Below are positions 1 to 64,000 of a DNA stretch of 64,000 bases, in pieces. The notes under the pieces are model-generated. The model ran no database searches. It was not told the DNA's origin and worked only from the letters and a program-made list of their open reading frames with translations. The DNA is from Cyanobium sp. WAJ14-Wanaka (GTDB lineage: Bacteria; Cyanobacteriota; Cyanobacteriia; PCC-6307; Cyanobiaceae). Where the stretch lies: the NCBI RefSeq assembly GCF_024345375.1, contig NZ_JAGQAZ010000003.1, positions 1 to 64,000 of the forward strand. Reading direction: 5' to 3'. The stretch's first letter is position 1. Each line of letters opens with the position of its first letter. The translations under genes were made by a program, and so were the position numbers.

Positions 1-98
1 CGACTCAGAAAACCTACAGCATCGGCGGCTCGCGCCTCCTCAACTGTCTGCCCCAGTCGAAAATCCGTTTTACCGGTTTCCGACCAGTCCAAAATCAT
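1..98 (-). CDS. Partial unidentified protein (N-terminus only)
   Basis: An open frame runs leftward from an ATG at 96-98 off the window edge, giving 32 residues that begin MILDWSETGKTDF. A purine-rich GGGGAGG lies about 10 bases before the ATG, a credible ribosome site. It follows the petBD terminator on the same strand, so it is probably a separate transcription unit. Too little is visible to assign a family. Confidence 0.5.
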   Translation of the reverse strand, partial: MILDWSETGKTDFRLGQTVEEARAADAVGFLS

Positions 99-186
99 AA
101 CACCACAACCTCCCCTTAAGCAAGCAGGCAGGGCTGTGGTGCCATACCTGCTGGTGCAGGGGCCCAGGGGCACAAGATCTCTGCAT

Positions 187-231
187 AAAAAAATCCCCTC
201 ACCGACCCCAGCTTGAGGGGTCAGTAAGGGG
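187..231 (-). terminator. Rho-independent terminator of petBD
   Basis: Read on the minus strand, a GC-rich inverted repeat (CCCCTTACTGACCCC pairing imperfectly with GGGGTCGGTGAGGGG, loop of about 7 bases) is followed by a run of seven T. It lies about 45 bases after the petD stop. Confidence 0.85.
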
Positions 232-275
232 ATGCAGTGAATCAGAAAAGGCCCTAACTCAGAAGAGGACCCAAC

Positions 276-758
276 TCAGAACAGACCCAGGGTCAGGGAC
301 TTGTCGATGGGCATGGCAGCACCGATGCCGAGGTAGATGGTGAAGAAGGTGCCAAAGAGGAAGGCAGCCATCGCCACGGGGCGGCGGAAGGGGTTTTGGA
401 ACTTGTTGAAGCTCTCAATGAAGGGAATCAACATCAGGCCCAGGGGAACCATGGTCTGCAGGGCAATTCCCAAAAGCTTGTTGGGAACTACGCGCAGGAT
501 CTGGAACACCGGGTAGAGGTACCACTCAGGGAGGATCTCTAGGGGTGTGGCGAAGGGATCTGCCTTGTCACCAAGCATGGCTGGATCAAGCACGGCCAAG
601 CCAACTAGGCAACCGATGGTCCCGAGGATCACCACCGGGAACATGTAGAGGAGGTCGTTGGGCCAGGCGGGCTCACCGTAATAGTTGTGACCCATGCCCT
701 TGGCCAACTTGGCGCGCAGGGCGGGGTCGGTGAGGTCGGGCTTTTTAAGGATGTGCAT
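276..758 (-). CDS. petD: Cytochrome b6-f complex subunit IV
   Basis: The 160-residue protein has the usual length of PetD and begins [21 protein letters not shown], as in other cyanobacteria. It is the 17-kDa subunit that with cytochrome b6 forms the quinol-oxidising core of the thylakoid b6-f complex, carrying electrons from plastoquinol to plastocyanin or cytochrome c6. The quinol-site motif PEWY (in [17 protein letters not shown]) is present, with three hydrophobic membrane segments after it. It follows petB by about 95 bases on the same strand and is followed by a strong terminator, so petB-petD is a bicistronic unit. Confidence 0.98.
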
Positions 759-853
759 GGCAGCAGGCCGAAAGCGGGGAACTCAGGGTTTAAGGGATGG
801 AGCTGGTCTGAAGCTAAGGGTAGGCGCGAATCCTGATCAGGGGTGGTCAGAGA

Positions 854-1543
854 TCACAAGGGACCGGAAATGCCCTGCTTACGGATCATCAGGAAGTGCA
901 TGAGCATGAACACCGCCAGGAGCCAGGGCATCACGAAGGTGTGCAGGCTGTAGAAGCGGGTCAAGGTGGACTGGCCAACGCTTTCACCACCACGGAGCAG
1001 CTCAACCATGAAGTTGCCGACTACGGGCACAGCTGCGGGCACGCCGCTAACGATCTTCACGGCCCAGTAGCCGACCTGATCCCAGGGGAGGGAGTAGCCG
1101 GTAACGCCGAAGGAGACCGTGATCACGGCCATGGTCACGCCGGTGATCCAGGTGAGCTCCCGGGGGCGCTTGAAGCCACCGGTGAGGTACACGCGGAAAA
1201 CGTGCAGGATCAGCATCAGCACCATCATCGAGGCACTCCAGCGGTGCACCGAGCGGATCAGCCAGCCAAAGCTGACGTCGGTCATGAGGTACTGCACTGA
1301 GGTGTAGGCCTCAGCCACGGTGGGCTTGTAATAGAAGGTCATCGCAAACCCAGTGGCGAACTGGATCAGGAAGCAGACCAGGGTGATGCCACCAAGGCAA
1401 TAGAAGATGTTGACGTGCGGGGGCACGTATTTGGCGGAAATATCGTCTGCGATCGCGCCGATCTCCAGACGTTCATTGAACCAGTCGTAAACAGGAGACG
1501 ACTGGCCTGCCGATGAATTTGCGGCAGGTGAGGAATTCGCCAT
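854..1543 (-). CDS. petB: Cytochrome b6
   Basis: This is the b-type cytochrome of the thylakoid b6-f complex. Four membrane helices, the paired haem-ligand histidines (in the [20 protein letters not shown] stretch and in [10 protein letters not shown]) and the [17 protein letters not shown] region are intact. The chosen start is the ATG at 1541-1543, which gives the typical MANSSP opening; a TTG eight codons upstream would add unusual residues and has no support. The protein is about 229 residues, longer than the usual 218-222, because an ANSS-containing segment appears duplicated between MANSSP and the normal SPVYDWF start. The gene is divergent from ctpA and is followed by petD. Confidence 0.97.
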
Positions 1544-1593
1544 GCAGCGGGGGGGTTTGGTTGCCAAAGTCTACTAATCATCAAGGAGCCCAC
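1544..1593. promoter_or_regulatory. Divergent petB/ctpA control region
   Basis: Only 50 bases separate the petB ATG (minus) from the ctpA GTG (plus). The ctpA side holds a clear AAGGAG ribosome site about 6 bases before GTG; the petB side has no ribosome site, only a C-run. At least one promoter must therefore overlap the opposite coding region. No -10/-35 pair stands out. Confidence 0.45.
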
Positions 1594-2856
1594 GTGAGCG
1601 CAGTGCGCCTTCGTCTGCCAACCGCTCAACTGTTTGCAACACGGGGCCTGGCCCAGCTGCTGGCCCCCGCCCTGGCGGCAGTACTTGCCCTAGTGGTTTG
1701 GGCCTCACCTGCAACAGCCCTCAACGACGAACAGCAGTTGGTGGTGGAGGCCTGGCGGCTCGTAAACCAGAGCTACGTGGATCCAGACCGCTTCGAGCAG
1801 GTGAATTGGAAGCAGCTGCGTCAAAAAGCCCTGGAAAAGCAGATCACCACGGCCAACCAGGCCTACGAAGCGATTGAAGCGATGCTCGCCCCCCTGGGGG
1901 ACCCCTACACCCGCTTGCTCCGGCCTGGGGAGTACGCCACCCTGCGCTCTAACACCCAGGGAACGGTCAGTGGCGTGGGCCTGCAACTGGGGCTGCGGCC
2001 CGGCGACCAACAGATCGTGGTGATCGCCCCCCTCGATGGCTCGCCCGCTGCGGCCGCCGAGATCCAAAGCGGCAGTGAAGTGCTGCGGGTAAACGGGGAG
2101 GTTGTGGAGGAGCTGGGGCTGGAGAAAACGGCTGGGGCCCTGCGCGGACCCGCCGGCAGCTCGGTGCTGCTGGTGCTGCGCTCGCCCCAGGGGAAGGAAA
2201 GGGAAGTGGAGCTCATAAGAGAGGAGGTGAACCTCCAGCCGGTGCGCAGCAGGGTTCTTAAGCGAGATGGCCACAGCCTGGGCTACCTACGCATCACCCA
2301 ATTCGCCGAGCTGGTGCCCAGCCAGACCGCCGAGGCCCTTGAAAGCTTGAAGGGCCAGGGCATCGAGGGGCTGATCCTTGATCTGCGCAACAACTCCGGG
2401 GGGCTGGTGAGTGCGGGGGTCGACATTGCCAATTCCTTCCTCGATGGCCAAGCCATCGTGGAAACCCAGGACAGGGGAGGGATTAGCGCCACCCAGGTCG
2501 CCCAGACGGGTCAGCTCTACGAAGGGCCGATGGTCACCCTGGTGAATGGGGGCACAGCCAGCGCCAGTGAAATCCTGGCCGGCGCCCTCCAAGACGATGG
2601 CCGCAGCGCCCTGATGGGCAGCCGCACCTTTGGTAAGGGTCTGATCCAAACCCTGATCAACCTGGGAGATCGCAGCGGCCTGGCGGTAACGGTGGCCCGC
2701 TACCTGACCCCCAGCGGCCGCGACATCCAAAACCAGGGGATCGTGCCCGACCTACCGCTCAGCCAGGCAGAGCCCCTCAACCCCGGCGGCGAAGGCGACA
2801 CCTGGCTGGAGCAGGCCGGCGAATGGCTGATCGCATCGCTGCCAGAAAAGCGATGA
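1594..2856 (+). CDS. ctpA: Carboxyl-terminal processing protease (S41 family)
   Basis: S41 peptidases of this kind trim the C-terminal tail of precursor D1 on the lumen side of photosystem II. The GTG at 1594 is chosen because AAGGAG sits just upstream and it opens a signal peptide ending near SPATALNDEQ. A PDZ domain follows (GTVSGVGLQLGL through VLRVNGEVVEELG), then the protease domain with the catalytic serine in NGGTASASEILAGAL and the catalytic lysine in SRTFGKGLIQT. The length, about 420 residues, is normal. The stop overlaps the next gene by four bases. Which Ctp paralogue this is (CtpA or CtpB/C type) is inferred from its petBD context. Confidence 0.9.
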   Translation: MSAVRLRLPTAQLFATRGLAQLLAPALAAVLALVVWASPATALNDEQQLVVEAWRLVNQSYVDPDRFEQVNWKQLRQKALEKQITTANQAYEAIEAMLAPLGDPYTRLLRPGEYATLRSNTQGTVSGVGLQLGLRPGDQQIVVIAPLDGSPAAAAEIQSGSEVLRVNGEVVEELGLEKTAGALRGPAGSSVLLVLRSPQGKEREVELIREEVNLQPVRSRVLKRDGHSLGYLRITQFAELVPSQTAEALESLKGQGIEGLILDLRNNSGGLVSAGVDIANSFLDGQAIVETQDRGGISATQVAQTGQLYEGPMVTLVNGGTASASEILAGALQDDGRSALMGSRTFGKGLIQTLINLGDRSGLAVTVARYLTPSGRDIQNQGIVPDLPLSQAEPLNPGGEGDTWLEQAGEWLIASLPEKR

Positions 2857-4094
2857 GCCAGCGCACCTACCACGATCCCCTGCACGGGGCGATCCGGCTC
2901 GATCGCAGTGATCCGGCGGAGGCCCTGGCCATCGACCTGATCGACTCGGCGCCCTTCCAAAGGCTGCGGCGCATTCGCCAACTGGGCACGGCATTTCTGA
3001 CCTTCCACGGCGCCGAAGCCAGCCGCTTCACCCATTCTCTGGGGGTGCTGCACCTGGCCCGACTGGCCCTGAACAACCTGGTGGCTCTACATCCGGCATT
3101 GGAAGGGCACCGGGGCGTGCTGCTGGCGGCTGCCCTCCTGCACGATGTGGGCCACGGCCCCCTTAGCCACTCCGGAGAGGAGATGTATGGGATGCGCCAT
3201 GAGGGCTGGTCTGGAAGGCTGGTGCGGGAACATCCAGCCCTGCGCGATCGGCTCGAGGCCTATGGCAGCGGCACCGCCAACGCGGTGGCAGACCTGCTGG
3301 AGCATGGCAACTACGGCTGCAGTGCGATCAAGGCCCTGGTGAGCAGCCAGCTCGACTGCGACCGCCTCGACTACCTGCTGCGCGACAGCTACACCACGGG
3401 CACCAGCTTTGGCCAGCTGGATCTGGAGCGCATCCTGGCGGCCTTCACCCTGGCCCCAGACGGCAACTTGGCCGTGCACCCGAAGGGCTTGATGGCCGTA
3501 GAGCACTACCTGGTGGTCAGGAATTTGATGTATCGCAGCGTCTACAACCACCGCCTGAATGTGGTGTGTAACTGGCTGCTCAACCAGGCGATCGCCACGG
3601 CCCGCCGCCTGGGGCCCGGCCAGGTGTGGGCTGATGGGGTGATGGCTCGCTGGCTCTGGCAGGCCGAGCAGCTCGACCTAGAAGACTTCCTTGCCAACGA
3701 CGATCTACGCACCGGCTACCACCTGCAGCGCTGGATGGAGGAGGGTCCGGAGGAACTGGCGGAGCCCTGCCGCCGCCTGCTGGAGAGGCGCTTACTTAAG
3801 GCCACCGATGTGAGCAACCAGAGCCAGGAGAGGAGGCTGGAGTTGCTGGCGGAGGCGGGTCAATTGGCCGAAGAAGCGGGAATTTCAGCCGAGCGCAGTT
3901 GCGGCCTACAGCAGCGGGAAAGCCGGGGCTACCACCCCTACAAGGGGGGCCTAAGGCTCTGGGATGGCCAAAACCTGGCCGCCCTGGAGCAACGCTCCGC
4001 CCTGGTGCGAAGCCTCTCTGAAAACGTGCAGATGGCCTGGTTGATCCATCCGGCGGAGGTGGCACCTAGGTTGCGGCGATTGCTAAGGGATTGA
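2853..4094 (+). CDS. HD-domain phosphohydrolase
   Basis: The protein has the metal-binding HD signature: SRFTHSLGV supplies the first histidine, LLHDVGHGPLSHSGE the HD pair, and SSQLDCDRLDYLLRDS the later aspartate. It belongs to the dGTPase-like HD superfamily, whose members hydrolyse nucleotides or other phosphoesters; the substrate cannot be read from the sequence. The ATG at 2853 is chosen because it overlaps the ctpA stop as ATGA; an in-frame ATG ten codons upstream would overlap further. The gene is sandwiched between ctpA and minC with overlaps, so the three are co-transcribed. Confidence 0.85.
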   Translation: MSQRTYHDPLHGAIRLDRSDPAEALAIDLIDSAPFQRLRRIRQLGTAFLTFHGAEASRFTHSLGVLHLARLALNNLVALHPALEGHRGVLLAAALLHDVGHGPLSHSGEEMYGMRHEGWSGRLVREHPALRDRLEAYGSGTANAVADLLEHGNYGCSAIKALVSSQLDCDRLDYLLRDSYTTGTSFGQLDLERILAAFTLAPDGNLAVHPKGLMAVEHYLVVRNLMYRSVYNHRLNVVCNWLLNQAIATARRLGPGQVWADGVMARWLWQAEQLDLEDFLANDDLRTGYHLQRWMEEGPEELAEPCRRLLERRLLKATDVSNQSQERRLELLAEAGQLAEEAGISAERSCGLQQRESRGYHPYKGGLRLWDGQNLAALEQRSALVRSLSENVQMAWLIHPAEVAPRLRRLLRD

Positions 4095-4831
4095 TGGATC
4101 GAGGGCCCATCGCCGCCAAGCTGATTCCAGCTGCAGGGCCAGGGCGCCCGGAGCAGCTGCTGCTGCCAGCGGTGCCAAGGGAGCAGGCGCTGAAGGCTGA
4201 AAAAAGTGTGGTGGAGCTGGCTGAAGCGGCCCTAAATCAAGCCAGCCTGCTGGCCCCGGCGGGGGAAGCCCACTTGGCGCAAGGGCTGGAGATTCACGCC
4301 GGCGATTGGTCCCTAACCGTGCGGGAGCTGCGCGCCCTGGTGGATGGCCTCAACAACCATCAACGGCGACTTACCGGCCTCAGCAGCAGCAATCCCCTCA
4401 CCCTGGTGGCTGCAGCCAGCCTGGGCCTTAACGCCTGGCCCGCCGCCATCACCCAGGAACCCGTGGACGGCGCCGAAAAGCAATTGACCCTGCACCAGGG
4501 CACCCTGCGGGCGGGGGATCACCTCCAGGTGGGGGGCTCCCTACTGCTGCTGGGCGATGTGAACCCGGGGGCGCGGGTGAGTGCCGGCGGCGATGTGCGG
4601 GTGTGGGGACGCCTGCGGGGCGTGGCCCATGCGGGCTGCCAGGGCGACCAAAAGGCAAGGATCGTGGCCCTACAGCTGCGGCCGTTGCAGCTGCGAATTG
4701 CGGATGCGGTGGCCCGGGGCCCGGATGGCCTGCCCCCCGATGGCCTGGCCGAGGAGGCACGGCTGGTCGATGGGGTGATCCGCATTGATCCAGCCCCACC
4801 TAGCTGGCCGCTGGAAATGGCAGAGCCCTAG
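4094..4831 (+). CDS. minC: Septum site-determining protein MinC
   Basis: MinC blocks FtsZ ring assembly away from midcell. The last 110 residues form the recognisable MinC beta-helix (DHLQVGGSLLLLGDVNPG, AGGDVRVWGRLRGVAHAG, ARIVALQL). The N-terminal domain is poorly conserved, as is usual. The ATG at 4094 overlaps the preceding stop as TGATG. minD and minE, normally directly downstream, lie 2.3 kb further on, beyond three minus-strand genes. Confidence 0.9.
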   Translation: MDRGPIAAKLIPAAGPGRPEQLLLPAVPREQALKAEKSVVELAEAALNQASLLAPAGEAHLAQGLEIHAGDWSLTVRELRALVDGLNNHQRRLTGLSSSNPLTLVAAASLGLNAWPAAITQEPVDGAEKQLTLHQGTLRAGDHLQVGGSLLLLGDVNPGARVSAGGDVRVWGRLRGVAHAGCQGDQKARIVALQLRPLQLRIADAVARGPDGLPPDGLAEEARLVDGVIRIDPAPPSWPLEMAEP

Positions 4832-4846
4832 CGTGATAGCAGAGCC

Positions 4847-5446
4847 CTAGCGCTGGATCCAGCCGAGACCCCCCATTAGGCCGGCAATTGCCATGAACCA
4901 GAGGGGTGAAATTTTTGTACGCACCATCAAAAAGCAGACCAGGATTGATACCCCATAGGCAAGGGCTGAATGGTCGGAGATGTGGAGGATTTTGAAGCCA
5001 ACTGCAAACAGGATGCCCAGGGTTATGGGACCCATGGCCCGTTCAAAGGCGATCCGCCAGGGGGAATCCTTAAAGCGCCCCCAGCCCAGGGATGCCACAA
5101 CCATCAACAGGGTGGATGGCAGCAGGATTGAGATTTCTGCAACAACGCCACTGAGCACGCCCCAGCCGGGGCCCTCCCGCCAGGCTGCGCCCATGCCAAG
5201 CAAGCCAACGATCATCGAACTCGGACCGGGGGCAGCTTCAGCGAGGGCATAAATATCGGCAAACTGCTCGGAAGTGATCCAGCAGTAATTATCAACACTG
5301 AGGTAGTGGTATTCGGTGAGGAGCGTGTTGCCACCTCCCAGGGAAAACAGGGAAAGGCTGAGAAAATCCCAGATCACCGACACTAAATTGCCGAGATCAG
5401 TGAGATGCCTGGGCTCGCAAACTGCCGCAGCAAACATTATTTGCAT
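4847..5446 (-). CDS. Chromate transporter family protein, second half
   Basis: This is one half of a split ChrA-type transporter. It has the family hallmarks FSLGGGNTLLTEY near the start and ALAEAAPGPSSMIVGLLG, and about six hydrophobic segments. The partner half lies directly upstream, and the two overlap by one base (TGATG), as expected of a pair that forms one carrier. Whether the substrate is chromate, sulfate or another anion is not shown by the sequence. Confidence 0.8.
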   Translation of the reverse strand: MQIMFAAAVCEPRHLTDLGNLVSVIWDFLSLSLFSLGGGNTLLTEYHYLSVDNYCWITSEQFADIYALAEAAPGPSSMIVGLLGMGAAWREGPGWGVLSGVVAEISILLPSTLLMVVASLGWGRFKDSPWRIAFERAMGPITLGILFAVGFKILHISDHSALAYGVSILVCFLMVRTKISPLWFMAIAGLMGGLGWIQR

Positions 5447-6003
5447 CAGCTTTTATGCTCCCTGGGCCAATACCAGAGCATCGCCAAGGTGCCAGAAATT
5501 AACACCACTGGAATCAGGCGAAGATGGAAAAAGTACATGGCCACAAAAACGCCTACCGCAAGCACCATGGCGACCTTGTCGCGCAGATAGTGGCCGGCAA
5601 TTTTGAAACCCATTGACAGGGCCATCCCGGCTGCCGCTGCCACCACTCCGGCGAGCACGGCCGTAAAAGAGGCCAGCTCATGCAGATAGAAATAGGCCAG
5701 ACCCAGCAACATCAAAAAACTGAAGGGCACCAGCAACATGCCGGCCAGGGCGGCCATGGCGCCCGATAGCCCCCTAAAACTGGCACCTATGTAGACGGCC
5801 ATATTGATCTGGTTGGGCCCCGGGAAAAGGCGAGCCACGGTAAGGCCGGCCAAAAACTGTTCATCATTCATCCAACGCTTTTGTTCCACAACAATGCGCT
5901 GGCTCCAGGCCGAAAGACCGCCACCAAAGGCGGAAAGTGCCACCTGCAGCATGCCCCAAAAAATCTCCCTGAGGCTGGGGGCTTTTACCAATTCATCACT
6001 CAT
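5446..6003 (-). CDS. Chromate transporter family protein, first half
   Basis: The protein carries the ChrA domain signatures ALSAFGGGLSAWSQRIV and ARLFPGPNQINMAVYIG, with several hydrophobic segments after them. The ATG at 6001-6003 (MSDELVKAPSL) is chosen over a TTG two codons upstream. It overlaps the end of the phospholipase D-like gene by eight bases and the second ChrA half by one base, so all three form one minus-strand operon. Confidence 0.82.
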   Translation of the reverse strand: MSDELVKAPSLREIFWGMLQVALSAFGGGLSAWSQRIVVEQKRWMNDEQFLAGLTVARLFPGPNQINMAVYIGASFRGLSGAMAALAGMLLVPFSFLMLLGLAYFYLHELASFTAVLAGVVAAAAGMALSMGFKIAGHYLRDKVAMVLAVGVFVAMYFFHLRLIPVVLISGTLAMLWYWPREHKS

Positions 6004-6997
6004 GCACAAAATGGGGATCTGGCGTCAGCTCGCCCTCCTCATGGAGAGTGGGATCCAGGGGATCGGGCGCCTGGTATTTCTTGGACTGATCCCAATCGGC
6101 CTCAAAGATTTCCCGCAGCCGTTGCACCACTTCGGGGGCATCGGATTCAATGCCCAGCTCCCGGCGCACATCAAAGGCACTGCGATCAATGTTCATCGAA
6201 CCTGTTTGGGCATAAATACCATCCACCAAAATTAATTTGGCATGGTGCTTGAGGTGCTTCATGCGCTTAATTTTCACCCCAAAACGCTCCATTATTCGGT
6301 AGGCGGAGAAGGTGTCGTAGATATCCCAATCGGAGATGCCGTGCTTGCCACCACAGAGCAGGCGCACCTTCACCCCCCTTTCCCTGGCTGAAATAATGCG
6401 CTCCAGAATCACCGCATCCACAAATTTGGGATGCTGGATCCAGAGGCTTTTGTTGGCCATATCAATAACCCGGGCCATTTGACCCCGGCTATGGACGCTG
6501 CTCCACACCAGACCCACGTTGAGATCAGGATGGAAAAACTGGCGATCCCAATCGGCCTCGAAGCCAGCGATCACCTGCTCCACCACGGCTGGTGAATGGG
6601 AGACAACGCCGTAATCACGGGTAAGGGTGAAATATTTATCGGAGAGGTTGAATGTGGCCACCAGGGCACAGCTGCGGTCTACCACCAACGATTTTTCGTG
6701 GGTTACGGGGAAGGCTTCGCTGGTCCAGCTGACCTGGATGCCCCAGCCCTGCAGCAGGGCAAAGGCCTCGTCGTTCCAGCGATCGCCGCCGGAGGTGTGG
6801 GGATTGAGCATCACCCGCACGGTCACGCCGCGCTGGTGGGCCCGCAGCAGGGCCTGCTCAATTTGCTCGGATTGCAGCTTGAACTGCTTGAGCCGCAACT
6901 CCTGCTGGGCCTGGTCGATCAGGTCAACCACCGATTGGGCGCCGTCATCGGGCATCACCAAAAGAGACTGATGCTGGTTCAAAAGGGGTTCAGCCAT
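5996..6997 (-). CDS. Phospholipase D-like protein
   Basis: Two HKD-type catalytic motifs are present: HEKSLVVDRSCALVATFNLS and HHAKLILVDGIYAQTGSMN. The superfamily covers phospholipase D, cardiolipin synthase and some nucleases; the substrate is unknown here. The ATG at 6997 (MAEPLLNQHQ) is chosen because an upstream in-frame extension would be low-complexity and run across the minD upstream region. No clear signal peptide is seen, although a secreted role cannot be excluded. It leads the operon with the two ChrA halves and is divergent from minD. Confidence 0.82.
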   Translation of the reverse strand: MAEPLLNQHQSLLVMPDDGAQSVVDLIDQAQQELRLKQFKLQSEQIEQALLRAHQRGVTVRVMLNPHTSGGDRWNDEAFALLQGWGIQVSWTSEAFPVTHEKSLVVDRSCALVATFNLSDKYFTLTRDYGVVSHSPAVVEQVIAGFEADWDRQFFHPDLNVGLVWSSVHSRGQMARVIDMANKSLWIQHPKFVDAVILERIISARERGVKVRLLCGGKHGISDWDIYDTFSAYRIMERFGVKIKRMKHLKHHAKLILVDGIYAQTGSMNIDRSAFDVRRELGIESDAPEVVQRLREIFEADWDQSKKYQAPDPLDPTLHEEGELTPDPHFVHE

Positions 6998-7105
6998 ACC
7001 TGCTCCAGGTGGGCTTTGAGCCCGGTTAACTACCCTTTTTAGCCCCATTGGCAATTGCGGCAATGCCAACAGGAACACTGTTCCAAGCGGTTTTGGCCTT
7101 AATCT

Positions 7106-7945
7106 TTGCCCAGTACAGCCTGTGCCGTGTCCGCCGCGACTGCCCGCTTCATCCTGATCTGTTCCGGCAAGGGGGGCGTGGGCAAAACCACGCTGACCGC
7201 CAACCTGGGCATTGCGCTCGCCAAGCAAGGCGCCAAAACAGCGGTTCTAGACGCCGATTTTGGCCTCAGGAACCTGGATTTGCTGCTTGGCTTAGAAAAT
7301 CGCATCGTCTATACGGCCCAGGAGGTGCTTTCTGGCAGCTGCCGGCTGGAGCAGGCGCTGGTGAAGCACAAACAGGAGCCAAACCTGGCCCTGCTGCCGG
7401 CGGGCAACCCGCGGATGCTCGAGTGGCTCAAGCCCGAGGACATGCAAAAGATCGCCAAATTGCTGGGCGAGCATTTTGATTACGTATTGATTGATTGCCC
7501 GGCGGGCATCGAAGACGGATTCAAGAACGCCGTGGCGGCAGCCAAGGAGGCGATCATCGTGACCACCCCTGAGGTGTCGGCGGTGCGCGATGCCGACCGG
7601 GTGATCGGCCTGCTCAACACCGAGGGGGTGAAACCGATTCAGCTGGTGCTGAACCGGGTGCGACCAAAGATGATGGCAAACCAAGAAATGCTGACGGTGA
7701 GCGATGTCACCGACATCCTGGCCCTACCCCTTTTGGGATTGGTGCTGGAGGACGAGCAGGTGATTGTGAGCACCAACCGGGGCGAACCGCTCACCCTCAA
7801 CAGCGGCAATTCCCCCGCCGCCCGGGCCTACGCCAATGTGGCCAGAAGGCTGTTGGGCGAGGAAGTGCCCCTCCTGGATCCAAGTAAGGAGCGCCAGGGC
7901 CTGAGGGCAAAGCTCGGCCGCCTGATGCAAACCAAGATCTTCTGA
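7106..7945 (+). CDS. minD: Septum site-determining ATPase MinD
   Basis: MinD is the membrane-associated ATPase that recruits MinC and is cycled by MinE. The deviant Walker A motif [31 protein letters not shown] (switch I) and [14 protein letters not shown] (switch II) are all present, and the C-terminus ends in the membrane-targeting helix [14 protein letters not shown]. No ATG is available near the conserved start. The TTG at 7106 or a GTG at 7127 are the candidates, and neither has a strong ribosome site. minE starts four bases after the stop. Confidence 0.96.
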
Positions 7946-7949
7946 GCCG

Positions 7950-8267
7950 ATGACCCTGCGCGACGCAATCAACAAGCTGCTGGGCCGTCAGCCGGCCAGC
8001 GCTAACACCGCCAAACAGCGGCTGCAACTGGTGCTAGCCCACGACCGCAGCGACCTCAATCCGGAGCTGCTGCAACAGATGCGGCGCGAGATCCTGGAGG
8101 TGGTGAGCCGCTACGTGGAAATCGACCTGGAGGAGGGCGATGTGACCCTGGAAACCGAGGACCGGGTGACGGCCCTGGTGGCCAACCTGCCAATCCGCAG
8201 GGCCAAGGTGATTGCCACTGCTCCAGAGGCGGAGCAGCCAATCAGTGGGGCTGAGATCAGCCCCTAG
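7950..8267 (+). CDS. minE: Cell division topological specificity factor MinE
   Basis: The 105-residue protein has the usual MinE layout: an amphipathic N-terminus with [20 protein letters not shown] (anti-MinCD segment) and a topological specificity domain ([19 protein letters not shown]). It releases MinD from the membrane and creates the pole-to-pole gradient. It is co-transcribed with minD. Confidence 0.95.
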
Positions 8268-8304
8268 TGAGTGGGAACCCTGGGGGTGCCAATGCCACCC
8301 ATTT

Positions 8305-8514
8305 ATGGCCTTTACGCCTGTTGCCCATACCCCGTTCACGCCAGCTGAGCAAAGGGTTCTGGCGGAGCTGCGCCGGGGCTACAGCAATAAGGGGATTGCG
8401 GCCCTGCTGGTGGTGAGTCCGCGCACGGTAGAAAGCCACATCTCCCAACTGCTGGCCAAAACCAGCTGCAACAGCCGCACCCAACTGCTTTTGTGGGCCC
8501 TAGGGGAAAGGTAA
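8305..8514 (+). CDS. Small LuxR-type helix-turn-helix protein
   Basis: The 69-residue product is almost entirely a LuxR/FixJ-type DNA-binding domain (FTPAEQRVLAELRRGYSNKG followed by SPRTVESHISQLLAKT). There is no receiver or ligand-binding domain, so it is either a stand-alone regulator or the remnant of a larger one. The ATG at 8305 gives a complete domain; a longer in-frame extension would overlap minE. It lies 38 bases after minE and just before tRNA-Thr. Confidence 0.75.
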   Translation: MAFTPVAHTPFTPAEQRVLAELRRGYSNKGIAALLVVSPRTVESHISQLLAKTSCNSRTQLLLWALGER

Positions 8515-8538
8515 GATTGGCCTTGGACATCAGTCCAG

Positions 8539-8610
8539 GCCGGCTTAGCTCAGTGGTAGAGCAGCGCTTTTGTAAAGCGAAGGCCATCGGTTCAAATCCG
8601 TTAGCCGGCT
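8539..8610 (+). tRNA. tRNA-Thr (anticodon UGU)
   Basis: The 72-base sequence folds as a standard cloverleaf. The acceptor GCCGGCT pairs with AGCCGGC, the D-arm contains AGCTCAGTGGTAGAGC, the anticodon loop is TTTGTAA with TGT at positions 34-36, and the T-arm loop is TTCAAAT. CCA is not encoded. A T-run follows immediately. The 3' half and its flank are repeated twice downstream, so this gene is the apparent attachment site for the accessory region. Confidence 0.97.
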
Positions 8611-8700
8611 TTTTTACCCAGATCGATTGCAGGAAGCTGCTGCAGGGGTTTGGGGTGTTGGAGGCTCGGGTCGAGAGCGGGGCAGGTTGATTAAGGGGTT
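8570..8700 (+). repeat. Attachment-like direct repeat, copy 1 (intact tRNA 3' half plus flank)
   Basis: From the anticodon loop onward (TTGTAAAGCGAAGGCC...), 36 bases are identical to a copy at 39304 and differ by one base from a copy at 42771. The following 100 bases (T-run, CAGATCGATTGCAG, GCTGCTGCAGGGG, TTTGGGGTGTTGGAGGCT, GTTGATTAAGG) are also repeated with moderate divergence, best in the third copy. This is the left boundary of the accessory DNA. Confidence 0.85.
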
Positions 8701-9187
8701 GATTAAGGCGGGGGTGGGGGCCTTCCTGCGTTATCAGCCTCCTAAAACAATCGACAGATCGGGGACAAGGAGCTGCTGCAAAACTATCCCTCCCATTGCC
8801 CCTTAAGGAGTAAGGGGCATCATGTCACGTCCGATGAAGCAACCGACATTCACCCGTGCTGCGATGCCAAACAGCAAGCCGCCGAACTGCACCGAAGGGC
8901 TGGGGTGGTTAGGAGGGCATGATTTCTCTTCCATGCCATTGGGCGATGGCCAGCAAGCTAAGGACAATCAAGAAACTCAGGCTAACCAGGCAGCAATCTG
9001 GATAGATCGCAGTAGCGGACCCGAGCACACTGCGCACCAAACAGAACTCTCACAAAACCGGGTCAACCCCACCATCAAAATGGCAGCACAGGTAGAGACT
9101 CAAATTAACAAAGAATCCATCGGCTCAGTCGCAGAGCATGCTTAGATGCAATCACTCTAAGGAATGGGTTCGCAGGGCATCCCTAAT
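8701..9187. other. Gene-poor left end of the island
   Basis: No gene can be supported here. A 107-codon plus-strand frame at 8822-9145 has an AAGGAG-like sequence upstream, but its composition is low in hydrophobic residues and resembles no family. Part of the stretch (about 8701-8840) is a weak continuation of the repeat seen again after 42811, including CTCCCATTGC and GGAGTAA. Confidence 0.4.
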
Positions 9188-10072
9188 TCAATAGGGTATG
9201 GAATACCCGGTAATATTGTTGCTTTTTGCCAGTCCGGACAAGCAGCCACTACGGTGAAGATCAGAAATGAATTGATTGAGATAGGGGATTGACTGTCTAT
9301 GCTTATTAGGGGTAGCAATGGCTTGCTTAATTATCATGAAGTGCCCATCCAAAACGCGTAAATTTTTGTATTTTGAAGCATCACTCTCCAATTGGTTTCG
9401 GATGCCTGCCCCAATCATATATTCGTGCCTGAGAAGGTAGGGCGACACCAGCGGGGAGGTGGGAGCCTGAACGATCGAGGCGTATCGGATATGCCGATCA
9501 AGCCAGAGATTGTAAACGCTATTTTTGCCCACAACGATCACATTCCCTGGCTGATCTACCTGTGAATTTTTGGTAATGGGAGAGTTCTTCTTAACCACAT
9601 ACGATCCCAGAATTGAAATATATGGGTTACTAAAGCTAACGCCATCCTCGGCGCCCGCTTGTTTTGAACCGTCTGCTCTTTGTGGGGCAATGCCGAAGAA
9701 ACCAATATCGGCCCTTCCGCTGGCGACGATCTGGTAGGCAAGACCTGCAGACGGAACAAGGTAGCTTTGAATGGATGCTCCAAGTTGCTTGGCAAGCAGG
9801 TTGGTGATTTGGAGTGAAATTCCTGAAATCTTGCCCTTGGATTTATTTGTTAAAACATAATTTCCAGAATTGATCACTACCCGCAGTTTTCCTGTTGGAG
9901 CCAGTTGACGTTTCGCTATAGGTCCTGCTGTTATTGTGATGAGGGATTGGCAGGAAGCGGGAAATGGAGAAGTGAACACCAACGAGTCTGATCCAGCCGG
10001 ATGCTTGAGAGCAGGATGTTCAATAGCCGGTGGTAGGGGAAGCGACATGGCGAGGACTAAATTAAGGCACAT
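9188..10072 (-). CDS. Orphan periplasmic binding protein, amino-acid type (SBP family 3)
   Basis: The protein resembles the family 3 solute-binding proteins of polar amino acid ABC importers: GKLRVVINSGNYVLTN, ISGISLQITNLLAKQLGA, VASGRADIGFFGIAPQ, EDGVSFSNPYISILGSYVVK and IGAGIRNQLESDASKY follow in the usual order. The N-terminus is weakly signal-like (MCLNLVLAMSLPLP). No permease or ATPase gene is nearby, so it may supply a distant transporter or act as a sensor. It is the first recognisable gene of the island. Confidence 0.75.
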   Translation of the reverse strand: MCLNLVLAMSLPLPPAIEHPALKHPAGSDSLVFTSPFPASCQSLITITAGPIAKRQLAPTGKLRVVINSGNYVLTNKSKGKISGISLQITNLLAKQLGASIQSYLVPSAGLAYQIVASGRADIGFFGIAPQRADGSKQAGAEDGVSFSNPYISILGSYVVKKNSPITKNSQVDQPGNVIVVGKNSVYNLWLDRHIRYASIVQAPTSPLVSPYLLRHEYMIGAGIRNQLESDASKYKNLRVLDGHFMIIKQAIATPNKHRQSIPYLNQFISDLHRSGCLSGLAKSNNITGYSIPY

Positions 10073-10488
10073 AGATTAAGCTAACACAGTTCACATCTGA
10101 AGCGAACAGGCGTCACTGATTATGAATATTGCAGTGATCAGATTCTGGGGCTATCGGAGATTACCATGGCCTGGGCACCAAAGTGCCAGGACATGTAAGT
10201 TTGTAAAAGCCAAGCCGTTAGCAGTAACAGATCAAACTCGTGCTGACCCCAGTCTCTGAGTAAAGGGAGCCTGGAGCATGGCGGGATCACCAATTCGGGT
10301 GCCCCCATCGGTTGAGAGGGGTGATCCGTCTTCACCAATAACAACTCGATACAAGTACCAATCAGTGCCCAATACTGCTCGATAACGTAGCAAATGTGGT
10401 CCTCTGCACCCTGGCCCAAGAGCACGGCATCAATGAGTATTGGTGGTTGAAAGAGTCTTTGCCCCAGCCGAGGAAAAAAGATGACTTA
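10073..10488. other. Unassigned stretch, possible gene remnant
   Basis: A 95-codon minus-strand frame (10138-10425, containing FDLLLLTAWLLQTYMSWH) and overlapping plus-strand frames exist, but none resembles a family I recognise and none has a clear ribosome site. It may be a decayed gene. Confidence 0.3.
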
Positions 10489-10656
10489 ATGCATAAACAA
10501 TGGAAAACAATAAGGGTTCAGCAAAATGGCGAAACCATAGAACTATTAAAAGGTTCGCAGGGGAAAGCGATTAGAATAGGACAGCAGACAGCAGCAAACG
10601 CCTGGCAAACAATAAGAAAAGTAACACATAGTGCAGAGCAAAAGATCGAGGCGTAG
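10489..10656 (+). CDS. Possible small protein, unknown
   Basis: A 55-codon frame begins MHKQWKTIRVQQNGETIELL and has the same AT-rich codon use as the secreted-protein genes that follow. A GAGG sequence lies about 15 bases upstream, too far for a good ribosome site. It is lysine- and glutamine-rich with no signal peptide. No family is recognised; it could be chance. Confidence 0.25.
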   Translation: MHKQWKTIRVQQNGETIELLKGSQGKAIRIGQQTAANAWQTIRKVTHSAEQKIEA

Positions 10657-10683
10657 AATAATGCGTAACATAAATACAGATTT

Positions 10684-11178
10684 ATGGGAATCAACTTAAA
10701 ATGGAAAGTTACAAATCAAGTCATAAGCAATATTTTAGCCACAACGCTGATCGGAGTGGTGGCACCTAGCATGGCCGCAGCCAACTGCTCACCCTTAAAA
10801 CCTCAGGTCTCCCAAGGAACTGGCTACAAAATTCAAGAAACCATAGCGCCAACACTAGGAGAGAAATCCCATGGAAATACATTTTTCCTTGTAGGAAGCC
10901 CAATAAAGTCAATCACAATAACGCTAACACCACTGACAACTGATAGCGCAAGCTATCCAACGCAGCTCGTCTCTCGCTATAACGACGATTCAATCTATGA
11001 AAGTGGAGCGCCAATCTTTACGCCAGATACAACGAGGCCAATTACCTGGGGCCCGCTTAAGGTGAACAACGACGGAAAAACACTGGTCGCCTTTAACGTA
11101 AAAATTCTAGAAAACTTTCATCTCTATCCAAAATCCAAGGGATTTTCGTACAGGTTAAGCGCAATTGGGTGCAACTAA
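10684..11178 (+). CDS. Small secreted protein, unknown
   Basis: The 164-residue protein starts with a clear signal peptide (cleavage likely after SMAAA, before NCSPL). The mature part, about 130 residues, is beta-rich in appearance and has one cysteine near each end (NCSPL and AIGCN), suggesting a disulfide that closes a single domain. The base composition is markedly AT-richer than the core genes, pointing to transfer. It heads a row of four exported-protein genes on the same strand. I do not recognise the family. Confidence 0.7.
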   Translation: MGINLKWKVTNQVISNILATTLIGVVAPSMAAANCSPLKPQVSQGTGYKIQETIAPTLGEKSHGNTFFLVGSPIKSITITLTPLTTDSASYPTQLVSRYNDDSIYESGAPIFTPDTTRPITWGPLKVNNDGKTLVAFNVKILENFHLYPKSKGFSYRLSAIGCN

Positions 11179-11221
11179 CGCCAACACAATCAATCGAAAC
11201 AAAACAAACCTCAAATACAAA

Positions 11222-12343
11222 ATGGACAAGAAAGCAAACGCACAAATAAAAAGTGAAGGAGGTTTGAAAGGAGGCAAAAAATTCACCTGGAAAAAATACA
11301 TGATCTCTATTGGCGTTGGAGCCCTCACATGCCTTGGAAATGCGGGACAGGCTTGGGCAACACCTGTTCAGGGGAAGACATACCCAAGCATCCAACTTAA
11401 TTCAACAGCAGCTATTGGTAACGATGCTGATAATTACAAAGTCAGCATATTTACGACTCCCGCAGGAATCGGAACACGAGATGTAGCACCTGATCCAGAT
11501 GGTTCTGTATGGTTCAACGGGCAGTGGTCAGGAACTGTTGGCCATCTAAATCCAGTAAGCAAAACCGTAACCCTCTATCCTCTAGGCGAGGGGTCCCATC
11601 CTCACGGTATTGTTCTTGGACCGGATGGAGGGCTTTGGATTTGTGACGAGTCAAATGCAATTCGTAGATTTGATAGAAATACTCATGAAATCAAGACATA
11701 CAAGCTACCAAAATTCCCTGAATCAATGGGCTATGGGAATCTAAACACACCAACTTTTGACAAGGATGGAATCCTATGGTTCACGGCCCAAAACGGGTAT
11801 CATGGAAGGCTCGACCCCAAAACAGGTGAAAATAAAATATATAAATCACCAGGAGGATTTGGGCCCTACGGTATTACGACTACACCCAACGGAGAGGTCT
11901 GGTATACTAATTTAGCTGGCAACCACATTGCAAAGATTGATCTACAAAGCGGGATAGCCAAAGTGGTTCCAATCCCTGACTCGAAAGCTAATGGTTCGCG
12001 TCGAATTTGGTCAGATAGCCATGGAAATTTGTGGGTAACGACCTGGGGGGATGGTGTACTGAGGAAGTATTCACCGGGTACAAACAAATGGAGTACCTAC
12101 AAACTACCAGGCCTAGGCCCAAGAGGCTACTCAACATTTGTGGACAATAAGGGAAAAGTCTGGAGCTCCGATTTTGGAACAAATTCAATCCTACAGTTTA
12201 ATCCAATTACCGAATCATTTACGATATTTCCTGGCAACAAACAAAATATACAGACTCTACAAATGAATGGAATCGAAAATAAAATCTGGGCCGGCCAACA
12301 GGGAGTTGACCAAGTTGTACTGTTTGAAAGAATTGCAAACTGA
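11222..12343 (+). CDS. Secreted beta-propeller resembling virginiamycin B lyase
   Basis: After an N-terminal signal segment (MISIGVGALTCLGNAGQAWA) come about seven blade repeats of the streptogramin-lyase/SMP-30 style: DPDGSVWFNGQWSGTVGHLN, GPDGGLWICDESNAIRRFD, DKDGILWFTAQNGYHGRLD, TPNGEVWYTNLAGNHIAKID, DSHGNLWVTTWGDGVLRKY and DNKGKVWSSDFGTNSILQFN. Family members include antibiotic lyases, but many are of unknown function, and the charged catalytic positions are not obviously conserved here, so lyase activity should not be assumed. The ATG at 11222 is chosen; an upstream TTG overlaps the previous gene. It lies five bases before the next propeller gene. Confidence 0.72.
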   Translation: MDKKANAQIKSEGGLKGGKKFTWKKYMISIGVGALTCLGNAGQAWATPVQGKTYPSIQLNSTAAIGNDADNYKVSIFTTPAGIGTRDVAPDPDGSVWFNGQWSGTVGHLNPVSKTVTLYPLGEGSHPHGIVLGPDGGLWICDESNAIRRFDRNTHEIKTYKLPKFPESMGYGNLNTPTFDKDGILWFTAQNGYHGRLDPKTGENKIYKSPGGFGPYGITTTPNGEVWYTNLAGNHIAKIDLQSGIAKVVPIPDSKANGSRRIWSDSHGNLWVTTWGDGVLRKYSPGTNKWSTYKLPGLGPRGYSTFVDNKGKVWSSDFGTNSILQFNPITESFTIFPGNKQNIQTLQMNGIENKIWAGQQGVDQVVLFERIAN

Positions 12344-12348
12344 GAAAG

Positions 12349-13353
12349 ATGAATATCGGCAAAAACAAGCGAGAGAACCCGAGAAATGATACTCAACAAA
12401 TCGCCTTCCTGTTGGGCTCCTGCTTCCTACTTGCAGGCCTTCCCAAAGCTGCGCAGGCGAAAATCACGCTGATCAGGGAATGGAAAGCGGCACCAGTACT
12501 GCTTCAAAATGTGGAATTTTCGCCAAATGGCGAACAACTTCTCACAGCAAGTGGTGGTGGCGTCGCCCAACTATGGTCACTAGAGGGGAAACCAGGAGCA
12601 ATCATGGAAGGGGAACGCCCACCGATGTTCAACGCCCATTTCAACAAATTAGGGAGCAAGTTTATAACCACAAGCTACAACGGAACAATAAGTATATGGA
12701 ACAAATACGGAATCCTAGTGAAAACACTAGCCATTCATAAAGCCGCAGTTGCAGATGCCAGGTTCGTTGGGAACGATGGCAGTTTTGTAAGCAGCTCTGA
12801 TGATGGACAAATTGTCATGCGAAATGGAAATGGTTCGCCGATCTGGAGTGATATTTACCCAGGTACTGCGCGGCAACTAGCAGTTTCTGGGCAAAACAAC
12901 CTGATTGCAGGAGCCTCTGATAGTGGCACGCTACACCTAGTAGCGCTAGGAAACTATGCCAGGCCAAAAATGGTCAAGACCGTTCAAACGCCGCACGGAC
13001 GGATAAACCAACTATCAATAAGTGGTGATGGAGAAAAGATAGCTGCTGCTGGCATTGATGGCACGGTTACCATATGGAGCAAAGATGGAAGTCAGCTGTC
13101 ACGAGTCAAGGCCTCAAGCAAAGGATGGGCTAATGGAGGAATATTTTGCAAAAATAAAAATGGACCATTGCTTACCGTCGGAGATGATGGCGTGATCAAA
13201 GAGTGGTCAGAAAAGGGAAAGGAATTGGCTGTACTGAAACTCAGTGACAGTTCGCGACTAACAAAGGTTGACTGCTCAGCATCAGGAAAATTTGCCGCCG
13301 TTGTTGGAAGTCAGGGAGAACTGTGGCTACTAGGAATAACGCCTAATCCCTAA
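12349..13353 (+). CDS. Secreted WD40-type beta-propeller, copy 1
   Basis: A signal peptide (FLLGSCFLLAGLPKAAQA) precedes about seven WD40-like repeats, each ending in WS, WN or similar (GGGVAQLWSLEG, YNGTISIWNKYG, IDGTVTIWSKDG, DDGVIKEWSEKG). Bacterial WD40 proteins are usually cytosolic or membrane-linked to kinases; a stand-alone exported propeller is uncommon. It is a paralogue of the gene immediately downstream (both have xFNAxF/LFNGRL and WxNGxI motifs). It probably acts as a protein-binding scaffold in the periplasm or outside the cell. Confidence 0.78.
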   Translation: MNIGKNKRENPRNDTQQIAFLLGSCFLLAGLPKAAQAKITLIREWKAAPVLLQNVEFSPNGEQLLTASGGGVAQLWSLEGKPGAIMEGERPPMFNAHFNKLGSKFITTSYNGTISIWNKYGILVKTLAIHKAAVADARFVGNDGSFVSSSDDGQIVMRNGNGSPIWSDIYPGTARQLAVSGQNNLIAGASDSGTLHLVALGNYARPKMVKTVQTPHGRINQLSISGDGEKIAAAGIDGTVTIWSKDGSQLSRVKASSKGWANGGIFCKNKNGPLLTVGDDGVIKEWSEKGKELAVLKLSDSSRLTKVDCSASGKFAAVVGSQGELWLLGITPNP

Positions 13354-13369
13354 ACACCATAAAAAAATA

Positions 13370-14341
13370 ATGAACAAATTTCCAAAGAGGTTTATGTTGC
13401 TGGTCCTATCCATAGCAACCAGCAGCGATGTTTGCCTAGCCCAGCAAAATTCCACTCTGACACAAAGGCAAAGTTTTCAAGCCCATAGCCTCAAGGGAGA
13501 GTCCCTGATTCAAGTTCAATACTCTCCAACCAGCGAAGTATTCATTACAACAGCCTCCGATGGCACTGCCAAAGTATGGGCTAAGCCTGGCCTACAAATT
13601 AAACAATTCAATCAAGATCCTCCAGCAATGCTGTTTAACGGACGACTAGAGCCTGATAAAAGCACCATCCTAACGGCGGCCTACAACGGGCAAGCAACAC
13701 GTTGGTCAATCAAAGGGGCAGAACCGAAGATCTATCAACCGCATTTATCGGGAGTGACCGATGTAGAGCTTCTTCCTGAAAGAGAGGGCTTGGTCACAAC
13801 CTCGGATGATGGATGGATACGGTTCTGGAGCAATGGAGGCCAACTCAAAAAGCGCATTGCACAACCTGGAGTTTCACGTCACCTTGCGATAGCGAATGGT
13901 AGAAAAATCGTTGCGTCAACGCAAGATATCAGCACCGTCACTCTCATGTCGACGTCAGGTGAAGTACTACAAATATTTGAAACTAATCAAGGACGCTTAA
14001 ATGATGTCATATTTAGCCCAAATGAGCAGCTTGTCATAACAACTGGATTCGACGGAACAATTAAAGTTTGGGAACTACAGGATTCACGCAATGCACCAAT
14101 TCTGAAAACAATAATCAAAGCCAGCCAAACTGGCTGGATCAATGGAATAGCACTCAATAAAGCGGGAGTTCTTGCTTCAGTTGGGGACGACGGTACTGTT
14201 CGCCTATGGTCACTAGAGGGAAAAGAACTAGCGAAAATAAAACTTACACAGAAACATATTCTGAGTTGCAGCTTCTCCCCAGACGGCAAGAAGCTACTTG
14301 TAGCGATTCAAGACGGTACGATAACAGAGTTTGAAATTTAG
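13370..14341 (+). CDS. Secreted WD40-type beta-propeller, copy 2
   Basis: The protein has a signal peptide (FMLLVLSIATSSDVCLA) and about seven WD40 repeats (SDGTAKVWAKPG, YNGQATRWSIKG, DDGWIRFWSNGG, FDGTIKVWELQD, DDGTVRLWSLEG). It is clearly homologous to the preceding gene throughout, so the pair arose by tandem duplication and then diverged widely. The gap between the two is 16 bases, consistent with one transcript. AT-rich codon use is shared. The binding partner is unknown. Confidence 0.8.
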   Translation: MNKFPKRFMLLVLSIATSSDVCLAQQNSTLTQRQSFQAHSLKGESLIQVQYSPTSEVFITTASDGTAKVWAKPGLQIKQFNQDPPAMLFNGRLEPDKSTILTAAYNGQATRWSIKGAEPKIYQPHLSGVTDVELLPEREGLVTTSDDGWIRFWSNGGQLKKRIAQPGVSRHLAIANGRKIVASTQDISTVTLMSTSGEVLQIFETNQGRLNDVIFSPNEQLVITTGFDGTIKVWELQDSRNAPILKTIIKASQTGWINGIALNKAGVLASVGDDGTVRLWSLEGKELAKIKLTQKHILSCSFSPDGKKLLVAIQDGTITEFEI

Positions 14342-14534
14342 CAGGTAAGAAAATTAGGTCAATATCGATAGAAGCTTAATACAGAACTGGCAAAAGAAGA
14401 TTAAATGCTTGTGGCGGCTAATTCATACTTGAATTTGTCAATCATAAAAAAGAAAACTAGAGCAGCAGCTAGCCACCAAAGGGAGTGAACCGAGAAACAC
14501 ATTCTACCCCAAAGGGGTAAATAGTATCACGCAA

Positions 14535-15542
14535 TCAAGTATACAGGCCTGGGATCGTGGGATATACAACACCTATAGGCTCACGGATTGCATTTGGCGC
14601 TTTAAAAATATAATCAGCAATGTCGACCTTCTTCATGTAACTTACCCCTGGCTTTTTAAGCGTATAGAGAAGGAGTTCTTCGATTGTCTCTACATGCTCA
14701 GGGCGCAACAGCCGATCGTGCATTGTAATCGCTAACATACGTCGCTGGGCTGAAGACTCTTTATAAAGACGATCAAAGGAACGCTTCATCACATCGAGAA
14801 AATCAGCATCGGCAAAGCTTCGGGCCTCATAAGCTCTGATGTCGTTAAGATAAACAGCATAAGGGACGACTGCTATCTCTCGCCTAGCGTCTATATCAAC
14901 AATAAACGGCTCGTCACGACTGACGTCATCAATATGGTATTTAAAGCCTAAAGAATGAAGGTTTTGAAGAATATTCTTAGAGCCTCTTAACCCAGGTGCA
15001 TTATAACCAACAGCCCTTTGTCCAGTAACCTTTTGAATGATATCAACATTCTTCTGAATAAATGCCCTTTCCTGCTCATCATTCATTGTTGATCCAGTTG
15101 ACCAATCCCAGCCATGGGCAGCGGCTTCATGGCCTCTCTGGACGATCTCCTTTGCAGTAGCTGGATACAGCTCAACGGATAAACCAGACATGTGTGAGGT
15201 CATCTTGAGACCAAGACGATCAAACATGTCAAGAGCTCTAGGAATTCCTTCCGTTACGCCATAGCGATACCAAGAAATTGTGGGCATATCATAAATACCC
15301 TCTGGAGGAACAAAATTATTAAAGGGTGTTGGAGGATTGAAACGCGGCTGGCTGCCAGATTCAAACATCACTGATAAGGATATAGGCATACGTATGCCAT
15401 CTGGCCAAAAAGAACCCTTACCACCGATGAAGGACGGCTTGGCCTTCTGAGAAACTGGTGCCTGCGCGTTGGCCTGTTGTCCAGTGACACCAACAGCTAA
15501 ACCAGCTGCCAAACCAGCTCTCAGCAAATCGCGACGTTGCAT
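14535..15542 (-). CDS. Tat-exported polysaccharide deacetylase family protein
   Basis: The ATG at 15542 opens a twin-arginine signal (MQRRDLLRAGLAAGLAVGV), cleaved near QANA. The mature part is a NodB/PuuE-type deacetylase: ALDMFDRLGLKMTSHMSG, GHEAAAHGWDWS (histidine-bearing motif 2), AVGYNAPGLRGSKNIL (motif 3) and MLAITMHDRLLRPEH near the end. Relatives act on amide bonds in polysaccharides or on allantoin-like small molecules. The first-motif aspartates typical of NodB are not obvious, which fits the PuuE-like branch. It lies downstream of an HbpS-like gene on the same strand, 107 bases away. Confidence 0.78.
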   Translation of the reverse strand: MQRRDLLRAGLAAGLAVGVTGQQANAQAPVSQKAKPSFIGGKGSFWPDGIRMPISLSVMFESGSQPRFNPPTPFNNFVPPEGIYDMPTISWYRYGVTEGIPRALDMFDRLGLKMTSHMSGLSVELYPATAKEIVQRGHEAAAHGWDWSTGSTMNDEQERAFIQKNVDIIQKVTGQRAVGYNAPGLRGSKNILQNLHSLGFKYHIDDVSRDEPFIVDIDARREIAVVPYAVYLNDIRAYEARSFADADFLDVMKRSFDRLYKESSAQRRMLAITMHDRLLRPEHVETIEELLLYTLKKPGVSYMKKVDIADYIFKAPNAIREPIGVVYPTIPGLYT

Positions 15543-15649
15543 TTTGAAAGAATGGTGAGGAGTGATTAAAAAAAGGTAGAGCCCAATCAAATCAACAATT
15601 TAAAAGGGCAAGAAACCTGGTTGTTAAAATCTAAGAACCAACAAAGAGC

Positions 15650-16204
15650 CTAAAGTTGGCCGCTCATGGCATCACGAGCCTTCAATGCGCAACCTTCATC
15701 AAGCTTTCCATTGGGAGTGCCTGAAACACCAAGAGCACCGACAATTTCGCCATTGGATCTCAGATTTACGCCACCAGCAAAAAGGGTAATATTGGTACTT
15801 GGAGCGGGTGGCATGGGCCAAGCCCCAACACCAACAGCGCCCTTGGCCTGCATCGATGCAAGAATACCTGATGTGAGATCAAGGTTATGATTAGCAGCTA
15901 ATGTCACGGCTGAGTAAGCTTTATTGCGAGCAGTCTCCACAGTCTGAACGCGCGCTCCATCGCCCCGAATTTGAACGATCACATTACCTTCGGTATTCAC
16001 CACAACGGCAGTGACACCGTAGCCTTCAGCTCGGCATGCCTGAATAGCCGCCTCAGCAAATTTAACCGCAATAGCCGATGGAATGTATTTCTGAGCCGGA
16101 AGGTCAGCCGCAGGAGCAGGGGATACAGATGCTGCTGAAGCCATCAAGACTCCAAAAACTCCACCCATCGCAATGCGATGAAAAGCCAAAGGAAAGCGGC
16201 TCAT
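15650..16204 (-). CDS. Exported HbpS/GlcG-like haem-binding family protein, copy A
   Basis: A signal peptide (MSRFPLAFHRIAMGGVFGVL ... PAPAA) is followed by one GlcG/HbpS domain: AIQACRAEGYGVTAVVVNTE, GDGARVQTVETARNKAYSAV and the GGVNLRSNGEIVGALGVSGT end motif. HbpS of Streptomyces binds haem and senses redox stress; other members have unknown roles. The window has three paralogues (the others at 17402 and 29573), each next to or near a secreted cupin or a carbohydrate-active gene. It is probably in one transcript with the deacetylase. Confidence 0.8.
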   Translation of the reverse strand: MSRFPLAFHRIAMGGVFGVLMASAASVSPAPAADLPAQKYIPSAIAVKFAEAAIQACRAEGYGVTAVVVNTEGNVIVQIRGDGARVQTVETARNKAYSAVTLAANHNLDLTSGILASMQAKGAVGVGAWPMPPAPSTNITLFAGGVNLRSNGEIVGALGVSGTPNGKLDEGCALKARDAMSGQL

Positions 16205-16519
16205 GATTCTACAAAAAAACTGACTCAGTTAAAATTTAACGAAAAAAAATCTCTGGCACACACGCTTCACACATTGACACCAGATTGGTCAGGGCCTGAT
16301 GACATTTGCATCTCGGCGGCGAGCAGAACCCAGCACCAAAGGGATTTCATAGCCAAAGGTCTTCCCACCTTGCAAAGATCAAACATGGTCACCGCCATGA
16401 AAATGGAACGTCGCAGAAATCACACTCGACAAGTGCGCAAGGGGAGGTCCATCAATGCCCCAATAATCAGGCAATCGGGCAGATCGGCAGAAAGCTGATG
16501 GCAGGCTAGTCTTAAGAGA
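16205..16519. other. Intergenic region without supported gene
   Basis: The stretch lies between a leftward HbpS-like gene and a rightward methyltransferase gene, so it should hold promoters for both. AT-rich segments occur at 16210-16260. Overlapping frames on both strands have no family resemblance. Confidence 0.35.
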
Positions 16520-17296
16520 TTGATTGCTAATGAGATAGTGACAGATCACTTCAAAAATGTAGCTCAATACTATGGCGAATTTCGCCCCAAATACCCTCAG
16601 CGACTTTTTGAACTGATCACCGAGGCAACCTCGGAACACCAGCATGCTTGGGATTGCGCGACCGGGAGTGGTCAGGCGGCCGTTGCACTCGCTGGGTTCT
16701 TTGAAAGGGTGACCGCAACTGATGCCAGTGCCGCCCAACTCGAACAGAGTGAACCACATTGGAAGGTTGCCTATCGTGTGGCTCCTGCAGAAGCCAGTGG
16801 TCTAGCCAGTCGTAGCGTGGATGCTATCACAGTGGCCCAAGCCCTTCACTGGTTTCCGTTAGATGCTTTTTTTCAGGAATGTGAACGGGTTTTAAAGCCT
16901 GGTGGCATCCTGGCAATATGGACATACAGCCTGCTAATGAGCCAAAAAAACTCCATCAACCAAATAATTCAACACTATTATCGCAATATCGTCGGTCAAT
17001 ACTGGCCACCACAACGGGCCCTTGTGGACGACTGCTATCGCTCGATACAGCTACCATTTAAGGAGCTTAATCTAGCCGAATTGAGAGCAACACCTCTCGC
17101 CATTCAAGAGAATTGGACACTGGCTCACCTGAAAGGCTACCTTCGCAGCTGGTCGGCCAGTGGCTATTTGCAACAGGCTCAATATCAGGATCCCCTGGAA
17201 AGTATTCGTGAGGAGCTTGACACAGCCTGGGGAGAGGCAAGCCAAGAGAAAACAATCACCTGGCCTCTCACCTTACGCATCACCAAAAAGCCATAG
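16520..17296 (+). CDS. SAM-dependent methyltransferase (class I)
   Basis: The protein starts with a typical YcgJ/UbiE-like opening (VAQYYGEFRPKYPQRLFELI), then the SAM-binding motif WDCATGSGQAAVALAG, the acidic loop TATDASAAQLEQSE, and DAITVAQALHWFPLDAFFQE with RVLKPGGILAIWTYS. The length of 258 residues is normal and the C-terminal half is the variable substrate cap. The start is uncertain: TTG at 16520 or GTG at 16538, with no strong ribosome site. Substrate unknown. Confidence 0.8.
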   Translation: MIANEIVTDHFKNVAQYYGEFRPKYPQRLFELITEATSEHQHAWDCATGSGQAAVALAGFFERVTATDASAAQLEQSEPHWKVAYRVAPAEASGLASRSVDAITVAQALHWFPLDAFFQECERVLKPGGILAIWTYSLLMSQKNSINQIIQHYYRNIVGQYWPPQRALVDDCYRSIQLPFKELNLAELRATPLAIQENWTLAHLKGYLRSWSASGYLQQAQYQDPLESIREELDTAWGEASQEKTITWPLTLRITKKP

Positions 17297-17401
17297 TGCA
17301 GACAACCTTCTGCCTAATAAAAACCTTGCGGGTCATTTTCGAATAAAAGTTGCAAAATCCATTGTTTTCGGCGAGAATTAATTCATGAGATTTGAACCCG
17401 C

Positions 17402-17950
17402 ATGAGACACGGCATGGTCCGATCGAGCTTAGCAGCCATACTTCTAGGGTTGGGCAGCTTTGTGGGATTAAGCATGAGCCCTCTCCAGGCAGCGGCGCCC
17501 ATTCCAGCCAGCCTGTCAGCACGCGCGGCCTTACGCGCCGTGGATGTCGCCGTCGAAACCTGTAGACAAAAGGGGTACGGCGTTACCGCCACAGTCGTCA
17601 ATCAAGAGGGTTCCATTGTCGCCGTACTCCGCGGGGATCGTGCAACACCGCACACAGTTGAACACAGCTTTAACAAAGCCTACACAACAATTACACTTGG
17701 TCCCATCTTAAAAACGTATTCGACAGCCGATATAATTGAGGTTTTTGAAAAGCAACACCGTCAGGGAATTGGAGACTGGGCACTTCCGCCAATACCCATT
17801 AAGGGGATCACTTTCAACATCGGTGGAGTCGGTCTTTTTGCCAACACACTCTTAATTGGAAGTATTGGTGTTTCCGGTGCTCCCGATGGACATATTGATC
17901 AAGAATGTGCTTTTAAAGGCCGTGATGCCGCAAATGCTGTGCGAGAATGA
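17402..17950 (+). CDS. Exported HbpS/GlcG-like haem-binding family protein, copy B
   Basis: The layout matches copy A: a signal peptide (AAILLGLGSFVGLSMSPLQA), then AVETCRQKGYGVTATVVNQE, GDRATPHTVEHSFNKAYTTI and GGVGLFANTLLIGSIGVSGA. Here the conserved end reads DQECAFKGRDAANAV, comparable to DEGCALKARDAMSG in copy A. The stop is followed after 19 bases by a secreted cupin gene on the same strand, so the two are probably translated from one message. Confidence 0.82.
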   Translation: MRHGMVRSSLAAILLGLGSFVGLSMSPLQAAAPIPASLSARAALRAVDVAVETCRQKGYGVTATVVNQEGSIVAVLRGDRATPHTVEHSFNKAYTTITLGPILKTYSTADIIEVFEKQHRQGIGDWALPPIPIKGITFNIGGVGLFANTLLIGSIGVSGAPDGHIDQECAFKGRDAANAVRE

Positions 17951-17969
17951 TGCTAGCAATTGCTAAACC

Positions 17970-18740
17970 ATGAATTGGATTTTCGCCGTTTGCGTTAGCG
18001 TCTTGGTTGCCGCTCTGACATGGATGCCGAGCGAGGCCCATGCCGAGACACTTCATTACAAACTTCCAGCGTTTCAGCAACTTTCCGATCCGCCAAAAAT
18101 ATTAGGCCCAGCAGGTGAGCACTTTACCTTTTTGAGGACTGGGAAAGATACTAACGGGCGCTTTACCGTTTCCAAAGCAATTATCCCACCTGGAGCGGGC
18201 CCCATTCCTCACATTCACACACTCACTGATGAATGGTTCTATTTTCCTAAAGGCGGAATTACTATCTTCTGCGATCCCAACAAGGCTTATTCAACAATCA
18301 AAGAAATCCCCAATTCTTCATCCTTCCCCGGAGCCAAAGCGCAGACCATAAACAGCAAGGATAATAGCCTCTATTATGGCCCCCATTATTACTTGCATGG
18401 TTTCTACAACAACACGAATAAGAATCTTGAGCTTTACTTTATCTGGGCAGCCAAGCCAGGAGAGCAGCGCAACCCAGCCGCAGATATCAGCGGCTATTTT
18501 CTGAGCGTAGGCAGACGCGTGGGAAACTTTACCCCAGGCATGCATCCCACTGATCAGGAGAAAAATGCTTTTGTTGTGGATGCTCCAAAATGGGGAATCA
18601 ACCAAAGCTCATCTTTTATGCAGTACCTTACTTCCATAGGTCCAGCCCCGGCACACTCGCACTTCCTTCATGAAAATGATCAAGTCAAACGGCTAGAAAC
18701 ACTGCTTCGCACCCCTTTACCCAAGGTCCAGAAAGCATAG
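17970..18740 (+). CDS. Secreted cupin-domain protein, copy 1
   Basis: A signal peptide (VCVSVLVAALTWMPSEAHA) precedes a single cupin barrel. The metal-site motif reads PHIHTLTDEWFYFPKGGITI, with two histidines and a glutamate, and the second motif is GPHYYLHGFYNNTNKNLEL. The C-terminal 80 residues include DAPKWGINQSSSFMQYLTSI, which is matched by DAPKYGINQSQYFMQYLHSI in the protein encoded at 28347, so the two are full-length paralogues. The enzyme class, if any, is unknown; cupins of this type include dioxygenases and isomerases. Confidence 0.8.
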   Translation: MNWIFAVCVSVLVAALTWMPSEAHAETLHYKLPAFQQLSDPPKILGPAGEHFTFLRTGKDTNGRFTVSKAIIPPGAGPIPHIHTLTDEWFYFPKGGITIFCDPNKAYSTIKEIPNSSSFPGAKAQTINSKDNSLYYGPHYYLHGFYNNTNKNLELYFIWAAKPGEQRNPAADISGYFLSVGRRVGNFTPGMHPTDQEKNAFVVDAPKWGINQSSSFMQYLTSIGPAPAHSHFLHENDQVKRLETLLRTPLPKVQKA

Positions 18741-19099
18741 CTTGCTATGATATCAGCACAACCATCAGTTACTTAACATAGCGAGAATTGATTTCTCGCC
18801 TTAGATGTTAATTGATAGAGACAACTCAGGCTAAATTGGATTTCAGAAACTCCAGATTAATTATTCGTTAGCCTTTCAGTGATGTGGGCAGACCTATCCT
18901 TAAACCACCAATTTTCTGGGAGGGGCATTCTCCTTCCTCAACCGGGATTTTGTGCTTGACCTTGACTGATCGACTACCGAACAGTGGAAATCCCGATAAA
19001 ATGTTCTATGGTATCTACCGAATCCTAAACATGGTGGGTCATGCGGCGCGTTTGATTGGAGATCATCGCAGCTGCAGGCGCATGCGATGACTTAACGCT
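18741..19099. other. Intergenic region with a hairpin
   Basis: At 18781-18799 a 7-bp inverted repeat (GCGAGAA / TTCTCGC) could end the cupin transcript, but no T-run follows, so it is at best a weak terminator. The rest is AT-rich and presumably holds the promoter of the TolC-like gene. A 68-codon frame at 18884 looks like chance. Confidence 0.35.
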
Positions 19100-20638
19100 G
19101 TGATCCATCCAAGTCAACCAATCAACGTGAAAGCCCTGTTCCCACTGCTCGTGCTGCCTGCAGTGCTAGCCATTCCACCCCTTTCAGCCCAAGGGCAAAG
19201 CAGTTTTACGCAGCCATCGCGCTCTATCCCGATGGTCCCGATCAGCGATCAGCTCCAAGCATTGGAGAAGCGCTGGCGAAGTGTTTGCAGCGATCTAGAT
19301 GGAAAACAAAAAATTTCGCTGCAGGAAGCCCTTCGCCTTGGCCTAACAAATAATCCTATTTTATCCCAGAACTACGCCGAGATAGCCGCCTCCCAATCGA
19401 GCACCACAGCAATTCGGCGCGAGTGGTATCCATCGTTATTTTTTACACAGCCGAATAATGCACCCTGGGATTTAGCAATCGGCACACAAACCAACAATCA
19501 ATCTGGGTCGAATTCTGCCACCACCCATCAAACACTGCAGCAGCTATATTCCAGCCCGCGCTTAACCATGCAGTGGAGCTTTCTCGACCCCACCCGCACT
19601 CCCCGGTTAAAATCACAACTCTTAGAATACCGCTCTAAACAATTGCTATTTGACATCAGCACCCGGAATCTAGTCCTTGATATTCAGCAATCATATTATG
19701 CACTGCAAGAGGCAAGTGAGCTCCGCAATCTTTACGGTGAAATTTATCAGCTCACCAAAGATCAACTAACACGTGCTGAGCGCATGCGACCTGAGGTTAT
19801 CGATACATCAGGGGAGATTAGTCAGCTGAAAACACAATTACTGCAGCAGCTCATTGAAGTAATCCAGATTTTCCAACAAGAGCTTATCGCAGCCAATTCT
19901 CTGGCGCGGGTGCTCAGCCTGGCCCCCGGTGAATTGCGCCTCCCATCCGATCCACTCAAGCCAGTTGACCCATGGACTCCCTCTCTTCAAAGCACAATCA
20001 GTAACGCATTGCTAACCAGGGAAGAAATTCAGAACAACCTCGCTAATTCCAGCAGCCTTTCATGGTCTTCCAAGGCTCTCGCTCAAAGCTACTTACCCTC
20101 CATGGCATTGATGGGTCAGAGCCAACTCACCACCAACAATCAATCTCAAACCTCAAGTGGTTCTGAGAGCAGCTCCGGTAGTAGCAACAACCAGACGTTC
20201 TCCAACAGCGTGGGTCTGAAATTTAACTGGTTAATCGTAGATGGTGGTGTTGTGGCATCCCAAGCTACATCCCTAAGCCAGCGCGCCCAGGCTGCTGATT
20301 ATCAAGCAGCCGATACCCGCTATCTGGTAACCCAGCAGGTGCAGGACAGCTATGCCAATTACATCACAACTCGCATGGTGATTGACACGGCACTTCAACA
20401 ATTACGTACCGCCAAGCAAGCAGTGCTTCTCACTTCCCGTAATTACAATGGTACGTCAGTGAATGCAACAACATTTAACCAGACCATTCGTAATTTCCTT
20501 TCGGCAGCTAAAAGCTTCAAAGCTTCTGTGCGCGGCTTTAACATCGCGGTTGCCTCGCTCTTTCGCTATTCATCGAGCCTGCCTCCTTCTGTACAGGACT
20601 CTTTGGATAAAGCCAAGATGAACCTCATCAGTCCCTGA
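19100..20638 (+). CDS. TolC-family outer membrane efflux protein
   Basis: The 512-residue protein has a signal peptide (ALFPLLVLPAVLAIPPLSA), a GTG start at 19100, and the internally duplicated layout of TolC proteins: LQEALRLGLTNNPILSQNYA in the first half and LKFNWLIVDGGVVASQATSL in the second, each followed by long coiled helices. A serine- and asparagine-rich loop near residue 350 (SGSESSSGSSNN) is likely periplasmic or external. No inner-membrane pump or adaptor gene is adjacent. The next gene, a porin, begins one base after the stop. Confidence 0.85.
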   Translation: MIHPSQPINVKALFPLLVLPAVLAIPPLSAQGQSSFTQPSRSIPMVPISDQLQALEKRWRSVCSDLDGKQKISLQEALRLGLTNNPILSQNYAEIAASQSSTTAIRREWYPSLFFTQPNNAPWDLAIGTQTNNQSGSNSATTHQTLQQLYSSPRLTMQWSFLDPTRTPRLKSQLLEYRSKQLLFDISTRNLVLDIQQSYYALQEASELRNLYGEIYQLTKDQLTRAERMRPEVIDTSGEISQLKTQLLQQLIEVIQIFQQELIAANSLARVLSLAPGELRLPSDPLKPVDPWTPSLQSTISNALLTREEIQNNLANSSSLSWSSKALAQSYLPSMALMGQSQLTTNNQSQTSSGSESSSGSSNNQTFSNSVGLKFNWLIVDGGVVASQATSLSQRAQAADYQAADTRYLVTQQVQDSYANYITTRMVIDTALQQLRTAKQAVLLTSRNYNGTSVNATTFNQTIRNFLSAAKSFKASVRGFNIAVASLFRYSSSLPPSVQDSLDKAKMNLISP

Positions 20639-20639
20639 G

Positions 20640-22157
20640 ATGCCATTCAAGTGGAGGTTTCCCAGCCGACATCCACCCCAACTGCACTCATCATGGCGTA
20701 CGCCGCCCCTATCCGGTAGGCTCACCCTAAGCGGGGAATTGCGCGCAAGATTGAAGATCTCAATCCCAATAATCCTTAAACCTCAGTTGCCTATTCTCGC
20801 CTGCAGTTTGCTGGCCTTGCAACTCAAAGGGATTGCTTTTGCATCTGATCTAGACAACTCAGGCCAAACTGGAGAACATCCAGCAGACAACTGCGGCAAG
20901 AATCTCCCACAAAATAGCCCCAGGATCAGCCACTTGAACTCAGGCGATGTAACCTATCTCGGCCTGAAGAAAACTCATCTGTTTATTGCAAATTCACAGA
21001 AAATCCTCCTTAAGCAGAGCACTCAAGACACGCAATTTGATGTGCGAACCCAGGCGCTTGCCAATAGGCTATTAAGCCTCGAATACCAAAACTTTAGCGG
21101 ATCAACCACGCTCACAGGTGAAGCCAACATGGTAATAGGCGGTGCCCCTAACTACCACCAAACCAATGGGACCTCCAACAACGCCACCACCTTTAATTAC
21201 GACCTTCGCCTTTTCCTCGACAGCAGCTACACAGGCCAGGATCTTCTGAGGATAAGGCTAAGAAGCGACAATTTCAACAAGTTTCCCTTCGGCTCTAGCA
21301 ACAGCAACATCTTCAAATTAGTGAAGGCAAGCAACAATGATACCGGCCTTCGGGCTGATCGTATCTATTATAGATTTCCTCTCGGCGAGCAGTGGAAGCT
21401 CACCATCGCCGCCAAAATCCAGATCAGTGATGCGTACGATTTCAAGCCCACTGTCTATGATTCGCAGATCCTAGATTTATTTAATTTAGCTGGCGCCGCC
21501 GGTCTATACAACAAAACCATAGGCCCTGGGATTGCTGCCTCCTGGAAGCAGCATGTCACACAAGGGAGACCCTATTGGACAGCATCTGCCAGCTTCATTG
21601 CCGGCGATAACGCCACCGACTCTGACTACGGCCTGTTCAATCAACAAAGTGCCCTCAATGGCAATCTTCAAGTTGGATTGCGATCGGAAAACTGGGGCCT
21701 TGCTGTGGGCTATCGCAGGGGCACCGATGGCACGCGGGTAGCCGATGGCAATGGTACAGCCGGAGCTACCCTGGGCTATGGCGAGTATGCCAACAACCTC
21801 GGCATCAGTGGCTACTGGCAGCCCCTCAAATCGAATTGGACGCCCTCCATCAGCCTTGGGTACGGCTACACACAAATAGACAGTAATGATGGCTCTCCAC
21901 CCGACTCTCAGTCGTGGGTACTTGGCGTCCAGTGGAATGACGTATTCGCATCAGGCAATGCAGCAGGATTTGGGATTGGTCAACCTCCGAATGCCACTGG
22001 TGAAGGCAAAAAAGCCTGGCTCTTTGAACTCTTCTACCGCCAACGCCTCAGCGACAACATCTCCACCACAGCCGCCCTCTTTATGGGCACCAACGCTGCC
22101 CAAACAGCTGAAAGCTCTAACTGGGGGGGTGTTATCCAAACCCAATTTCGCTTCTAG
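20640..22157 (+). CDS. Outer membrane porin of the cyanobacterial OprB/iron-uptake porin type
   Basis: The protein ends in the aromatic beta-barrel signature (GGVIQTQFRF) and has many alternating barrel strands, such as SITLG-like YGYTQIDSND and LFELFYRQRLSDNISTTAAL. Unlike most cyanobacterial porins no SLH domain is recognisable, although the segment NSGDVTYLGLKK may be a vestige. The first 50 residues are basic and unlike a signal; a TTG at 20751 would give a normal signal peptide (IILKPQLPILACSLLALQLK), so the true start may be there. It is coupled to the TolC-like gene. Confidence 0.75.
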   Translation: MPFKWRFPSRHPPQLHSSWRTPPLSGRLTLSGELRARLKISIPIILKPQLPILACSLLALQLKGIAFASDLDNSGQTGEHPADNCGKNLPQNSPRISHLNSGDVTYLGLKKTHLFIANSQKILLKQSTQDTQFDVRTQALANRLLSLEYQNFSGSTTLTGEANMVIGGAPNYHQTNGTSNNATTFNYDLRLFLDSSYTGQDLLRIRLRSDNFNKFPFGSSNSNIFKLVKASNNDTGLRADRIYYRFPLGEQWKLTIAAKIQISDAYDFKPTVYDSQILDLFNLAGAAGLYNKTIGPGIAASWKQHVTQGRPYWTASASFIAGDNATDSDYGLFNQQSALNGNLQVGLRSENWGLAVGYRRGTDGTRVADGNGTAGATLGYGEYANNLGISGYWQPLKSNWTPSISLGYGYTQIDSNDGSPPDSQSWVLGVQWNDVFASGNAAGFGIGQPPNATGEGKKAWLFELFYRQRLSDNISTTAALFMGTNAAQTAESSNWGGVIQTQFRF

Positions 22158-22208
22158 GATGGCTCAATAGTAAATACCATAGTTGCGAACAAGCCACCAA
22201 ATATTTAA

Positions 22209-22700
22209 CTAGGGATCAGATGGTGTAGGAAGATTCACAAAAAGGTGATAACGATTGCGATTGGCAATCCAGGCGTAATCTACATGGTCTACAGATTGCT
22301 GTACAAGGAACAACCCCAGTCCACCAATCTGACGTTCATCTATGGGGAGATGGCTTTCGATCTGGCGGGGTTGGTCGATACCTGGATCGAAATAGGGACC
22401 GTTATCCTCAATCTCGAGGACAAACTGAGGCTGGGAACCAGGGGAACGGAAGGACCGAATCCAAACATGAGCCTGATCTGCTGCTGAATCAGCAGAAGGC
22501 CCAGCATCAAGCTCGCCGGAATAGCGAATAATGTTTGACAGCAGCTCCTCAAAGGCAAGCCTGAGCCTGTAATTAGCAGAGCCCTCCCCCAACTGTTGAT
22601 CCGCTTGGGACTCAACGAACGAGATGAACCGATCCCAGCTCTCCATTGATGCGGGACCATCACAATTGGCGATGGGTTCTAGGGGATGCTCGGGAGCCAT
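22209..22700 (-). CDS. RsbW-like anti-sigma regulatory kinase
   Basis: The protein is a stand-alone GHKL ATPase domain: the N-box LAFEELLSNIIRYSGE, the G1 box LEIEDNGPYFDPG, and the G2 box IGGLGLFLVQQSVDHVDY. Such kinases phosphorylate STAS-domain antagonists and bind a sigma factor or another target. It is the last gene of the minus-strand run, 21 bases after a STAS gene that would be its substrate. No sigma factor gene is present in the window, so the regulated target is unknown. Confidence 0.82.
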   Translation of the reverse strand: MAPEHPLEPIANCDGPASMESWDRFISFVESQADQQLGEGSANYRLRLAFEELLSNIIRYSGELDAGPSADSAADQAHVWIRSFRSPGSQPQFVLEIEDNGPYFDPGIDQPRQIESHLPIDERQIGGLGLFLVQQSVDHVDYAWIANRNRYHLFVNLPTPSDP

Positions 22701-22721
22701 TGCTGGGGATGCGTGTTAGGC

Positions 22722-23045
22722 CTAGGCCTCTTCGTGGCTAGGCACCAGGCTCATGGCCTGGGATAGCCCCGTCTTGTTAATCACGTCAGCAATTTCGTCG
22801 CTAGTACCCACCAGGATCAAACGCGACGCATGGGGCATTTTCTGTTTAGCAAAAACCAGGACCCTCAGACCGGCACTACTGAGGAAACCAACTGAAGCCA
22901 TCTCGATACGCAATTCTGAGAGCCCAGCCAACTCAAGACCGGTTAGGGCCTCCATTAAGGAAGGGGCTGTTTTGGTGTCGACATCACCAGTCAGGCTGAT
23001 CAGGTGATAGTCGTCCTTGCTGATCGATTCAATGGTTAACGGCAT
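22722..23045 (-). CDS. RsbV-like STAS-domain anti-anti-sigma factor, copy 1
   Basis: The 107-residue protein is a complete STAS domain. The phosphorylatable serine lies in VGFLSSAGLRVLV (Ser57), after LTGDVDTKTAPSLMEAL. In partner switching, the unphosphorylated form captures the RsbW-like kinase. It lies 41 bases after the debranching enzyme gene. Confidence 0.88.
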   Translation of the reverse strand: MPLTIESISKDDYHLISLTGDVDTKTAPSLMEALTGLELAGLSELRIEMASVGFLSSAGLRVLVFAKQKMPHASRLILVGTSDEIADVINKTGLSQAMSLVPSHEEA

Positions 23046-23086
23046 GGCTGAAAGTGTTAAAAAGGAAAAAAATGGGCTGGATCGGA

Positions 23087-25222
23087 TCAGACGGGCTTGG
23101 CCGTCAACACCAACACGGATCGATCGCCCAAAAGGATGCCCCCATCTCCCTGGGCTGGCTGGGAGAGATCAAAGGGTTGGTCTCCGTTACCGGTGTTGAA
23201 GCAGAGGTGCCAACGGAAACCAGCCGGCAAATCTGGGAAGCTAAACCAACTGGCGTAATGGGCCATATTACTGGCCACATAGACCGTATCCACATCAACA
23301 GTGCCCACATCGACAGTGTCACCGCCAGCTGGCTGGGAATCGCTGTTGGTGGAAAACATCCAAGCCAGTTGGCGTGAATCAGCAGACCAATCTGGCTGCC
23401 AAGCATTGACGCCGTGGAAGCTGCAATCGGGGAAAAGATTAGATGGTGGTGCATCGAACCGATTAACACGCAGGGCCGGATGGGCATGGCGGAAGTGGAT
23501 TAGGCCCCGCACAAAGTCATGCAGTTGTGCATTTTCCTGCAATAGCGTCCAATCAACCCAGGATATAGCCGAATCGAGGCAATAGGCATTATTATTGCCA
23601 TGCTGGGAGCGGCCAAATTCGTCACCCATCAACAACATCGGCGTTCCACGACTGGTGAGCAGCATCACCATCGCATTCATCGATTGCCGCAGCCTTAGGG
23701 CCTGGATGCCGGGGTTATCAGTCCAACCTTCTGCACCACAATTCCAGCTGTAGTTGTCATCGCCGCCATCGCGGTTTCCCTCACCGTTGGCCTCATTGTG
23801 CTTGTCGTTGTAGGAGACAAGATCGGCAAGGGTGAAGCCGTCGTGACAGGTGATGAAATTGACTGACGTAGCCGGCGAACGACCGCTTGGTTGATATAGA
23901 TCGGGAGATCCCTGCACCCTTTGGGCGAGTTGGCCAACTTGAGCCCCATCGCCCTTGAGATAACGCCTTAGGCAGTCTCGGTACTTGCCGTTCCACTCTC
24001 CCCAACGGCCGAAGGCAGGGAAGGTACCAACCTGATAAAGACCACCTGCATCCCAGGCCTCAGCAATCAATTTGCAAGAAGAAAGGATTGGATCAAAGGC
24101 CAGGGATTCCAGCAACGGTGGATTGGGCAGGGGAGCTCCCCAGGGATCACGGCCAAGAATCGTGGCAAGATCAAAACGGAAGCCATCGATGTGGTATTCG
24201 GCTGCCCAATAACGCAGACAATCAAGCACCAGGTTGCGAACAATTGGATTGTTGCAATTAAGGGTATTGCCAGTTCCGCTGAAGTTGAAGTAATAGCCCT
24301 CGGGCGTGAGCATGTAATAGGTCTTATTATCTAGCCCCTTGAAGGAAAGGGTAGGACCATGCTCATTACCTTCAGCGGTGTGGTTGAAAACCACATCAAG
24401 AATTACCTCAATTCCAGCACGGTGAAAACTCTTGACCAGCTGCTTAAATTCATCCACCTGCATGCCAAAGCGGCCAGTGGCGGCAAAATTGGCCTTTGGG
24501 GCAAAGAAACCAACGGTGCTATAGCCCCAGAAGTTATAGAGCAGCTCCCCGGTATCGGGATGGAGCCGAGAATTTTCAAATTCATCAAACTCATAGATCG
24601 GCATTAGCTCGATCGCATTGACACCAAGATCCTTGAGGTAGGGAATCTTCTCTACAAGGCCGGCATAGGTGCCGGGATGCTTCACTCCAGAACTGTCGGA
24701 TTGGGTATAGGCGCGCACATGGGCCTCATAGACAACCAGATCTTGGCTGGGTATTTCCAGGGGCCGCTCGGCCTCCCAATCAAAATCATCCAGGCTGACG
24801 CAAGCTCGATAGGGATAAAGGGCCTGCCAATTTGGTGCCTCTCCCCACTGATCCCGTCCAGAAATGGCTCGAGCATAGGGATCCATTAAGACCTTACTGG
24901 CATCGAAGCGATGGCCAGCTACTGGATCCTGGGGACCATCGATACGAAAACCGTATTCGATTCCTTCGTAATCGAGGTCGAACACCACCATGCAAAACAC
25001 ATCACCAATCCGGTAATGGGCAGGGAAAGGAAGCTCGGCAAAGGGTTGTTCCTCTCCGCGACGAAACAGCACCAGGGTGCAGGCGGTGCCAGCTGAGGTG
25101 TAAATCGAGAAATTAAGACCATTGGGTGCATGGGAAACACCGAACGGCAGGGGCTTGCCAGGGCGCACTCTGAGACCAGAGATCTCATCGGTGGGCAAAC
25201 TGTCGATCCTTTCAAGCTGCAT
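23087..25222 (-). CDS. glgX: Glycogen debranching enzyme (GH13 isoamylase type)
   Basis: The product, about 711 residues, has an N-terminal CBM48 module (PFGVSHAPNGLNFSIYTSAG) and a GH13 catalytic barrel: VILDVVFNHTAEGN (region I), DGFRFDLATILG (nucleophile Asp), LIAEAWDAGG (acid/base Glu) and VNFITCHDGFTLADLVSYND (third acid). It cleaves alpha-1,6 branches of glycogen. The ATG at 25222 is chosen; it lies one base after the stop of a STAS gene. Near the C-terminus (23262-23330) a valine-aspartate mini-repeat (TVDVGTVDVDTV) forms an unusual insertion in the C-domain. The core genome of such organisms normally has its own glgX, so this may be an extra copy. Confidence 0.9.
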   Translation of the reverse strand: MQLERIDSLPTDEISGLRVRPGKPLPFGVSHAPNGLNFSIYTSAGTACTLVLFRRGEEQPFAELPFPAHYRIGDVFCMVVFDLDYEGIEYGFRIDGPQDPVAGHRFDASKVLMDPYARAISGRDQWGEAPNWQALYPYRACVSLDDFDWEAERPLEIPSQDLVVYEAHVRAYTQSDSSGVKHPGTYAGLVEKIPYLKDLGVNAIELMPIYEFDEFENSRLHPDTGELLYNFWGYSTVGFFAPKANFAATGRFGMQVDEFKQLVKSFHRAGIEVILDVVFNHTAEGNEHGPTLSFKGLDNKTYYMLTPEGYYFNFSGTGNTLNCNNPIVRNLVLDCLRYWAAEYHIDGFRFDLATILGRDPWGAPLPNPPLLESLAFDPILSSCKLIAEAWDAGGLYQVGTFPAFGRWGEWNGKYRDCLRRYLKGDGAQVGQLAQRVQGSPDLYQPSGRSPATSVNFITCHDGFTLADLVSYNDKHNEANGEGNRDGGDDNYSWNCGAEGWTDNPGIQALRLRQSMNAMVMLLTSRGTPMLLMGDEFGRSQHGNNNAYCLDSAISWVDWTLLQENAQLHDFVRGLIHFRHAHPALRVNRFDAPPSNLFPDCSFHGVNAWQPDWSADSRQLAWMFSTNSDSQPAGGDTVDVGTVDVDTVYVASNMAHYASWFSFPDLPAGFRWHLCFNTGNGDQPFDLSQPAQGDGGILLGDRSVLVLTAKPV

Positions 25223-25223
25223 G

Positions 25224-25553
25224 TCAGGAGCGCCCGGGAAGTGCGGCAAGATCTGGGTAGATCACAAAATAGTCGTAGAAACCAGTGACACGCATGGTTT
25301 CGGCAATGCCCTCCACCAAACCCACTAGGGCAAGATCGGTGGAGAGTTGTTGGGTGCGGCGATGCAGGGTCAGGAGGGTACGCAAGCCAGCACTCGACAT
25401 GAAAGGCACCTTGGTTAGGTCTAAGACAACGGGCTGTTGTTCGGTGATCTGCTCATCAATGAAGTCACGCAGGCTTGTTACGGTTTTGGAATCCACCTGC
25501 CCATCAACATGGATGGCAAACCAACCATTCACCGTACTAGAAGTGAGATTCAT
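25224..25553 (-). CDS. RsbV-like STAS-domain anti-anti-sigma factor, copy 2
   Basis: This 109-residue STAS protein has the phosphorylation motif VPFMSSAGLRTLL (Ser54). It begins at the ATG at 25553, since the upstream TTG would overlap the previous gene's stop. It is wedged between the AGE-type gene (5-base gap) and glgX (1-base gap), so its level must be tied to theirs. It is only distantly similar to copy 1. Confidence 0.87.
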   Translation of the reverse strand: MNLTSSTVNGWFAIHVDGQVDSKTVTSLRDFIDEQITEQQPVVLDLTKVPFMSSAGLRTLLTLHRRTQQLSTDLALVGLVEGIAETMRVTGFYDYFVIYPDLAALPGRS

Positions 25554-25558
25554 GGTGC

Positions 25559-27385
25559 TCAATTAGGGGTAAGGGTGACCTTCACCTGAAGACGGGTCTC
25601 TGAATCGGGTAGCTGGACGGTGAGCCGTTCAGCATCAAAGTTGGAGTAGGACTGACCATCAATCAGACAGGAAGTAATCCTTACACTACCTGCGGGCAGC
25701 ATGTCGGGAGAAACGCGCAAGATCCTGTCAGCGAAACCATTGGGCAGGGGCTTGAAGAAAAGGTCCAAGGGCCTCTTCTCAATCATCAGATCTAGATACA
25801 CCGTAGAAAGGAAGCAAAGTTCGGTGGAGTGATAAGCACTCATCGAATGGCTGCCTTTGAAGCGCTCCGTACCCATCAAATAGGGAATACCACTGGCCAG
25901 CACGTTGAAGTAAACGCCGCCGTCGTTGTTATCGAGGAAGAAAGCATTGTAGAAGGCTGCCGACTCGTCGGCATACTTCTTGTAGCTGCTGGTTTCAGGT
26001 AGGTGCCCCTGCAAGATTAGGTAGGCAAGGATGCCCTGCTCCTGTTGCCACCAGGCCTTGCGATCGTGCCAGGCATAGCGATGAAAACGCTGGCCAGGTT
26101 GTAGCACCCGATCCACCACGTCGTACCAACCGAAACGCTGCTTGTCGTAACCCACATCGGGCATTAATTGGGCAATCTTTTCAGCCAAGGCCACATAGGA
26201 GTCCTTGGGTTGCACTGCCTGGAAACGCATGAGGTTCCAAGCAATCTTGAGGTTATGGCCCACCACGGCACGGTTCTGCTGCCAACCCCAGGTCTGATCC
26301 TTCGACCAATCATCGAAGAACTTCTCCTGCACAAAGGGGCTTTCATCGTAGTCGGGGAAGTGGGCACAGATGGTGTCGAAGGTGTCTTCAAGCATCACCT
26401 TGTAGCGATCCTGTTCGGTGGCCAGCCAAAGGTTAATTAGGTAGGCGGGAGCATGATCACCCACGGAGTTCCAGTTTTTCTTAGCCCTATTGCGGCCAAG
26501 GGATTCCTCATGGGCGCTAAGGGTTACCGCATGGATATGGGAGTAGTAGCCGCCCTTCTCATCGTCACGGAAATATTGATCAAACAGATCTATGGTTTTT
26601 TCGGCGTCGTCAAGGATGCGGGGATCACCACTGAGTCGATAGGTCTGAATGGGACCTGCCAAGGCGTAGATCTGCTCATAGGCAGGAATTGAGTCGTAGT
26701 CGTCTCCAAACTCAGAAACAAGCAACTTCTGCTCCTGGCCGCCGGAACTCACCTTTTGGCCGTGGTACCAATAGATCAAGCCAGTATCGGTATCAACAAA
26801 ACGCATCTTGTCGCGCAGATATTCGGTACCCTTCTCAGCAGCCTCAAGAAATTCGTCTTTGCCAGTGAGCATGTAGGCCGAGGCCATGCCGTACACCATG
26901 CGCGAAATGGTGTCGGTCTCCTGCAGATAATCCTCCTCCTTCTTGCCTCCGGTGAGGCTGATCAGAGTACGGTAGTTGCTGTAATCAATCGGATCGGTAG
27001 GGGCATTGAATTGCCACTTGATGTAGGAGGTGGCAATTGAATCAATTTGGCGAATCCACCAACCGGGCTCGGCATAGCGATGATCGTCTTTGCTGTCGCC
27101 AGCAAAAACGATGAAATTCACCTCAAAACTGGTCTGCTGCTCAGGGAAGAAGGTGCCATAGAGAAACAGCATTTGACCAGGCACCAGCAACTGCTCCAGC
27201 TGGCCACCTCGATCTTGCCAACCCTCCTCCAAATTTTGGGTCTGCTTGGCATAGGTGTTGACGGTAAGAATGGCGCTATATAAGCGGCCATCGGATGTTT
27301 CCAGCTCGATCACACGAGCGGCGGAATCGTAAGAGCAGACGTATCCGGAGATGAGATCAGAAAAGCTAAAATTGAGGCTGTTCAT
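25559..27385 (-). CDS. AGE-family (N-acylglucosamine 2-epimerase-like) protein
   Basis: The 608-residue protein has an N-terminal domain of about 110 residues that looks beta-rich, then a long alpha/alpha-barrel of the AGE/cellobiose-epimerase style: DTISRMVYGMASAYMLTGKD, KGGYYSHI, WGWQQNRAVVGHNLKIAWNL (with a characteristic histidine) and WWQQEQGILAYLIL. A C-terminal beta domain follows. AGE proteins interconvert sugars, but this one is larger than typical epimerases (about 400 residues), so the substrate could be an oligosaccharide. It sits upstream of the STAS and glgX genes. Confidence 0.75.
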   Translation of the reverse strand: MNSLNFSFSDLISGYVCSYDSAARVIELETSDGRLYSAILTVNTYAKQTQNLEEGWQDRGGQLEQLLVPGQMLFLYGTFFPEQQTSFEVNFIVFAGDSKDDHRYAEPGWWIRQIDSIATSYIKWQFNAPTDPIDYSNYRTLISLTGGKKEEDYLQETDTISRMVYGMASAYMLTGKDEFLEAAEKGTEYLRDKMRFVDTDTGLIYWYHGQKVSSGGQEQKLLVSEFGDDYDSIPAYEQIYALAGPIQTYRLSGDPRILDDAEKTIDLFDQYFRDDEKGGYYSHIHAVTLSAHEESLGRNRAKKNWNSVGDHAPAYLINLWLATEQDRYKVMLEDTFDTICAHFPDYDESPFVQEKFFDDWSKDQTWGWQQNRAVVGHNLKIAWNLMRFQAVQPKDSYVALAEKIAQLMPDVGYDKQRFGWYDVVDRVLQPGQRFHRYAWHDRKAWWQQEQGILAYLILQGHLPETSSYKKYADESAAFYNAFFLDNNDGGVYFNVLASGIPYLMGTERFKGSHSMSAYHSTELCFLSTVYLDLMIEKRPLDLFFKPLPNGFADRILRVSPDMLPAGSVRITSCLIDGQSYSNFDAERLTVQLPDSETRLQVKVTLTPN

Positions 27386-27458
27386 TGTGCTGGGGAAACT
27401 GGAAAATCCGGTTAAAAAATCGAGACGCTCTAGAGGGAAGACAACAAACCATTGCTGG

Positions 27459-28046
27459 CTAGAGAGCCTGGATTGTGCTCAAGAACAATTCGTCAAAGGC
27501 ATCCACACTGCCCGGGTGGCGGCCGGTAATCAACAGGCCATCAGAATGGGTATCTACAGTTTCACCATTTGCCACCACCAGCTCACCACCAGCGTTCTCC
27601 ACATCACAGGCAATGTTGTGGGCACAGGTGACCTTGCGGCCCTTAATTAAGGACGGATCAGCACAGAACAACCAGAGCGAGTGGCAGATGGTACCAATCG
27701 CCAGCTGACCCGCATCCATGCGCTGTACAGCAGTGCGTAACAACTCCACCGCCGGTGCAGTGTTGCGGGAGCCACTAAGGGTGGTTTGGTAACGCAGGCG
27801 ATCCATGGCATAGCCACCAATCAGGATCAAACCCTTGTAATCAGAAAGGTTCACCTTGCTCACACAGAGATCAACCTTTACCTTGCTGGTTTTGTCGTTG
27901 CCCTCAAATTCCAGACTTTCATTGCCCCACAGGTAGGAGGCGTAATCCACTGCAACCCCATGGGTCGGGAAGAAGCTGTTGAACACGTTAAATTCAGTTT
28001 CGTCGTAATGCTCTTCAACTAGGACGAGAATTTTAGAAGATGCCAT
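27459..28046 (-). CDS. DJ-1/PfpI family protein
   Basis: The 195-residue protein has the family fold: KILVLVEEHYDETEFNVFNS, GLILIGGYAMDRLR and the nucleophile elbow AIGTICHSLWLFC with Cys121-His122. Relatives are stress-related glyoxalases/deglycases or intracellular proteases. The gene is in the middle of the minus-strand run, with a 73-base gap to the AGE gene. Confidence 0.85.
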   Translation of the reverse strand: MASSKILVLVEEHYDETEFNVFNSFFPTHGVAVDYASYLWGNESLEFEGNDKTSKVKVDLCVSKVNLSDYKGLILIGGYAMDRLRYQTTLSGSRNTAPAVELLRTAVQRMDAGQLAIGTICHSLWLFCADPSLIKGRKVTCAHNIACDVENAGGELVVANGETVDTHSDGLLITGRHPGSVDAFDELFLSTIQAL

Positions 28047-28094
28047 AACAGAGGGGAATCAAAAATGTTAACTAAGTGTTGAAGGCAGAAAAAC

Positions 28095-28283
28095 TCAACC
28101 GTTTGAGTTTGAGCGCAAAAGCAAGCCGTGGATCGATTGATAGGCCGCAGATCCACCTAGGCAGGCACCCGCCGCAATCAGGCCCGCCAAGGGAGGTACT
28201 GGCAGGGGCAATTTAAAGATCGAGAAAACAAAACCGACCAGGAAACCTCCAATCAGGGTGGTGGCAAGAACGGAAAATGTCAT
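28095..28283 (-). CDS. XapX-domain small membrane protein
   Basis: The 62-residue protein is two hydrophobic helices with the XapX/DUF1427 consensus (GGFLVGFVFSIFKLPLPVPP followed by LAGLIAAGACLGG). The function is unknown; in many bacteria the family sits beside cupin, DJ-1 or hydrolase genes, as here. Confidence 0.85.
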   Translation of the reverse strand: MTFSVLATTLIGGFLVGFVFSIFKLPLPVPPLAGLIAAGACLGGSAAYQSIHGLLLRSNSNG

Positions 28284-28346
28284 GGGTTGCTTTTAACGGG
28301 GAGTAGGCAGATGCAGGCGGGCAAATGAGGTGTCCAACCGCGGTGA

Positions 28347-29096
28347 TTAGCTCAGGGGAGCAGCCAGTAGCTCCTTGAGATCATCAAGGTGATCGTCGGC
28401 GGCCAGGGTGGCCTTGCTAGCGGGGCTAATCGAATGGAGATACTGCATAAAATATTGGCTCTGGTTAATGCCGTATTTAGGGGCATCCTTCACGAAGGGC
28501 TCAAGCCGAGTGGCATCCACCTTGAAATCTGAGGGAAAGCTCGTAACGCTCTCACCGGTGTCGCGGAAGTACTGGGTGATTCGTTCCGGTGCCCATACAA
28601 AGGTCATTTCCACCGGATGGTCGGTGCTGTTGTAAAAGCCATGGACGTGACCACGGGGCACGTAGTAAAGACTTTGGGGCTTGGTCTCGATCAACTGAAT
28701 ATCCGCCCCGGGGGCATTGCCGTTGGGCACCTTGCTCAGATCGCTATAGGTGTGGTCTGGGTCAAGGAAGAGGGTGATGCCACCGTTGGGAAAGTAGAAC
28801 CACTCGTCGTAGTTGTCGTGGAAGTGGGGCAGCGGTCCCGATCCGGGGGGCACCAGTGCCTCCGCCATCGTGTAGGCGTTGCCAGTGTTGCGGCCGGTGC
28901 GGGTAAAGGTGAATTGCTCCCCGGGGGGGCCGATGATCAATTCGGGCTCGGGGCTGGGGGTGTATTCGGGAAAGGGAAGACCCACCGTCTGGGCCTGGCT
29001 CAGGGAAGGCAGCCCAAACAGGCTGGCCATAAAGAGGGCTGTGCAGGCCAGGTTTAGTAACAGGCGGCGCAGAGCTGCAGAGAAGTTGGAAAGCAT
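28347..29096 (-). CDS. Secreted cupin-domain protein, copy 2
   Basis: The protein is a full-length paralogue of the cupin at 17970. It has a signal peptide (LACTALFMASLFGLPSLSQA), the metal motif PHFHDNYDEWFYFPNGGITL, the second motif VPRGHVHGFYNSTDHPVEM and the shared C-terminal motif APKYGINQSQYFMQYL. Here the second metal-site motif has both histidines (GHVHGF), where copy 1 has YYLHGF. It starts six bases after the carboxymuconolactone decarboxylase-like gene. Confidence 0.83.
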   Translation of the reverse strand: MLSNFSAALRRLLLNLACTALFMASLFGLPSLSQAQTVGLPFPEYTPSPEPELIIGPPGEQFTFTRTGRNTGNAYTMAEALVPPGSGPLPHFHDNYDEWFYFPNGGITLFLDPDHTYSDLSKVPNGNAPGADIQLIETKPQSLYYVPRGHVHGFYNSTDHPVEMTFVWAPERITQYFRDTGESVTSFPSDFKVDATRLEPFVKDAPKYGINQSQYFMQYLHSISPASKATLAADDHLDDLKELLAAPLS

Positions 29097-29102
29097 GGTG
29101 GA

Positions 29103-29477
29103 TTAGGCCTCCGCCTCGATACGGGCACGGATATCGCCTAGCCGCGCAAATGCTGGGGCAGCCTTGTTGAAGCCTGCGTAGACGCAGGTGAAGAGCAACA
29201 ACTCCTCAAGCTGCTCAAAGCTGGCCCCCTGCTTCAGGGCCATGCGCACATGGGCTTCGAAGGGGGATTCCGGCACCATTCCCTGGTTAGACACATCGAT
29301 GGCGATGGTGATCAGGGCCTTGGTGAGTTGATCAATCGAGGGCTTACCCCAAACCTCACCCGCCACGCGGGTACAGAGATCGCCAAAGGCAGGGTGAATG
29401 CCCTTCAGGGCAGCCTGTAGAGCTGGATCGTCGAGTACGGCGTTGGCGGGAGCATCCGCCGGAAGGTGCGGGGACAT
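29103..29477 (-). CDS. Carboxymuconolactone decarboxylase-like protein
   Basis: The 124-residue all-helical protein fits the CMD/AhpD family (KALITIAIDVSNQGMVPESP, FEAHVRMALKQGASFEQLEE, LLLFTCVYAGFNKAAPAF). The CxxC redox pair of AhpD is absent, so it belongs to the decarboxylase-like branch; the reaction is not known. No signal peptide is seen. Confidence 0.82.
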   Translation of the reverse strand: MSPHLPADAPANAVLDDPALQAALKGIHPAFGDLCTRVAGEVWGKPSIDQLTKALITIAIDVSNQGMVPESPFEAHVRMALKQGASFEQLEELLLFTCVYAGFNKAAPAFARLGDIRARIEAEA

Positions 29478-29572
29478 ATCTGGTACTAAACCGCTTCCAC
29501 TTTGTCCGGCATGGGCCTATTTGTCTGCGTATTAGCAGACACCAAAACGCATACCCAAACATTTTGAATCAA

Positions 29573-30109
29573 TCAATCTGCCGCGAAGGCCTGCTCCAGC
29601 CAGACGGCGGCGGCCAAGCCACACTCCTCATCAAGCTGCCCCTGGCGGGCTCCCGACACACCCAGCCCCCCCAGGAGCCTGCCCTCCGAGCGCAGCACCA
29701 CCCCACCTGGCAATGGAGTGATCTGATCCACACTGGCCGCTGGCAGGGGCAACGCCCCGATCGGTGCTTTCCCTTGGCGTAGGGAATTGGCCAACTCACC
29801 GGTGGTAGTAAATCCCTGCAGTGCCGCCAGGGAAGCGGCCGTGTAGGCCTTATGGCGACTCAGCTGCGCAGTATGGGGAGAGGCGCCATCACCATGCAGA
29901 AATACCTGCAAGGTACCTTCCCCATCCACCACGCTCACACTCACCTGCTCCCCCCTCTGCTGGCAGCTCTCCACAGCCACGGCAGCGGTGCGGTTAGCCA
30001 GCTCCAGCGGTAGGCGCTGCAATTGCACCAGGTTCGCGGCCGCGCTGAACTGGGGGATGCCCAGCAGCAACATGGCCGCCAACACAATGGAGAGGATCAG
30101 GGAGTGCAT
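29573..30109 (-). CDS. Exported HbpS/GlcG-like haem-binding family protein, copy C
   Basis: A signal peptide (LILSIVLAAMLLLGIPQFSA) is followed by the HbpS domain: AAVAVESCQQRGEQVSVSVV, GDGASPHTAQLSRHKAYTAA and GGVVLRSEGRLLGGLGVSGA, ending DEECGLAAAVWLEQAF. It is the third member of this family in the window and the second to be linked to a secreted cupin, here across one CMD gene. Confidence 0.83.
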   Translation of the reverse strand: MHSLILSIVLAAMLLLGIPQFSAAANLVQLQRLPLELANRTAAVAVESCQQRGEQVSVSVVDGEGTLQVFLHGDGASPHTAQLSRHKAYTAASLAALQGFTTTGELANSLRQGKAPIGALPLPAASVDQITPLPGGVVLRSEGRLLGGLGVSGARQGQLDEECGLAAAVWLEQAFAAD

Positions 30110-30126
30110 CAGGGCCGAGCTGGCGC

Positions 30127-30690
30127 TCAGGGGTTTTTGAGCAGGGCTAGCAGCTGGGGCGAGGCGAAGACATCCCGGTAGAAGGTGAGCTGCTCGCTCT
30201 TGAAGTAGCAGCCTCCTGCATGGCCACGGCGCACCCAGCAGACCGTGCCCTTGGCAATCGCTTCACCACTGGCGTCGTCGAGGCAGTGCCATTCGAAGTG
30301 CACAAACTCGCCCCAAAACATCACGATCGGCCAACACATCGTCACGCCGGGCTGGGCAATTAGGGCCCACCAGTGCTGTTCACGCTCGGTTTGCTGGTCT
30401 AGACCATAAAAAGGGCCGTCCTGGCAGAAATAGACCAGATCCTGGCGGTATTCACCACGCAGCAAATCACCACGGGCCCGGCGCAGGGCTTCGCAGTGGG
30501 TGGGCCACCAGGCCTTATTTTCCGCCTCGATCTGCTCGCGGCTAAAGCTGCCATCGATCTCGGGCAGGCTGGGCTGCTTGAGGGCGATGAAATCCTCTGC
30601 CTGCTTGATCAGGCTCTCACCCTGCTGGGTGCTAACTAGGCCGGGCCTGGAGAAGTCTGCGGACAACTCCTGGTAGTAGTTCTTAGCCAT
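30127..30690 (-). CDS. SnoaL/NTF2-like protein
   Basis: The 187-residue cytosolic protein looks like a cone-fold NTF2/SnoaL-like protein: AENKAWWPTHCEALRRARGD, YRQDLVYFCQDGPFYGLDQQ and FVHFEWHCLDDASGEAIAKG, followed by WVRRGHAGGCYFKSEQLTFY. The substrate is unknown. It lies 17 bases before the HbpS-like gene and 23 bases after the sugar isomerase-like gene. Confidence 0.7.
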   Translation of the reverse strand: MAKNYYQELSADFSRPGLVSTQQGESLIKQAEDFIALKQPSLPEIDGSFSREQIEAENKAWWPTHCEALRRARGDLLRGEYRQDLVYFCQDGPFYGLDQQTEREQHWWALIAQPGVTMCWPIVMFWGEFVHFEWHCLDDASGEAIAKGTVCWVRRGHAGGCYFKSEQLTFYRDVFASPQLLALLKNP

Positions 30691-30713
30691 TGATAAAGGG
30701 ATCGGAATGGTCG

Positions 30714-31571
30714 TCAGGGGGGCAGAAGCCCCAGTCGATGCTTGAGGAAGCGTGCACCCTCGAGCACGATCGTTTCCGAATCAGCACCGAAGGAGCGCCA
30801 ACTGCGCGTGCGCCGTGCAATCACAGGGTGGCTGGGATCGAAGGTTTCAATGCTTACCAGCATGGTGGCCGGAAAGGTGGCTAACCAGCTCAGCAACTCG
30901 GGCCAATCAAGGTGGCATTGGCCTAGGGGTCCACGGTTGGCACCACAGAGATGCACGTGGGTGGTGCCGGCTCGATGGCTGGCCAGATCTTGATAAAGGT
31001 GGCCCTGCTCCATGTTGGCGTGAAAAATGTCGACCAGGATCCCAACGTGGGCAAGATCGACGGCGCGGCAAACCTCTGACACCTGCTCGAAGGTGTTAAG
31101 CAAGCTGCTCTGATAGCGATTGAGGGGCTCAATACTGAAGGGAATCCCGGCCTGGGCCAGGTCGTGGCGCAGCTCCAGATAGCTATCAATTAACCGATGG
31201 CGATCATCGGCGGAGGAGGGCTCCGCCGCGGGGCTGGAAAGATCCCCGTGGATCGGGCCGGAGAGCTTCAAAGCTCCGCAGGCCTGGGCAAACTCCAAAA
31301 GACGCCGCACGTGGTCCTGGGCGCCACGGCGAATGGCCCCATCGGCACTGGCCAGACTGAGACCCCTGGGTAAACCTGAACAGAGCGTCACCGGCAGACC
31401 GTGCTCAGCGGAAAGGCGACTAACCAGCGCAGGCGTCAGACCGGCCAGGTCGTAACTGGCAAGTTCCACAAAGTCGACAGAGGAACCCGCCAACCTGGGC
31501 ATCAGCGATTGGAGCTCGCCATCGGTAATACCTGGCGACCAGGCAAAGGTGTGGGCTCCGATCAGCACCAT
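30714..31571 (-). CDS. Sugar phosphate isomerase/epimerase-like TIM barrel
   Basis: The 285-residue protein is an AP-endonuclease-2 type barrel, as in D-psicose 3-epimerases and hydroxypyruvate isomerases. Metal-binding acids and histidines occur in order: SIEPLNRYQSSLLNT (Glu), GILVDIFHANMEQG (Asp, His), THVHLCGANRGPLG (His) and MLVSIETFDPSHPV (Glu). This is the arrangement of an active Mn-dependent ketose epimerase or isomerase; the exact sugar is unknown. Confidence 0.82.
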   Translation of the reverse strand: MVLIGAHTFAWSPGITDGELQSLMPRLAGSSVDFVELASYDLAGLTPALVSRLSAEHGLPVTLCSGLPRGLSLASADGAIRRGAQDHVRRLLEFAQACGALKLSGPIHGDLSSPAAEPSSADDRHRLIDSYLELRHDLAQAGIPFSIEPLNRYQSSLLNTFEQVSEVCRAVDLAHVGILVDIFHANMEQGHLYQDLASHRAGTTHVHLCGANRGPLGQCHLDWPELLSWLATFPATMLVSIETFDPSHPVIARRTRSWRSFGADSETIVLEGARFLKHRLGLLPP

Positions 31572-31588
31572 GGGATCGAGGTGGAGGG

Positions 31589-32458
31589 TTAGCCCTTGCG
31601 GGACACGGTTTTAATCAATTCAGCAACGGCCTCGGGCGCCTCCTCTGGCAGATAGTGGCCGCAACCGGGCAACACACCGCCGCTAACGGCGGGATCGCAG
31701 GCCTGCAGAGAACGGAGAAAATTATCTGCGGTGGCCTTTTCACCCCCGTAAACCACCAGCGGACGTTCGAATCGATGCTCACGGTGGGCCTCGGCGAAGG
31801 CCCGATTAGCTTCAACGGCGCGGTAAAAGTTGAAGCCGGCGGTCATCGCTCCGGGGCGGCTGTAGGCCTGCACATAGTGGGAAACTGCCTCAACTGTCAT
31901 GGCACCGGCCACCGCTGATTTGGTGCGGAAATACCAACCCAAATATTCGGCCTCGCGGCCAGCGGTAAGCAGCTCGGGCATCTCGGCCATGGCGTGGAAG
32001 TGGAACTGCCAGGTGCGCGAGCCAGGCCTGGGCATGTAGGCCTCCGTTGGGGCCAGGCCAATCAGGGCCGCATCCAACAACAAGCTGCTGGTGAGCCGAT
32101 GGGGATGGAGCACCGACAGGGCATAGGCCACCCAGGCCCCCACATCGTGGCCAACCAGAGTTAAAGAATCGATCTGCCTGTAGCTGAGGTAGGCCTCGAC
32201 CTCAGCGGCCACCGCCTCAATGCTGAAGTTGCTCTCCAGGGCAAGGCTCGTCTCACCCTGGCCCTTCAGATCAAGGGCAATCACGCGATAGTCAGCACTG
32301 AGCAGGGGCATGACCCGGCGCCAAGCGAAGCAGGTCTGGGGCCAGCCGGCCAGTAGCAACAGCACGGGGCCTTCGCCGTCCTCCACGGAATGGAAGCGCA
32401 GCTCTCCCACCTGGTCGTAGCGATGCTGGGCTGTGGCAGGAAAACTCTCAGCAGCCAT
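31589..32458 (-). CDS. Alpha/beta hydrolase, epoxide hydrolase/dehalogenase type
   Basis: The nucleophile elbow reads TLVGHDVGAWVAYA, with aspartate rather than serine, as in epoxide hydrolases and haloalkane/fluoroacetate dehalogenases. The oxyanion motif LLLLAGWPQTCFAWRRVMP and the late histidine in VLPGCGHYLPEEAPE are present. It is the first gene of the 13-gene minus-strand run and diverges from the ABM-type gene. Confidence 0.82.
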   Translation of the reverse strand: MAAESFPATAQHRYDQVGELRFHSVEDGEGPVLLLLAGWPQTCFAWRRVMPLLSADYRVIALDLKGQGETSLALESNFSIEAVAAEVEAYLSYRQIDSLTLVGHDVGAWVAYALSVLHPHRLTSSLLLDAALIGLAPTEAYMPRPGSRTWQFHFHAMAEMPELLTAGREAEYLGWYFRTKSAVAGAMTVEAVSHYVQAYSRPGAMTAGFNFYRAVEANRAFAEAHREHRFERPLVVYGGEKATADNFLRSLQACDPAVSGGVLPGCGHYLPEEAPEAVAELIKTVSRKG

Positions 32459-32493
32459 CGTTGCGGGCCCTCAGCGAAATCATTCGCATTGTG

Positions 32494-32988
32494 ATGGCAA
32501 GTTGCACTTCCTGCAGCAGAGCCCTACAAAAGAATGAAATTCTCCAATGGGTATTCGTGCAAAAGCAACCGAGCCAAAGGTTCCATTGGAGGGCCTTGGC
32601 AACCAGACTGCTGGCACTGGCAGTGGTGCTGGTAATGGGCCTGTGGGGGGTGCAGCCAAGCCTGGCCGCCAGCAACGAACAGGTAAGGGTGGTCGGCAGG
32701 CTGCCAATGCAGCTTAGCACCACTGAAAGGCAGGAATTTGAACACCAAACCATGGACCTGGCCAAAATCACCCGGGCCGAGGATGGGGTAATCCAGTACT
32801 CCTGTAATGCCGACATTGAGAAGCCCGGCACCTACGTGTTCGATGAGATCTGGCCGAGCGAACAGGCCCTTAACGACCATCTCAACACAGACCATTTCAA
32901 ACAGTGGTGGGCCTGGGTTGAACCCCACCTAAATGGAGATCTGGTAATCAACATCGCCGATACAAGACAATTCCATAGCGTCTCCTAA
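32494..32988 (+). CDS. Exported antibiotic biosynthesis monooxygenase-domain protein
   Basis: A hydrophobic signal segment (LLALAVVLVMGLWGVQPSLA) precedes an ABM-fold domain of about 100 residues (QVRVVGRLPMQLSTTERQEF, DGVIQYSCNADIEKPGTYVF, WPSEQALNDHLNTDHFKQWW). Members of this fold are cofactor-free quinol oxygenases or haem-degrading proteins. The start is uncertain: ATG at 32494 or GTG at 32557; the second gives a more standard signal length. The gene is divergent from the hydrolase operon, so the short gap holds both promoters. Confidence 0.72.
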   Translation: MASCTSCSRALQKNEILQWVFVQKQPSQRFHWRALATRLLALAVVLVMGLWGVQPSLAASNEQVRVVGRLPMQLSTTERQEFEHQTMDLAKITRAEDGVIQYSCNADIEKPGTYVFDEIWPSEQALNDHLNTDHFKQWWAWVEPHLNGDLVINIADTRQFHSVS

Positions 32989-33002
32989 AGATTGCTAACT
33001 CC

Positions 33003-34828
33003 ATGAATGATCCGCAGACTTTCCTGGCCACCAAGGAGGTGGATTTTAGGCAAGAATTCATCTACTTCATTATCGTTGATCGCTTCTTCGATGGCAGCGC
33101 CGACAATGAGGAACGCAAGGGGTTTGGGATCGGGGGGAACGGGCGGGGCTACTCGACAAAACCTGGATGGAATGGGGTAAGTACTGGGGCGGCAATCTAC
33201 AGGGAATCATCGACAAAGTTGAATACCTCAAGGCCCTAGGAGTAACCGCCGTATGGCTTTCACCGCTATTTGAGCAGGTGGATGACATGCAGTTCAACCG
33301 AGCACCAATGCACGGCTATTGGGCACGCGACTTCAAACGGATCAACCCACGCTTCCTTCCCCAGGGGGAGTCGGCCAGCCTGGGAAGCTCAGAGACCCTG
33401 AAAAGACTGGTGGAAACCCTCCATGACTCAGGCATCAAATTGATATTAGACGTGGTCTGCAACCACAGCTCACCAGACATAAATGGGAGCAAGGGAATTG
33501 TGCTTGATGATGGAAAACCATTTGCCAACTTCCACAGCGACGAGGCAAACCTATATCACCACAACCCAGAAATCACAGACTGGCAAGATGAATACCAACT
33601 GATCAACCATGAAATGTGTGGCCTAGCCACATTCAACGAAAATAATATCAACTTCAGAAATTACATCAAAGATGCCATCAAAGCCTGGATAGACATTGGG
33701 GTTGATGCCCTTCGGGTGGACACCCTCAAGCATATGCCCTTATGGTTTTGGCAGGAATTCACAATAGACATCAAACGCCACAAACCTGAAATATTCCTAT
33801 TTGGAGAATACGGGTTTAGCAAACCCTGGGATCAACGATCAGTTGCATACGCCAATCACAGCGGCATGTCAATCTTGGACTTTGGCCTCTGTGATGCCAT
33901 TCGCTTTGCCTTTTCAAACCAGCAACCGGGAGGGTTTAAACTGATAGAGAAGGTATTGGCCATGGATGAGGTCTACAAACGTGCCAACGAATTGGTGACG
34001 TTCATAGACAACCACGACATGCCTCGATTTCTATCCATTGTAAGCGACTCCAAAAAACTTGACCTGGCATTGGTGTTACTAATGACACTACGCGGAGTGC
34101 CATGCCTTTTCTATGGAACAGAACAATACCTCCACAACAACACTGACGGAGGGGAGGATCCCTACAACCGACCGATGATGGAATGCTGGGATCAGAACAG
34201 CCGTCCATACCAATTAATCAGCAGGCTTGTTCAGCTACGCCGTACAAACCAGTCCCTAACAATGGGAAACCACCAGCAGCGATATGTGGACCAAAGTCTC
34301 TATGCCTTCAGCCGCCACTATCGCGACAGCCATGTGCTCGTAATATTAAACCAAGGATCAGCCACCCAAATTAGCCTGAACGAAACTGGCCTGCCAAATG
34401 GTTTACATACCTGCAAGCTCACTGGAGAGGTGCTAGAGCAAAAAAATGGCCTCATCAACAACGTGGCCATGCCAGAGTATTCCGCAAGGGTGTTCAGTGT
34501 GGAGGGCCTAAGGGTGCAGGGCCAGGTGGTAGGGGTATTTCAGTTAAACGGATACCACAGCCAGCCTGGTCAACGGATCGCAATCACAGGCAGTTGTCCC
34601 GAGCTGGGCGAATGGGACCACAGCCTGAGTTACGGCATGGAGTATGTAAACAGCAACACATGGATTGCGGAAGTTGCCTTCAACGCCTCTGCCGGGGTCT
34701 CGATCGCGTTTAAATTTGTGGTAATGAATCAAAACAGAGCTGAAGTTATAGAAAATATTGTGAGCCGAAATCAATTATTACCCAACCAAGGCCGAATAAA
34801 GCTGGATTGCATCTGGAATGACGATTAA
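33003..34828 (+). pseudogene. GH13 alpha-amylase/CGTase-like enzyme with CBM20, frameshifted
   Basis: The N-terminal part (33003 onward: EFIYFIIVDRFFDGSADNEE) and the rest (LLDKTWMEWGKYWGGNLQGI onward) lie in different frames; the break falls at a G-run, 33132-33148 (CGGGGGGAACGGGCGGGG). All GH13 acids are present in the second frame: ALRVDTLKH (Asp), FLFGEYGF (Glu) and FIDNHDM (Asp). The C-terminus is a CBM20-like starch-binding module (GQRIAITGSCPELGEWDHSL). No signal peptide is seen. A one-base deletion, a sequencing error in the G-run, or a programmed minus-one slip on C-GGG-GGG-A would each explain it. The pristine downstream frame argues for recent damage or recoding. Confidence 0.78.
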
Positions 34829-34932
34829 ACCAAGCGCAAACCCTCAATAGGCCTAAAACAATACGAACTCTTACAAAATTGGGCAGCGTTGCGCTGTCTA
34901 AATATCATGGAAAAATATCGATCATCACAAAC

Positions 34933-35823
34933 TTGAAATCCATTTCTCAGAAATTAAGGAAGCTGCCTGGGCCAAGGCAAGTTGCAATGGTGGCAATTGC
35001 ATTAGTAGCAGCCACGGTCTTATTTGGTCAGGCACCCGTGCTAGCGCAATTCAGGGAACTATTCACGCCAATTCCTCAAACGGCGGTACTCAAACGGGGT
35101 GCCACTGAAAGAGTCGACCACGACTTTACCAGTTCGGGCGGAGTGAAATTAAAGATGCCGCGATTTCTCAAGAATCCCAGGCAATTCACCACAGCTGGAG
35201 GTGATGTCTTGGTGATGCTTAGAACGCCTGGGGATACCTGCGGCCTATACGAACTCAGCGAAACCATTGCACCCAATGATGCGGGGCCACCGCCCCACTT
35301 CCATTTCGCATCCTCCGAGTGGTTCCTTCCTACAGAGCCATCCACATTTCGAATCTACGGCACCCAGGAGGCAAACCCCCTCACTCCCGGTCAACTCCCC
35401 GGTGTCAACGCTCCAACGCCCAAGATGGGTTCCCTGGTGATCGGCAAGGGCGAACTGGTGTATTCACCGAAAGGAACAGTGCATTTCTGGCACAACGAAA
35501 GCCCCAATAGGGAAGACATACGCGGCTTTTACAACATCTGGAACCCAGCAAACGGCGTAAACGACTGGTTCGCGGGGGTAAGTGATGTGAACGGCAGCAC
35601 CGCCGTTCTTCCCCTGCCGGCCCCCCAGGCCACCACACTCCAAACAGCCCTCTGGGGTGTACCCCACGACCCAACCGGTACCTTTGTGGGCCGAAGCGAC
35701 TACCGCAACATTCGTGGCCCTGTAGCCAGCGATGGGAACCATCTTCAAGAGCTGCAGGAGCTATTCGATCGTGGAGAAGCCTGCTACCCGAAGAGCGGTC
35801 CTACAAACACTAAGAAGGTCTAA
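34933..35823 (+). CDS. Secreted cupin-domain protein, copy 3 (diverged)
   Basis: A basic, hydrophobic leader (KLRKLPGPRQVAMVAIALVA ... APVLA) directs export. The cupin motif reads PPPHFHFASSEWFLPTEPST, comparable to PHFHDNYDEWFYFPNGG in copy 2, and the second motif is VYSPKGTVHFWHNESPNRED. It is about 300 residues with a longer N-terminal region than the other two cupins. No ATG lies before the signal; a TTG at 34933 or 34879 must serve, or the start is recoded. It follows the amylase gene on the same strand. Confidence 0.72.
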   Translation: MKSISQKLRKLPGPRQVAMVAIALVAATVLFGQAPVLAQFRELFTPIPQTAVLKRGATERVDHDFTSSGGVKLKMPRFLKNPRQFTTAGGDVLVMLRTPGDTCGLYELSETIAPNDAGPPPHFHFASSEWFLPTEPSTFRIYGTQEANPLTPGQLPGVNAPTPKMGSLVIGKGELVYSPKGTVHFWHNESPNREDIRGFYNIWNPANGVNDWFAGVSDVNGSTAVLPLPAPQATTLQTALWGVPHDPTGTFVGRSDYRNIRGPVASDGNHLQELQELFDRGEACYPKSGPTNTKKV

Positions 35824-35825
35824 AG

Positions 35826-36330
35826 ATGGCCAAACACAATGATCTACTGGTACTAGCAGCGAGCTGCGAAAAAATCTAGAGCTGACCCATCACTTTTCAG
35901 ACGCTGACACCGAGCAAGGTAAGCGAGTAAACGTAATTGATCTCCCCCTACATCCGCCGCCACTTTTCACGCCAAGAAGCCAGCAGCTGGGTTAGCAAGC
36001 GGGTGTCATTACACTGCAGGAGCGAATGCTGGCGTCATCACACTGGCTAATTTGCGCGCCAGAGTATAACTGTTCAATCCCACCGGTGTTCACCAGTGCC
36101 ATCGCCTGGCTTTCGACCCAGGGAGAGGATTTTCGTGCCCTATTCAATGGCCAACCAGTTGCAATTACCAGCCATTCCGGTAGCGGCGGCATTGAATGCC
36201 TTTCAGCCCTGCGCATTCAATTGGCCCATCTAGGTGCCCATGTGGCAGGCCGCCAAATGGTATTGCGTGGCGATCAAACTACGAAGCGGGAAAGCATCGA
36301 AGCCCTACTAAATACCCTATTTCAAATGCA
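35826..36330 (+). pseudogene. Dead NAD(P)H-dependent FMN reductase
   Basis: The frame starts MAKHNDLLVLAASCEK two bases after the cupin stop. It then hits a stop caused by loss of one A in the run at 35869-35874. In the next frame LELTHHFSDADTEQGK and GKRVNVIDL continue, an in-frame TAG follows at 35993-35995, and LICAPEYNCSIPPVFTSAIA and PVAITSHSGSGGIE complete the family pattern. With a frameshift plus a nonsense codon it cannot give a full reductase. The natural C-terminus is lost near the convergent phosphatase gene. Confidence 0.85.
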
Positions 36331-36397
36331 GCCTGCCTCGCGAAGTGGTAATTATCCAGACCATGCTGCAAATTCAGACTGTTATTGGCTTCCGAAC

Positions 36398-38476
36398 CTA
36401 TTTAATTTTCATTACCAGCATTGTGAGATCATCGAACTGCTCAGCGTCAGCACGATGCTGGCTAACTGTCTCTGTCATTTGATCCAACAAAGATTTGGCT
36501 GTCGTTTCTTTTGGATCAACATTGGCTAGCACGCCCTTAACGCCTTCTAGGCCAAATGATTTATCAGAGGGTGATCTTGAATCCACAAGTCCATCGGTAT
36601 AGGTAAAGAGAAGCTGGCCGGGCTGCAAATCCGTTGTATTCACTTCGTATTTTGCTCCATCAAAAATACCAATGGCTGGCCCCGTGGTTTTCAATTCATC
36701 CAATACGCCTAGTTCTCTGACAATAATTGGCGACTCGTGCCCGGCGCAAACATAGCTCAATTGATTTTTGCTCTTCTCAAAGGCTCCCAAAAAGAGTGTG
36801 GCAAACATAGATGATCCAGCATGATTAGTGGCCATATAATTATTAACTTGGGTAATCGCATCATCTAAGGATCTTTCCAATCCCTGATAAGCCAACTCCT
36901 TATCTTCATCTAACAATGAATACCTGATCAGGCTTCGAAAAACCGACATGAACAAGGCTGAGGCAATGCCTTTGTCACAGACATCAGCGATTACTACGTA
37001 TGTAATGTCTCCTGAATCAACAGCATCGTACCAATCGGCACCAATATCGTAGGCAGGATCAAAATCAGCGGCTAGCTCAACATGCTCGGAGCTCGGGAGA
37101 TCTTCGATAACAAAACTCTTTTGAATATTAGTTGCCGTTTGTATTTGCTGATCAGTAACAGCATGTTCTAGCTGACTAGTCAACAATCTCCTAAGATTAT
37201 AGCCTGTCTGATTAATATCTTCAAATAGCTTTCCTATTTCATCCTTTCGAATTGTGGCAATTCTAGCCTCAAAATTTCCAGAGCTAAATTCTTTTATTGT
37301 TGATGCGGCCAGCTGGATCGGTTCTGCGGCTTTTCTGCAAACCAAGGCAATTACTATTGTTGCTCCTAGGAGGGTAATTAATTGATAGGCTAGCTGCTCC
37401 ATAATCTGATGCCTAACCGTTGCATAGCTAGATTCCTTATCAGTGATTGCAACCATACTCCACTGACTATCAATTTTCTTTGAATACACAAAGTAATCTC
37501 TACCTTCAGATTCCGTCTCCCCAAAATTGCCCCTGACACCTGCATGCAATGCGACTTTCACAAAAGGACCCCATGGGCCTTTCGAGATTTCCGCAGGAGT
37601 CTGTAGCGATACTTTGTCATTAACTGATGATTCAGGGAAAATAACATATCCGTCCCGACTAACCATCATGACCTCTAATCCCGTAAAGTCATTATTTTGC
37701 AAAGATATAGGTGTATTCCAATGCGCATCTAGTGCACCACTATCTTTGCCATCAGAATCCATAATTTTTACGATTTGATTAAAAACAAGTCCAAGACCGG
37801 AATCCTTAGGGGTATCGCTGAGGCCTATGGCAATACTCAAAACTCCGGAGGGAATAGACGAACTTGTGGAGACAGAACTAACCCCTGGTGCATAAACTGG
37901 AACACTTTCCACATAACAAGGCTGTCCAATAATGCAGTTCTGGTAGATTCCATAAGCAGGCTCCCCCTGCCTTGATTTAAGGAAATATGACCTGGAAAAT
38001 GCGTACTTTCTCGTGACAGGTTTTGTTACATTAGTGCCAACAAGCAGGTCGCCATCTCTGCTCCAGAGCCGCCAAGATCTATAGGGAAAAAGAATATTTA
38101 ATCGGTCAAAAATTTGCTCGGTTTCATCCTGATCAAGCTTTCTAATTGGCGGCGCAAATGAAAGTATCTCAAGTAGCTGCTTTGTGCTTTCCCTCCACTT
38201 TGTGATCCCAAAATATACGAAAGAGCCTTGCTCAACAAGCAGTTTCTGGGTTTCTAGTGTCGCCTTTTTTGTATAGTGAATATCTGTGGCAATATTGATC
38301 GGAATTAAAATTACTGCCAAGCCCGCCCAGATGCTTACTATCAGCTGGCTACGCAGAGATTTTGGACCGGCAAGGGTTCTAGCCCTAATTTTATTAAGAT
38401 CTAAATTCTTAATGATTGGCTTATCGGTTACCCAGCTTGTATCTGATCGCTGGGGGCGTTGATTGATAGGGGCCAT
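36398..38476 (-). CDS. RsbU-like membrane sensor phosphatase (Cache-HAMP-PP2C/SpoIIE)
   Basis: The protein is about 692 residues from the ATG at 38476. A membrane helix near residues 45-65 (LIVSIWAGLAVILIPINIAT) and a second near 370-390 (LITLLGATIVIALVC) flank an extracytoplasmic Cache-type sensor. A HAMP linker (PIQLAASTIKEFSSGNFEAR) and a PP2C domain follow (DIGADWYDAVDSGDITYVVI, ADVCDKGIASALFMSVF, LFTYTDGLVDSRSP, QFDDLTMLVMKIK). Such enzymes dephosphorylate STAS proteins on stimulus. With the RsbW-like and two STAS genes at 22-25 kb it forms a complete partner-switching set on the same island. Confidence 0.88.
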   Translation of the reverse strand: MAPINQRPQRSDTSWVTDKPIIKNLDLNKIRARTLAGPKSLRSQLIVSIWAGLAVILIPINIATDIHYTKKATLETQKLLVEQGSFVYFGITKWRESTKQLLEILSFAPPIRKLDQDETEQIFDRLNILFPYRSWRLWSRDGDLLVGTNVTKPVTRKYAFSRSYFLKSRQGEPAYGIYQNCIIGQPCYVESVPVYAPGVSSVSTSSSIPSGVLSIAIGLSDTPKDSGLGLVFNQIVKIMDSDGKDSGALDAHWNTPISLQNNDFTGLEVMMVSRDGYVIFPESSVNDKVSLQTPAEISKGPWGPFVKVALHAGVRGNFGETESEGRDYFVYSKKIDSQWSMVAITDKESSYATVRHQIMEQLAYQLITLLGATIVIALVCRKAAEPIQLAASTIKEFSSGNFEARIATIRKDEIGKLFEDINQTGYNLRRLLTSQLEHAVTDQQIQTATNIQKSFVIEDLPSSEHVELAADFDPAYDIGADWYDAVDSGDITYVVIADVCDKGIASALFMSVFRSLIRYSLLDEDKELAYQGLERSLDDAITQVNNYMATNHAGSSMFATLFLGAFEKSKNQLSYVCAGHESPIIVRELGVLDELKTTGPAIGIFDGAKYEVNTTDLQPGQLLFTYTDGLVDSRSPSDKSFGLEGVKGVLANVDPKETTAKSLLDQMTETVSQHRADAEQFDDLTMLVMKIK

Positions 38477-38650
38477 GGGGGTAAGCGCTTTGGCGAGTGG
38501 GCAATCTGAATTTCGCTTGCTCCTCAATTTGCATCATAATCGGGTTCGCTTATTTTTGCAATAATCATTCTCAACCGTTGCGGGGAGGCGCGGCAAAGGT
38601 CTTGGGGAACCGGGGCCAGGAGGTGAGAATGCTGAAGGTTGAATCTGGAA

Positions 38651-38680
38651 TTGACAAACGAAATAGGATATTAGTATACT
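38651..38680 (+). promoter_or_regulatory. Sigma-70 type promoter upstream of hicB-like gene
   Basis: TTGACA at 38651-38656 and TATACT at 38675-38680 are separated by 18 bases, near-consensus for a housekeeping promoter, and lie 21 bases before the hicB-like ATG. Confidence 0.7.
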
Positions 38681-38701
38681 GGCATTAGAATTAGGCTAAA
38701 T

Positions 38702-38902
38702 ATGAATTTCACTTTCTGCACTTTGGAGTATGAACAAGAAGTAGACGGTCGCTGGATCGCCGAGGCACCGAAACTACCTGGAGTTCTTGCGTACGAGAGT
38801 ACCTCTGGTGATGCAATTTCAAAAGCGGAAGTCTTAGCCCTTAGTGTTATCGCTGATCGGCTCGAGTATGGCGAATCCAAGCAAGTCAGTATCCAGTTTT
38901 AA
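38702..38902 (+). CDS. HicB-like antitoxin domain protein
   Basis: The 66-residue protein has the HicB pseudo-RNase H pattern: FTFCTLEYEQEVDGRWIAEA, PKLPGVLAYESTSGDAISKA and EVLALSVIADRLEYGE. HicB neutralises HicA mRNA interferases. No HicA gene is adjacent on either side. The C-terminal DNA-binding domain of longer HicB proteins is absent. It may be an orphan or the survivor of a decayed pair. Confidence 0.78.
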   Translation: MNFTFCTLEYEQEVDGRWIAEAPKLPGVLAYESTSGDAISKAEVLALSVIADRLEYGESKQVSIQF

Positions 38903-39303
38903 CTACCACTCTCCGCATGAGTAATTGGATGGAAAGTTTAACGCCCGCCAAGCTCACACAAGACCCTAGAACATGCAGAGTATTCAGACTACGTTTTTGC
39001 ATTCCACGTCGGAGACGAACAGACACTCGACGTAGGCCAGGCCAGAACCGGTCTGCAGGGATGGCATGAATGGACGGATGTAAAAACAGGCCTACGGCCC
39101 GAAGCCATTATCAGCGAAACAGGGGGCTAAAGGCGCCTTAGGAGGAATAAGCCCACCTCCAGCTAGAGACAGCTAGAAACTTTCCCTTGAGAGAAAAATT
39201 CAGCCGAACTAAGTTGACCATGGGGTTGATTAATCGGTTGACTTAAAGGCCCAAACAACCTCCCAAATCAATTGCAGCGCAGTCGTTCTCATTATGAGAG
39301 TAA
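38903..39303. other. Gene remnant and spacer before the second tRNA repeat
   Basis: A plus-strand frame from about 38972 to 39130 (HAEYSDYVFAFHVGDEQTLD ... GLRPEAIISETGG) reads like coding sequence but has no in-frame start; it may be the tail of a decayed gene. It does not resemble HicA. The rest is AT-rich spacer. Confidence 0.35.
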
Positions 39304-39440
39304 TTGTAAAGCGAAGGCCATCGGTTCAAATCCGTTAGCTGGCTTTTTGGCCCAGATCGGTTGCAGCCCTGTGATGGCAGGGGTTTGGGGGATTCTGGGC
39401 AGGGCGCAAGGGCGCTGAGGGTTGATTTTGGGGTTGATTA
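39304..39440 (+). repeat. Attachment-like direct repeat, copy 2 (tRNA-Thr 3' half)
   Basis: Bases 39304-39339 are identical to 8570-8605 of tRNA-Thr (anticodon loop through T-arm). One change follows in the acceptor part (GCTGGCT for GCCGGCT), then a T-run and a diverged flank (CCCAGATCGGTTGCAG, GCAGGGGTTTGGGG, GGGTTGATTAATTGG). There is no 5' tRNA half, so it is not a functional gene. Confidence 0.9.
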
Positions 39441-39533
39441 ATTGGGGGGGGCGATTGGCTGGAAGGCTGAATGTTCATGCCTGAGACTTAGTGACCTGTC
39501 CAACTTTTGAGGACAATCCCCCTCTGACGGCGT

Positions 39534-40241
39534 TCAACGCAGATCAAAAAGCAGCAGATCGGCTCCGCCAGTCCCTGCAGTGAAGGTCTGAAATTGACCA
39601 GCGTTAAAGCCCAGACCATCCCCCTGCTGCAGAGCATGGTGATCGGCCGTGCCAGCACCATCAATCAGCTGGATCCAGCCCTGATTGCCGCTCTCGATCG
39701 CCAGACTGAGCGTCTCGCCTGCATCGGGTTGGGCCCGCCAGAGCCGCACGGGGCGGTTGATGGCCATGGCGCCCTTGGCCTGGCCGGGATCCAGCAGGGG
39801 CGTCCAGCCGTTGCCAATGACGAAGAGCTTCTGCCCATAGGCCGGGGCGATACCGGCGCTGCTGGGCTCGATCCAGATCTGCAGCAGCCGGCAGGGCTGG
39901 TCACCCTCGTTTACCTCGCTATGCACCACGCCAGTACCGGCACTCATCCGCTGCACTTCCCCGGCCCGCAGCACCTCGGCATGGCCCATCGAATCGCGGT
40001 GGTTTAGCTGGCCCTCCACCATCACCGTGACGATCTCCATGTCGCGGTGGGGATGCATGCCGAAGCCTCTGCCGGCGGCGATGGTGTCGTCGTTGATCAC
40101 CCGCAGGGGGCCATAGCCAATCCAGGCCGGGTCGTAGTGGGAGGAGAATGAAAAGCTGTGCCAGCTGTCGAGCCAATCGAGCTGGCTGTGGAAGCGCTCG
40201 GCGGCCGGGCGGAACACCAGATCGGATGCGGTGGTGGTCAT
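39534..40241 (-). CDS. Pirin family bicupin (YhhW/quercetinase-like)
   Basis: The protein has the pirin hallmarks: SWHSFSFSSHYDPAWIGYGP, GRGFGMHPHRDMEIVTVMVE with metal-site histidines and glutamate, HRDSMGHAEVLRAGEVQRMS and GTGVVHSEVN. YhhW-type members cleave quercetin in vitro and respond to redox or xenobiotic stress. The ATG at 40241 is chosen; a GTG five codons upstream is possible. A 20-bp palindrome lies 67 bases upstream and is shared with the dps region. Confidence 0.88.
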   Translation of the reverse strand: MTTTASDLVFRPAAERFHSQLDWLDSWHSFSFSSHYDPAWIGYGPLRVINDDTIAAGRGFGMHPHRDMEIVTVMVEGQLNHRDSMGHAEVLRAGEVQRMSAGTGVVHSEVNEGDQPCRLLQIWIEPSSAGIAPAYGQKLFVIGNGWTPLLDPGQAKGAMAINRPVRLWRAQPDAGETLSLAIESGNQGWIQLIDGAGTADHHALQQGDGLGFNAGQFQTFTAGTGGADLLLFDLR

Positions 40242-40307
40242 GGCTGGGGGGTGCACGCACAGGAGATCTTCACCCTTTGGGAGAGAGCGTGTCTAAGCAC
40301 TAAATGA

Positions 40308-40327
40308 AGTTGGTCAATTGACCAACT
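40308..40327. promoter_or_regulatory. Palindromic operator-like site upstream of pirin gene
   Basis: AGTTGGTCAATTGACCAACT is a perfect 20-bp palindrome. The central 16 bases and flanks (GCACTAAA to the left, CTAGC-GGAG to the right) recur at 48341-48378, upstream of dps. It looks like a homodimeric repressor or activator site. Confidence 0.65.
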
Positions 40328-40403
40328 AGCTGGAGACGCTGCGCGCCTCGTAATTCAATCCAACAATGTCCACCAAAACCAAACCGGGGAATCGGCTACA
40401 TAT

Positions 40404-40856
40404 CTAACTAATCACCTTGAGCACGTTGATTCGCTTGGTGGAAATCCAACGCGCCACTGCGTCGGTGTCAGCCTTGCTGGGCAGGCAGATGCAGCCCGTG
40501 CCCGGTAGGCATGTATGGATGCCAAGGGCAGAGCGGCTGGTCGCGAATCGGGGCTTAAGGGCAATCCACCAGCTACCGCCCCAGGCCTCAGGCCTGTCGA
40601 TGCCGTAAACACCCATGGGCAGAGGTGCACCATTCCCAGGGCTCCAGCGTCGATCAACACGTTGTGCTTTCAACGTTCCACTGGCTGCGGGCCAGCTGGC
40701 AACCGTTAGCGGCCCCTGGCGCACCTGCAGCCGCCAGCGTTGATCGCCGCTAGCAAAGTTGCCGTTCACCCTTTCAAACACCAGTTCGTGGGCTGGTGCA
40801 CCCCATCCGGCCGGGCTAACCAACAACAGGGCAGCTGCGACCAAAAGGGATTGCAT
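40404..40856 (-). CDS. Exported L,D-transpeptidase-like (YkuD) protein
   Basis: A signal peptide (MQSLLVAAALLLVSPAGWGA) is followed by a small YkuD-like domain: GNGAPLPMGVYGIDRPEAWG, then SALGIHTCLPGTGCICLPSK, which aligns with the catalytic H...(S/T)xGC(I/V)R motif. The distance between the histidine and the putative catalytic cysteine is shorter than usual and the arginine is replaced, so activity is uncertain. Typical enzymes cross-link peptidoglycan. Confidence 0.6.
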   Translation of the reverse strand: MQSLLVAAALLLVSPAGWGAPAHELVFERVNGNFASGDQRWRLQVRQGPLTVASWPAASGTLKAQRVDRRWSPGNGAPLPMGVYGIDRPEAWGGSWWIALKPRFATSRSALGIHTCLPGTGCICLPSKADTDAVARWISTKRINVLKVIS

Positions 40857-41215
40857 CGAAGCCTTCCTCAGCGTTCTGCACACCAATCTTGCCGGCAGGC
40901 GCTGGCGTGAGTCCAGACCCCTCTGAGCCAGAGCCCTTAAAAACCGATCGATTGCCCTCGGGTTGATTAGCGCGGGGGGAGAAGCGTGCGTTACCCCCCC
41001 CTGCTGCTATCCCTGGCTGAATCTCCAGGAGCTGCTGCAAGCCACTCACTCTCTTCACGTAGTAATGAATCCCCCAAATCCCATATACCCCATAGACAAA
41101 AACCACCCGGGCAACTCAAACAGGGTTTCTTTGCTGGCAGAGGGGGATAACAACGGCAGATCAGCTCTGGCAGAACGGTGCTGGCCCACGACGACATGAA
41201 GGCGCGCGTAAACCG
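40857..41215. other. Spacer without supported gene
   Basis: Between the YkuD-like gene and the glycosyltransferase no frame on either strand resembles a protein family. Short C- and G-runs occur near 40975-41000. Confidence 0.4.
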
Positions 41216-42478
41216 TCACCCGGACGCGGCCTCCACCAGATCCGCCGCCGCCACTACGCCCCCAGCTGCCTGATTCTCCGCCTGCAGCCGCCGGGCCTGC
41301 TCCCGATAACTTGGATTGCCGAGCATCTCCGCCACCTTCGCCCGCAGGGCCTCCACACCAAGCTTCTGCACTGGCAACACTTGGCCTGCCCCACTGGCGG
41401 CCAGGCGGGCGGCAATGCCGGGCTGCTCGTTGGTGATGGGGATCGCCAGCACCGGAACGCCAGAGCCAAGGGCCGTCAGGGTGGTGTTGAGGCCCGCGTG
41501 GGTGATTACGAGGTTGGCCCGTTCGATCAGCCGTTGATGGGGCGCATAGGCCACCACCAGAGGGTTGCCGGGGAGCTGCAACGGTTGGCTCCTGGGATTG
41601 CCCAGGGAGATCACCAGCTGGGCCTCCAGGGGGGCGCAGGCTGCCGCGATCTGCGCAAAGATCTCCGGCAGTCCATTTTGCAGCGTCCCCAGGGAGGCAT
41701 AGATCAGGGAGCGTCCGTCCAGCCGCTCCCAGGGGAAGGGCACGGCATCCCGCAACAGGGGTTCGCGGCCGGAGGGATCCGCCAACCGTCCCACGTAGTG
41801 AAAGTGGGGAGCCAGTTTCTCCCTCGGGAAATCAAAGGCCTGGGGCAACTGGGCCAGCTGCAGCAGAGGGGAAGCCGCCTCTTCTCGTCGCCGGTGCGGC
41901 ACCAGCCCCAGCGCCTTGCGCTGTTCCTGCAGATCACGCCACAGGGGCTCCGTGAGTCGATCCAGCAGCGCGTTACCCAGTTGGTTGCGCCAGCGCGCCC
42001 AGGGCCGACGGCTTGGCCGCCAGCCCGTGAAGTAAGGCGGCACTGCGGCCTCACGATTTACCGGCAGGGCATTGCAAATGGTGAAAAACCGCAGGCCCAG
42101 CATCTCGGCCACCGTGCCGGCCGCCGGACTCAGCTGATCCACCAGCAGCAAATCGATGCCCGCCGTCGTGAGCGCCTGGGGCAGCTCGTTCAGGAGCATG
42201 ACCTGCTCCCTGCCGAAGAAATCAACGGAGAAGTTCAGCCCCTCCAGCCCATTCAGCTTCCCCAGGGTGGCGAAGGCCTTCTCCACGGCCCCGGGCGGAA
42301 AGGGGGTCGACCCGATCGTCATCACCTCCAGCGGAATGTCCGCCAGCTGGCGGGCACCATCCGCCACAGTGAACACCACCACATCGTGGCCCCGCCGCTG
42401 CAGCTCCATCCCCAGCGCCACCATCGGGTTGAGATGGCCGATGGCCGGGGGCGACACGAGGCCGTAGCGGTGGGTCAT
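41216..42478 (-). CDS. Glycosyltransferase of the UGT/MGT family (GT1)
   Basis: The N-terminal domain opens HRYGLVSPPAIGHLNPMVAL, and the C-terminal nucleotide-sugar site reads VAYAPHQRLIERANLVITHA followed by GLNTTLTALGSGVPVLAIP and NEQPGIAARLAASGAGQVLP. This is the pattern of macrolide, flavonoid and zeaxanthin glucosyltransferases. In a cyanobacterium a carotenoid glycosyltransferase (CrtX-like) is plausible, but the acceptor is not shown by sequence. Confidence 0.83.
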   Translation of the reverse strand: MTHRYGLVSPPAIGHLNPMVALGMELQRRGHDVVVFTVADGARQLADIPLEVMTIGSTPFPPGAVEKAFATLGKLNGLEGLNFSVDFFGREQVMLLNELPQALTTAGIDLLLVDQLSPAAGTVAEMLGLRFFTICNALPVNREAAVPPYFTGWRPSRRPWARWRNQLGNALLDRLTEPLWRDLQEQRKALGLVPHRRREEAASPLLQLAQLPQAFDFPREKLAPHFHYVGRLADPSGREPLLRDAVPFPWERLDGRSLIYASLGTLQNGLPEIFAQIAAACAPLEAQLVISLGNPRSQPLQLPGNPLVVAYAPHQRLIERANLVITHAGLNTTLTALGSGVPVLAIPITNEQPGIAARLAASGAGQVLPVQKLGVEALRAKVAEMLGNPSYREQARRLQAENQAAGGVVAAADLVEAASG

Positions 42479-42770
42479 GGGCTGGGTGTAACGGGGCTCT
42501 CCTGCGCATCATCCTCTCTGAAATGGCGCTGGCATCAGCCCAAACTGCCAAGACCGCAACCTGTTAGCAGTTGACATCGACATGAACCCCAAAAACTGAA
42601 CCGGCCCTTATGGGAGATTGCTTACTGGTCAGATTTGGCCAGGGTAAGCCTCATAATATGAAAGCCCCCAACCACTAGGGTTAGTCATCTGGCAGATTAA
42701 TAAGTTGATTAACAGGCTCAAAAAATTGCCAAGATCACCTGAAATGCAGTCAATGTCATCATCAAAATCA
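42479..42770. other. AT-rich spacer before the third tRNA repeat
   Basis: No gene is supported. It holds the presumed promoter of the glycosyltransferase gene on its left. Confidence 0.35.
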
Positions 42771-42905
42771 TTGTAAAGCGAAGGCCACCGGTTCAAATCC
42801 GTTAGCCGGCTTTTTTACACAGATTGGTTGCAGAGCTCTGCTGCAGGGGATTTGGGGTGTTGGAGGCTGGGTTCGGGAGCGCAGCGGGTTGACGAAGGAA
42901 TTGAT
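42771..42905 (+). repeat. Attachment-like direct repeat, copy 3 (tRNA-Thr 3' half plus flank)
   Basis: Bases 42771-42811 match the 3' half of tRNA-Thr with one mismatch and a correct acceptor end (TTAGCCGGCT). The flank is much closer to copy 1 than copy 2 is: TTTTTTACACAGATTGGTTGCAG, CTGCTGCAGGGGATTTGGGG, TGTTGGAGGCTGGG and TTGATTAAGGC all recur. It lacks the 5' half of the tRNA. Confidence 0.9.
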
Positions 42906-43204
42906 TAAGGCCGGGGAGGGGCTAAATGCGACACGAGCCTCCTCCAGGCACCCTGGCCGAGGCTCAGGTGCTGCTTCGTAAACACAAACTCCCATTGCGC
43001 ATGAAACAGGGAGTAAAGAAGGTCACGTAATCCTGGCTGGAATCGAAAAATAAATCAGATCTGGCTTACCTCTTTCTACGCTTAACACCTCCACTACTGG
43101 AGAAGCAAGGCTACAAATTCCTTAGCGAGTGTCCTAGGCTACATAGGCAAGAGACAGGCCGGCCTAAAATTGATGAACAATACGCATATATTACTTCTAG
43201 GTTG
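42906..43204. other. Spacer after the third tRNA repeat
   Basis: The repeat similarity continues weakly to about 43030 (CTCCCATTGCGC, GGGAGTAAAG). A 34-codon frame at 42926-43030 (MRHEPPPGTLAEAQVLLRKH) is possible but unsupported. Confidence 0.35.
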
Positions 43205-43825
43205 ATGAGCGCAAAGCAGTTGCCATATTTGATTGTATATGGGGTAGTCATTCTTTCTCTATCTCACTTACTTGATTTTCCCATTGCCGGCATCTTTAGG
43301 CCAGAACATCAAAGCCAATCTGATCTCTTCAAGCTTTTTCGATGCTGGGGATTCCTTGGTACCTGGGTTCTCATAACCATTTCGGCTCAGCTCCTATCGC
43401 AGCCAACTAGCTCGAAACCACTAACGGGCTGGAAACGCTATCTCAATCAAGAAGCCTGGATGTTAATAGCAGCACCAATGATTTCTGGCAGCATCGCTGA
43501 AATTATAAAGCTGATTGTGCGAAGGATAAGGCCGCATGGAGATCCTTCCTATATCTTTAGAAGCTGGCTTGATCGTCCCTTTTCAACATCAGGAATTGGA
43601 TTCCCAAGTTCCCATACAGCAGTAGCTTTCGCAGGTAGCACTATTATTATTTATCTTTATCCTAGGCTTAAACTGCCAGCTATCATCATGGCAGCAGGCT
43701 GTCTTGTTACACGTGTGGTAAGTGGAGCCCACTATTTTAGCGATGGTATAGGAGGTGCACTAGTTGGCATCTCAGCAGGATTTCTCTGCATCTGGCTCAG
43801 CTCATTTAAAAAAACTTGGCAATAG
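43205..43825 (+). CDS. PAP2-family membrane phosphatase
   Basis: The three-part acid phosphatase signature is complete: KLIVRRIRPHGDPS (KxxxxxxRP), GFPSSHTAVAFAG (PSGH-like) and TRVVSGAHYFSDGIGG (SRxxxxxHxxxD-like). About five membrane helices surround it. Members dephosphorylate lipid phosphates such as phosphatidate or undecaprenyl diphosphate. The ATG at 43205 is preferred to a TTG one codon upstream. AT-rich relative to neighbours. Confidence 0.88.
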   Translation: MSAKQLPYLIVYGVVILSLSHLLDFPIAGIFRPEHQSQSDLFKLFRCWGFLGTWVLITISAQLLSQPTSSKPLTGWKRYLNQEAWMLIAAPMISGSIAEIIKLIVRRIRPHGDPSYIFRSWLDRPFSTSGIGFPSSHTAVAFAGSTIIIYLYPRLKLPAIIMAAGCLVTRVVSGAHYFSDGIGGALVGISAGFLCIWLSSFKKTWQ

Positions 43826-44040
43826 TGTAAGAAGCCGTTAAATTTCCTCATGGGCCATGCCCATCGCCCCATGCGAAGTAGAATACAGAACTGATAGCAA
43901 TTGCACTTCCGCGCGGTAAGTAGCAACAACTATTAACTGATTAAAGCCCGATATCGGCCTTTGTCCTGAGATTGCAACATTGAACCATCACGGCAAATAC
44001 CCTCTAGAGTTCAGGGAATCAAAAATCGTATTTCATTCAA

Positions 44041-44796
44041 ATGCAGCCTTCCCAGCATCTTTCACTATCCCTTGCCTTGGTCGTTTCAGGAGTAGCACTC
44101 ACCCCGCTCGTAGCGCTGGCCAAGCCCCAGTACGGCTACTCCGGCGATGTCGCTCCGGAAAAATGGGGGCAACTGAGCCCGAAATACGCCGCCTGCTCCG
44201 ATGGCTCTGAGCAAGCCCCCGTAAACATCGTGTCGAAAACGACGGTGAAGCAAACCACCGCCACCGCCCTTCGCCCCGAATACCCAGCTACCAGTGGCGA
44301 CGTGGTTAACACCGGCACCACGATCCAAGTGAACACCTCCGGGAATCTAAAGATCGGCACTACCCCCTACAAGCTGCTGCAATACCACTTCCATACCCCC
44401 AGTGAAGAGGCCATAAACGGCATTCACTACGCCGCCAACGTGCACCTGGTTCACCAAAATGCCAAGGGCCAACTGGCAGTGATTGGCGTGAACTTCAAAA
44501 AAGGCGCCCCCAATCCCTATCTCGCCTCCTTCTGGAACAAACTTCCCGCAAAGAAAGGTGGCAGCGTCAGCGTGAATCTGCCTTCCCTGAAGGAGCTTCT
44601 CCCTGCCTCACTGGAGTACTACACCTTTGCCGGGTCACTAACCACACCGCCTTGTAGCGAAGGCGTGCGCTTCTACATCCTCAAACAACCCGTGACCATC
44701 TCAGCAGAGCAATTAGCCACATTCCAAAAACTCTACCCAATGAATGCCCGGCCGCTCCAAAAGCTCAATGGGCGTGTGATTAAGTCTAGTAATTAG
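44041..44796 (+). CDS. Exported alpha-type carbonic anhydrase
   Basis: A signal peptide (LSLALVVSGVALTPLVALA) precedes a complete alpha-carbonic anhydrase: WGQLSPKYAACSDGSEQAPV, the zinc ligands His116, His118 (YHFHTPSEEAING) and His135 (NVHLVHQN), and YTFAGSLTTPPCSEGVRFYI with the substrate-pocket threonine. The two cysteines at the canonical positions (Cys52, CSDG, and the one in TPPCSEG) probably form the usual disulfide. It resembles the periplasmic EcaA enzymes of cyanobacteria and would speed CO2/bicarbonate exchange at the cell surface. Confidence 0.92.
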   Translation: MQPSQHLSLSLALVVSGVALTPLVALAKPQYGYSGDVAPEKWGQLSPKYAACSDGSEQAPVNIVSKTTVKQTTATALRPEYPATSGDVVNTGTTIQVNTSGNLKIGTTPYKLLQYHFHTPSEEAINGIHYAANVHLVHQNAKGQLAVIGVNFKKGAPNPYLASFWNKLPAKKGGSVSVNLPSLKELLPASLEYYTFAGSLTTPPCSEGVRFYILKQPVTISAEQLATFQKLYPMNARPLQKLNGRVIKSSN

Positions 44797-44799
44797 GCC

Positions 44800-44838
44800 A
44801 ATAATTTAGGGCTGGAATAATTTAGGGCTGGAATAATT
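44800..44838 (+). repeat. Short tandem repeat (16-bp unit)
   Basis: AATAATTTAGGGCTGG occurs twice in direct succession (44800-44815, 44816-44831), followed by a partial third unit (AATAATT). It lies between the carbonic anhydrase gene and the tRNA fragment at 44872. Confidence 0.85.
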
Positions 44839-44871
44839 GAGAGTCTGCGGCTACAGGCATTTGGGCCTCTA

Positions 44872-44892
44872 GCCATCGGCTCAAATCCGTTA
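44872..44892 (+). repeat. Degenerate tRNA-Thr T-arm fragment, copy 4
   Basis: GCCATCGGCTCAAATCCGTT matches the T-arm of tRNA-Thr (8584 onward) with a single T-to-C change. The upstream anticodon-arm sequence has decayed, and the acceptor end is lost after CCGTTA. It is probably an older attachment scar. Confidence 0.6.
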
Positions 44893-44914
44893 TTAAGTTC
44901 CAGCCCCTTCAACA

Positions 44915-45253
44915 ATGACCGACACCCAAGCCTGGCTGGCACTGTTCCTCGCAATCGCAGCAGAAATTACGGGCACGGCACTGCTAAAGCTTTCCGATGG
45001 CCTAACTCGACCTTGGCCAACAGCACTATTATTGGCAGCCTATGGCTGTGCCATTGCTCTTGTCGCAAGGGTGGTGACCGTGATTCCCCTTGGAATTACC
45101 TACGCATTGTGGAGCGGAATCGGCACCCTTGCCATTGTGCTAATCGGGGCTTTGGCCTATCGCCAAGTGCCAAACGGCAGCCAATTAATTGGCGTAGCCC
45201 TGATTGTTGCAGGAGTTGTAATTGTAAATCTAGGCGGCAAGGCCCACAGCTAA
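44915..45253 (+). CDS. SMR-family small multidrug exporter
   Basis: The 112-residue protein has four membrane helices and the SMR signature: the essential glutamate in FLAIAAEITGTALLKLSDGL, followed by VIPLGITYALWSGIGTLAIV and NGSQLIGVALIVAGVVIVNL. It works as a dimer exchanging protons for cationic drugs or guanidinium-like compounds. Confidence 0.92.
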   Translation: MTDTQAWLALFLAIAAEITGTALLKLSDGLTRPWPTALLLAAYGCAIALVARVVTVIPLGITYALWSGIGTLAIVLIGALAYRQVPNGSQLIGVALIVAGVVIVNLGGKAHS

Positions 45254-45381
45254 ATAATCTCTTTCCCCATGCCCACCACGCAGGCGTTCAACACTCCCAT
45301 GGGCACCACACCGATGGAAATGATTCCCAAAGGGGCAATGCCAACGGCAATCAGCTTGGGTTTTTCATCGCAGGCGCCCAT
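45250..45381 (-). CDS. Possible small glycine/valine-rich hydrophobic protein
   Basis: From an ATG at 45381, preceded by AAGGG, a 43-residue frame reads MGACDEKPKLIAVGIAPLGI followed by ISIGVVPMGVLNACVVGMG. The repeating IxxGVxPMG pattern resembles short repeat-containing membrane proteins I know only as hypothetical proteins of cyanobacteria. It converges on and overlaps the SMR gene end by four bases. Confidence 0.4.
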   Translation of the reverse strand: MGACDEKPKLIAVGIAPLGIISIGVVPMGVLNACVVGMGKEII

Positions 45382-45638
45382 GTTTTCCCTTAGTGACCTC
45401 TGCTTCCGCCTTGGTGGCATGCCTGAGAGGTGGCGGACGGCGATCAGAACGTAACCCAACTCTCCAGCCAGACGCTTCTAACAAAGTGTTGATATCGCCA
45501 GATCGTCACATGTGTTCGCTGCTTAACGCGGCGAAACCGTTATTGCCGCAGGGGTTTAGGGGAATGGAGGCGTCAGAATGGGCAGCTGAGCCCCTACAGA
45601 TCCTGAGCTAGGGACACCCCGGAGCGCTGCCGCCAAAG

Positions 45639-45914
45639 TTATGGATCACGCCCACAGTGCAGCACCGCCAGCACAACGAAGGATCCCTGCTCAGGAACAG
45701 GCAGGTAGATGACGCCATAGGGGAAGCGGCGCAACAGGGCACGCCGCGTTCCGCGGTAGCTGGAGGGATAGGCCTCGGGGTTAGTGCGGATGCGCTGAAA
45801 GAGCAGCCTTACCTCGGCTAGAAACAAGCGACCCAGCCCAAGTTCCTGGGCTTCGTACCAGCGGGCCGCAGCTTCAAGATCATCACGGGCTGCTACACGA
45901 AGCCGCAAAACCAT
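45639..45914 (-). CDS. ParE/RelE-family toxin
   Basis: The 91-residue protein shows the RelE/ParE pattern: LRVAARDDLEAAARWYEAQE, LGLGRLFLAEVRLLFQRIRT, NPEAYPSSYRGTRRALLRRF and PYGVIYLPVPEQGSFVVLAV. The cognate antitoxin gene ends two bases upstream on the same strand. Relatives target gyrase or ribosome-bound mRNA. Confidence 0.88.
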   Translation of the reverse strand: MVLRLRVAARDDLEAAARWYEAQELGLGRLFLAEVRLLFQRIRTNPEAYPSSYRGTRRALLRRFPYGVIYLPVPEQGSFVVLAVLHCGRDP

Positions 45915-45916
45915 TG

Positions 45917-46126
45917 TCAGAGCGACCGGTCGATGGCATCAAGTGCCGCATCGGCATCGAGACCTGGATCCCCATCTGCCAGGAAAGCTTCAAGCCGTTG
46001 ATCGATCAGCTGTCGATCACCATCAGTGAGCTCAGGGCCGCTCTGCTCAGCAGCGATCGAGTCCCACAGGGTCTGGACCAGCTCGAGCCGTTCCTCCAGT
46101 GGCAGTGTCAACAGGTCGTTCACCAC
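45917..46126 (-). CDS. Antitoxin of the addiction module component family
   Basis: The 69-residue acidic protein has the sequence LLTLPLEERLELVQTLWDSI followed by LIDQRLEAFLADGDPGLDAD, typical of the short antitoxins that precede ParE-type toxins. The GTG start at 46126 is the first reasonable one. It forms a module with the toxin gene two bases downstream. Confidence 0.85.
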   Translation of the reverse strand: MVNDLLTLPLEERLELVQTLWDSIAAEQSGPELTDGDRQLIDQRLEAFLADGDPGLDADAALDAIDRSL

Positions 46127-46254
46127 AGGCAGTGCCGGCTGAACCGTTGGGCTTGGTAACTCAGTCGTAGCGGGGACATTTGGCCATTCCTCCAGAGGTG
46201 ATGGTGCCTAGCGCAGGCCAGGATGAAGGGCACTACTGCTCAGAGCGCCTCTCC

Positions 46255-46698
46255 ATGTCAGCCGCCCTCACCCCGCCCTTCGATCAAGACAGCCTGCGGC
46301 AGCTGTTCACCAAGCCCTACGGAACGCCACCGCCCACCGCCGAGCAGTGGCGACAGGTGTATGCCGAGAACGTGCACTTTGAAGACCCCACCCAGACCAG
46401 GGATGGCGTCGATGCTTACATCCTTGCCCAGCAGGGCCTGGTGCAACGCTGCGATGACGTGTTCCTTGAAGCCGATGCGGTAGCGATCGACGGCGATACG
46501 GCCTTCGTGGAATGGCGCATGGGCCTGAAGATCAAAGGGATCGAATTCATCTACCCAGGCACCAGCCGCCTACGCATCGGTGCCGACGGCCGCATCGTTG
46601 ACCACCGCGACTACTTCGATTTCGTGGGTCCCACCTTTGCGCCGGTGCCATTGGTGGGCAGCTTCGTGCGCTGGCTATACAAGCGCTTTGTGAGCTGA
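46255..46698 (+). CDS. SnoaL/NTF2-like protein
   Basis: The 147-residue protein has the cone-fold pattern YGTPPPTAEQWRQVYAENVH, FEDPTQTRDGVDAYILAQQG, DTAFVEWRMGLKIKGIEFIY and GRIVDHRDYFDFVGPTF. It is most like the DUF2358/NTF2-like proteins common in cyanobacteria. The ATG at 46255 is chosen because the upstream extension is not protein-like. Function unknown. Confidence 0.75.
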   Translation: MSAALTPPFDQDSLRQLFTKPYGTPPPTAEQWRQVYAENVHFEDPTQTRDGVDAYILAQQGLVQRCDDVFLEADAVAIDGDTAFVEWRMGLKIKGIEFIYPGTSRLRIGADGRIVDHRDYFDFVGPTFAPVPLVGSFVRWLYKRFVS

Positions 46699-46727
46699 TG
46701 CGCTGGTTGCGGGGTCTAACCCAACCA

Positions 46728-47537
46728 TTAGCGCCTTCCGTTGACAATCACCGAATTGCCAGAACCAGCGGCGGAACCGGGCAGTGCCGGCACCACCGAG
46801 GTCTGGCCATCCCACTTGTCGAGGAAGAGCTTGTAGAGCACCTGGTCATCAAGGCTTGTATTTAGGGTCTCGTAGCGCTTGGCCTCCTGTTCGGCGATTA
46901 GCACCTCGGTTTGGGCCCGTAGGAGCTGTTGCTCGGCGATCTGTTTCTGTTCAATCGCGGCGCGATATTCCTCAGCAATCTGCAGGCCAGTTAGGTCAAG
47001 GCCCTGCACCGTCACATAGTCGAATTTACGCAATTCCTCTGCCACCTTCTCCTGCACGAGCTCGGAAATGGAGTTCCATTCTGTGGCGATTGTCACCAGT
47101 TCGTACTGCGAAAAAACGGATTTGAGCGCCTTGAGCAGCGACGGCTGAATCACCCGGGGGTAGATCTGTTGATCGTCGGTGGCGATCGTTTCGTAGATGC
47201 GCCCGGCTTCTGCCGGTTTCATCGCATACTTCACCGTTGCCGTGGCCTGGATCACCTGCAGGTCTTTGGTCAGGGTGGAAAACTGCTCGGGTCGCACCTG
47301 GGTGCGCACATCAAACAACGAGGTGTTCTGCACCAAGGGGGCCTTGATATTGGCGCCAGGATTGCGGGGCAGACCGGTCACCTTGCCGAGCGTAGTTACC
47401 ACGGCAACGTTGCCGGCCGGAACAATGAAGACTGTCTGGCTCAGCAGAATCGCAAGCCCCAGCACCACGGCGATGATCAGGATGAAGGCCGATCCCGGAC
47501 CCTCAGGGCTTGCTGCGGAGCGAAGGGGCGACTGCAT
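46728..47537 (-). CDS. Prohibitin/SPFH-family membrane protein
   Basis: One N-terminal membrane helix (FILIIAVVLGLAILLSQTVF) leads into a band-7 domain (VPAGNVAVVTTLGKVTGLPR, NPGANIKAPLVQNTSLFDVR, YETIATDDQQIYPRVIQPSL) and then a coiled coil rich in EQKQIAEQQLLRAQTEVLIA. Such proteins form ring scaffolds at the plasma or thylakoid membrane. The ATG at 47537 gives about 269 residues, the normal size. Confidence 0.9.
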   Translation of the reverse strand: MQSPLRSAASPEGPGSAFILIIAVVLGLAILLSQTVFIVPAGNVAVVTTLGKVTGLPRNPGANIKAPLVQNTSLFDVRTQVRPEQFSTLTKDLQVIQATATVKYAMKPAEAGRIYETIATDDQQIYPRVIQPSLLKALKSVFSQYELVTIATEWNSISELVQEKVAEELRKFDYVTVQGLDLTGLQIAEEYRAAIEQKQIAEQQLLRAQTEVLIAEQEAKRYETLNTSLDDQVLYKLFLDKWDGQTSVVPALPGSAAGSGNSVIVNGRR

Positions 47538-47616
47538 TGATAGGGCAGGTTTAATGGCCAAGCCTAGGAACAACCATTTGCGCCCACGCGCACCCGCATG
47601 CGCGCGGGCCTCGGCT

Positions 47617-47700
47617 TCTCCAGCCCTCAAGGTCAAAGTGCAGGAGCTGCTGAACCTGCTGGCCGAAGACCCCTACCACCAGCCACCGCCCCACGAGGCC
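47617..47700 (+). pseudogene. Fossil of a Txe/YoeB-type toxin
   Basis: A short plus-strand segment reads SPALKVKVQELLNLLAEDPY followed by HQPPPHEAL, matching the helix and NPFxxPPPYExL motif of YoeB-family toxins. The N-terminus is replaced and the C-terminal half, with its catalytic end, is cut off by the convergent dps gene. It cannot be functional. Confidence 0.6.
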
Positions 47701-48216
47701 CTAACCCTCCAGCAGGCTGCGGAGCATCCAGGCGGTCTTTTCGTGGATCTGCAACCGCTGGGTCAGCAGGTCAGCCGTTGGTTGGTCGTCAGCTGCATTG
47801 ACCAGCTCAAACAGGCTGCGGGCCGTGCGGGCCACCGCTTCATGGCCCATCACCAGCTCATGCACCATCGCCATCGCAGCCGGCACACCCTCGGTTTCCT
47901 TGATAGAAGCAAGCTGGGCAAAGGTGGCTCCGCCGTAGGGGGCGCTGCAGCCCAGGGCACGAATCCTTTCGGCGATCACATCCAGGGCAGTCCACAGCTC
48001 CGTGTACTGATCCATGAACATCAGGTGCAGGGTGTTGAACATTGGCCCGGTGACGTTCCAGTGGAAGCCATGGGTTTTGCCATAGAGCACGTAGCTATCG
48101 GCCAGCAGACGCCCTAAACCTGCGGCAATGGCCTGGCGTTGCTCGGCGGGAATGCCGATGTCGATTGGGGGCATGTTGATTGGGGCCGTACTGATCCCGG
48201 CTGCAGGGTTTGTCAT
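47701..48216 (-). CDS. Dps-family ferritin-like DNA-protection protein
   Basis: The 171-residue protein has the Dps ferroxidase motifs at the subunit interface: [40 protein letters not shown], and [20 protein letters not shown]. Dps oxidises and stores iron with peroxide, guarding DNA under oxidative or starvation stress. An operator-like palindrome lies about 135 bases upstream. Confidence 0.93.
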
Positions 48217-48350
48217 GGCGACAGGAGCTGGGGGTTTAGGTGGGTTTCGAAAACCCTATTGCCTGGGGAGCTGGTTGTCAGCTCGATGGCCCCATGGCGC
48301 TGACGGACAACTCCGCCTAGGCCACTTGCCTGAATCTGGGCACTAAAAGA

Positions 48351-48370
48351 ACTTGGTCAATTGACCAACT
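48351..48370. promoter_or_regulatory. Palindromic operator-like site upstream of dps
   Basis: ACTTGGTCAATTGACCAACT contains the perfect 16-bp palindrome TTGGTCAATTGACCAA (48353-48368). It lies in the gap between the TolC remnant and dps and matches the site upstream of the pirin gene over nearly 40 bases including flanks. Confidence 0.65.
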
Positions 48371-48387
48371 AGCCGGAGGGGTTGGCT

Positions 48388-48940
48388 TCAGATTTCCTTA
48401 GCGCTGACCTGGCCGGTTTCCAGCTCAAGGCCCACCCGGCTCAGGTTCCAGCGGTGGATCGCCGCGGCCGCAGCGGAGCGGGCCACCTGCAGGTTGCGCT
48501 GGGCAACCAGCAACTCCGTAATGGGCGCCACACCGGCTCGATATCGCAGCAGGGCATCGCGCACAGCTTCCGCACCAGCATTTGCCGCAGCAGAAGCGGC
48601 TTTCATCTGCGCGCCAGAGGCCTGGTGGTTGGCATAAAAGGTTTCAACCTGTTGGGTGATGGTCTGGCGGGCCAGATCGATCGCCACCTCGCCCCGCTCC
48701 GCCCGACGGCGGGCCAGGGCCACCGACTCCCGGGTGAGGCCCCCATCAAAAATGGGCTGCCTTAGGGATACCACCGCCCCCCAGTCGTAGAAGCTGCCGG
48801 AGGCGCTACCGCTTGCTTGGACATTGGTGGTCTGATTGGTGCCAGCCGTTGGCACGTTCAGCCAGTCGCCGCTGATACCTGCCCCCAGCAGCAGACCCAC
48901 CTGGGGCAGGCCACTGGCCCTTACTGCCCTCGGAATCCGC
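48388..48940 (-). pseudogene. 5'-truncated TolC-family efflux gene
   Basis: Only the C-terminal half of an outer membrane efflux protein is present: ASGLPQVGLLLGAGISGDWL, YDWGAVVSLRQPIFDGGLTR, VETFYANHQASGAQMKAASA, LLRYRAGVAPITELLVAQRN and a normal stop. Upstream, the frame runs into the unrelated small membrane protein gene near 48930-48945, so the N-terminal half was lost at what looks like the right junction of the accessory region. Confidence 0.8.
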
Positions 48941-49093
48941 CCTGGCTCCGGCCACAAGCCATAGGGCCACCACCACGACCATCCCGATAAACCAACGGGC
49001 TTCAAAAAGCCAGCCACCTAAATGGATCAGCGGCTGGAAAAACCAGTGATTTATCACCAAAATCACCAGCAAAATCAGCCCTAAGGCGGCCAT
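48806..49093 (-). CDS. Small membrane protein with foreign C-terminal tail
   Basis: The first 49 residues (LGLILLVILVINHWFFQPLI, WFIGMVVVVALWLVAG) form two membrane helices, like the short proteins encoded next to tsaC in related cyanobacteria. After about 48945 the frame reads through TolC-derived DNA in another frame (QWPAPGGSAAGGRYQRR), so the natural C-terminus appears replaced. It begins nine bases after the tsaC stop. Confidence 0.5.
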   Translation of the reverse strand: MAALGLILLVILVINHWFFQPLIHLGGWLFEARWFIGMVVVVALWLVAGARADSEGSKGQWPAPGGSAAGGRYQRRLAERANGWHQSDHQCPSKR

Positions 49094-49102
49094 GGCCCCT
49101 GC

Positions 49103-49738
49103 CTATATCCCTGGGAGCAGTACAGCACCAGCGCGCAGCACCTGCCAACTGCCAATTTGCCCATCGAGCTGGCCAGTGGGTGGGCCGGCAGACTGATCCA
49201 TCCAGGCAATCACAGTGCTGGCCTGGCCCGTTGCCTTGGGCCAAGGCAGGGGCCCCAAAAGGGGCAGCTGGGGGAATAGGGCAGCCGCCTCCTCTGGCGA
49301 ACTGGCCGGCTCCGCCCCGGATGGATTGGCGCTGGTGGTGGCCAGCGGACCGCTGAGCTCCAGCAACCGGCGAGCCTGGGGGCAGGCCGGCACCCGAACC
49401 CCCAGGCTTGAGCCCCCGGGATTAAGGGCCTCAATCACTGGCCCATGGGCCGGCAGCACCAGGGTGAGGGCCCCTGGCCAGCCCAGCTCGGCCGCAGCCA
49501 ACCACTCCCTACGCCAGGGAACCTCCAAGGCCTCCTGTAATTGCTCCAGGCTTGCGCCCATCAGGATCAGGGGCTTCTCCGCCGGCCGCCCCTTGAGCTC
49601 CCAGAGCAGGGCCGCCCGCCTCGGAATTACCCCCAGGGCCGGCAGGGTGTCGGTGGGGAATAGGGCGGGTTCACCGGCCCATAAACGGGCCGCCAGGAGC
49701 TCGGGCTCCAGCAGGCGCCCAGGGGGAATGGGGCTCAT
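49103..49738 (-). CDS. tsaC: Threonylcarbamoyl-AMP synthase (Sua5/YrdC)
   Basis: The protein makes threonylcarbamoyl-AMP for t6A37 of ANN-decoding tRNAs. Family motifs: GEPALFPTDTLPALGVIPRR, LWELKGRPAEKPLILMGASL, WPGALTLVLPAHG, SLGVRVPACPQARRLLELSG and LATTSANPSGAEPASSPEEA. At 211 residues it is the short TsaC form without the Sua5 C-terminal domain. Its start overlaps the prmC stop by four bases. Confidence 0.93.
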   Translation of the reverse strand: MSPIPPGRLLEPELLAARLWAGEPALFPTDTLPALGVIPRRAALLWELKGRPAEKPLILMGASLEQLQEALEVPWRREWLAAAELGWPGALTLVLPAHGPVIEALNPGGSSLGVRVPACPQARRLLELSGPLATTSANPSGAEPASSPEEAAALFPQLPLLGPLPWPKATGQASTVIAWMDQSAGPPTGQLDGQIGSWQVLRAGAVLLPGI

Positions 49739-50649
49739 GGCAAAGGTCTCCGGACAGCAACAAAGCGGCTGGTGCCCTCCAGGTCGGGGTGGGCGGTGAC
49801 TTCACCAAGCCCATGGTCAGCCAAAAGGGCTTGCACCGCGGTGCTTTGGTCGTGGTGATGCTCAACAAACAGCCAGCCCCCCGGCGCCAAAGCTGCCTTG
49901 GCATCAACCGCAATCGCCCGCAGGGCCTCGAGACCATCGGCTCCGCCATCAAGGGCCGTGATCGGTTCGTGCTCCCGCACCACCGGCTCCAGATCTGCCC
50001 ATACAGCGGTGGGGATATAGGGGGGATTGGCCACCACCACCTCCAGCTGCCCCCACCATGGCCGCAGGGGCTCCCACCAGCTGCCCTGCAAAAGCTCCAC
50101 CTGCTTGGCCTGCAGATTGGCCCGCAAATTCTCCTGGGCAATGGCGATCGCCCCAGGGCTTAGCTCCACCGCCAACCCCCTACTGAGCGGCCAGGCCTGG
50201 GCCAGGGCCCTGGCAATGCAGCCCGAACCCGTGCCGAGATCGGCCCATAGCTGGGGTGGATCACCTTCCCGCACGGCCAAGGCCAGCTCCACCAGCAATT
50301 CGGTCTCCTGGCGGGGAATCAGCACCCCCGGGGCCACCAGCAGTTGCAAATCGCGCCAGGGGCACAACCCCACCAAATACTGCAAGGGCTCAGCGGTGCT
50401 GAGATGGCGGCGCCAGAGCTGCTCCAGCCCATCGAGCGACTGGCTCAATCGGACGCTGGCGCTGGGATCAAGACGCAGCGATTGCAGCGCAGTCCAGGGA
50501 AGCCCACCGCCCAGATCAATCAGCCAATCGAGGTCGGCAGCGCGGCCGCCGAGGGCCAATTGGCGCTGGCGCCAGGCGAGCAGATCAGCTCCACAGGGGA
50601 GGTCTTGACCCGCGGGGGGCTTGGCTTCACTGCGCTGGTGGGGGGCCAT
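49735..50649 (-). CDS. prmC: Release factor glutamine methyltransferase
   Basis: PrmC methylates the GGQ glutamine of RF1 and RF2. The SAM-binding motif reads LWADLGTGSGCIARALAQAW, and the catalytic NPPY lies in VVVANPPYIPTAVWADLEPV. The N-terminal helical domain ends VLIPRQETELLVELAL, the classic PrmC signature. The ATG at 50649 is chosen over a TTG one codon upstream. Confidence 0.94.
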   Translation of the reverse strand: MAPHQRSEAKPPAGQDLPCGADLLAWRQRQLALGGRAADLDWLIDLGGGLPWTALQSLRLDPSASVRLSQSLDGLEQLWRRHLSTAEPLQYLVGLCPWRDLQLLVAPGVLIPRQETELLVELALAVREGDPPQLWADLGTGSGCIARALAQAWPLSRGLAVELSPGAIAIAQENLRANLQAKQVELLQGSWWEPLRPWWGQLEVVVANPPYIPTAVWADLEPVVREHEPITALDGGADGLEALRAIAVDAKAALAPGGWLFVEHHHDQSTAVQALLADHGLGEVTAHPDLEGTSRFVAVRRPLP

Positions 50650-50658
50650 CAAGCCAGG

Positions 50659-51840
50659 CTAAATGGGCCGCCACCAGAGGCCCGGCTCGGCCTTGAGCAA
50701 GCCGCCCAACTCCAGTTGCAGCAAGCGGGTGGACAGCTCGGCAGGGGGTTCCTTTAGGGCTGCACAAAGCCCCTCAAGGGAGGCCCCCTGGCCCACGGCA
50801 GCCAGCAGGGCCCGGTGGGCCCCTGGGTTTGGGAGGGAATTGGCTGCCAACTCCGGCTTGGGGGCCAACTCCGAATTGGCTGCCAGCAAGGGGCCTGGAC
50901 CCAACTGATGCACCAGATCGGCCGGATCCAACAACACACTGCCGGCCCGAGCCAGTAGGCGGTTGCTGCCGGCCGCCGAGACCTTGCCGGGGTCGGCCGG
51001 CACGATCCAGAGGGGTAGGTCTTGGCGCCAGGCCAATTCTGCGGAGAGCAGGGCCCCGCTTTGCATTGGGCATTCAACCAAGACCACGCCGGCAGCAAGG
51101 GCCACCTGGAGCCGATTGCGGGCAGCAAAATTGCCGGCCCTAACGGCCGCCCCCGGGGCCTGCTCACTCACCAACAACCCCTGCTCCGAAACCTGGCGCT
51201 GCAGGGCGCCGTGGTGGCGCGGATAGACCCGCTCTATCGGAGTACCCAACACCGCCACCGGCCTGCCACCGCGGGCCAGGCAGCCCTCGTGGACTGCCGC
51301 ATCAATGCCTTCAGCCAAACCACTGACCACGGGCCAACCCGCCTGGGCAAGGGCAGCCCCCAGGGCCCTGGCCATGGAGCGCCCTGGCACGGAAGGATGG
51401 CGGGTGCCCACCACCGCAATCGCCTGTCGGCGAGCTAGCTGGGGCCAGAGCGAACCCCGTCCGCACCAATAGAGCCCCAGGGGTGGGCGCTCCAGCTTGT
51501 GCAGGGCTGGCGGGAAAGCCCGATCACCGGGCAGCAGCACCCGGCGCACCTGGGCGGATCGGGCCAACTTGGCCAGGGGCTCGGGGCCCCAACGCTGCCG
51601 ATAGCTGGCGATTTGCTGCAGCAGGCTGGGACCAAAACCGGGCAACTCGCCCAGCTCAGCCAGGCTCGCCCGCCAGGCCCCAGACCAATCACCCCAGCGG
51701 GCTTCGATCAGCGCCAACCGCGCCGAGCCAAGCCCCTGGCAACCGCTCCATAGGAGCCACCAAAGCCGCTGCTCGGATTTCCACTGCCCAGCCGCGTCTA
51801 GCTCAGCTGCGACTAGCTCAGCTGCTCCCAGAGAAGACAA
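50659..51840 (-). CDS. dprA: DNA-processing protein DprA
   Basis: DprA loads RecA on incoming single-stranded DNA during natural transformation. The Rossmann-like core has AIAVVGTRHPSVPGRSMARA, VVSGLAEGIDAAVHEGCLAR, GRPVAVLGTPIERVYPRHHG and FAARNRLQVALAAGVVLVEC. A linker near residues 320-335 contains an AANSEL/ELAANS repeat, followed by the winged-helix end (LSTRLLQLELGGLLKAEPGL). The first codon is probably TTG at 51840, as no ATG or GTG is available before the SAM-like N-terminal domain. Confidence 0.92.
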   Translation of the reverse strand: MSSLGAAELVAAELDAAGQWKSEQRLWWLLWSGCQGLGSARLALIEARWGDWSGAWRASLAELGELPGFGPSLLQQIASYRQRWGPEPLAKLARSAQVRRVLLPGDRAFPPALHKLERPPLGLYWCGRGSLWPQLARRQAIAVVGTRHPSVPGRSMARALGAALAQAGWPVVSGLAEGIDAAVHEGCLARGGRPVAVLGTPIERVYPRHHGALQRQVSEQGLLVSEQAPGAAVRAGNFAARNRLQVALAAGVVLVECPMQSGALLSAELAWRQDLPLWIVPADPGKVSAAGSNRLLARAGSVLLDPADLVHQLGPGPLLAANSELAPKPELAANSLPNPGAHRALLAAVGQGASLEGLCAALKEPPAELSTRLLQLELGGLLKAEPGLWWRPI

Positions 51841-51879
51841 AAACCCGCCCGCAAACGCCAGTACAAATGTACTGCACTT

Positions 51880-52338
51880 TTACTGCGGGCCCCGCTCTAG
51901 GGCCCCTATCGCTGCGGCCAGATCGGCGGGCAGCCGGCGCAACAATTTGCGCTGGCCTGGCCCGGCAGTTAGGTCCACCAGCACTAGCTCCACCCGGGCC
52001 TCCGCCGCCAGCACCCCATCGGGCCCCACAAACCAACTGCGCCAGGGCAATTTCACCCCCTTGCGCGGCAACACCTCACTGCAAAGCTGCACCCGATCGC
52101 CATGGAGCAAGGCCTGCTTGTAATCCACGGCCAGGTGCACTACAGGCAACTCCAAACCCCGGCCTGAGAGATCGGCGTAGGCCAGGCCCACCGCCGCCAG
52201 GGCCTCCACCCGGGCCTCCTCGAGCCAGGCCAGGTAGGCGCCATGCCACATCACGCCGGCATGGTCGGTGTGCTGGGGCAACACCCGGCGCTCCAAAAGC
52301 CACGGCCTGGGCTGGGGATTAATCCCCGAAATATCCAT
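51880..52338 (-). CDS. Hotdog-fold acyl-CoA thioesterase (DHNA-CoA/4HBT type)
   Basis: The motif LPQHTDHAGVMWHGAYLAWL is the 4HBT-type active site (with aspartate and HAG). VHLAVDYKQALLHGDRVQLC and VLAAEARVELVLVDLTAGPG follow. In cyanobacteria this family includes the 1,4-dihydroxy-2-naphthoyl-CoA thioesterase of phylloquinone synthesis, which is the most likely role here. The ATG at 52338 is chosen. Confidence 0.82.
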   Translation of the reverse strand: MDISGINPQPRPWLLERRVLPQHTDHAGVMWHGAYLAWLEEARVEALAAVGLAYADLSGRGLELPVVHLAVDYKQALLHGDRVQLCSEVLPRKGVKLPWRSWFVGPDGVLAAEARVELVLVDLTAGPGQRKLLRRLPADLAAAIGALERGPQ

Positions 52339-52410
52339 CACGGTCTGCGATTGCAAATGGTGGTGCCGGCAAAACGGCCATAGGCTGAGTCAAAGCCAAC
52401 TTTTAAACCC

Positions 52411-53256
52411 TTGTTTCGCAACGTTTTAATCACCGACTCCAATAAGGGCCATGTCGAGGAGATGGTGCGCATGCTGCGTGAGATCCCCGTCGTGCGGCAG
52501 GCCCGTTTCAATCTGCTGCACGTGGTGCCCGAGCAGGTCGGCGAAAGCTTTGCCGAGCACTCCCAAAAGGCAGCTGGCCTGGCGGCCGAAACGGTGGCTC
52601 GCCTGGGCCTCAGCCCCAACGAGGTCAACACCATCATCCGCCAGGGGGACACCAAGCAAACCGTGCTCAAGGTGGCAGATGAGCTCAATTCCGACCTAAT
52701 CGTGATTGGCTCCAGGGGCTTAAGCCGCCTCCAAGCAATTCTCAGCAACAGCACCAGCCAATACGTATTTCAGCTCTCCACCCGGCCGATGCTGCTGGTG
52801 CGCGACGACCTCTACGTGCGTCACATCAACCGGGTGCTGGTGACCGTAGATGGCACGGGCGTGGGGGACGACGCCCTCAAGTTGGCCTGTGAACTAGTGA
52901 GGGAAATTCCCGGCGGCAGCCTGATTGGCGTGCACGTCAGCCGCCAGGACATCACCCCTTCCCGCGGTGGCAAAAACCCTGCCGATGAGGCCCTAAGCAA
53001 GGCCGTGCAGAGGGCCCGAAGCTACGGGGTAGAGCTGAAAACCCTTCACCGCACCGGCGACATCGGCCGCAACGTTTGCGCCGCTGCTGAGGAAGCCAAG
53101 GCAGATCTGGTGGTGATCGCATCCCAGGACCGCCGCCCAGTGGTGGCAAGGGGGCTGGTAGACATCGATCGCCTGCTGGGCAGCTCCGTAAGCGATTTCA
53201 TCCGGGTCCATGCCCCTGCCCCAGTGCTGCTGGTGCGCGAACCGGAACGCAGTTAG
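52411..53256 (+). CDS. Tandem universal stress protein (two UspA domains)
   Basis: Two UspA domains follow each other: residues 1-135 (VLITDSNKGHVEEMVRMLRE ... DLIVIGSRGLSRLQAILSNS) and 140-281 (RVLVTVDGTGVGDDALKLAC ... LVVIASQDRRPVVARGLVDI). ATP-type motifs are GSRGLSRLQAILSNSTSQYV in the first and DIDRLLGSSVSDFIRVHAP in the second. The start appears to be TTG at 52411, giving the MFRNVLITDS opening normal for the cyanobacterial family. Confidence 0.88.
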   Translation: MFRNVLITDSNKGHVEEMVRMLREIPVVRQARFNLLHVVPEQVGESFAEHSQKAAGLAAETVARLGLSPNEVNTIIRQGDTKQTVLKVADELNSDLIVIGSRGLSRLQAILSNSTSQYVFQLSTRPMLLVRDDLYVRHINRVLVTVDGTGVGDDALKLACELVREIPGGSLIGVHVSRQDITPSRGGKNPADEALSKAVQRARSYGVELKTLHRTGDIGRNVCAAAEEAKADLVVIASQDRRPVVARGLVDIDRLLGSSVSDFIRVHAPAPVLLVREPERS

Positions 53257-53283
53257 GGGAGAGGGCCCTGGCCCTGCAACCCC

Positions 53284-53391
53284 TCAGCCGCCCTGGCGGC
53301 TGTTGGTTTGGATATAAAGCACGATCAAAAACACGGCCGGAACCAACACGAACATGAGGCTGGCAACAAAGCCGAGGTCGTTGGTTTCCAT
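53284..53391 (-). CDS. psbM: Photosystem II reaction centre protein M
   Basis: A 35-codon frame encodes [20 protein letters not shown] followed by [15 protein letters not shown], matching PsbM along its whole length. It is a single membrane helix that sits at the PSII dimer interface. The gene lies on the minus strand 60 bases after the ferredoxin gene, so they may share a transcript. Confidence 0.96.
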
Positions 53392-53451
53392 GGTTAACGG
53401 ATTCAAGCCGTGAGACGGTAATCGGACGTTATCACCGTCAAATGGACTGAT

Positions 53452-53919
53452 TCAGTCCGCTTCACCGCTCGTTGCGGTTGGCTCCTCTTCCAGCCCCTCC
53501 TCCTCCAGCCCCTCCTCTTCGATTGGCTCCGGCGGAGCAGGCCAGGCCGTGGGCCCCTCGGGCAGGGGCTGGGCCATGGCGGCTGCCATCGCGTTTTCCT
53601 TGTCAGCCAAGCCCACCTGGGGCCTGGTGAGCACCAGCACCGATTGCTGCACCAGGGCCTGGCAGGCCAGGCGCCAATTCTGGGGACGCCCCCGCAACTT
53701 CTTCTCCTCAACCGTGGTGCGACCAGTGAGAGCCATCTCAGATATGGCCTCTGGCACCTCCACAAAACAGGTGATGCATTGGCCGCAGCCACCGCAATTT
53801 CCCAGCTTTCCCTTTAGGCCGTAGAGCTCGATGCCCTCACGTAGGGCCACCTCGCGCAGGTTTTCGCCCGGATAGCACTCCACATCACGCTCTTCCCGTA
53901 CAAATCGAATTACCGGCAT
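53452..53919 (-). CDS. 2Fe-2S ferredoxin-like protein
   Basis: The ATG at 53919 gives 155 residues. The cluster ligands are in GKLGNCGGCGQCITCFVEVP plus a later cysteine (WRLACQALVQ). It belongs to the ferredoxin family found next to psbB in many cyanobacteria. The C-terminus has an unusual acidic tail with the repeat EEEGLEEEGLEEEPTATSG. It is divergent from psbB and upstream of psbM. Its electron partner is unknown. Confidence 0.88.
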   Translation of the reverse strand: MPVIRFVREERDVECYPGENLREVALREGIELYGLKGKLGNCGGCGQCITCFVEVPEAISEMALTGRTTVEEKKLRGRPQNWRLACQALVQQSVLVLTRPQVGLADKENAMAAAMAQPLPEGPTAWPAPPEPIEEEGLEEEGLEEEPTATSGEAD

Positions 53920-54051
53920 GGCTAGGGCACCTGAATGCTGATCATTCTGGCGGAGGCCCCGATGACCCCGGCCGTTGCGCTCCGTAACCTGACGCGCCGC
54001 AGGGCCCATCTCACCCTTACGATCGCCGCACCCACTCCAGAACTACTCCCC

Positions 54052-55611
54052 ATGGGATTGCCCTGGTATCGGGTGCACACCGTGGTCATTAACGACCCGG
54101 GCCGCCTCTTGGCAGTGCACCTCATGCACACCGCTCTGGTTGCCGGCTGGGCCGGCTCCATGGCGCTTTATGAACTTGCAATTTTTGATCCCTCCGACGC
54201 GGTCCTGAACCCGATGTGGCGGCAGGGCATGTTTGTCATGCCCTTCATGGCTCGCCTTGGCGTTACCGGCAGCTGGGGAGGCTGGAGCATCACCGGCGAG
54301 ACCGGTGTAGACCCTGGCTTCTGGAGCTTTGAAGGTGTGGCAGCAGCCCACATCGTTTTCAGTGGTCTGCTTTTCCTTGCTGCCATTTGGCACTGGACCT
54401 ACTGGGATCTGGAGATCTGGCAGGACCCCCGCACCGGCGAACCTGCCCTAGACCTGCCCAAAATCTTTGGCATCCACCTACTGCTCGCAGGCCTGGGTTG
54501 CTTTGGCTTCGGAGCCTTCCACCTCACCGGCGTCTTTGGCCCAGGCATGTGGGTCTCAGATGCCTACGGGGTTTCGGGCCACCTAGAGGCGGTACAGCCC
54601 TCCTGGGGGCCAGAGGGATTTAACCCGTTTAACCCTGGCGGCATCGTGGCCCACCACATTGCTGCGGGCATTGTGGGCATCATCGCCGGCATCTTCCACA
54701 TCACCTCCCGGCCGCCGGAGCGCCTCTATAAGGCTCTCCGCATGGGCAACATTGAAACCGTGCTGGCCTCGGCCATCGCAGCTGTTTTCTTTGCTGCCTT
54801 CATCGTCGCCGGAACGATGTGGTACGGCGCCGCCGCCACCCCCGTAGAGCTATTTGGCCCCACCCGCTATCAGTGGGACCAGAGCTACTTCAAAACTGAA
54901 ATCAACCGCCGGGTCCAAACCGCCCTCGATGGCGGAGCCTCAATGGAACAGGCCTATGCCTCGATTCCAGAAAAGCTGGCCTTCTACGACTACGTAGGCA
55001 ACAGTCCCGCCAAGGGCGGTCTGTTCAGGGTTGGTCCGATGGTCAATGGCGATGGCCTGCCCACCGGCTGGCTGGGTCACATCTCCTTCACCGATAAGGA
55101 CGGCCGCAACCTCGAGGTGCGCCGTCTGCCCAACTTCTTCGAGAATTTCCCCGTAATTCTCCAAGACCAGGACGGCATTGTGCGAGCCGACATTCCGTTC
55201 CGCCGCGCCGAAGCGAAGTACTCCTTCGAACAGACAGGCGTAACGGCGACCGTCTTTGGCGGCGCTCTAAACGGCCAAACCTTCACTGACCCCGCCGATG
55301 TGAAGCGTCTCGCCCGCAAGGCCCAGCTCGGCGAAGCCTTTGAATTCGACCGCGAGAAGTACCACTCCGATGGCACCTTCCGCAGCTCACCGCGCGGCTG
55401 GTTCACCTTCGGCCACGCAGTATTCGCCCTGCTCTTCTTCTTCGGCCACATTTGGCACGGTGCCCGCACCCTCTACCGCGATGTGTTCGCCGGCATCGAT
55501 CCAGACCTGGGCGAACAGGTTGAATTCGGTCTGTTCCAGAAACTGGGCGACCGTTCCACCCGTCGCCTACCCGAGGGCTACGTGCCCCCGGCCGGTTCCA
55601 CCCTCAGCTGA
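54052..55611 (+). CDS. psbB: Photosystem II CP47 chlorophyll apoprotein
   Basis: The 519-residue protein begins [20 protein letters not shown] and contains the six-helix antenna fold and the large lumenal loop (from about residue 260 to 450) of CP47. Conserved chlorophyll-ligand histidines are seen in [40 protein letters not shown] and [20 protein letters not shown]. It harvests light and passes energy to the PSII centre. psbT follows after 14 bases. Confidence 0.99.
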
Positions 55612-55625
55612 ACCCAGGAGAAACA

Positions 55626-55721
55626 ATGGAAAGCTTTGCCTACATCCTGATCCTGGCCCTGGCCATTTCAACCCTGTTTTTCGCCATCGCCTTCCGCGAT
55701 CCCCCGAAAATCGGCAAGTGA
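55626..55721 (+). CDS. psbT: Photosystem II reaction centre protein T
   Basis: The 31-residue product [20 protein letters not shown] followed by [11 protein letters not shown] is a complete PsbT, a single-helix subunit near the PSII dimer interface. AGGAG lies ten bases before the ATG. It is co-transcribed with psbB and followed by a terminator. Confidence 0.97.
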
Positions 55722-55751
55722 TCTAGCCGTTCCCTTTGCATCTATGACTCC

Positions 55752-55777
55752 GCCCCTGAGCAATCAGGGGCTTTTTT
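55752..55777 (+). terminator. Rho-independent terminator of psbB-psbT
   Basis: GCCCCTGA and TCAGGGGC form an 8-bp perfect stem with a four-base loop, followed by TTTTTT. It lies 30 bases after the psbT stop. Confidence 0.93.
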
Positions 55778-55880
55778 ATGGCAAAAGAAGCTGCCAATTA
55801 GGGCAATTAAGGGCTGGTTAACCCCTTCCCAAATCCGAAAATGCTGTTTAACTTTAAAAACTTCACCCGGAACCTCGGGG

Positions 55881-56378
55881 ATGCAATGCCCCTCTTGCCA
55901 ACACACCGATAGCCGGGTGCTCGAATCACGGGCAGCCGATTGCGGCCGCAGTGTGCGCCGCCGTCGGGAGTGCCTCAACTGCGACTTTCGCTTCACCACC
56001 TATGAGCGGGTGGAAACGGTGCCGATCACCGTGGTGAAACGCAATTTCAACCGCGAAACCTTCAACCGCAGCAAGTTGCTGCACGGCGTGCTGCGGGCCT
56101 GCGAGAAAACCGGCCTGGCCCACTCCCGCCTAGAGGGTGTGGTGGATGAGATCGAACTGCAGCTGCAGCAACGCAGTGGCCGCGAGGTCAGCAGTGCCGA
56201 GATAGGCGAAATGGTGCTCCAACAGCTGGCCGAGATGAGCGAGGTGGCCTATGTGCGCTTCGCTTCGGTGTATGGCCAGTTCAAGGGCATCAGCGACTTT
56301 GTCTCCACCCTCGAACGGCTGAACAAGCGCGCCAAGAGCTCTGCCAAAGCCAAGCCCTCCTTGGCAGCCATTGGCTAA
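55881..56378 (+). CDS. nrdR: Transcriptional repressor NrdR
   Basis: The N-terminal zinc ribbon ([17 protein letters not shown] and [20 protein letters not shown]) is followed by an ATP-cone domain ([20 protein letters not shown]). NrdR represses ribonucleotide reductase genes in response to dATP/ATP. Its length of 165 is normal with a short basic tail. Confidence 0.96.
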
Positions 56379-56402
56379 CTGGACCCAGCCATTGGCTAAC
56401 TG
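56366..56402 (+). repeat. Direct duplication at the nrdR stop
   Basis: AGCCATTGGCTAACTG occurs at 56366-56381 and 56387-56402. The first copy includes the nrdR stop codon (TAA), so the end of the gene has been copied once into the spacer. Confidence 0.85.
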
Positions 56403-56432
56403 AGCCCAGCAGTTGCGTCAAGGGCTATTGGC

Positions 56433-56517
56433 TACAATGGGAGATTGCGTCTGAACTGCTGGCGGGCAGTCCGGGCGAATCCTTCGCACTGCCCCAGGGC
56501 AGACCGCCAATCCCCCC
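56433..56517 (+). promoter_or_regulatory. Likely rpsA promoter -10 and structured leader
   Basis: TACAAT at 56433-56438 is a plausible -10 box, with TTGCGT at 56413 a poor, close -35. The leader of roughly 70 bases can form a stem in which GGGCAGT pairs with ACTGCCC, inside a GGCGG/CCGCC clamp that ends about 7 bases before the rpsA ATG. No classic ribosome site is present, consistent with S1 mRNAs that are autoregulated by structure. Confidence 0.5.
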
Positions 56518-57591
56518 ATGACCGTGACCCCTTCCGAAGCAAGCCCTGAGGCAAGCACCCAAGCCATCGAAAGCGAGATTGAAGCAGCGCTCGATGCCAT
56601 TGACGAGCTCGACCTCAGCATTCCGGAAGACGTTCCCACGGCCGATGACCCCAGCAGTCGCGCCAGCCGCAATGACACCGATGGGGTGGGTTTCACCCTC
56701 GATGAATTCGCTTCGCTGCTGAGCAAGTACGACTACAACTTCAAGCCCGGCGACGTTGTCAACGGTACGGTTTTTGCCCTCGAATCGAAGGGCGCCATGA
56801 TCGATATCGGCGCCAAAACCGCCGCCTTCATGCCCCTCCAGGAGGTCTCGATCAACCGGGTTGAGGGCCTGAGCGATGTGCTCCTGCCCGGCGAGATCCG
56901 TGAGTTCTTCATCATGAGTGAGGAGAACGAAGATGGTCAGCTCTCGCTCTCCATCCGCCGGATCGAATATCAGCGGGCCTGGGAGCGGGTTCGCCAGCTG
57001 CAGAAGGAAGACGCCACCATCTACAGCGAAGTGTTTGCCACCAACCGTGGTGGTGCCCTGGTGCGGGTAGAAGGCCTGCGGGGCTTCATCCCCGGCAGCC
57101 ACATCAGCACCCGCAAGGCCAAGGAAGAACTGGTGGCAGATTTCCTGCCCCTCAAGTTTCTAGAGGTCGACGAGGAGCGCAACCGCCTGGTGCTCAGCCA
57201 TCGCCGCGCCCTGGTGGAGCGGAAGATGAATCGCCTGGAAGTTGGCGAAGTGGTGATCGGCACGGTTCGTGGCATCAAGCCCTACGGCGCCTTTATCGAT
57301 ATCGGTGGGGTGAGCGGCCTGCTGCACATTTCCGAAATCAGCCACGAGCACATCGAGACACCCCACACGGTGCTCAATGTGAACGATCAAATGAAGGTGA
57401 TGATCATCGACCTCGACGCCGAACGCGGTCGGATCTCGCTTTCCACCAAGGCCCTCGAACCGGAACCCGGCGACATGCTCACCGATCCGGCCAAGGTGTT
57501 TGAAAAGGCTGAGGAAATGGCCGCCCGTTACAAGCAGATGCTGCTGGAGCAAGCCGAAGATGGTGAATCGATCGATGTCAACGACGACTGA
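56518..57591 (+). CDS. rpsA: 30S ribosomal protein S1
   Basis: The 357-residue protein has an acidic N-terminus and three S1 RNA-binding domains: GDVVNGTVFALESKGAMIDI, YSEVFATNRGGALVRVEGLR and GEVVIGTVRGIKPYGAFIDI (ending GLLHISEISHEHI). This is the short cyanobacterial/plastid S1 form. It binds mRNA on the small subunit. nrdR upstream is conserved in this lineage. Confidence 0.95.
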   Translation: MTVTPSEASPEASTQAIESEIEAALDAIDELDLSIPEDVPTADDPSSRASRNDTDGVGFTLDEFASLLSKYDYNFKPGDVVNGTVFALESKGAMIDIGAKTAAFMPLQEVSINRVEGLSDVLLPGEIREFFIMSEENEDGQLSLSIRRIEYQRAWERVRQLQKEDATIYSEVFATNRGGALVRVEGLRGFIPGSHISTRKAKEELVADFLPLKFLEVDEERNRLVLSHRRALVERKMNRLEVGEVVIGTVRGIKPYGAFIDIGGVSGLLHISEISHEHIETPHTVLNVNDQMKVMIIDLDAERGRISLSTKALEPEPGDMLTDPAKVFEKAEEMAARYKQMLLEQAEDGESIDVNDD

Positions 57592-57621
57592 GCCCACCCC
57601 TAACCAACCCAGATAAACCAA

Positions 57622-58422
57622 ATGGCCGAGATTCTGCTCCGAGGCACCAATCTCGGCCCCGTTAGTGGGGTCCTATTCGATAAGGATGGCACCCTCAGCC
57701 TCAGCGAAGCGAAGCTGATCACCCTGGCCAAGGCCAGGGTTTTTCTTTGTCTTCAGAGGGTCGATCCAGGCCAGCAACCCGAGCTGCAAAACCTCTTAGA
57801 GCGGGCCTATGGGCTCAGTGCCTGCGGCACCTTGCTCCACCCAGCTGGCACTACAGCCGTGGCCCATAGGGATCACAATCTGATTTCAACTGCCACCGCC
57901 CTGGCCCAGGTGGGGCTGGGCTGGCCCGAAGCCCTGGCCACCAGCGAGGCCGTATTTGCCGAAGCCGATGCCAATGCCGAAGCCGATGGCCAACGCCGTC
58001 CGCACGGCAGGCCCACCAGCGACACCACCGCCGGGCTGCTGCCCCTACTGGGCCAATTGCAGGCAGCCGGAGTGCTCTGCGCCGTAATCAGCAACGACGA
58101 CGTTGCCGGAATCGAGCACTTCCTCGCAAGCCACCAGCTGAGGCCTTTTTTTGCTGGCATCTGGAGCGCCGAACACCGGCCCCGCAAACCGGATCCAGGG
58201 GCCATCCATGGCCTCTGCGCCGAATTGGGCCTGGCCGTGGAGCAGTGCCTGCTCATCGGGGACGCCAACAGCGACCTGCAAATGGCTGTGGCAGCAGGCA
58301 TTCCCCAGCACAGATCCCTCGGTTACACCGCCGCCTGGAGTACGCCGCCGCCCTTGGCTGAATCCCACCCCCTGATTCACCACTGGAATGAATTGACGGT
58401 GCTGGCTGCGCCGGGCAAATAG
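57622..58422 (+). CDS. HAD-family phosphatase
   Basis: The four HAD motifs are GVLFDKDGTLSLSEAKL (with the catalytic Asp pair), VLCAVISNDDVAGI (Ser), AEHRPRKPDPGAIHGLCAEL (Lys) and CLLIGDANSDLQMAVAAG (acidic pair). A large helical cap is inserted between motifs 1 and 2. It is of the phosphoglycolate-phosphatase-like subgroup. Substrate unknown. It is 60 bases upstream of metK on the same strand. Confidence 0.87.
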   Translation: MAEILLRGTNLGPVSGVLFDKDGTLSLSEAKLITLAKARVFLCLQRVDPGQQPELQNLLERAYGLSACGTLLHPAGTTAVAHRDHNLISTATALAQVGLGWPEALATSEAVFAEADANAEADGQRRPHGRPTSDTTAGLLPLLGQLQAAGVLCAVISNDDVAGIEHFLASHQLRPFFAGIWSAEHRPRKPDPGAIHGLCAELGLAVEQCLLIGDANSDLQMAVAAGIPQHRSLGYTAAWSTPPPLAESHPLIHHWNELTVLAAPGK

Positions 58423-58444
58423 GGGGTGACTCGGCCGAATAGAG

Positions 58445-58479
58445 TTGGTTGCTGTAGCTCAGCAACCAAGGCAGCAACC
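58445..58479 (+). promoter_or_regulatory. metK leader with two alternative hairpins
   Basis: TTGGTTGCTG (58445-58454) pairs perfectly with CAGCAACCAA (58460-58469) around a five-base loop. The same GGTTGCTG can instead pair with a second CAGCAACC at 58472-58479, three bases before the metK ATG. The two pairings are mutually exclusive. There is no T-run, so a translational rather than transcriptional effect is likelier. Confidence 0.5.
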
Positions 58480-58482
58480 GGC

Positions 58483-59745
<1,263 letters not shown>

Positions 59746-59757
59746 CGAACGCAGCCA

Positions 59758-61056
59758 ATGGCAATGGCCCTGGGCATAGACCTGGGCACGGGCGGGCTGC
59801 GGCTGGCGCTGGTGGATGGGGCAGGCGAAATTGCCGCCCAAATCAGCGGCCCTTACCCAAGCCCCTTCCCCGATCCCCAAGGCTGGCGCCAGGGCCTACG
59901 GGCCCTATCTGCCGAGCTGCCCAAGAAAATGATGGCCCAGGTGGTGGCTGTGGCAATCGATGGCACCTCCGGCACCCTGCTGCTCTGCCGCCCCGATGGC
60001 AGCCTGTTGGGCGGAGCCCTGGCGGAGGCCCTGCCCTACGGCCAAGCCTGCCCCGAGCACTCAGCAGCCCCGGGCGGCGCCAGCTCCAGCGCGGCCCGGG
60101 CCCTGGCCCTGCTGGCAAAAGCGGAAGCGGCGGCAGCACGGGGGCCCTTTTTGCTGCGCCATCAGGCCGACTGGCTAATGGGTTGGCTGCTGGGGGATTG
60201 GCGCTGGGGGGAAGCCGGCAACAACCTGCGCCTGGGCTGGGACCTAGGGCAGCAGCGCTGGATCGAGGCCATTGCCAGCCAAGCCTGGGCGAGCTATCTG
60301 CCCGAAATCAGACCCAGCGGCACCGCCCTGGGATCGATCTGCCCTGAGGCGGCCCGGCAGCTAGGGCTGGCCCGGGAAGTTGTGGTGGTGGCAGGAACCA
60401 CCGATGGCAATGCCTCCGCCCTGGCAGCAGAACCCGGGCCAGGAGACGGGGTCGCCATCCTCGGCACCACAACGGTGCTCAAGCAATGGGCCGATGGGCC
60501 CCTAACCGGGCCTGGCATCAGCAACCACCAGATCGGCGGTCGCTGGCTTGTGGGTGGGGCAGCCAATGCCGGGGCGGGGGTTTTGCTGCAGTTTTTTAGC
60601 CCCGGCCAAATCGAAGAGCTCAGCAACCAAATTGATCCCCGGCAAAGCACGGGCCTGAAGCTCAGGCCCCAGCCGGGCAAGGGCGAGCGATTTCCGGTCG
60701 ATGATCCAGAGCTGGAGCCGGTGCTCGGGCCCAGGCCCATCTCCGATGCCCACTTTCTCCAAGCCCTGCTGGAGGGCCTCACCGATCTGGAGCTGCGGGG
60801 TTGGCAAACCCTCGCAGACCTCGGCGCCCCCAGGGTGGATCGGGTGCTGAGCGTGGGGGGCGGAGCCCGCAATCGCCAATGGCGCCAGATGCGCAGCCTG
60901 GCCCTTGGCAAGCCCGTGCTGCTCAAGCCCCAGGCATCGGCAGCGGCGGCTATGGGGCGGCTGGCCCTGGCTTCATGGCAACAACCCTCTGGGGGAATGG
61001 AATCTCAATGCCCTCCCGCTCAAATGTCTTCCACACCTCAATCCCCACCTCACTAG
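59758..61056 (+). CDS. FGGY-family carbohydrate kinase (D-ribulose/xylulose kinase type)
   Basis: The N-terminal phosphate motif ALGIDLGTGGLRLALVDG, the catalytic loop AVAIDGTSGTLLLCRPDGSL, the adenosine-binding VVVVAGTTDGNASALAAEPG and the C-terminal VLSVGGGARNRQWRQMRSLA show an FGGY kinase. At 432 residues it is short for the family; the same form next to metK is typical of cyanobacteria, where a D-ribulose kinase is known. Its last 107 bases overlap the convergent mscS gene. Confidence 0.85.
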   Translation: MAMALGIDLGTGGLRLALVDGAGEIAAQISGPYPSPFPDPQGWRQGLRALSAELPKKMMAQVVAVAIDGTSGTLLLCRPDGSLLGGALAEALPYGQACPEHSAAPGGASSSAARALALLAKAEAAAARGPFLLRHQADWLMGWLLGDWRWGEAGNNLRLGWDLGQQRWIEAIASQAWASYLPEIRPSGTALGSICPEAARQLGLAREVVVVAGTTDGNASALAAEPGPGDGVAILGTTTVLKQWADGPLTGPGISNHQIGGRWLVGGAANAGAGVLLQFFSPGQIEELSNQIDPRQSTGLKLRPQPGKGERFPVDDPELEPVLGPRPISDAHFLQALLEGLTDLELRGWQTLADLGAPRVDRVLSVGGGARNRQWRQMRSLALGKPVLLKPQASAAAAMGRLALASWQQPSGGMESQCPPAQMSSTPQSPPH

Positions 61057-62242
61057 CCACACTGATCCCATCCATCGGCCTCTCAATCCAATAGCGAATT
61101 GCGTAGGTAATACAGGATTCGTCGTAGCGCAAAAGCAGGCCCTTGGGCTTTGGCTTCGTCAGAACCCGCGGCACCTTTGCTGCCGTGGCCTCCAGTAGGG
61201 CAATAACCAGATCTGGTGGATGGTGATAGGCGGCCCCAACTAGCACCTGGCCGCGGCGGTGAGTATCACGAATGCCGCTGTAGGTCACCATCGACTGGGT
61301 GAAAAAATCCTGGTTAGGTACAACCAGCTCCACATTGTCGCGATCCCGCCAGAGGGTGGTGGCGCGCAAGCCAAGCTCCAATACCTCGCAGGGATCCTCA
61401 CCACCGCCAACGGATTCGAGCAGCAACACATCACCGGGACGCACGGAACCCTCCAGCAACAGCCAAAGGCCACTGATGAAGTTGCTAAATATTTCCTTGA
61501 GACCAAATCCCAAACCCACCGACAAGCCACCCCCCACGGCCGCCAAAAAAGTGGAATTAACGCCCACATAGGCCAGGATTAATACCAGGCCCATGCCCAC
61601 AATCAAGTAGCGAATCAGCAGGGCAGTTGCCCGATAGGTAGCGGTGTTGAGTTGAAACAGGCGACGGATTATCCAGGCCAGGGTCCATGCGGGAACGGCA
61701 GAGCCGGAGGCGAGGAAATAGGTGCCGAAAACCAGCAATACCAATGCACCAAATGAGAGGGAATTTCCCCCCCAGCTCAGCACTGGTAACTGCCAAAGAT
61801 CGTCAATATCATTAAATTGGCTATAGAGTCCAAAAGCTCCCAGTACCACTAATAGGGGCCGCAGCACCCGCAGATCAAGGCGCTGGACAACTGCCGGAGG
61901 AAAGCGCCGGCGGGCGAACAGGATGACTACATGACTAATTACCCAGGCGGCCACATAACGATTAACAAATAATGCCAACCCCGCCACACCGGTCAGGGCA
62001 TTTAGGGATCGGGCCGCAATTGCTAGAAGCAGCCAGAGCAAGATCTCGTCGGCCAGTGGCTTGAGGATGGTCAGAAAAGCAAATCGCCCCTGGAAAAACC
62101 AGGGTCTTTTCTCCAACCTGAGCCAAGACTTCAGTACCAGCCACAGGCTAATAGCCAAAAATAAGGCTAAAAACTGCTGCCAAACATCCTGCCTCTGCAG
62201 GTTAGAGAAGAGGTCGTCTAAGACAATCAGCAGATCATTCAT
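60950..62242 (-). CDS. MscS-family mechanosensitive channel
   Basis: The 430-residue protein has several N-terminal helices and the MscS core: the pore helix STFLAAVGGGLSVGLGFGLK followed by EIFSNFISGLWLLLEGSVRP and GDVLLLESVGGGEDP, then the beta domain (VELVVPNQDFFTQSMVTYSG). It relieves turgor on osmotic downshock. It is coupled to the binding-protein gene by a four-base overlap. Confidence 0.92.
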   Translation of the reverse strand: MNDLLIVLDDLFSNLQRQDVWQQFLALFLAISLWLVLKSWLRLEKRPWFFQGRFAFLTILKPLADEILLWLLLAIAARSLNALTGVAGLALFVNRYVAAWVISHVVILFARRRFPPAVVQRLDLRVLRPLLVVLGAFGLYSQFNDIDDLWQLPVLSWGGNSLSFGALVLLVFGTYFLASGSAVPAWTLAWIIRRLFQLNTATYRATALLIRYLIVGMGLVLILAYVGVNSTFLAAVGGGLSVGLGFGLKEIFSNFISGLWLLLEGSVRPGDVLLLESVGGGEDPCEVLELGLRATTLWRDRDNVELVVPNQDFFTQSMVTYSGIRDTHRRGQVLVGAAYHHPPDLVIALLEATAAKVPRVLTKPKPKGLLLRYDESCITYAIRYWIERPMDGISVASEVGIEVWKTFEREGIEIPFPQRVVAMKPGPAAP

Positions 62243-63462
62243 GGCTTGAGCAACTCCTCGAATTGCGGGGCCACCTCAGCCGGCAAACTGTAACCACTAA
62301 TAACCTGACCAAGCAACTTTTGCAGCTCGGGCGCCACCCGGGCCAATCTCTCTTGGCTGGCCATGCTCAAGGGCACTTCAGTTGTGGAAGACTGCTCAAT
62401 AACCCGCAAGCCCGTATAGGCCTTAGATGGCAGAGATGCATAGGGATTTACGGGCAATATGGTTCCCATTTGCAAAGCCAAGTTGCGTTGCTGGATTGCA
62501 TTTACGCCAAACAGGGCTAGATCCTTGGCCAGGTACTGCTGGCGAGCGCTCGACTGACTCCCAAAGGCCCAGATACTCAGATTCAGCCCAGGCGCCGGAG
62601 AAACATCTGGCCCAGTCGGCATAACCCCCACCCCAAGGCGGGATCCCAGGGCTTTTTTCAAGCTAGGCAAGGAGCGGCTTTGGCAAGGTATCCAGGCGAA
62701 ATTGCCCTTAATTAGGCCATTGTGCAATATATTTTTATCTTCCACAAAACTAATGCCGGGCTGGGAGCTCGCAAGCCGAATCCACTCCAAAAATGCCCGA
62801 ACAGAGCCGGGCCTACTGGTCCCTTTCCCCTCTACAAAAGCATGGTTACCGAATCCAGACAAAAGCCAGAGAAGTTGTCTAAAATCGGCATCCATTCCCA
62901 TCGAAACATTGGAGCTGCCCAGCTTGATTAGCCCATCAAAGCTTCGGGGGGAGCGGGCCAGCTTATCGGTGTCAAAGCAGGCTAAATTTGGGTAGGCAAA
63001 AATTGGCAGTGCCAAGTATCCATTAGCAACCTCGAAGGGCTTTAGGAGCTTGGATCGCCATTCTCGGCGCTCATTGCTAGTGAGCGTTACGGCGCGAATA
63101 TAATTTTTTTGCCTAAAAGTCAGGAGGCTGGTCCCGCCTGTGGATGTCTGCAAAATCATCAGATCTGGCAGCAAACCACGGGCATATAAATCCTGCAGCC
63201 TGTTATCTAGCTGGGCGCTACTTACCTTTGACAGCTTAACCTGCACATTGGGGTTAAAGCTGCGAAAGTCAGCGATTCCCTTGAGTAGCCCCTGGCGGGA
63301 TATGGCCCTGTCCTGGGGATCCAGTTGGTCCCTCTGCTCCACCAGCACCGAAATGGTGTTGGCCCCTACTAATGAGCTGGGGGAACCACAGCCAGCCAGC
63401 AGCAGGCCCAATAGTGGGCATGCCGCCAAGGGCAGTCGAAATCTGGCTGCAGGCACCGACAA
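62239..63462 (-). CDS. Extracellular solute-binding lipoprotein (family 1)
   Basis: A lipobox (LLGLLLAGCGSPSSLVG) marks it as a lipoprotein. The rest resembles family 1 sugar-binding proteins: FNPNVQVKLSKVSSAQLDNR, LPDLMILQTSTGGTSLLTFR, FAYPNLACFDTDKLARSPRS and GMDADFRQLLWLLSGFG. No permease or ATPase is adjacent. The start is a TTG at 63462 or GTG at 63456. The stop overlaps the mscS ATG. Confidence 0.82.
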   Translation of the reverse strand: MSVPAARFRLPLAACPLLGLLLAGCGSPSSLVGANTISVLVEQRDQLDPQDRAISRQGLLKGIADFRSFNPNVQVKLSKVSSAQLDNRLQDLYARGLLPDLMILQTSTGGTSLLTFRQKNYIRAVTLTSNERREWRSKLLKPFEVANGYLALPIFAYPNLACFDTDKLARSPRSFDGLIKLGSSNVSMGMDADFRQLLWLLSGFGNHAFVEGKGTSRPGSVRAFLEWIRLASSQPGISFVEDKNILHNGLIKGNFAWIPCQSRSLPSLKKALGSRLGVGVMPTGPDVSPAPGLNLSIWAFGSQSSARQQYLAKDLALFGVNAIQQRNLALQMGTILPVNPYASLPSKAYTGLRVIEQSSTTEVPLSMASQERLARVAPELQKLLGQVISGYSLPAEVAPQFEELLKP

Positions 63463-63513
63463 CCATCGGCTTGGGAACCGTCAAGATAGGGCCCAGATTG
63501 AAATGAACCAACC

Positions 63514-63633
63514 ATGGGTGAGCGGCTGCGAACGGTGATTTCCATGGGCCTTTTTCTGGTTCTGGCCGGCTATGTGGGTTTCAGTGGAATTCGGCTTGGC
63601 CTTTTGCTGTGGCAGCGCTTTAACTCCGGCTGA
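63514..63633 (+). CDS. Small single-helix membrane protein
   Basis: A 39-codon frame reads MGERLRTVISMGLFLVLAGY followed by VGFSGIRLGLLLWQRFNSG, with a basic start and a clear membrane helix. It lies between the divergent lipoprotein and the DUF2470 gene. No ribosome site is obvious. The family is not recognised. Confidence 0.5.
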   Translation: MGERLRTVISMGLFLVLAGYVGFSGIRLGLLLWQRFNSG

Positions 63634-63677
63634 CCCCAGAATCATCAAAACTCTTACTCCGCCTAAGGAAGCCAGCC

Positions 63678-63959
63678 ATGGACACCGCCCCAAAGCAACC
63701 TGACCCGCTCACCCCAGCCGTAAGCGACCGGATCTGTCTGCACATGAATGACGATCACGCCGCTGCCGTACTCGCCTACGCCCGCCACTACGCCGGCATC
63801 GAAGGGGCACAAACGGCCCGGATGGTCGCCATCACCCCGGAGGCCATGGAACTGGAGGTGGATGGCAATTCCGTCGCTGTGGGCTTCGACCACCCGCTCA
63901 GCGATAGCGAAGACGCCCATCGCACCCTGGTGGCCATGCTCCGCTCCCTGCCCAAGTAG
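63678..63959 (+). CDS. DUF2470-domain protein
   Basis: The 93-residue protein is a stand-alone DUF2470 domain (SDRICLHMNDDHAAAVLAYA and ARMVAITPEAMELEVDG), the domain seen at the C-terminus of haem-oxygenase-like HugZ proteins. HMNDDH is the conserved haem-associated motif in those. It may bind haem or chlorophyll-pathway tetrapyrroles. The ATG at 63678 is well placed. Confidence 0.87.
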   Translation: MDTAPKQPDPLTPAVSDRICLHMNDDHAAAVLAYARHYAGIEGAQTARMVAITPEAMELEVDGNSVAVGFDHPLSDSEDAHRTLVAMLRSLPK

Positions 63960-64000
63960 GTGGGAAGCCTGGGCTAGCAGCGCTCAAGCGCCAATGGCCG

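Follow-up and report, generated by a model that had tools for sequence, protein, structure and literature searches.

What does a bacterial partner switch control when its genes are interspersed with those of sugar enzymes? The question is raised by a locus of Cyanobium sp. WAJ14-Wanaka that lies within a stretch of 64,000 nucleotides (contig NZ_JAGQAZ010000003.1, positions 1 to 64,000), here denoted the window. The icfG cluster, long associated with the control of glucose and inorganic carbon, is already known as a sugar-linked phosphorylation switch; the window locus is very probably a rearranged copy of this cluster in a small-genome cyanobacterium. The icfG field has yet to explain why the STAS genes are placed among those for sugar enzymes and on what Slr1856 and Slr1859 act. 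One answer, direct control of the enzymes by the STAS proteins, becomes directly testable through a gene order that spans phyla and a clade of fused proteins.

A probable rearranged icfG cluster

Open reading frames and family matches delineate a run of 13 minus-strand genes (32458-22209), in agreement with an initial annotation of the sequence that had reported the same number and spacing of genes and had placed an RsbW-type kinase and a pair of STAS proteins amid an AGE-type epimerase and GlgX. In the following description, identities are to L076, a Synechocystis-like locus. The run starts with an alpha/beta hydrolase (31589-32458; PF12697; 38%), a xylose isomerase-like TIM barrel protein of the AP_endonuc_2 family (30714-31571; PF01261; 32%) and a 187-aa protein with no Pfam or NCBIfam match (30127-30690; 64%), the counterpart of which is the first gene of the AGE-side run in L076. 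Next come an HbpS-like haem protein (29573-30109; PF03928; 45%), a carboxymuconolactone decarboxylase (CMD) family protein (29103-29477; E = 2.1e-11; 64% over 99 residues), a cupin protein (28347-29096; Cupin_1; 37% to an L076 cupin), an XapX-like small protein (28095-28283; TIGR03510, 25.3 bits, below the cut-off of 27.8; 53% over 47 residues) and a DJ-1/PfpI family protein (27459-28046; PF01965; 51%). The remainder of the run consists of an AGE-superfamily sugar 2-epimerase of 608 aa (Slr1855 counterpart; 25559-27385; PF07221, E = 4.7e-15; 60%), the antagonist-type STAS1 (Slr1856 counterpart; 25224-25562, ATG at 25553; E = 4.3e-20; 48% over 86 residues to L076 STAS1), the isoamylase-type debranching enzyme GlgX (23087-25249, ATG at 25222; TIGR02100 over the cut-off; 61%), the antagonist-type STAS2 (Slr1859 counterpart; 22722-23045; E = 6.9e-15, TIGR00377 over the cut-off; 38% to L076 STAS2) and an RsbW/SpoIIAB-type kinase, presumably an anti-sigma factor (Slr1861 counterpart; 22209-22700; HATPase_c_2, E = 1.6e-12; 30%). 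The kinase thus lies in the same run as the AGE-STAS-GlgX-STAS set, all on one strand.

The intergenic gaps down to AGE are 17, 23, 17, 95, 6, 63, 48 and 73 bases, and those after GlgX 41 and 21 bases. Around STAS1, the longest open reading frames overlap by 4 and 26 bases, and the initially reported gaps of 5 and 1 bases hold with the ATG starts. The run is probably one transcript; scans for promoter-like (13 compared with 12.8 in shuffled sequences) and terminator-like sites (12 compared with 18.5) were uninformative. Divergent from the run, on the plus strand, is a gene for an ABM-domain protein (32461-32988; PF03992; 28% over 79 residues).

The model of the AGE protein has its best fold matches among glucose and cellobiose 2-epimerases (8h1l, 5zig and 3wkf; Foldseek E about 1e-13), from which it differs by a sequence identity of 16-21% in the best rows and by additional beta-rich parts at both ends.

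The initial annotation rightly recognized a partner-switching set within a carbohydrate operon, whereas its statement that no system of this composition had been described does not hold, given the icfG cluster (slr1852-1862) and the sll1783/sll1304-1307 operon of Synechocystis, as presented in PMC8670252 and PMC12329169. According to the former, slr1852-1862 form one operon, with AGE, STAS, GlgX and IcfG, opposite sll1307-1304/sll1784-1785. Judged via L076 instead of PCC 6803 itself, the two loci share their kinds of genes: L076 encodes homologs of all 13 run genes, the flanking 187-aa, CMD and DJ-1 proteins and the sll1783-type set among them, as well as of the ABM protein and the phosphatase (see below), within 15 kb. 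The 187-aa protein, CMD, DJ-1, AGE, STAS, GlgX, STAS, PP2C and RsbW lie on the AGE side of L076, and the ABM, cupin, XapX-like, TIM barrel, hydrolase and HbpS genes across the divide. The L076 RsbW matches Slr1861 at 15 of the 16 residues checked against PMC12329169 and, by eye, at two of three further residues named there. Identity to L076 is 60-64% for AGE, GlgX, CMD and the 187-aa protein, and, as a point against the assignment, far lower for RsbW, the phosphatase and STAS2; it is equally low (28-38%) for the ABM, TIM barrel, cupin and hydrolase proteins. The window differs in that most of the second set, which in the icfG cluster belongs to the divergent operon, is co-directional and upstream of the core, so that all 13 genes share one reading direction; upstream, past an ABM/GH13/cupin block, is the displaced phosphatase; and the run has one cupin gene, compared with two in L076.

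The partner switch and its probable sigma-factor output

The membrane sensor PP2C phosphatase of the IcfG/RsbU type (minus strand, from 38527 with a TTG start or 38476 with an ATG start to 36398; SpoIIE, E = 5.7e-41; 28% identity with the IcfG-type L076 protein over 449 residues) lies, as noted initially, near the operon, on the same strand and about 4 kb upstream of the run start, rather than inside the operon as in the icfG cluster; other loci also have the phosphatase upstream or divergent. Its HAMP match reaches 23.6 bits (cut-off 25), and its structure model matches the PP2C domain of SiaA and a chemoreceptor chain. Five Asp residues that are invariant over 18 IcfG-type proteins, of the kind that bind metal in PP2C, are all kept. 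The protein groups with the upstream copy of locus L100, which has a second copy after RsbW; because of this grouping, and because the gene is not located between STAS2 and RsbW, it may not be a strict IcfG ortholog. The window RsbW retains the N-box Glu and Asn and the GGLG lid of its L076 homolog, with Arg in place of Asn50. The acceptor motif is FMSSAGL in STAS1 and FLSSAGL in STAS2, and the acceptor serine is invariant in all separate STAS proteins compared (106/106 STAS1 and 85/85 STAS2; 191/191, duplicates included). Elsewhere the genome encodes a third, remote STAS protein with an Ssr1600-like DSSGLG motif; in total there are two HATPase_c_2 proteins and eight sigma-70 region-2 proteins over the respective cut-offs, and two SpoIIE proteins.

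The RsbU-RsbV-RsbW system of Bacillus SigB and the SpoIIAA-SpoIIAB-SpoIIE system of SigF are partner switches built of PP2C, STAS and HATPase proteins, and the window cluster follows the same logic. Unlike these systems, it lacks a sigma factor gene and has its two STAS genes interspersed among those for sugar enzymes. An RsbUVW-sigma operon, by definition, includes or adjoins the gene of its cognate sigma factor; as stated in the initial annotation, none is found beside the switch, nor anywhere between 15 and 46 kb of the window. When the eight sigma proteins of the genome were used as seeds, sigma-like open reading frames appeared in one of 127 AGE neighbourhoods (L097), where the frame sits 3 kb past RsbW, beyond two others, and a linked sigma factor was accordingly rejected.

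The output of the switch is most likely a remote sigma factor (SigC). A remote sigma factor was among the initial suggestions, and it fits the work on Synechocystis: in PMC12329169, Slr1861 is reported to be both a kinase, which phosphorylates Slr1856, Slr1859 and Ssr1600, and an anti-SigC factor controlling RNAP-SigC; IcfG is reported to dephosphorylate Slr1856; and the target sigma factors of Slr1856 and Slr1859 are given as unknown. The window genome shares with the Slr1861/Ssr1600/SigC cascade (same source) an RsbW-type kinase and a remote STAS protein; no SigC ortholog was identified among its eight sigma proteins. If the proteins act as in Synechocystis, the kinase would phosphorylate both STAS proteins, targeting the second Ser of the S-S-A-G motif, and the phosphatase, whose sensor domain would read a presumably extracytoplasmic signal, would dephosphorylate at least STAS1. 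Unphosphorylated STAS, together with the remote Ssr1600-like protein, would then bind the kinase and free a sigma factor of group 2, which in Synechocystis is SigC, with slower growth and retuned photosynthesis as the expected result. Co-transcription of AGE, GlgX and the small oxidative and catabolic genes would tie the handling of glycogen-derived sugar, given the presumed substrates of these enzymes, to the same carbon-status signal.

Conservation of the AGE-STAS gene order

Among 108 distinct non-fused loci, the next recognized gene after AGE, counting the 17 families covered by the search, encodes a STAS protein on the same strand, within 4 kb, in 107; in the remaining one (L119), the STAS frame is masked by an over-long GlgX frame. 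Eighty loci were the closest relatives among the matches listed in one scan, and the rest an even sample of the class. The AGE-STAS gap is 100 bases or less in 80 of the 107 loci; the median gaps, with longest-frame starts, are 31 bases for AGE-STAS and 6 bases for STAS-GlgX. Given the 107 loci and the masked STAS gene in L119, the arrangement is not due to chance. The order spans seven named phyla, and the cassette is therefore not a cyanobacterial speciality; no published description of it was found in the open-licence literature. AGE itself is patchily distributed, being present in 15 of 201 genomes of the family and in one of the 10 from the genus. The idea that the window AGE came from Bacteroidota, to which a first tree had pointed, was rejected, as a second tree did not retain it. 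De novo clustering of unassigned neighbours yielded several recurrent upstream families.

Fusion of AGE with STAS and possible control of the enzymes

Operons often group genes by condition, and it is quite possible, if somewhat short of probable, that the enzymes are merely co-expressed with the switch under the same carbon condition, the fusion described below being a neighbour-gene accident without regulatory meaning. More tentatively, the STAS proteins could be phosphorylation-controlled enzyme subunits: one phospho-state would dock on AGE, perhaps also on GlgX, and set sugar flux directly, the kinase and phosphatase would shuttle STAS between enzyme and kinase, and the sigma branch would be a second output. 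The survival of the gene order over seven phyla, with short gaps, argues for subunits and against mere co-expression. Further evidence comes from one cyanobacterial clade in which AGE is fused to a STAS domain (about 710-740 residues), whereas the window AGE stops at 25559 and STAS1 is a separate gene. The second tree, built from a larger set of rows after trimming of the STAS part (61 of 75 rows, 13 having been thinned out and one empty row dropped), covers 14 of the 18 fused proteins and unites them in a single clade (support 100/98, in 100% of 200 bootstrap trees); several independent fusions, considered when the first tree left L077 unplaced, are thus rejected. No published description of the clade was found in the open-licence literature. 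A single fusion event in one phylum counts against the subunit reading. The fused form persists over eight cyanobacterial family labels, which would not be expected of a meaningless fusion and counts against mere co-expression.

Recognition of the fused domain depends on the profile used: the STAS2 profile matches the C-terminal part of all 11 fused proteins (E<=4.5e-8), the first profile scan found a STAS stretch in 7 of the 11, and Pfam STAS exceeds the cut-off in 2 of 10 proteins scanned whole. In six-frame translation, Pfam STAS exceeds it in the AGE frame of 8 of the 12 genomes with the fused form only, although in two of these 8 only together with neighbouring pieces. The STAS2-profile and six-frame matches count for subunits; the low counts of the first profile scan and of the whole-protein scan weaken the case, as does the greater similarity of the fused domain, in 11/11, to STAS2, which follows GlgX, than to the AGE-adjoining STAS1. 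The fused AGEs agree with the unfused ones at 171-198 of the 203 near-invariant positions, a point in favour of subunits. Against it, His208, which unfused AGE retains almost without exception, is replaced by Ser in 9 of 11 fused proteins, so that function may have been altered. The acceptor position of the 18 fused domains is occupied by Asp in eight, Ser in three, Thr in three, and Glu, Asn, Ile and Gly in one each; this composition is counted for subunits, the loss of the serine in most domains for co-expression, and the retention of Ser or Thr in six domains against subunits. Within the family, a match to the window RsbW is present in all eight genomes with a separate AGE and in none of the seven with a fused AGE only, a pattern favouring subunits; however, these 15 genomes are related and hence not independent cases, and two (G492 and G478) are less than 80% complete. 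Moreover, another HATPase_c_2 protein over the cut-off is present in each of the seven genomes with the fused form only, so a different kinase is possible; other STAS proteins likewise occur in fused-only genomes. The initial suggestion that the switch may act on a sugar enzyme gains some support from the fusion clade and is still unproven. At its most general, and with similar reserve, the proposal is that the icfG-type switch has a metabolic output conserved across phyla, with STAS proteins as phosphorylation-gated regulatory subunits of AGE and possibly GlgX; one cyanobacterial clade would have fused the subunit to the enzyme; the acceptor serine would then have been lost, as would the cognate kinase, at least in this family, and what remains would be a hard-wired form that resembles a phospho-mimic and often bears Asp.

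Identity of the locus as an icfG cluster

The minus-strand run of 13 genes (32458-22209) and the PP2C phosphatase gene (36398-38527, minus strand) described in the initial annotation are present as claimed, as judged from ORFs and family matches, and the 5- and 1-base gaps flanking the first STAS gene are correct with ATG starts at 25553 and 25222. That annotation knew of no described system of this composition; the locus is, however, an already known one, the icfG cluster (slr1852-1862 of Synechocystis), with an altered layout. All 13 run genes are matched in L076, a locus of 16 ORFs across 15 kb that also encodes homologs of IcfG and ABM. One strand of L076 carries the 187-aa protein, CMD, DJ-1, the sugar 2-epimerase (AGE), STAS, GlgX, STAS, an IcfG-type phosphatase (634 aa) and the RsbW kinase, and the opposite strand carries ABM, cupin, XapX-like, cupin, TIM barrel, hydrolase and HbpS genes. 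L076 appears to be Synechocystis-like because 15 of the 16 checked Slr1861 residues named in PMC12329169 agree with its RsbW (position 108 is Leu, where that source gives Met in one passage and Leu in another); among three further Slr1861 residues, L10 and L13 agree and N11 differs. In PMC8670252, slr1852-1862 is a single salt-repressed operon opposite sll1307-1304 and sll1784-1785, and the icfG and sll1783 operons are called divergent in the title of a 2024 paper cited by PMC11368403. Two IcfG-type phosphatases are encoded in each of loci L050 and L100, one upstream and the other after RsbW, whereas the window has only the upstream kind.

Distribution and gene order

At a threshold of E<=1e-20, 46 of the 388 genomes sampled from the class have AGE, as do 15/201 from the window's family, probably Cyanobiaceae/Synechococcaceae, and 1/10 from the genus; by AGE, the nearest named relatives among the matches listed include Vulcanococcus and Synechococcus. 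From 127 AGE loci, many of them in MAGs, 12 of the fused kind (L092, with a cut AGE C-terminus, being counted by relationship), 3 distant paralogs and 4 duplicates were set aside. In the 108 loci kept, STAS is the next gene after AGE, among the 17 families searched for, in 107, and GlgX/GH13 follows in 104; at any position in these loci, several of which are cut by contig ends, a second STAS (94), RsbW (90), PP2C (69) and DJ-1 (92) are found. The loci belong to Cyanobacteriota (57), Bacteroidota (28), Pseudomonadota (8), Chloroflexota (7), Thermodesulfobacteriota (4), Planctomycetota (1) and Acidobacteriota (1), the remaining two being an unplaced MAG and L099, which is labeled as a proteobacterium and groups with the window's family. 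An ORF of Hormoscilla (L176:9626-11818) matches the DJ-1 as well as the AGE profile and may be a fusion of the two. Some 3.5 kb downstream of AGE, L147 (15385-18612) and 19 other loci contain a large ORF of NACHT/WD-type appearance by eye (Bacteroidota in 11 of the 12 loci listed).

AGE:STAS fusions

In eleven loci, the AGE frame has a C-terminal extension, which matches the STAS2 profile in 11/11 cases, as do all seven further fused AGEs from the family search (L182, L184, L188) and the phylum search (L199, L200, L201, L203). GlgX/GH13 lies upstream of the fused AGE in 18/18, whereas loci with separate AGE and STAS genes have it downstream of STAS. The phosphorylation (acceptor) position, read from the alignment and partly by eye, is Asp in 8 fused domains, Ser in 3, Thr in 3, and Glu, Asn, Ile and Gly in one each; in separate proteins, duplicates included, it is Ser in 106/106 STAS1 and 85/85 STAS2. 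The acceptor was probably lost after fusion because the Ser-bearing members, L077, L200 and L203, are early branches of the fused clade in the tree. Within the window's family, a match to the window RsbW (E<=0.01) was found in 8/8 genomes with a separate AGE, one of which (G478) carries a fused copy too and has an RsbW match that crosses a stop, and in 0/7 fused-only genomes, which hold other HATPase_c_2 proteins. Together with the cross-phylum AGE-STAS order, the fusion clade lends some support to a possible metabolic output of the icfG-type switch.

A candidate partner-switching cascade

According to PMC12329169, Slr1861 is a kinase of Ssr1600 and controls RNAP-SigC, and it is cited as the kinase of Slr1856 and Slr1859 (corresponding to STAS1 and STAS2). 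Of these two, IcfG dephosphorylates Slr1856 only, and the sigma factors that they target are given in that paper as unknown. Slr1857, the GlgX counterpart, is treated as an isoamylase-type debranching enzyme in PMC4911114. Candidate parts of a cascade of the Slr1861/Ssr1600/SigC type occur in the window's genome (2.14 Mb, 7 contigs): three STAS matches, the third being Ssr1600-like with a DSSGLG motif, two HATPase_c_2 and eight sigma-70 proteins over the cut-off, and two SpoIIE proteins. ORFs L146:14882-17308 and L155:17043-18932 match both RsbW and IcfG profiles and are possible kinase-phosphatase fusions.

Predicted structures and neighboring genes

The AGE model (36 sequences, pLDDT 82.1, pTM 0.88) resembles glucose and cellobiose 2-epimerases, with extra beta-rich parts at each end. 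In the phosphatase model (18 sequences, pLDDT 79.8, pTM 0.49), a long helix spans 58-123 and an alpha/beta region 133-363, and there are two more long helices and a PP2C domain. The model matches the PP2C domain of SiaA as well as one chain of an integrative McpB-McpC chemoreceptor model, the latter over 442 columns. This layout and the chemoreceptor match make a Cache-like sensor plausible. Divergent from the run, the gene at 33167-34828 encodes a GH13 protein that carries a CBM20 starch-binding domain at its C-terminus; in L050 and L097, a GH13-family ORF likewise adjoins the upstream phosphatase. The low-GC region at 15650-18740 of the window contains two further HbpS-like genes and another cupin, resembling those of the run.
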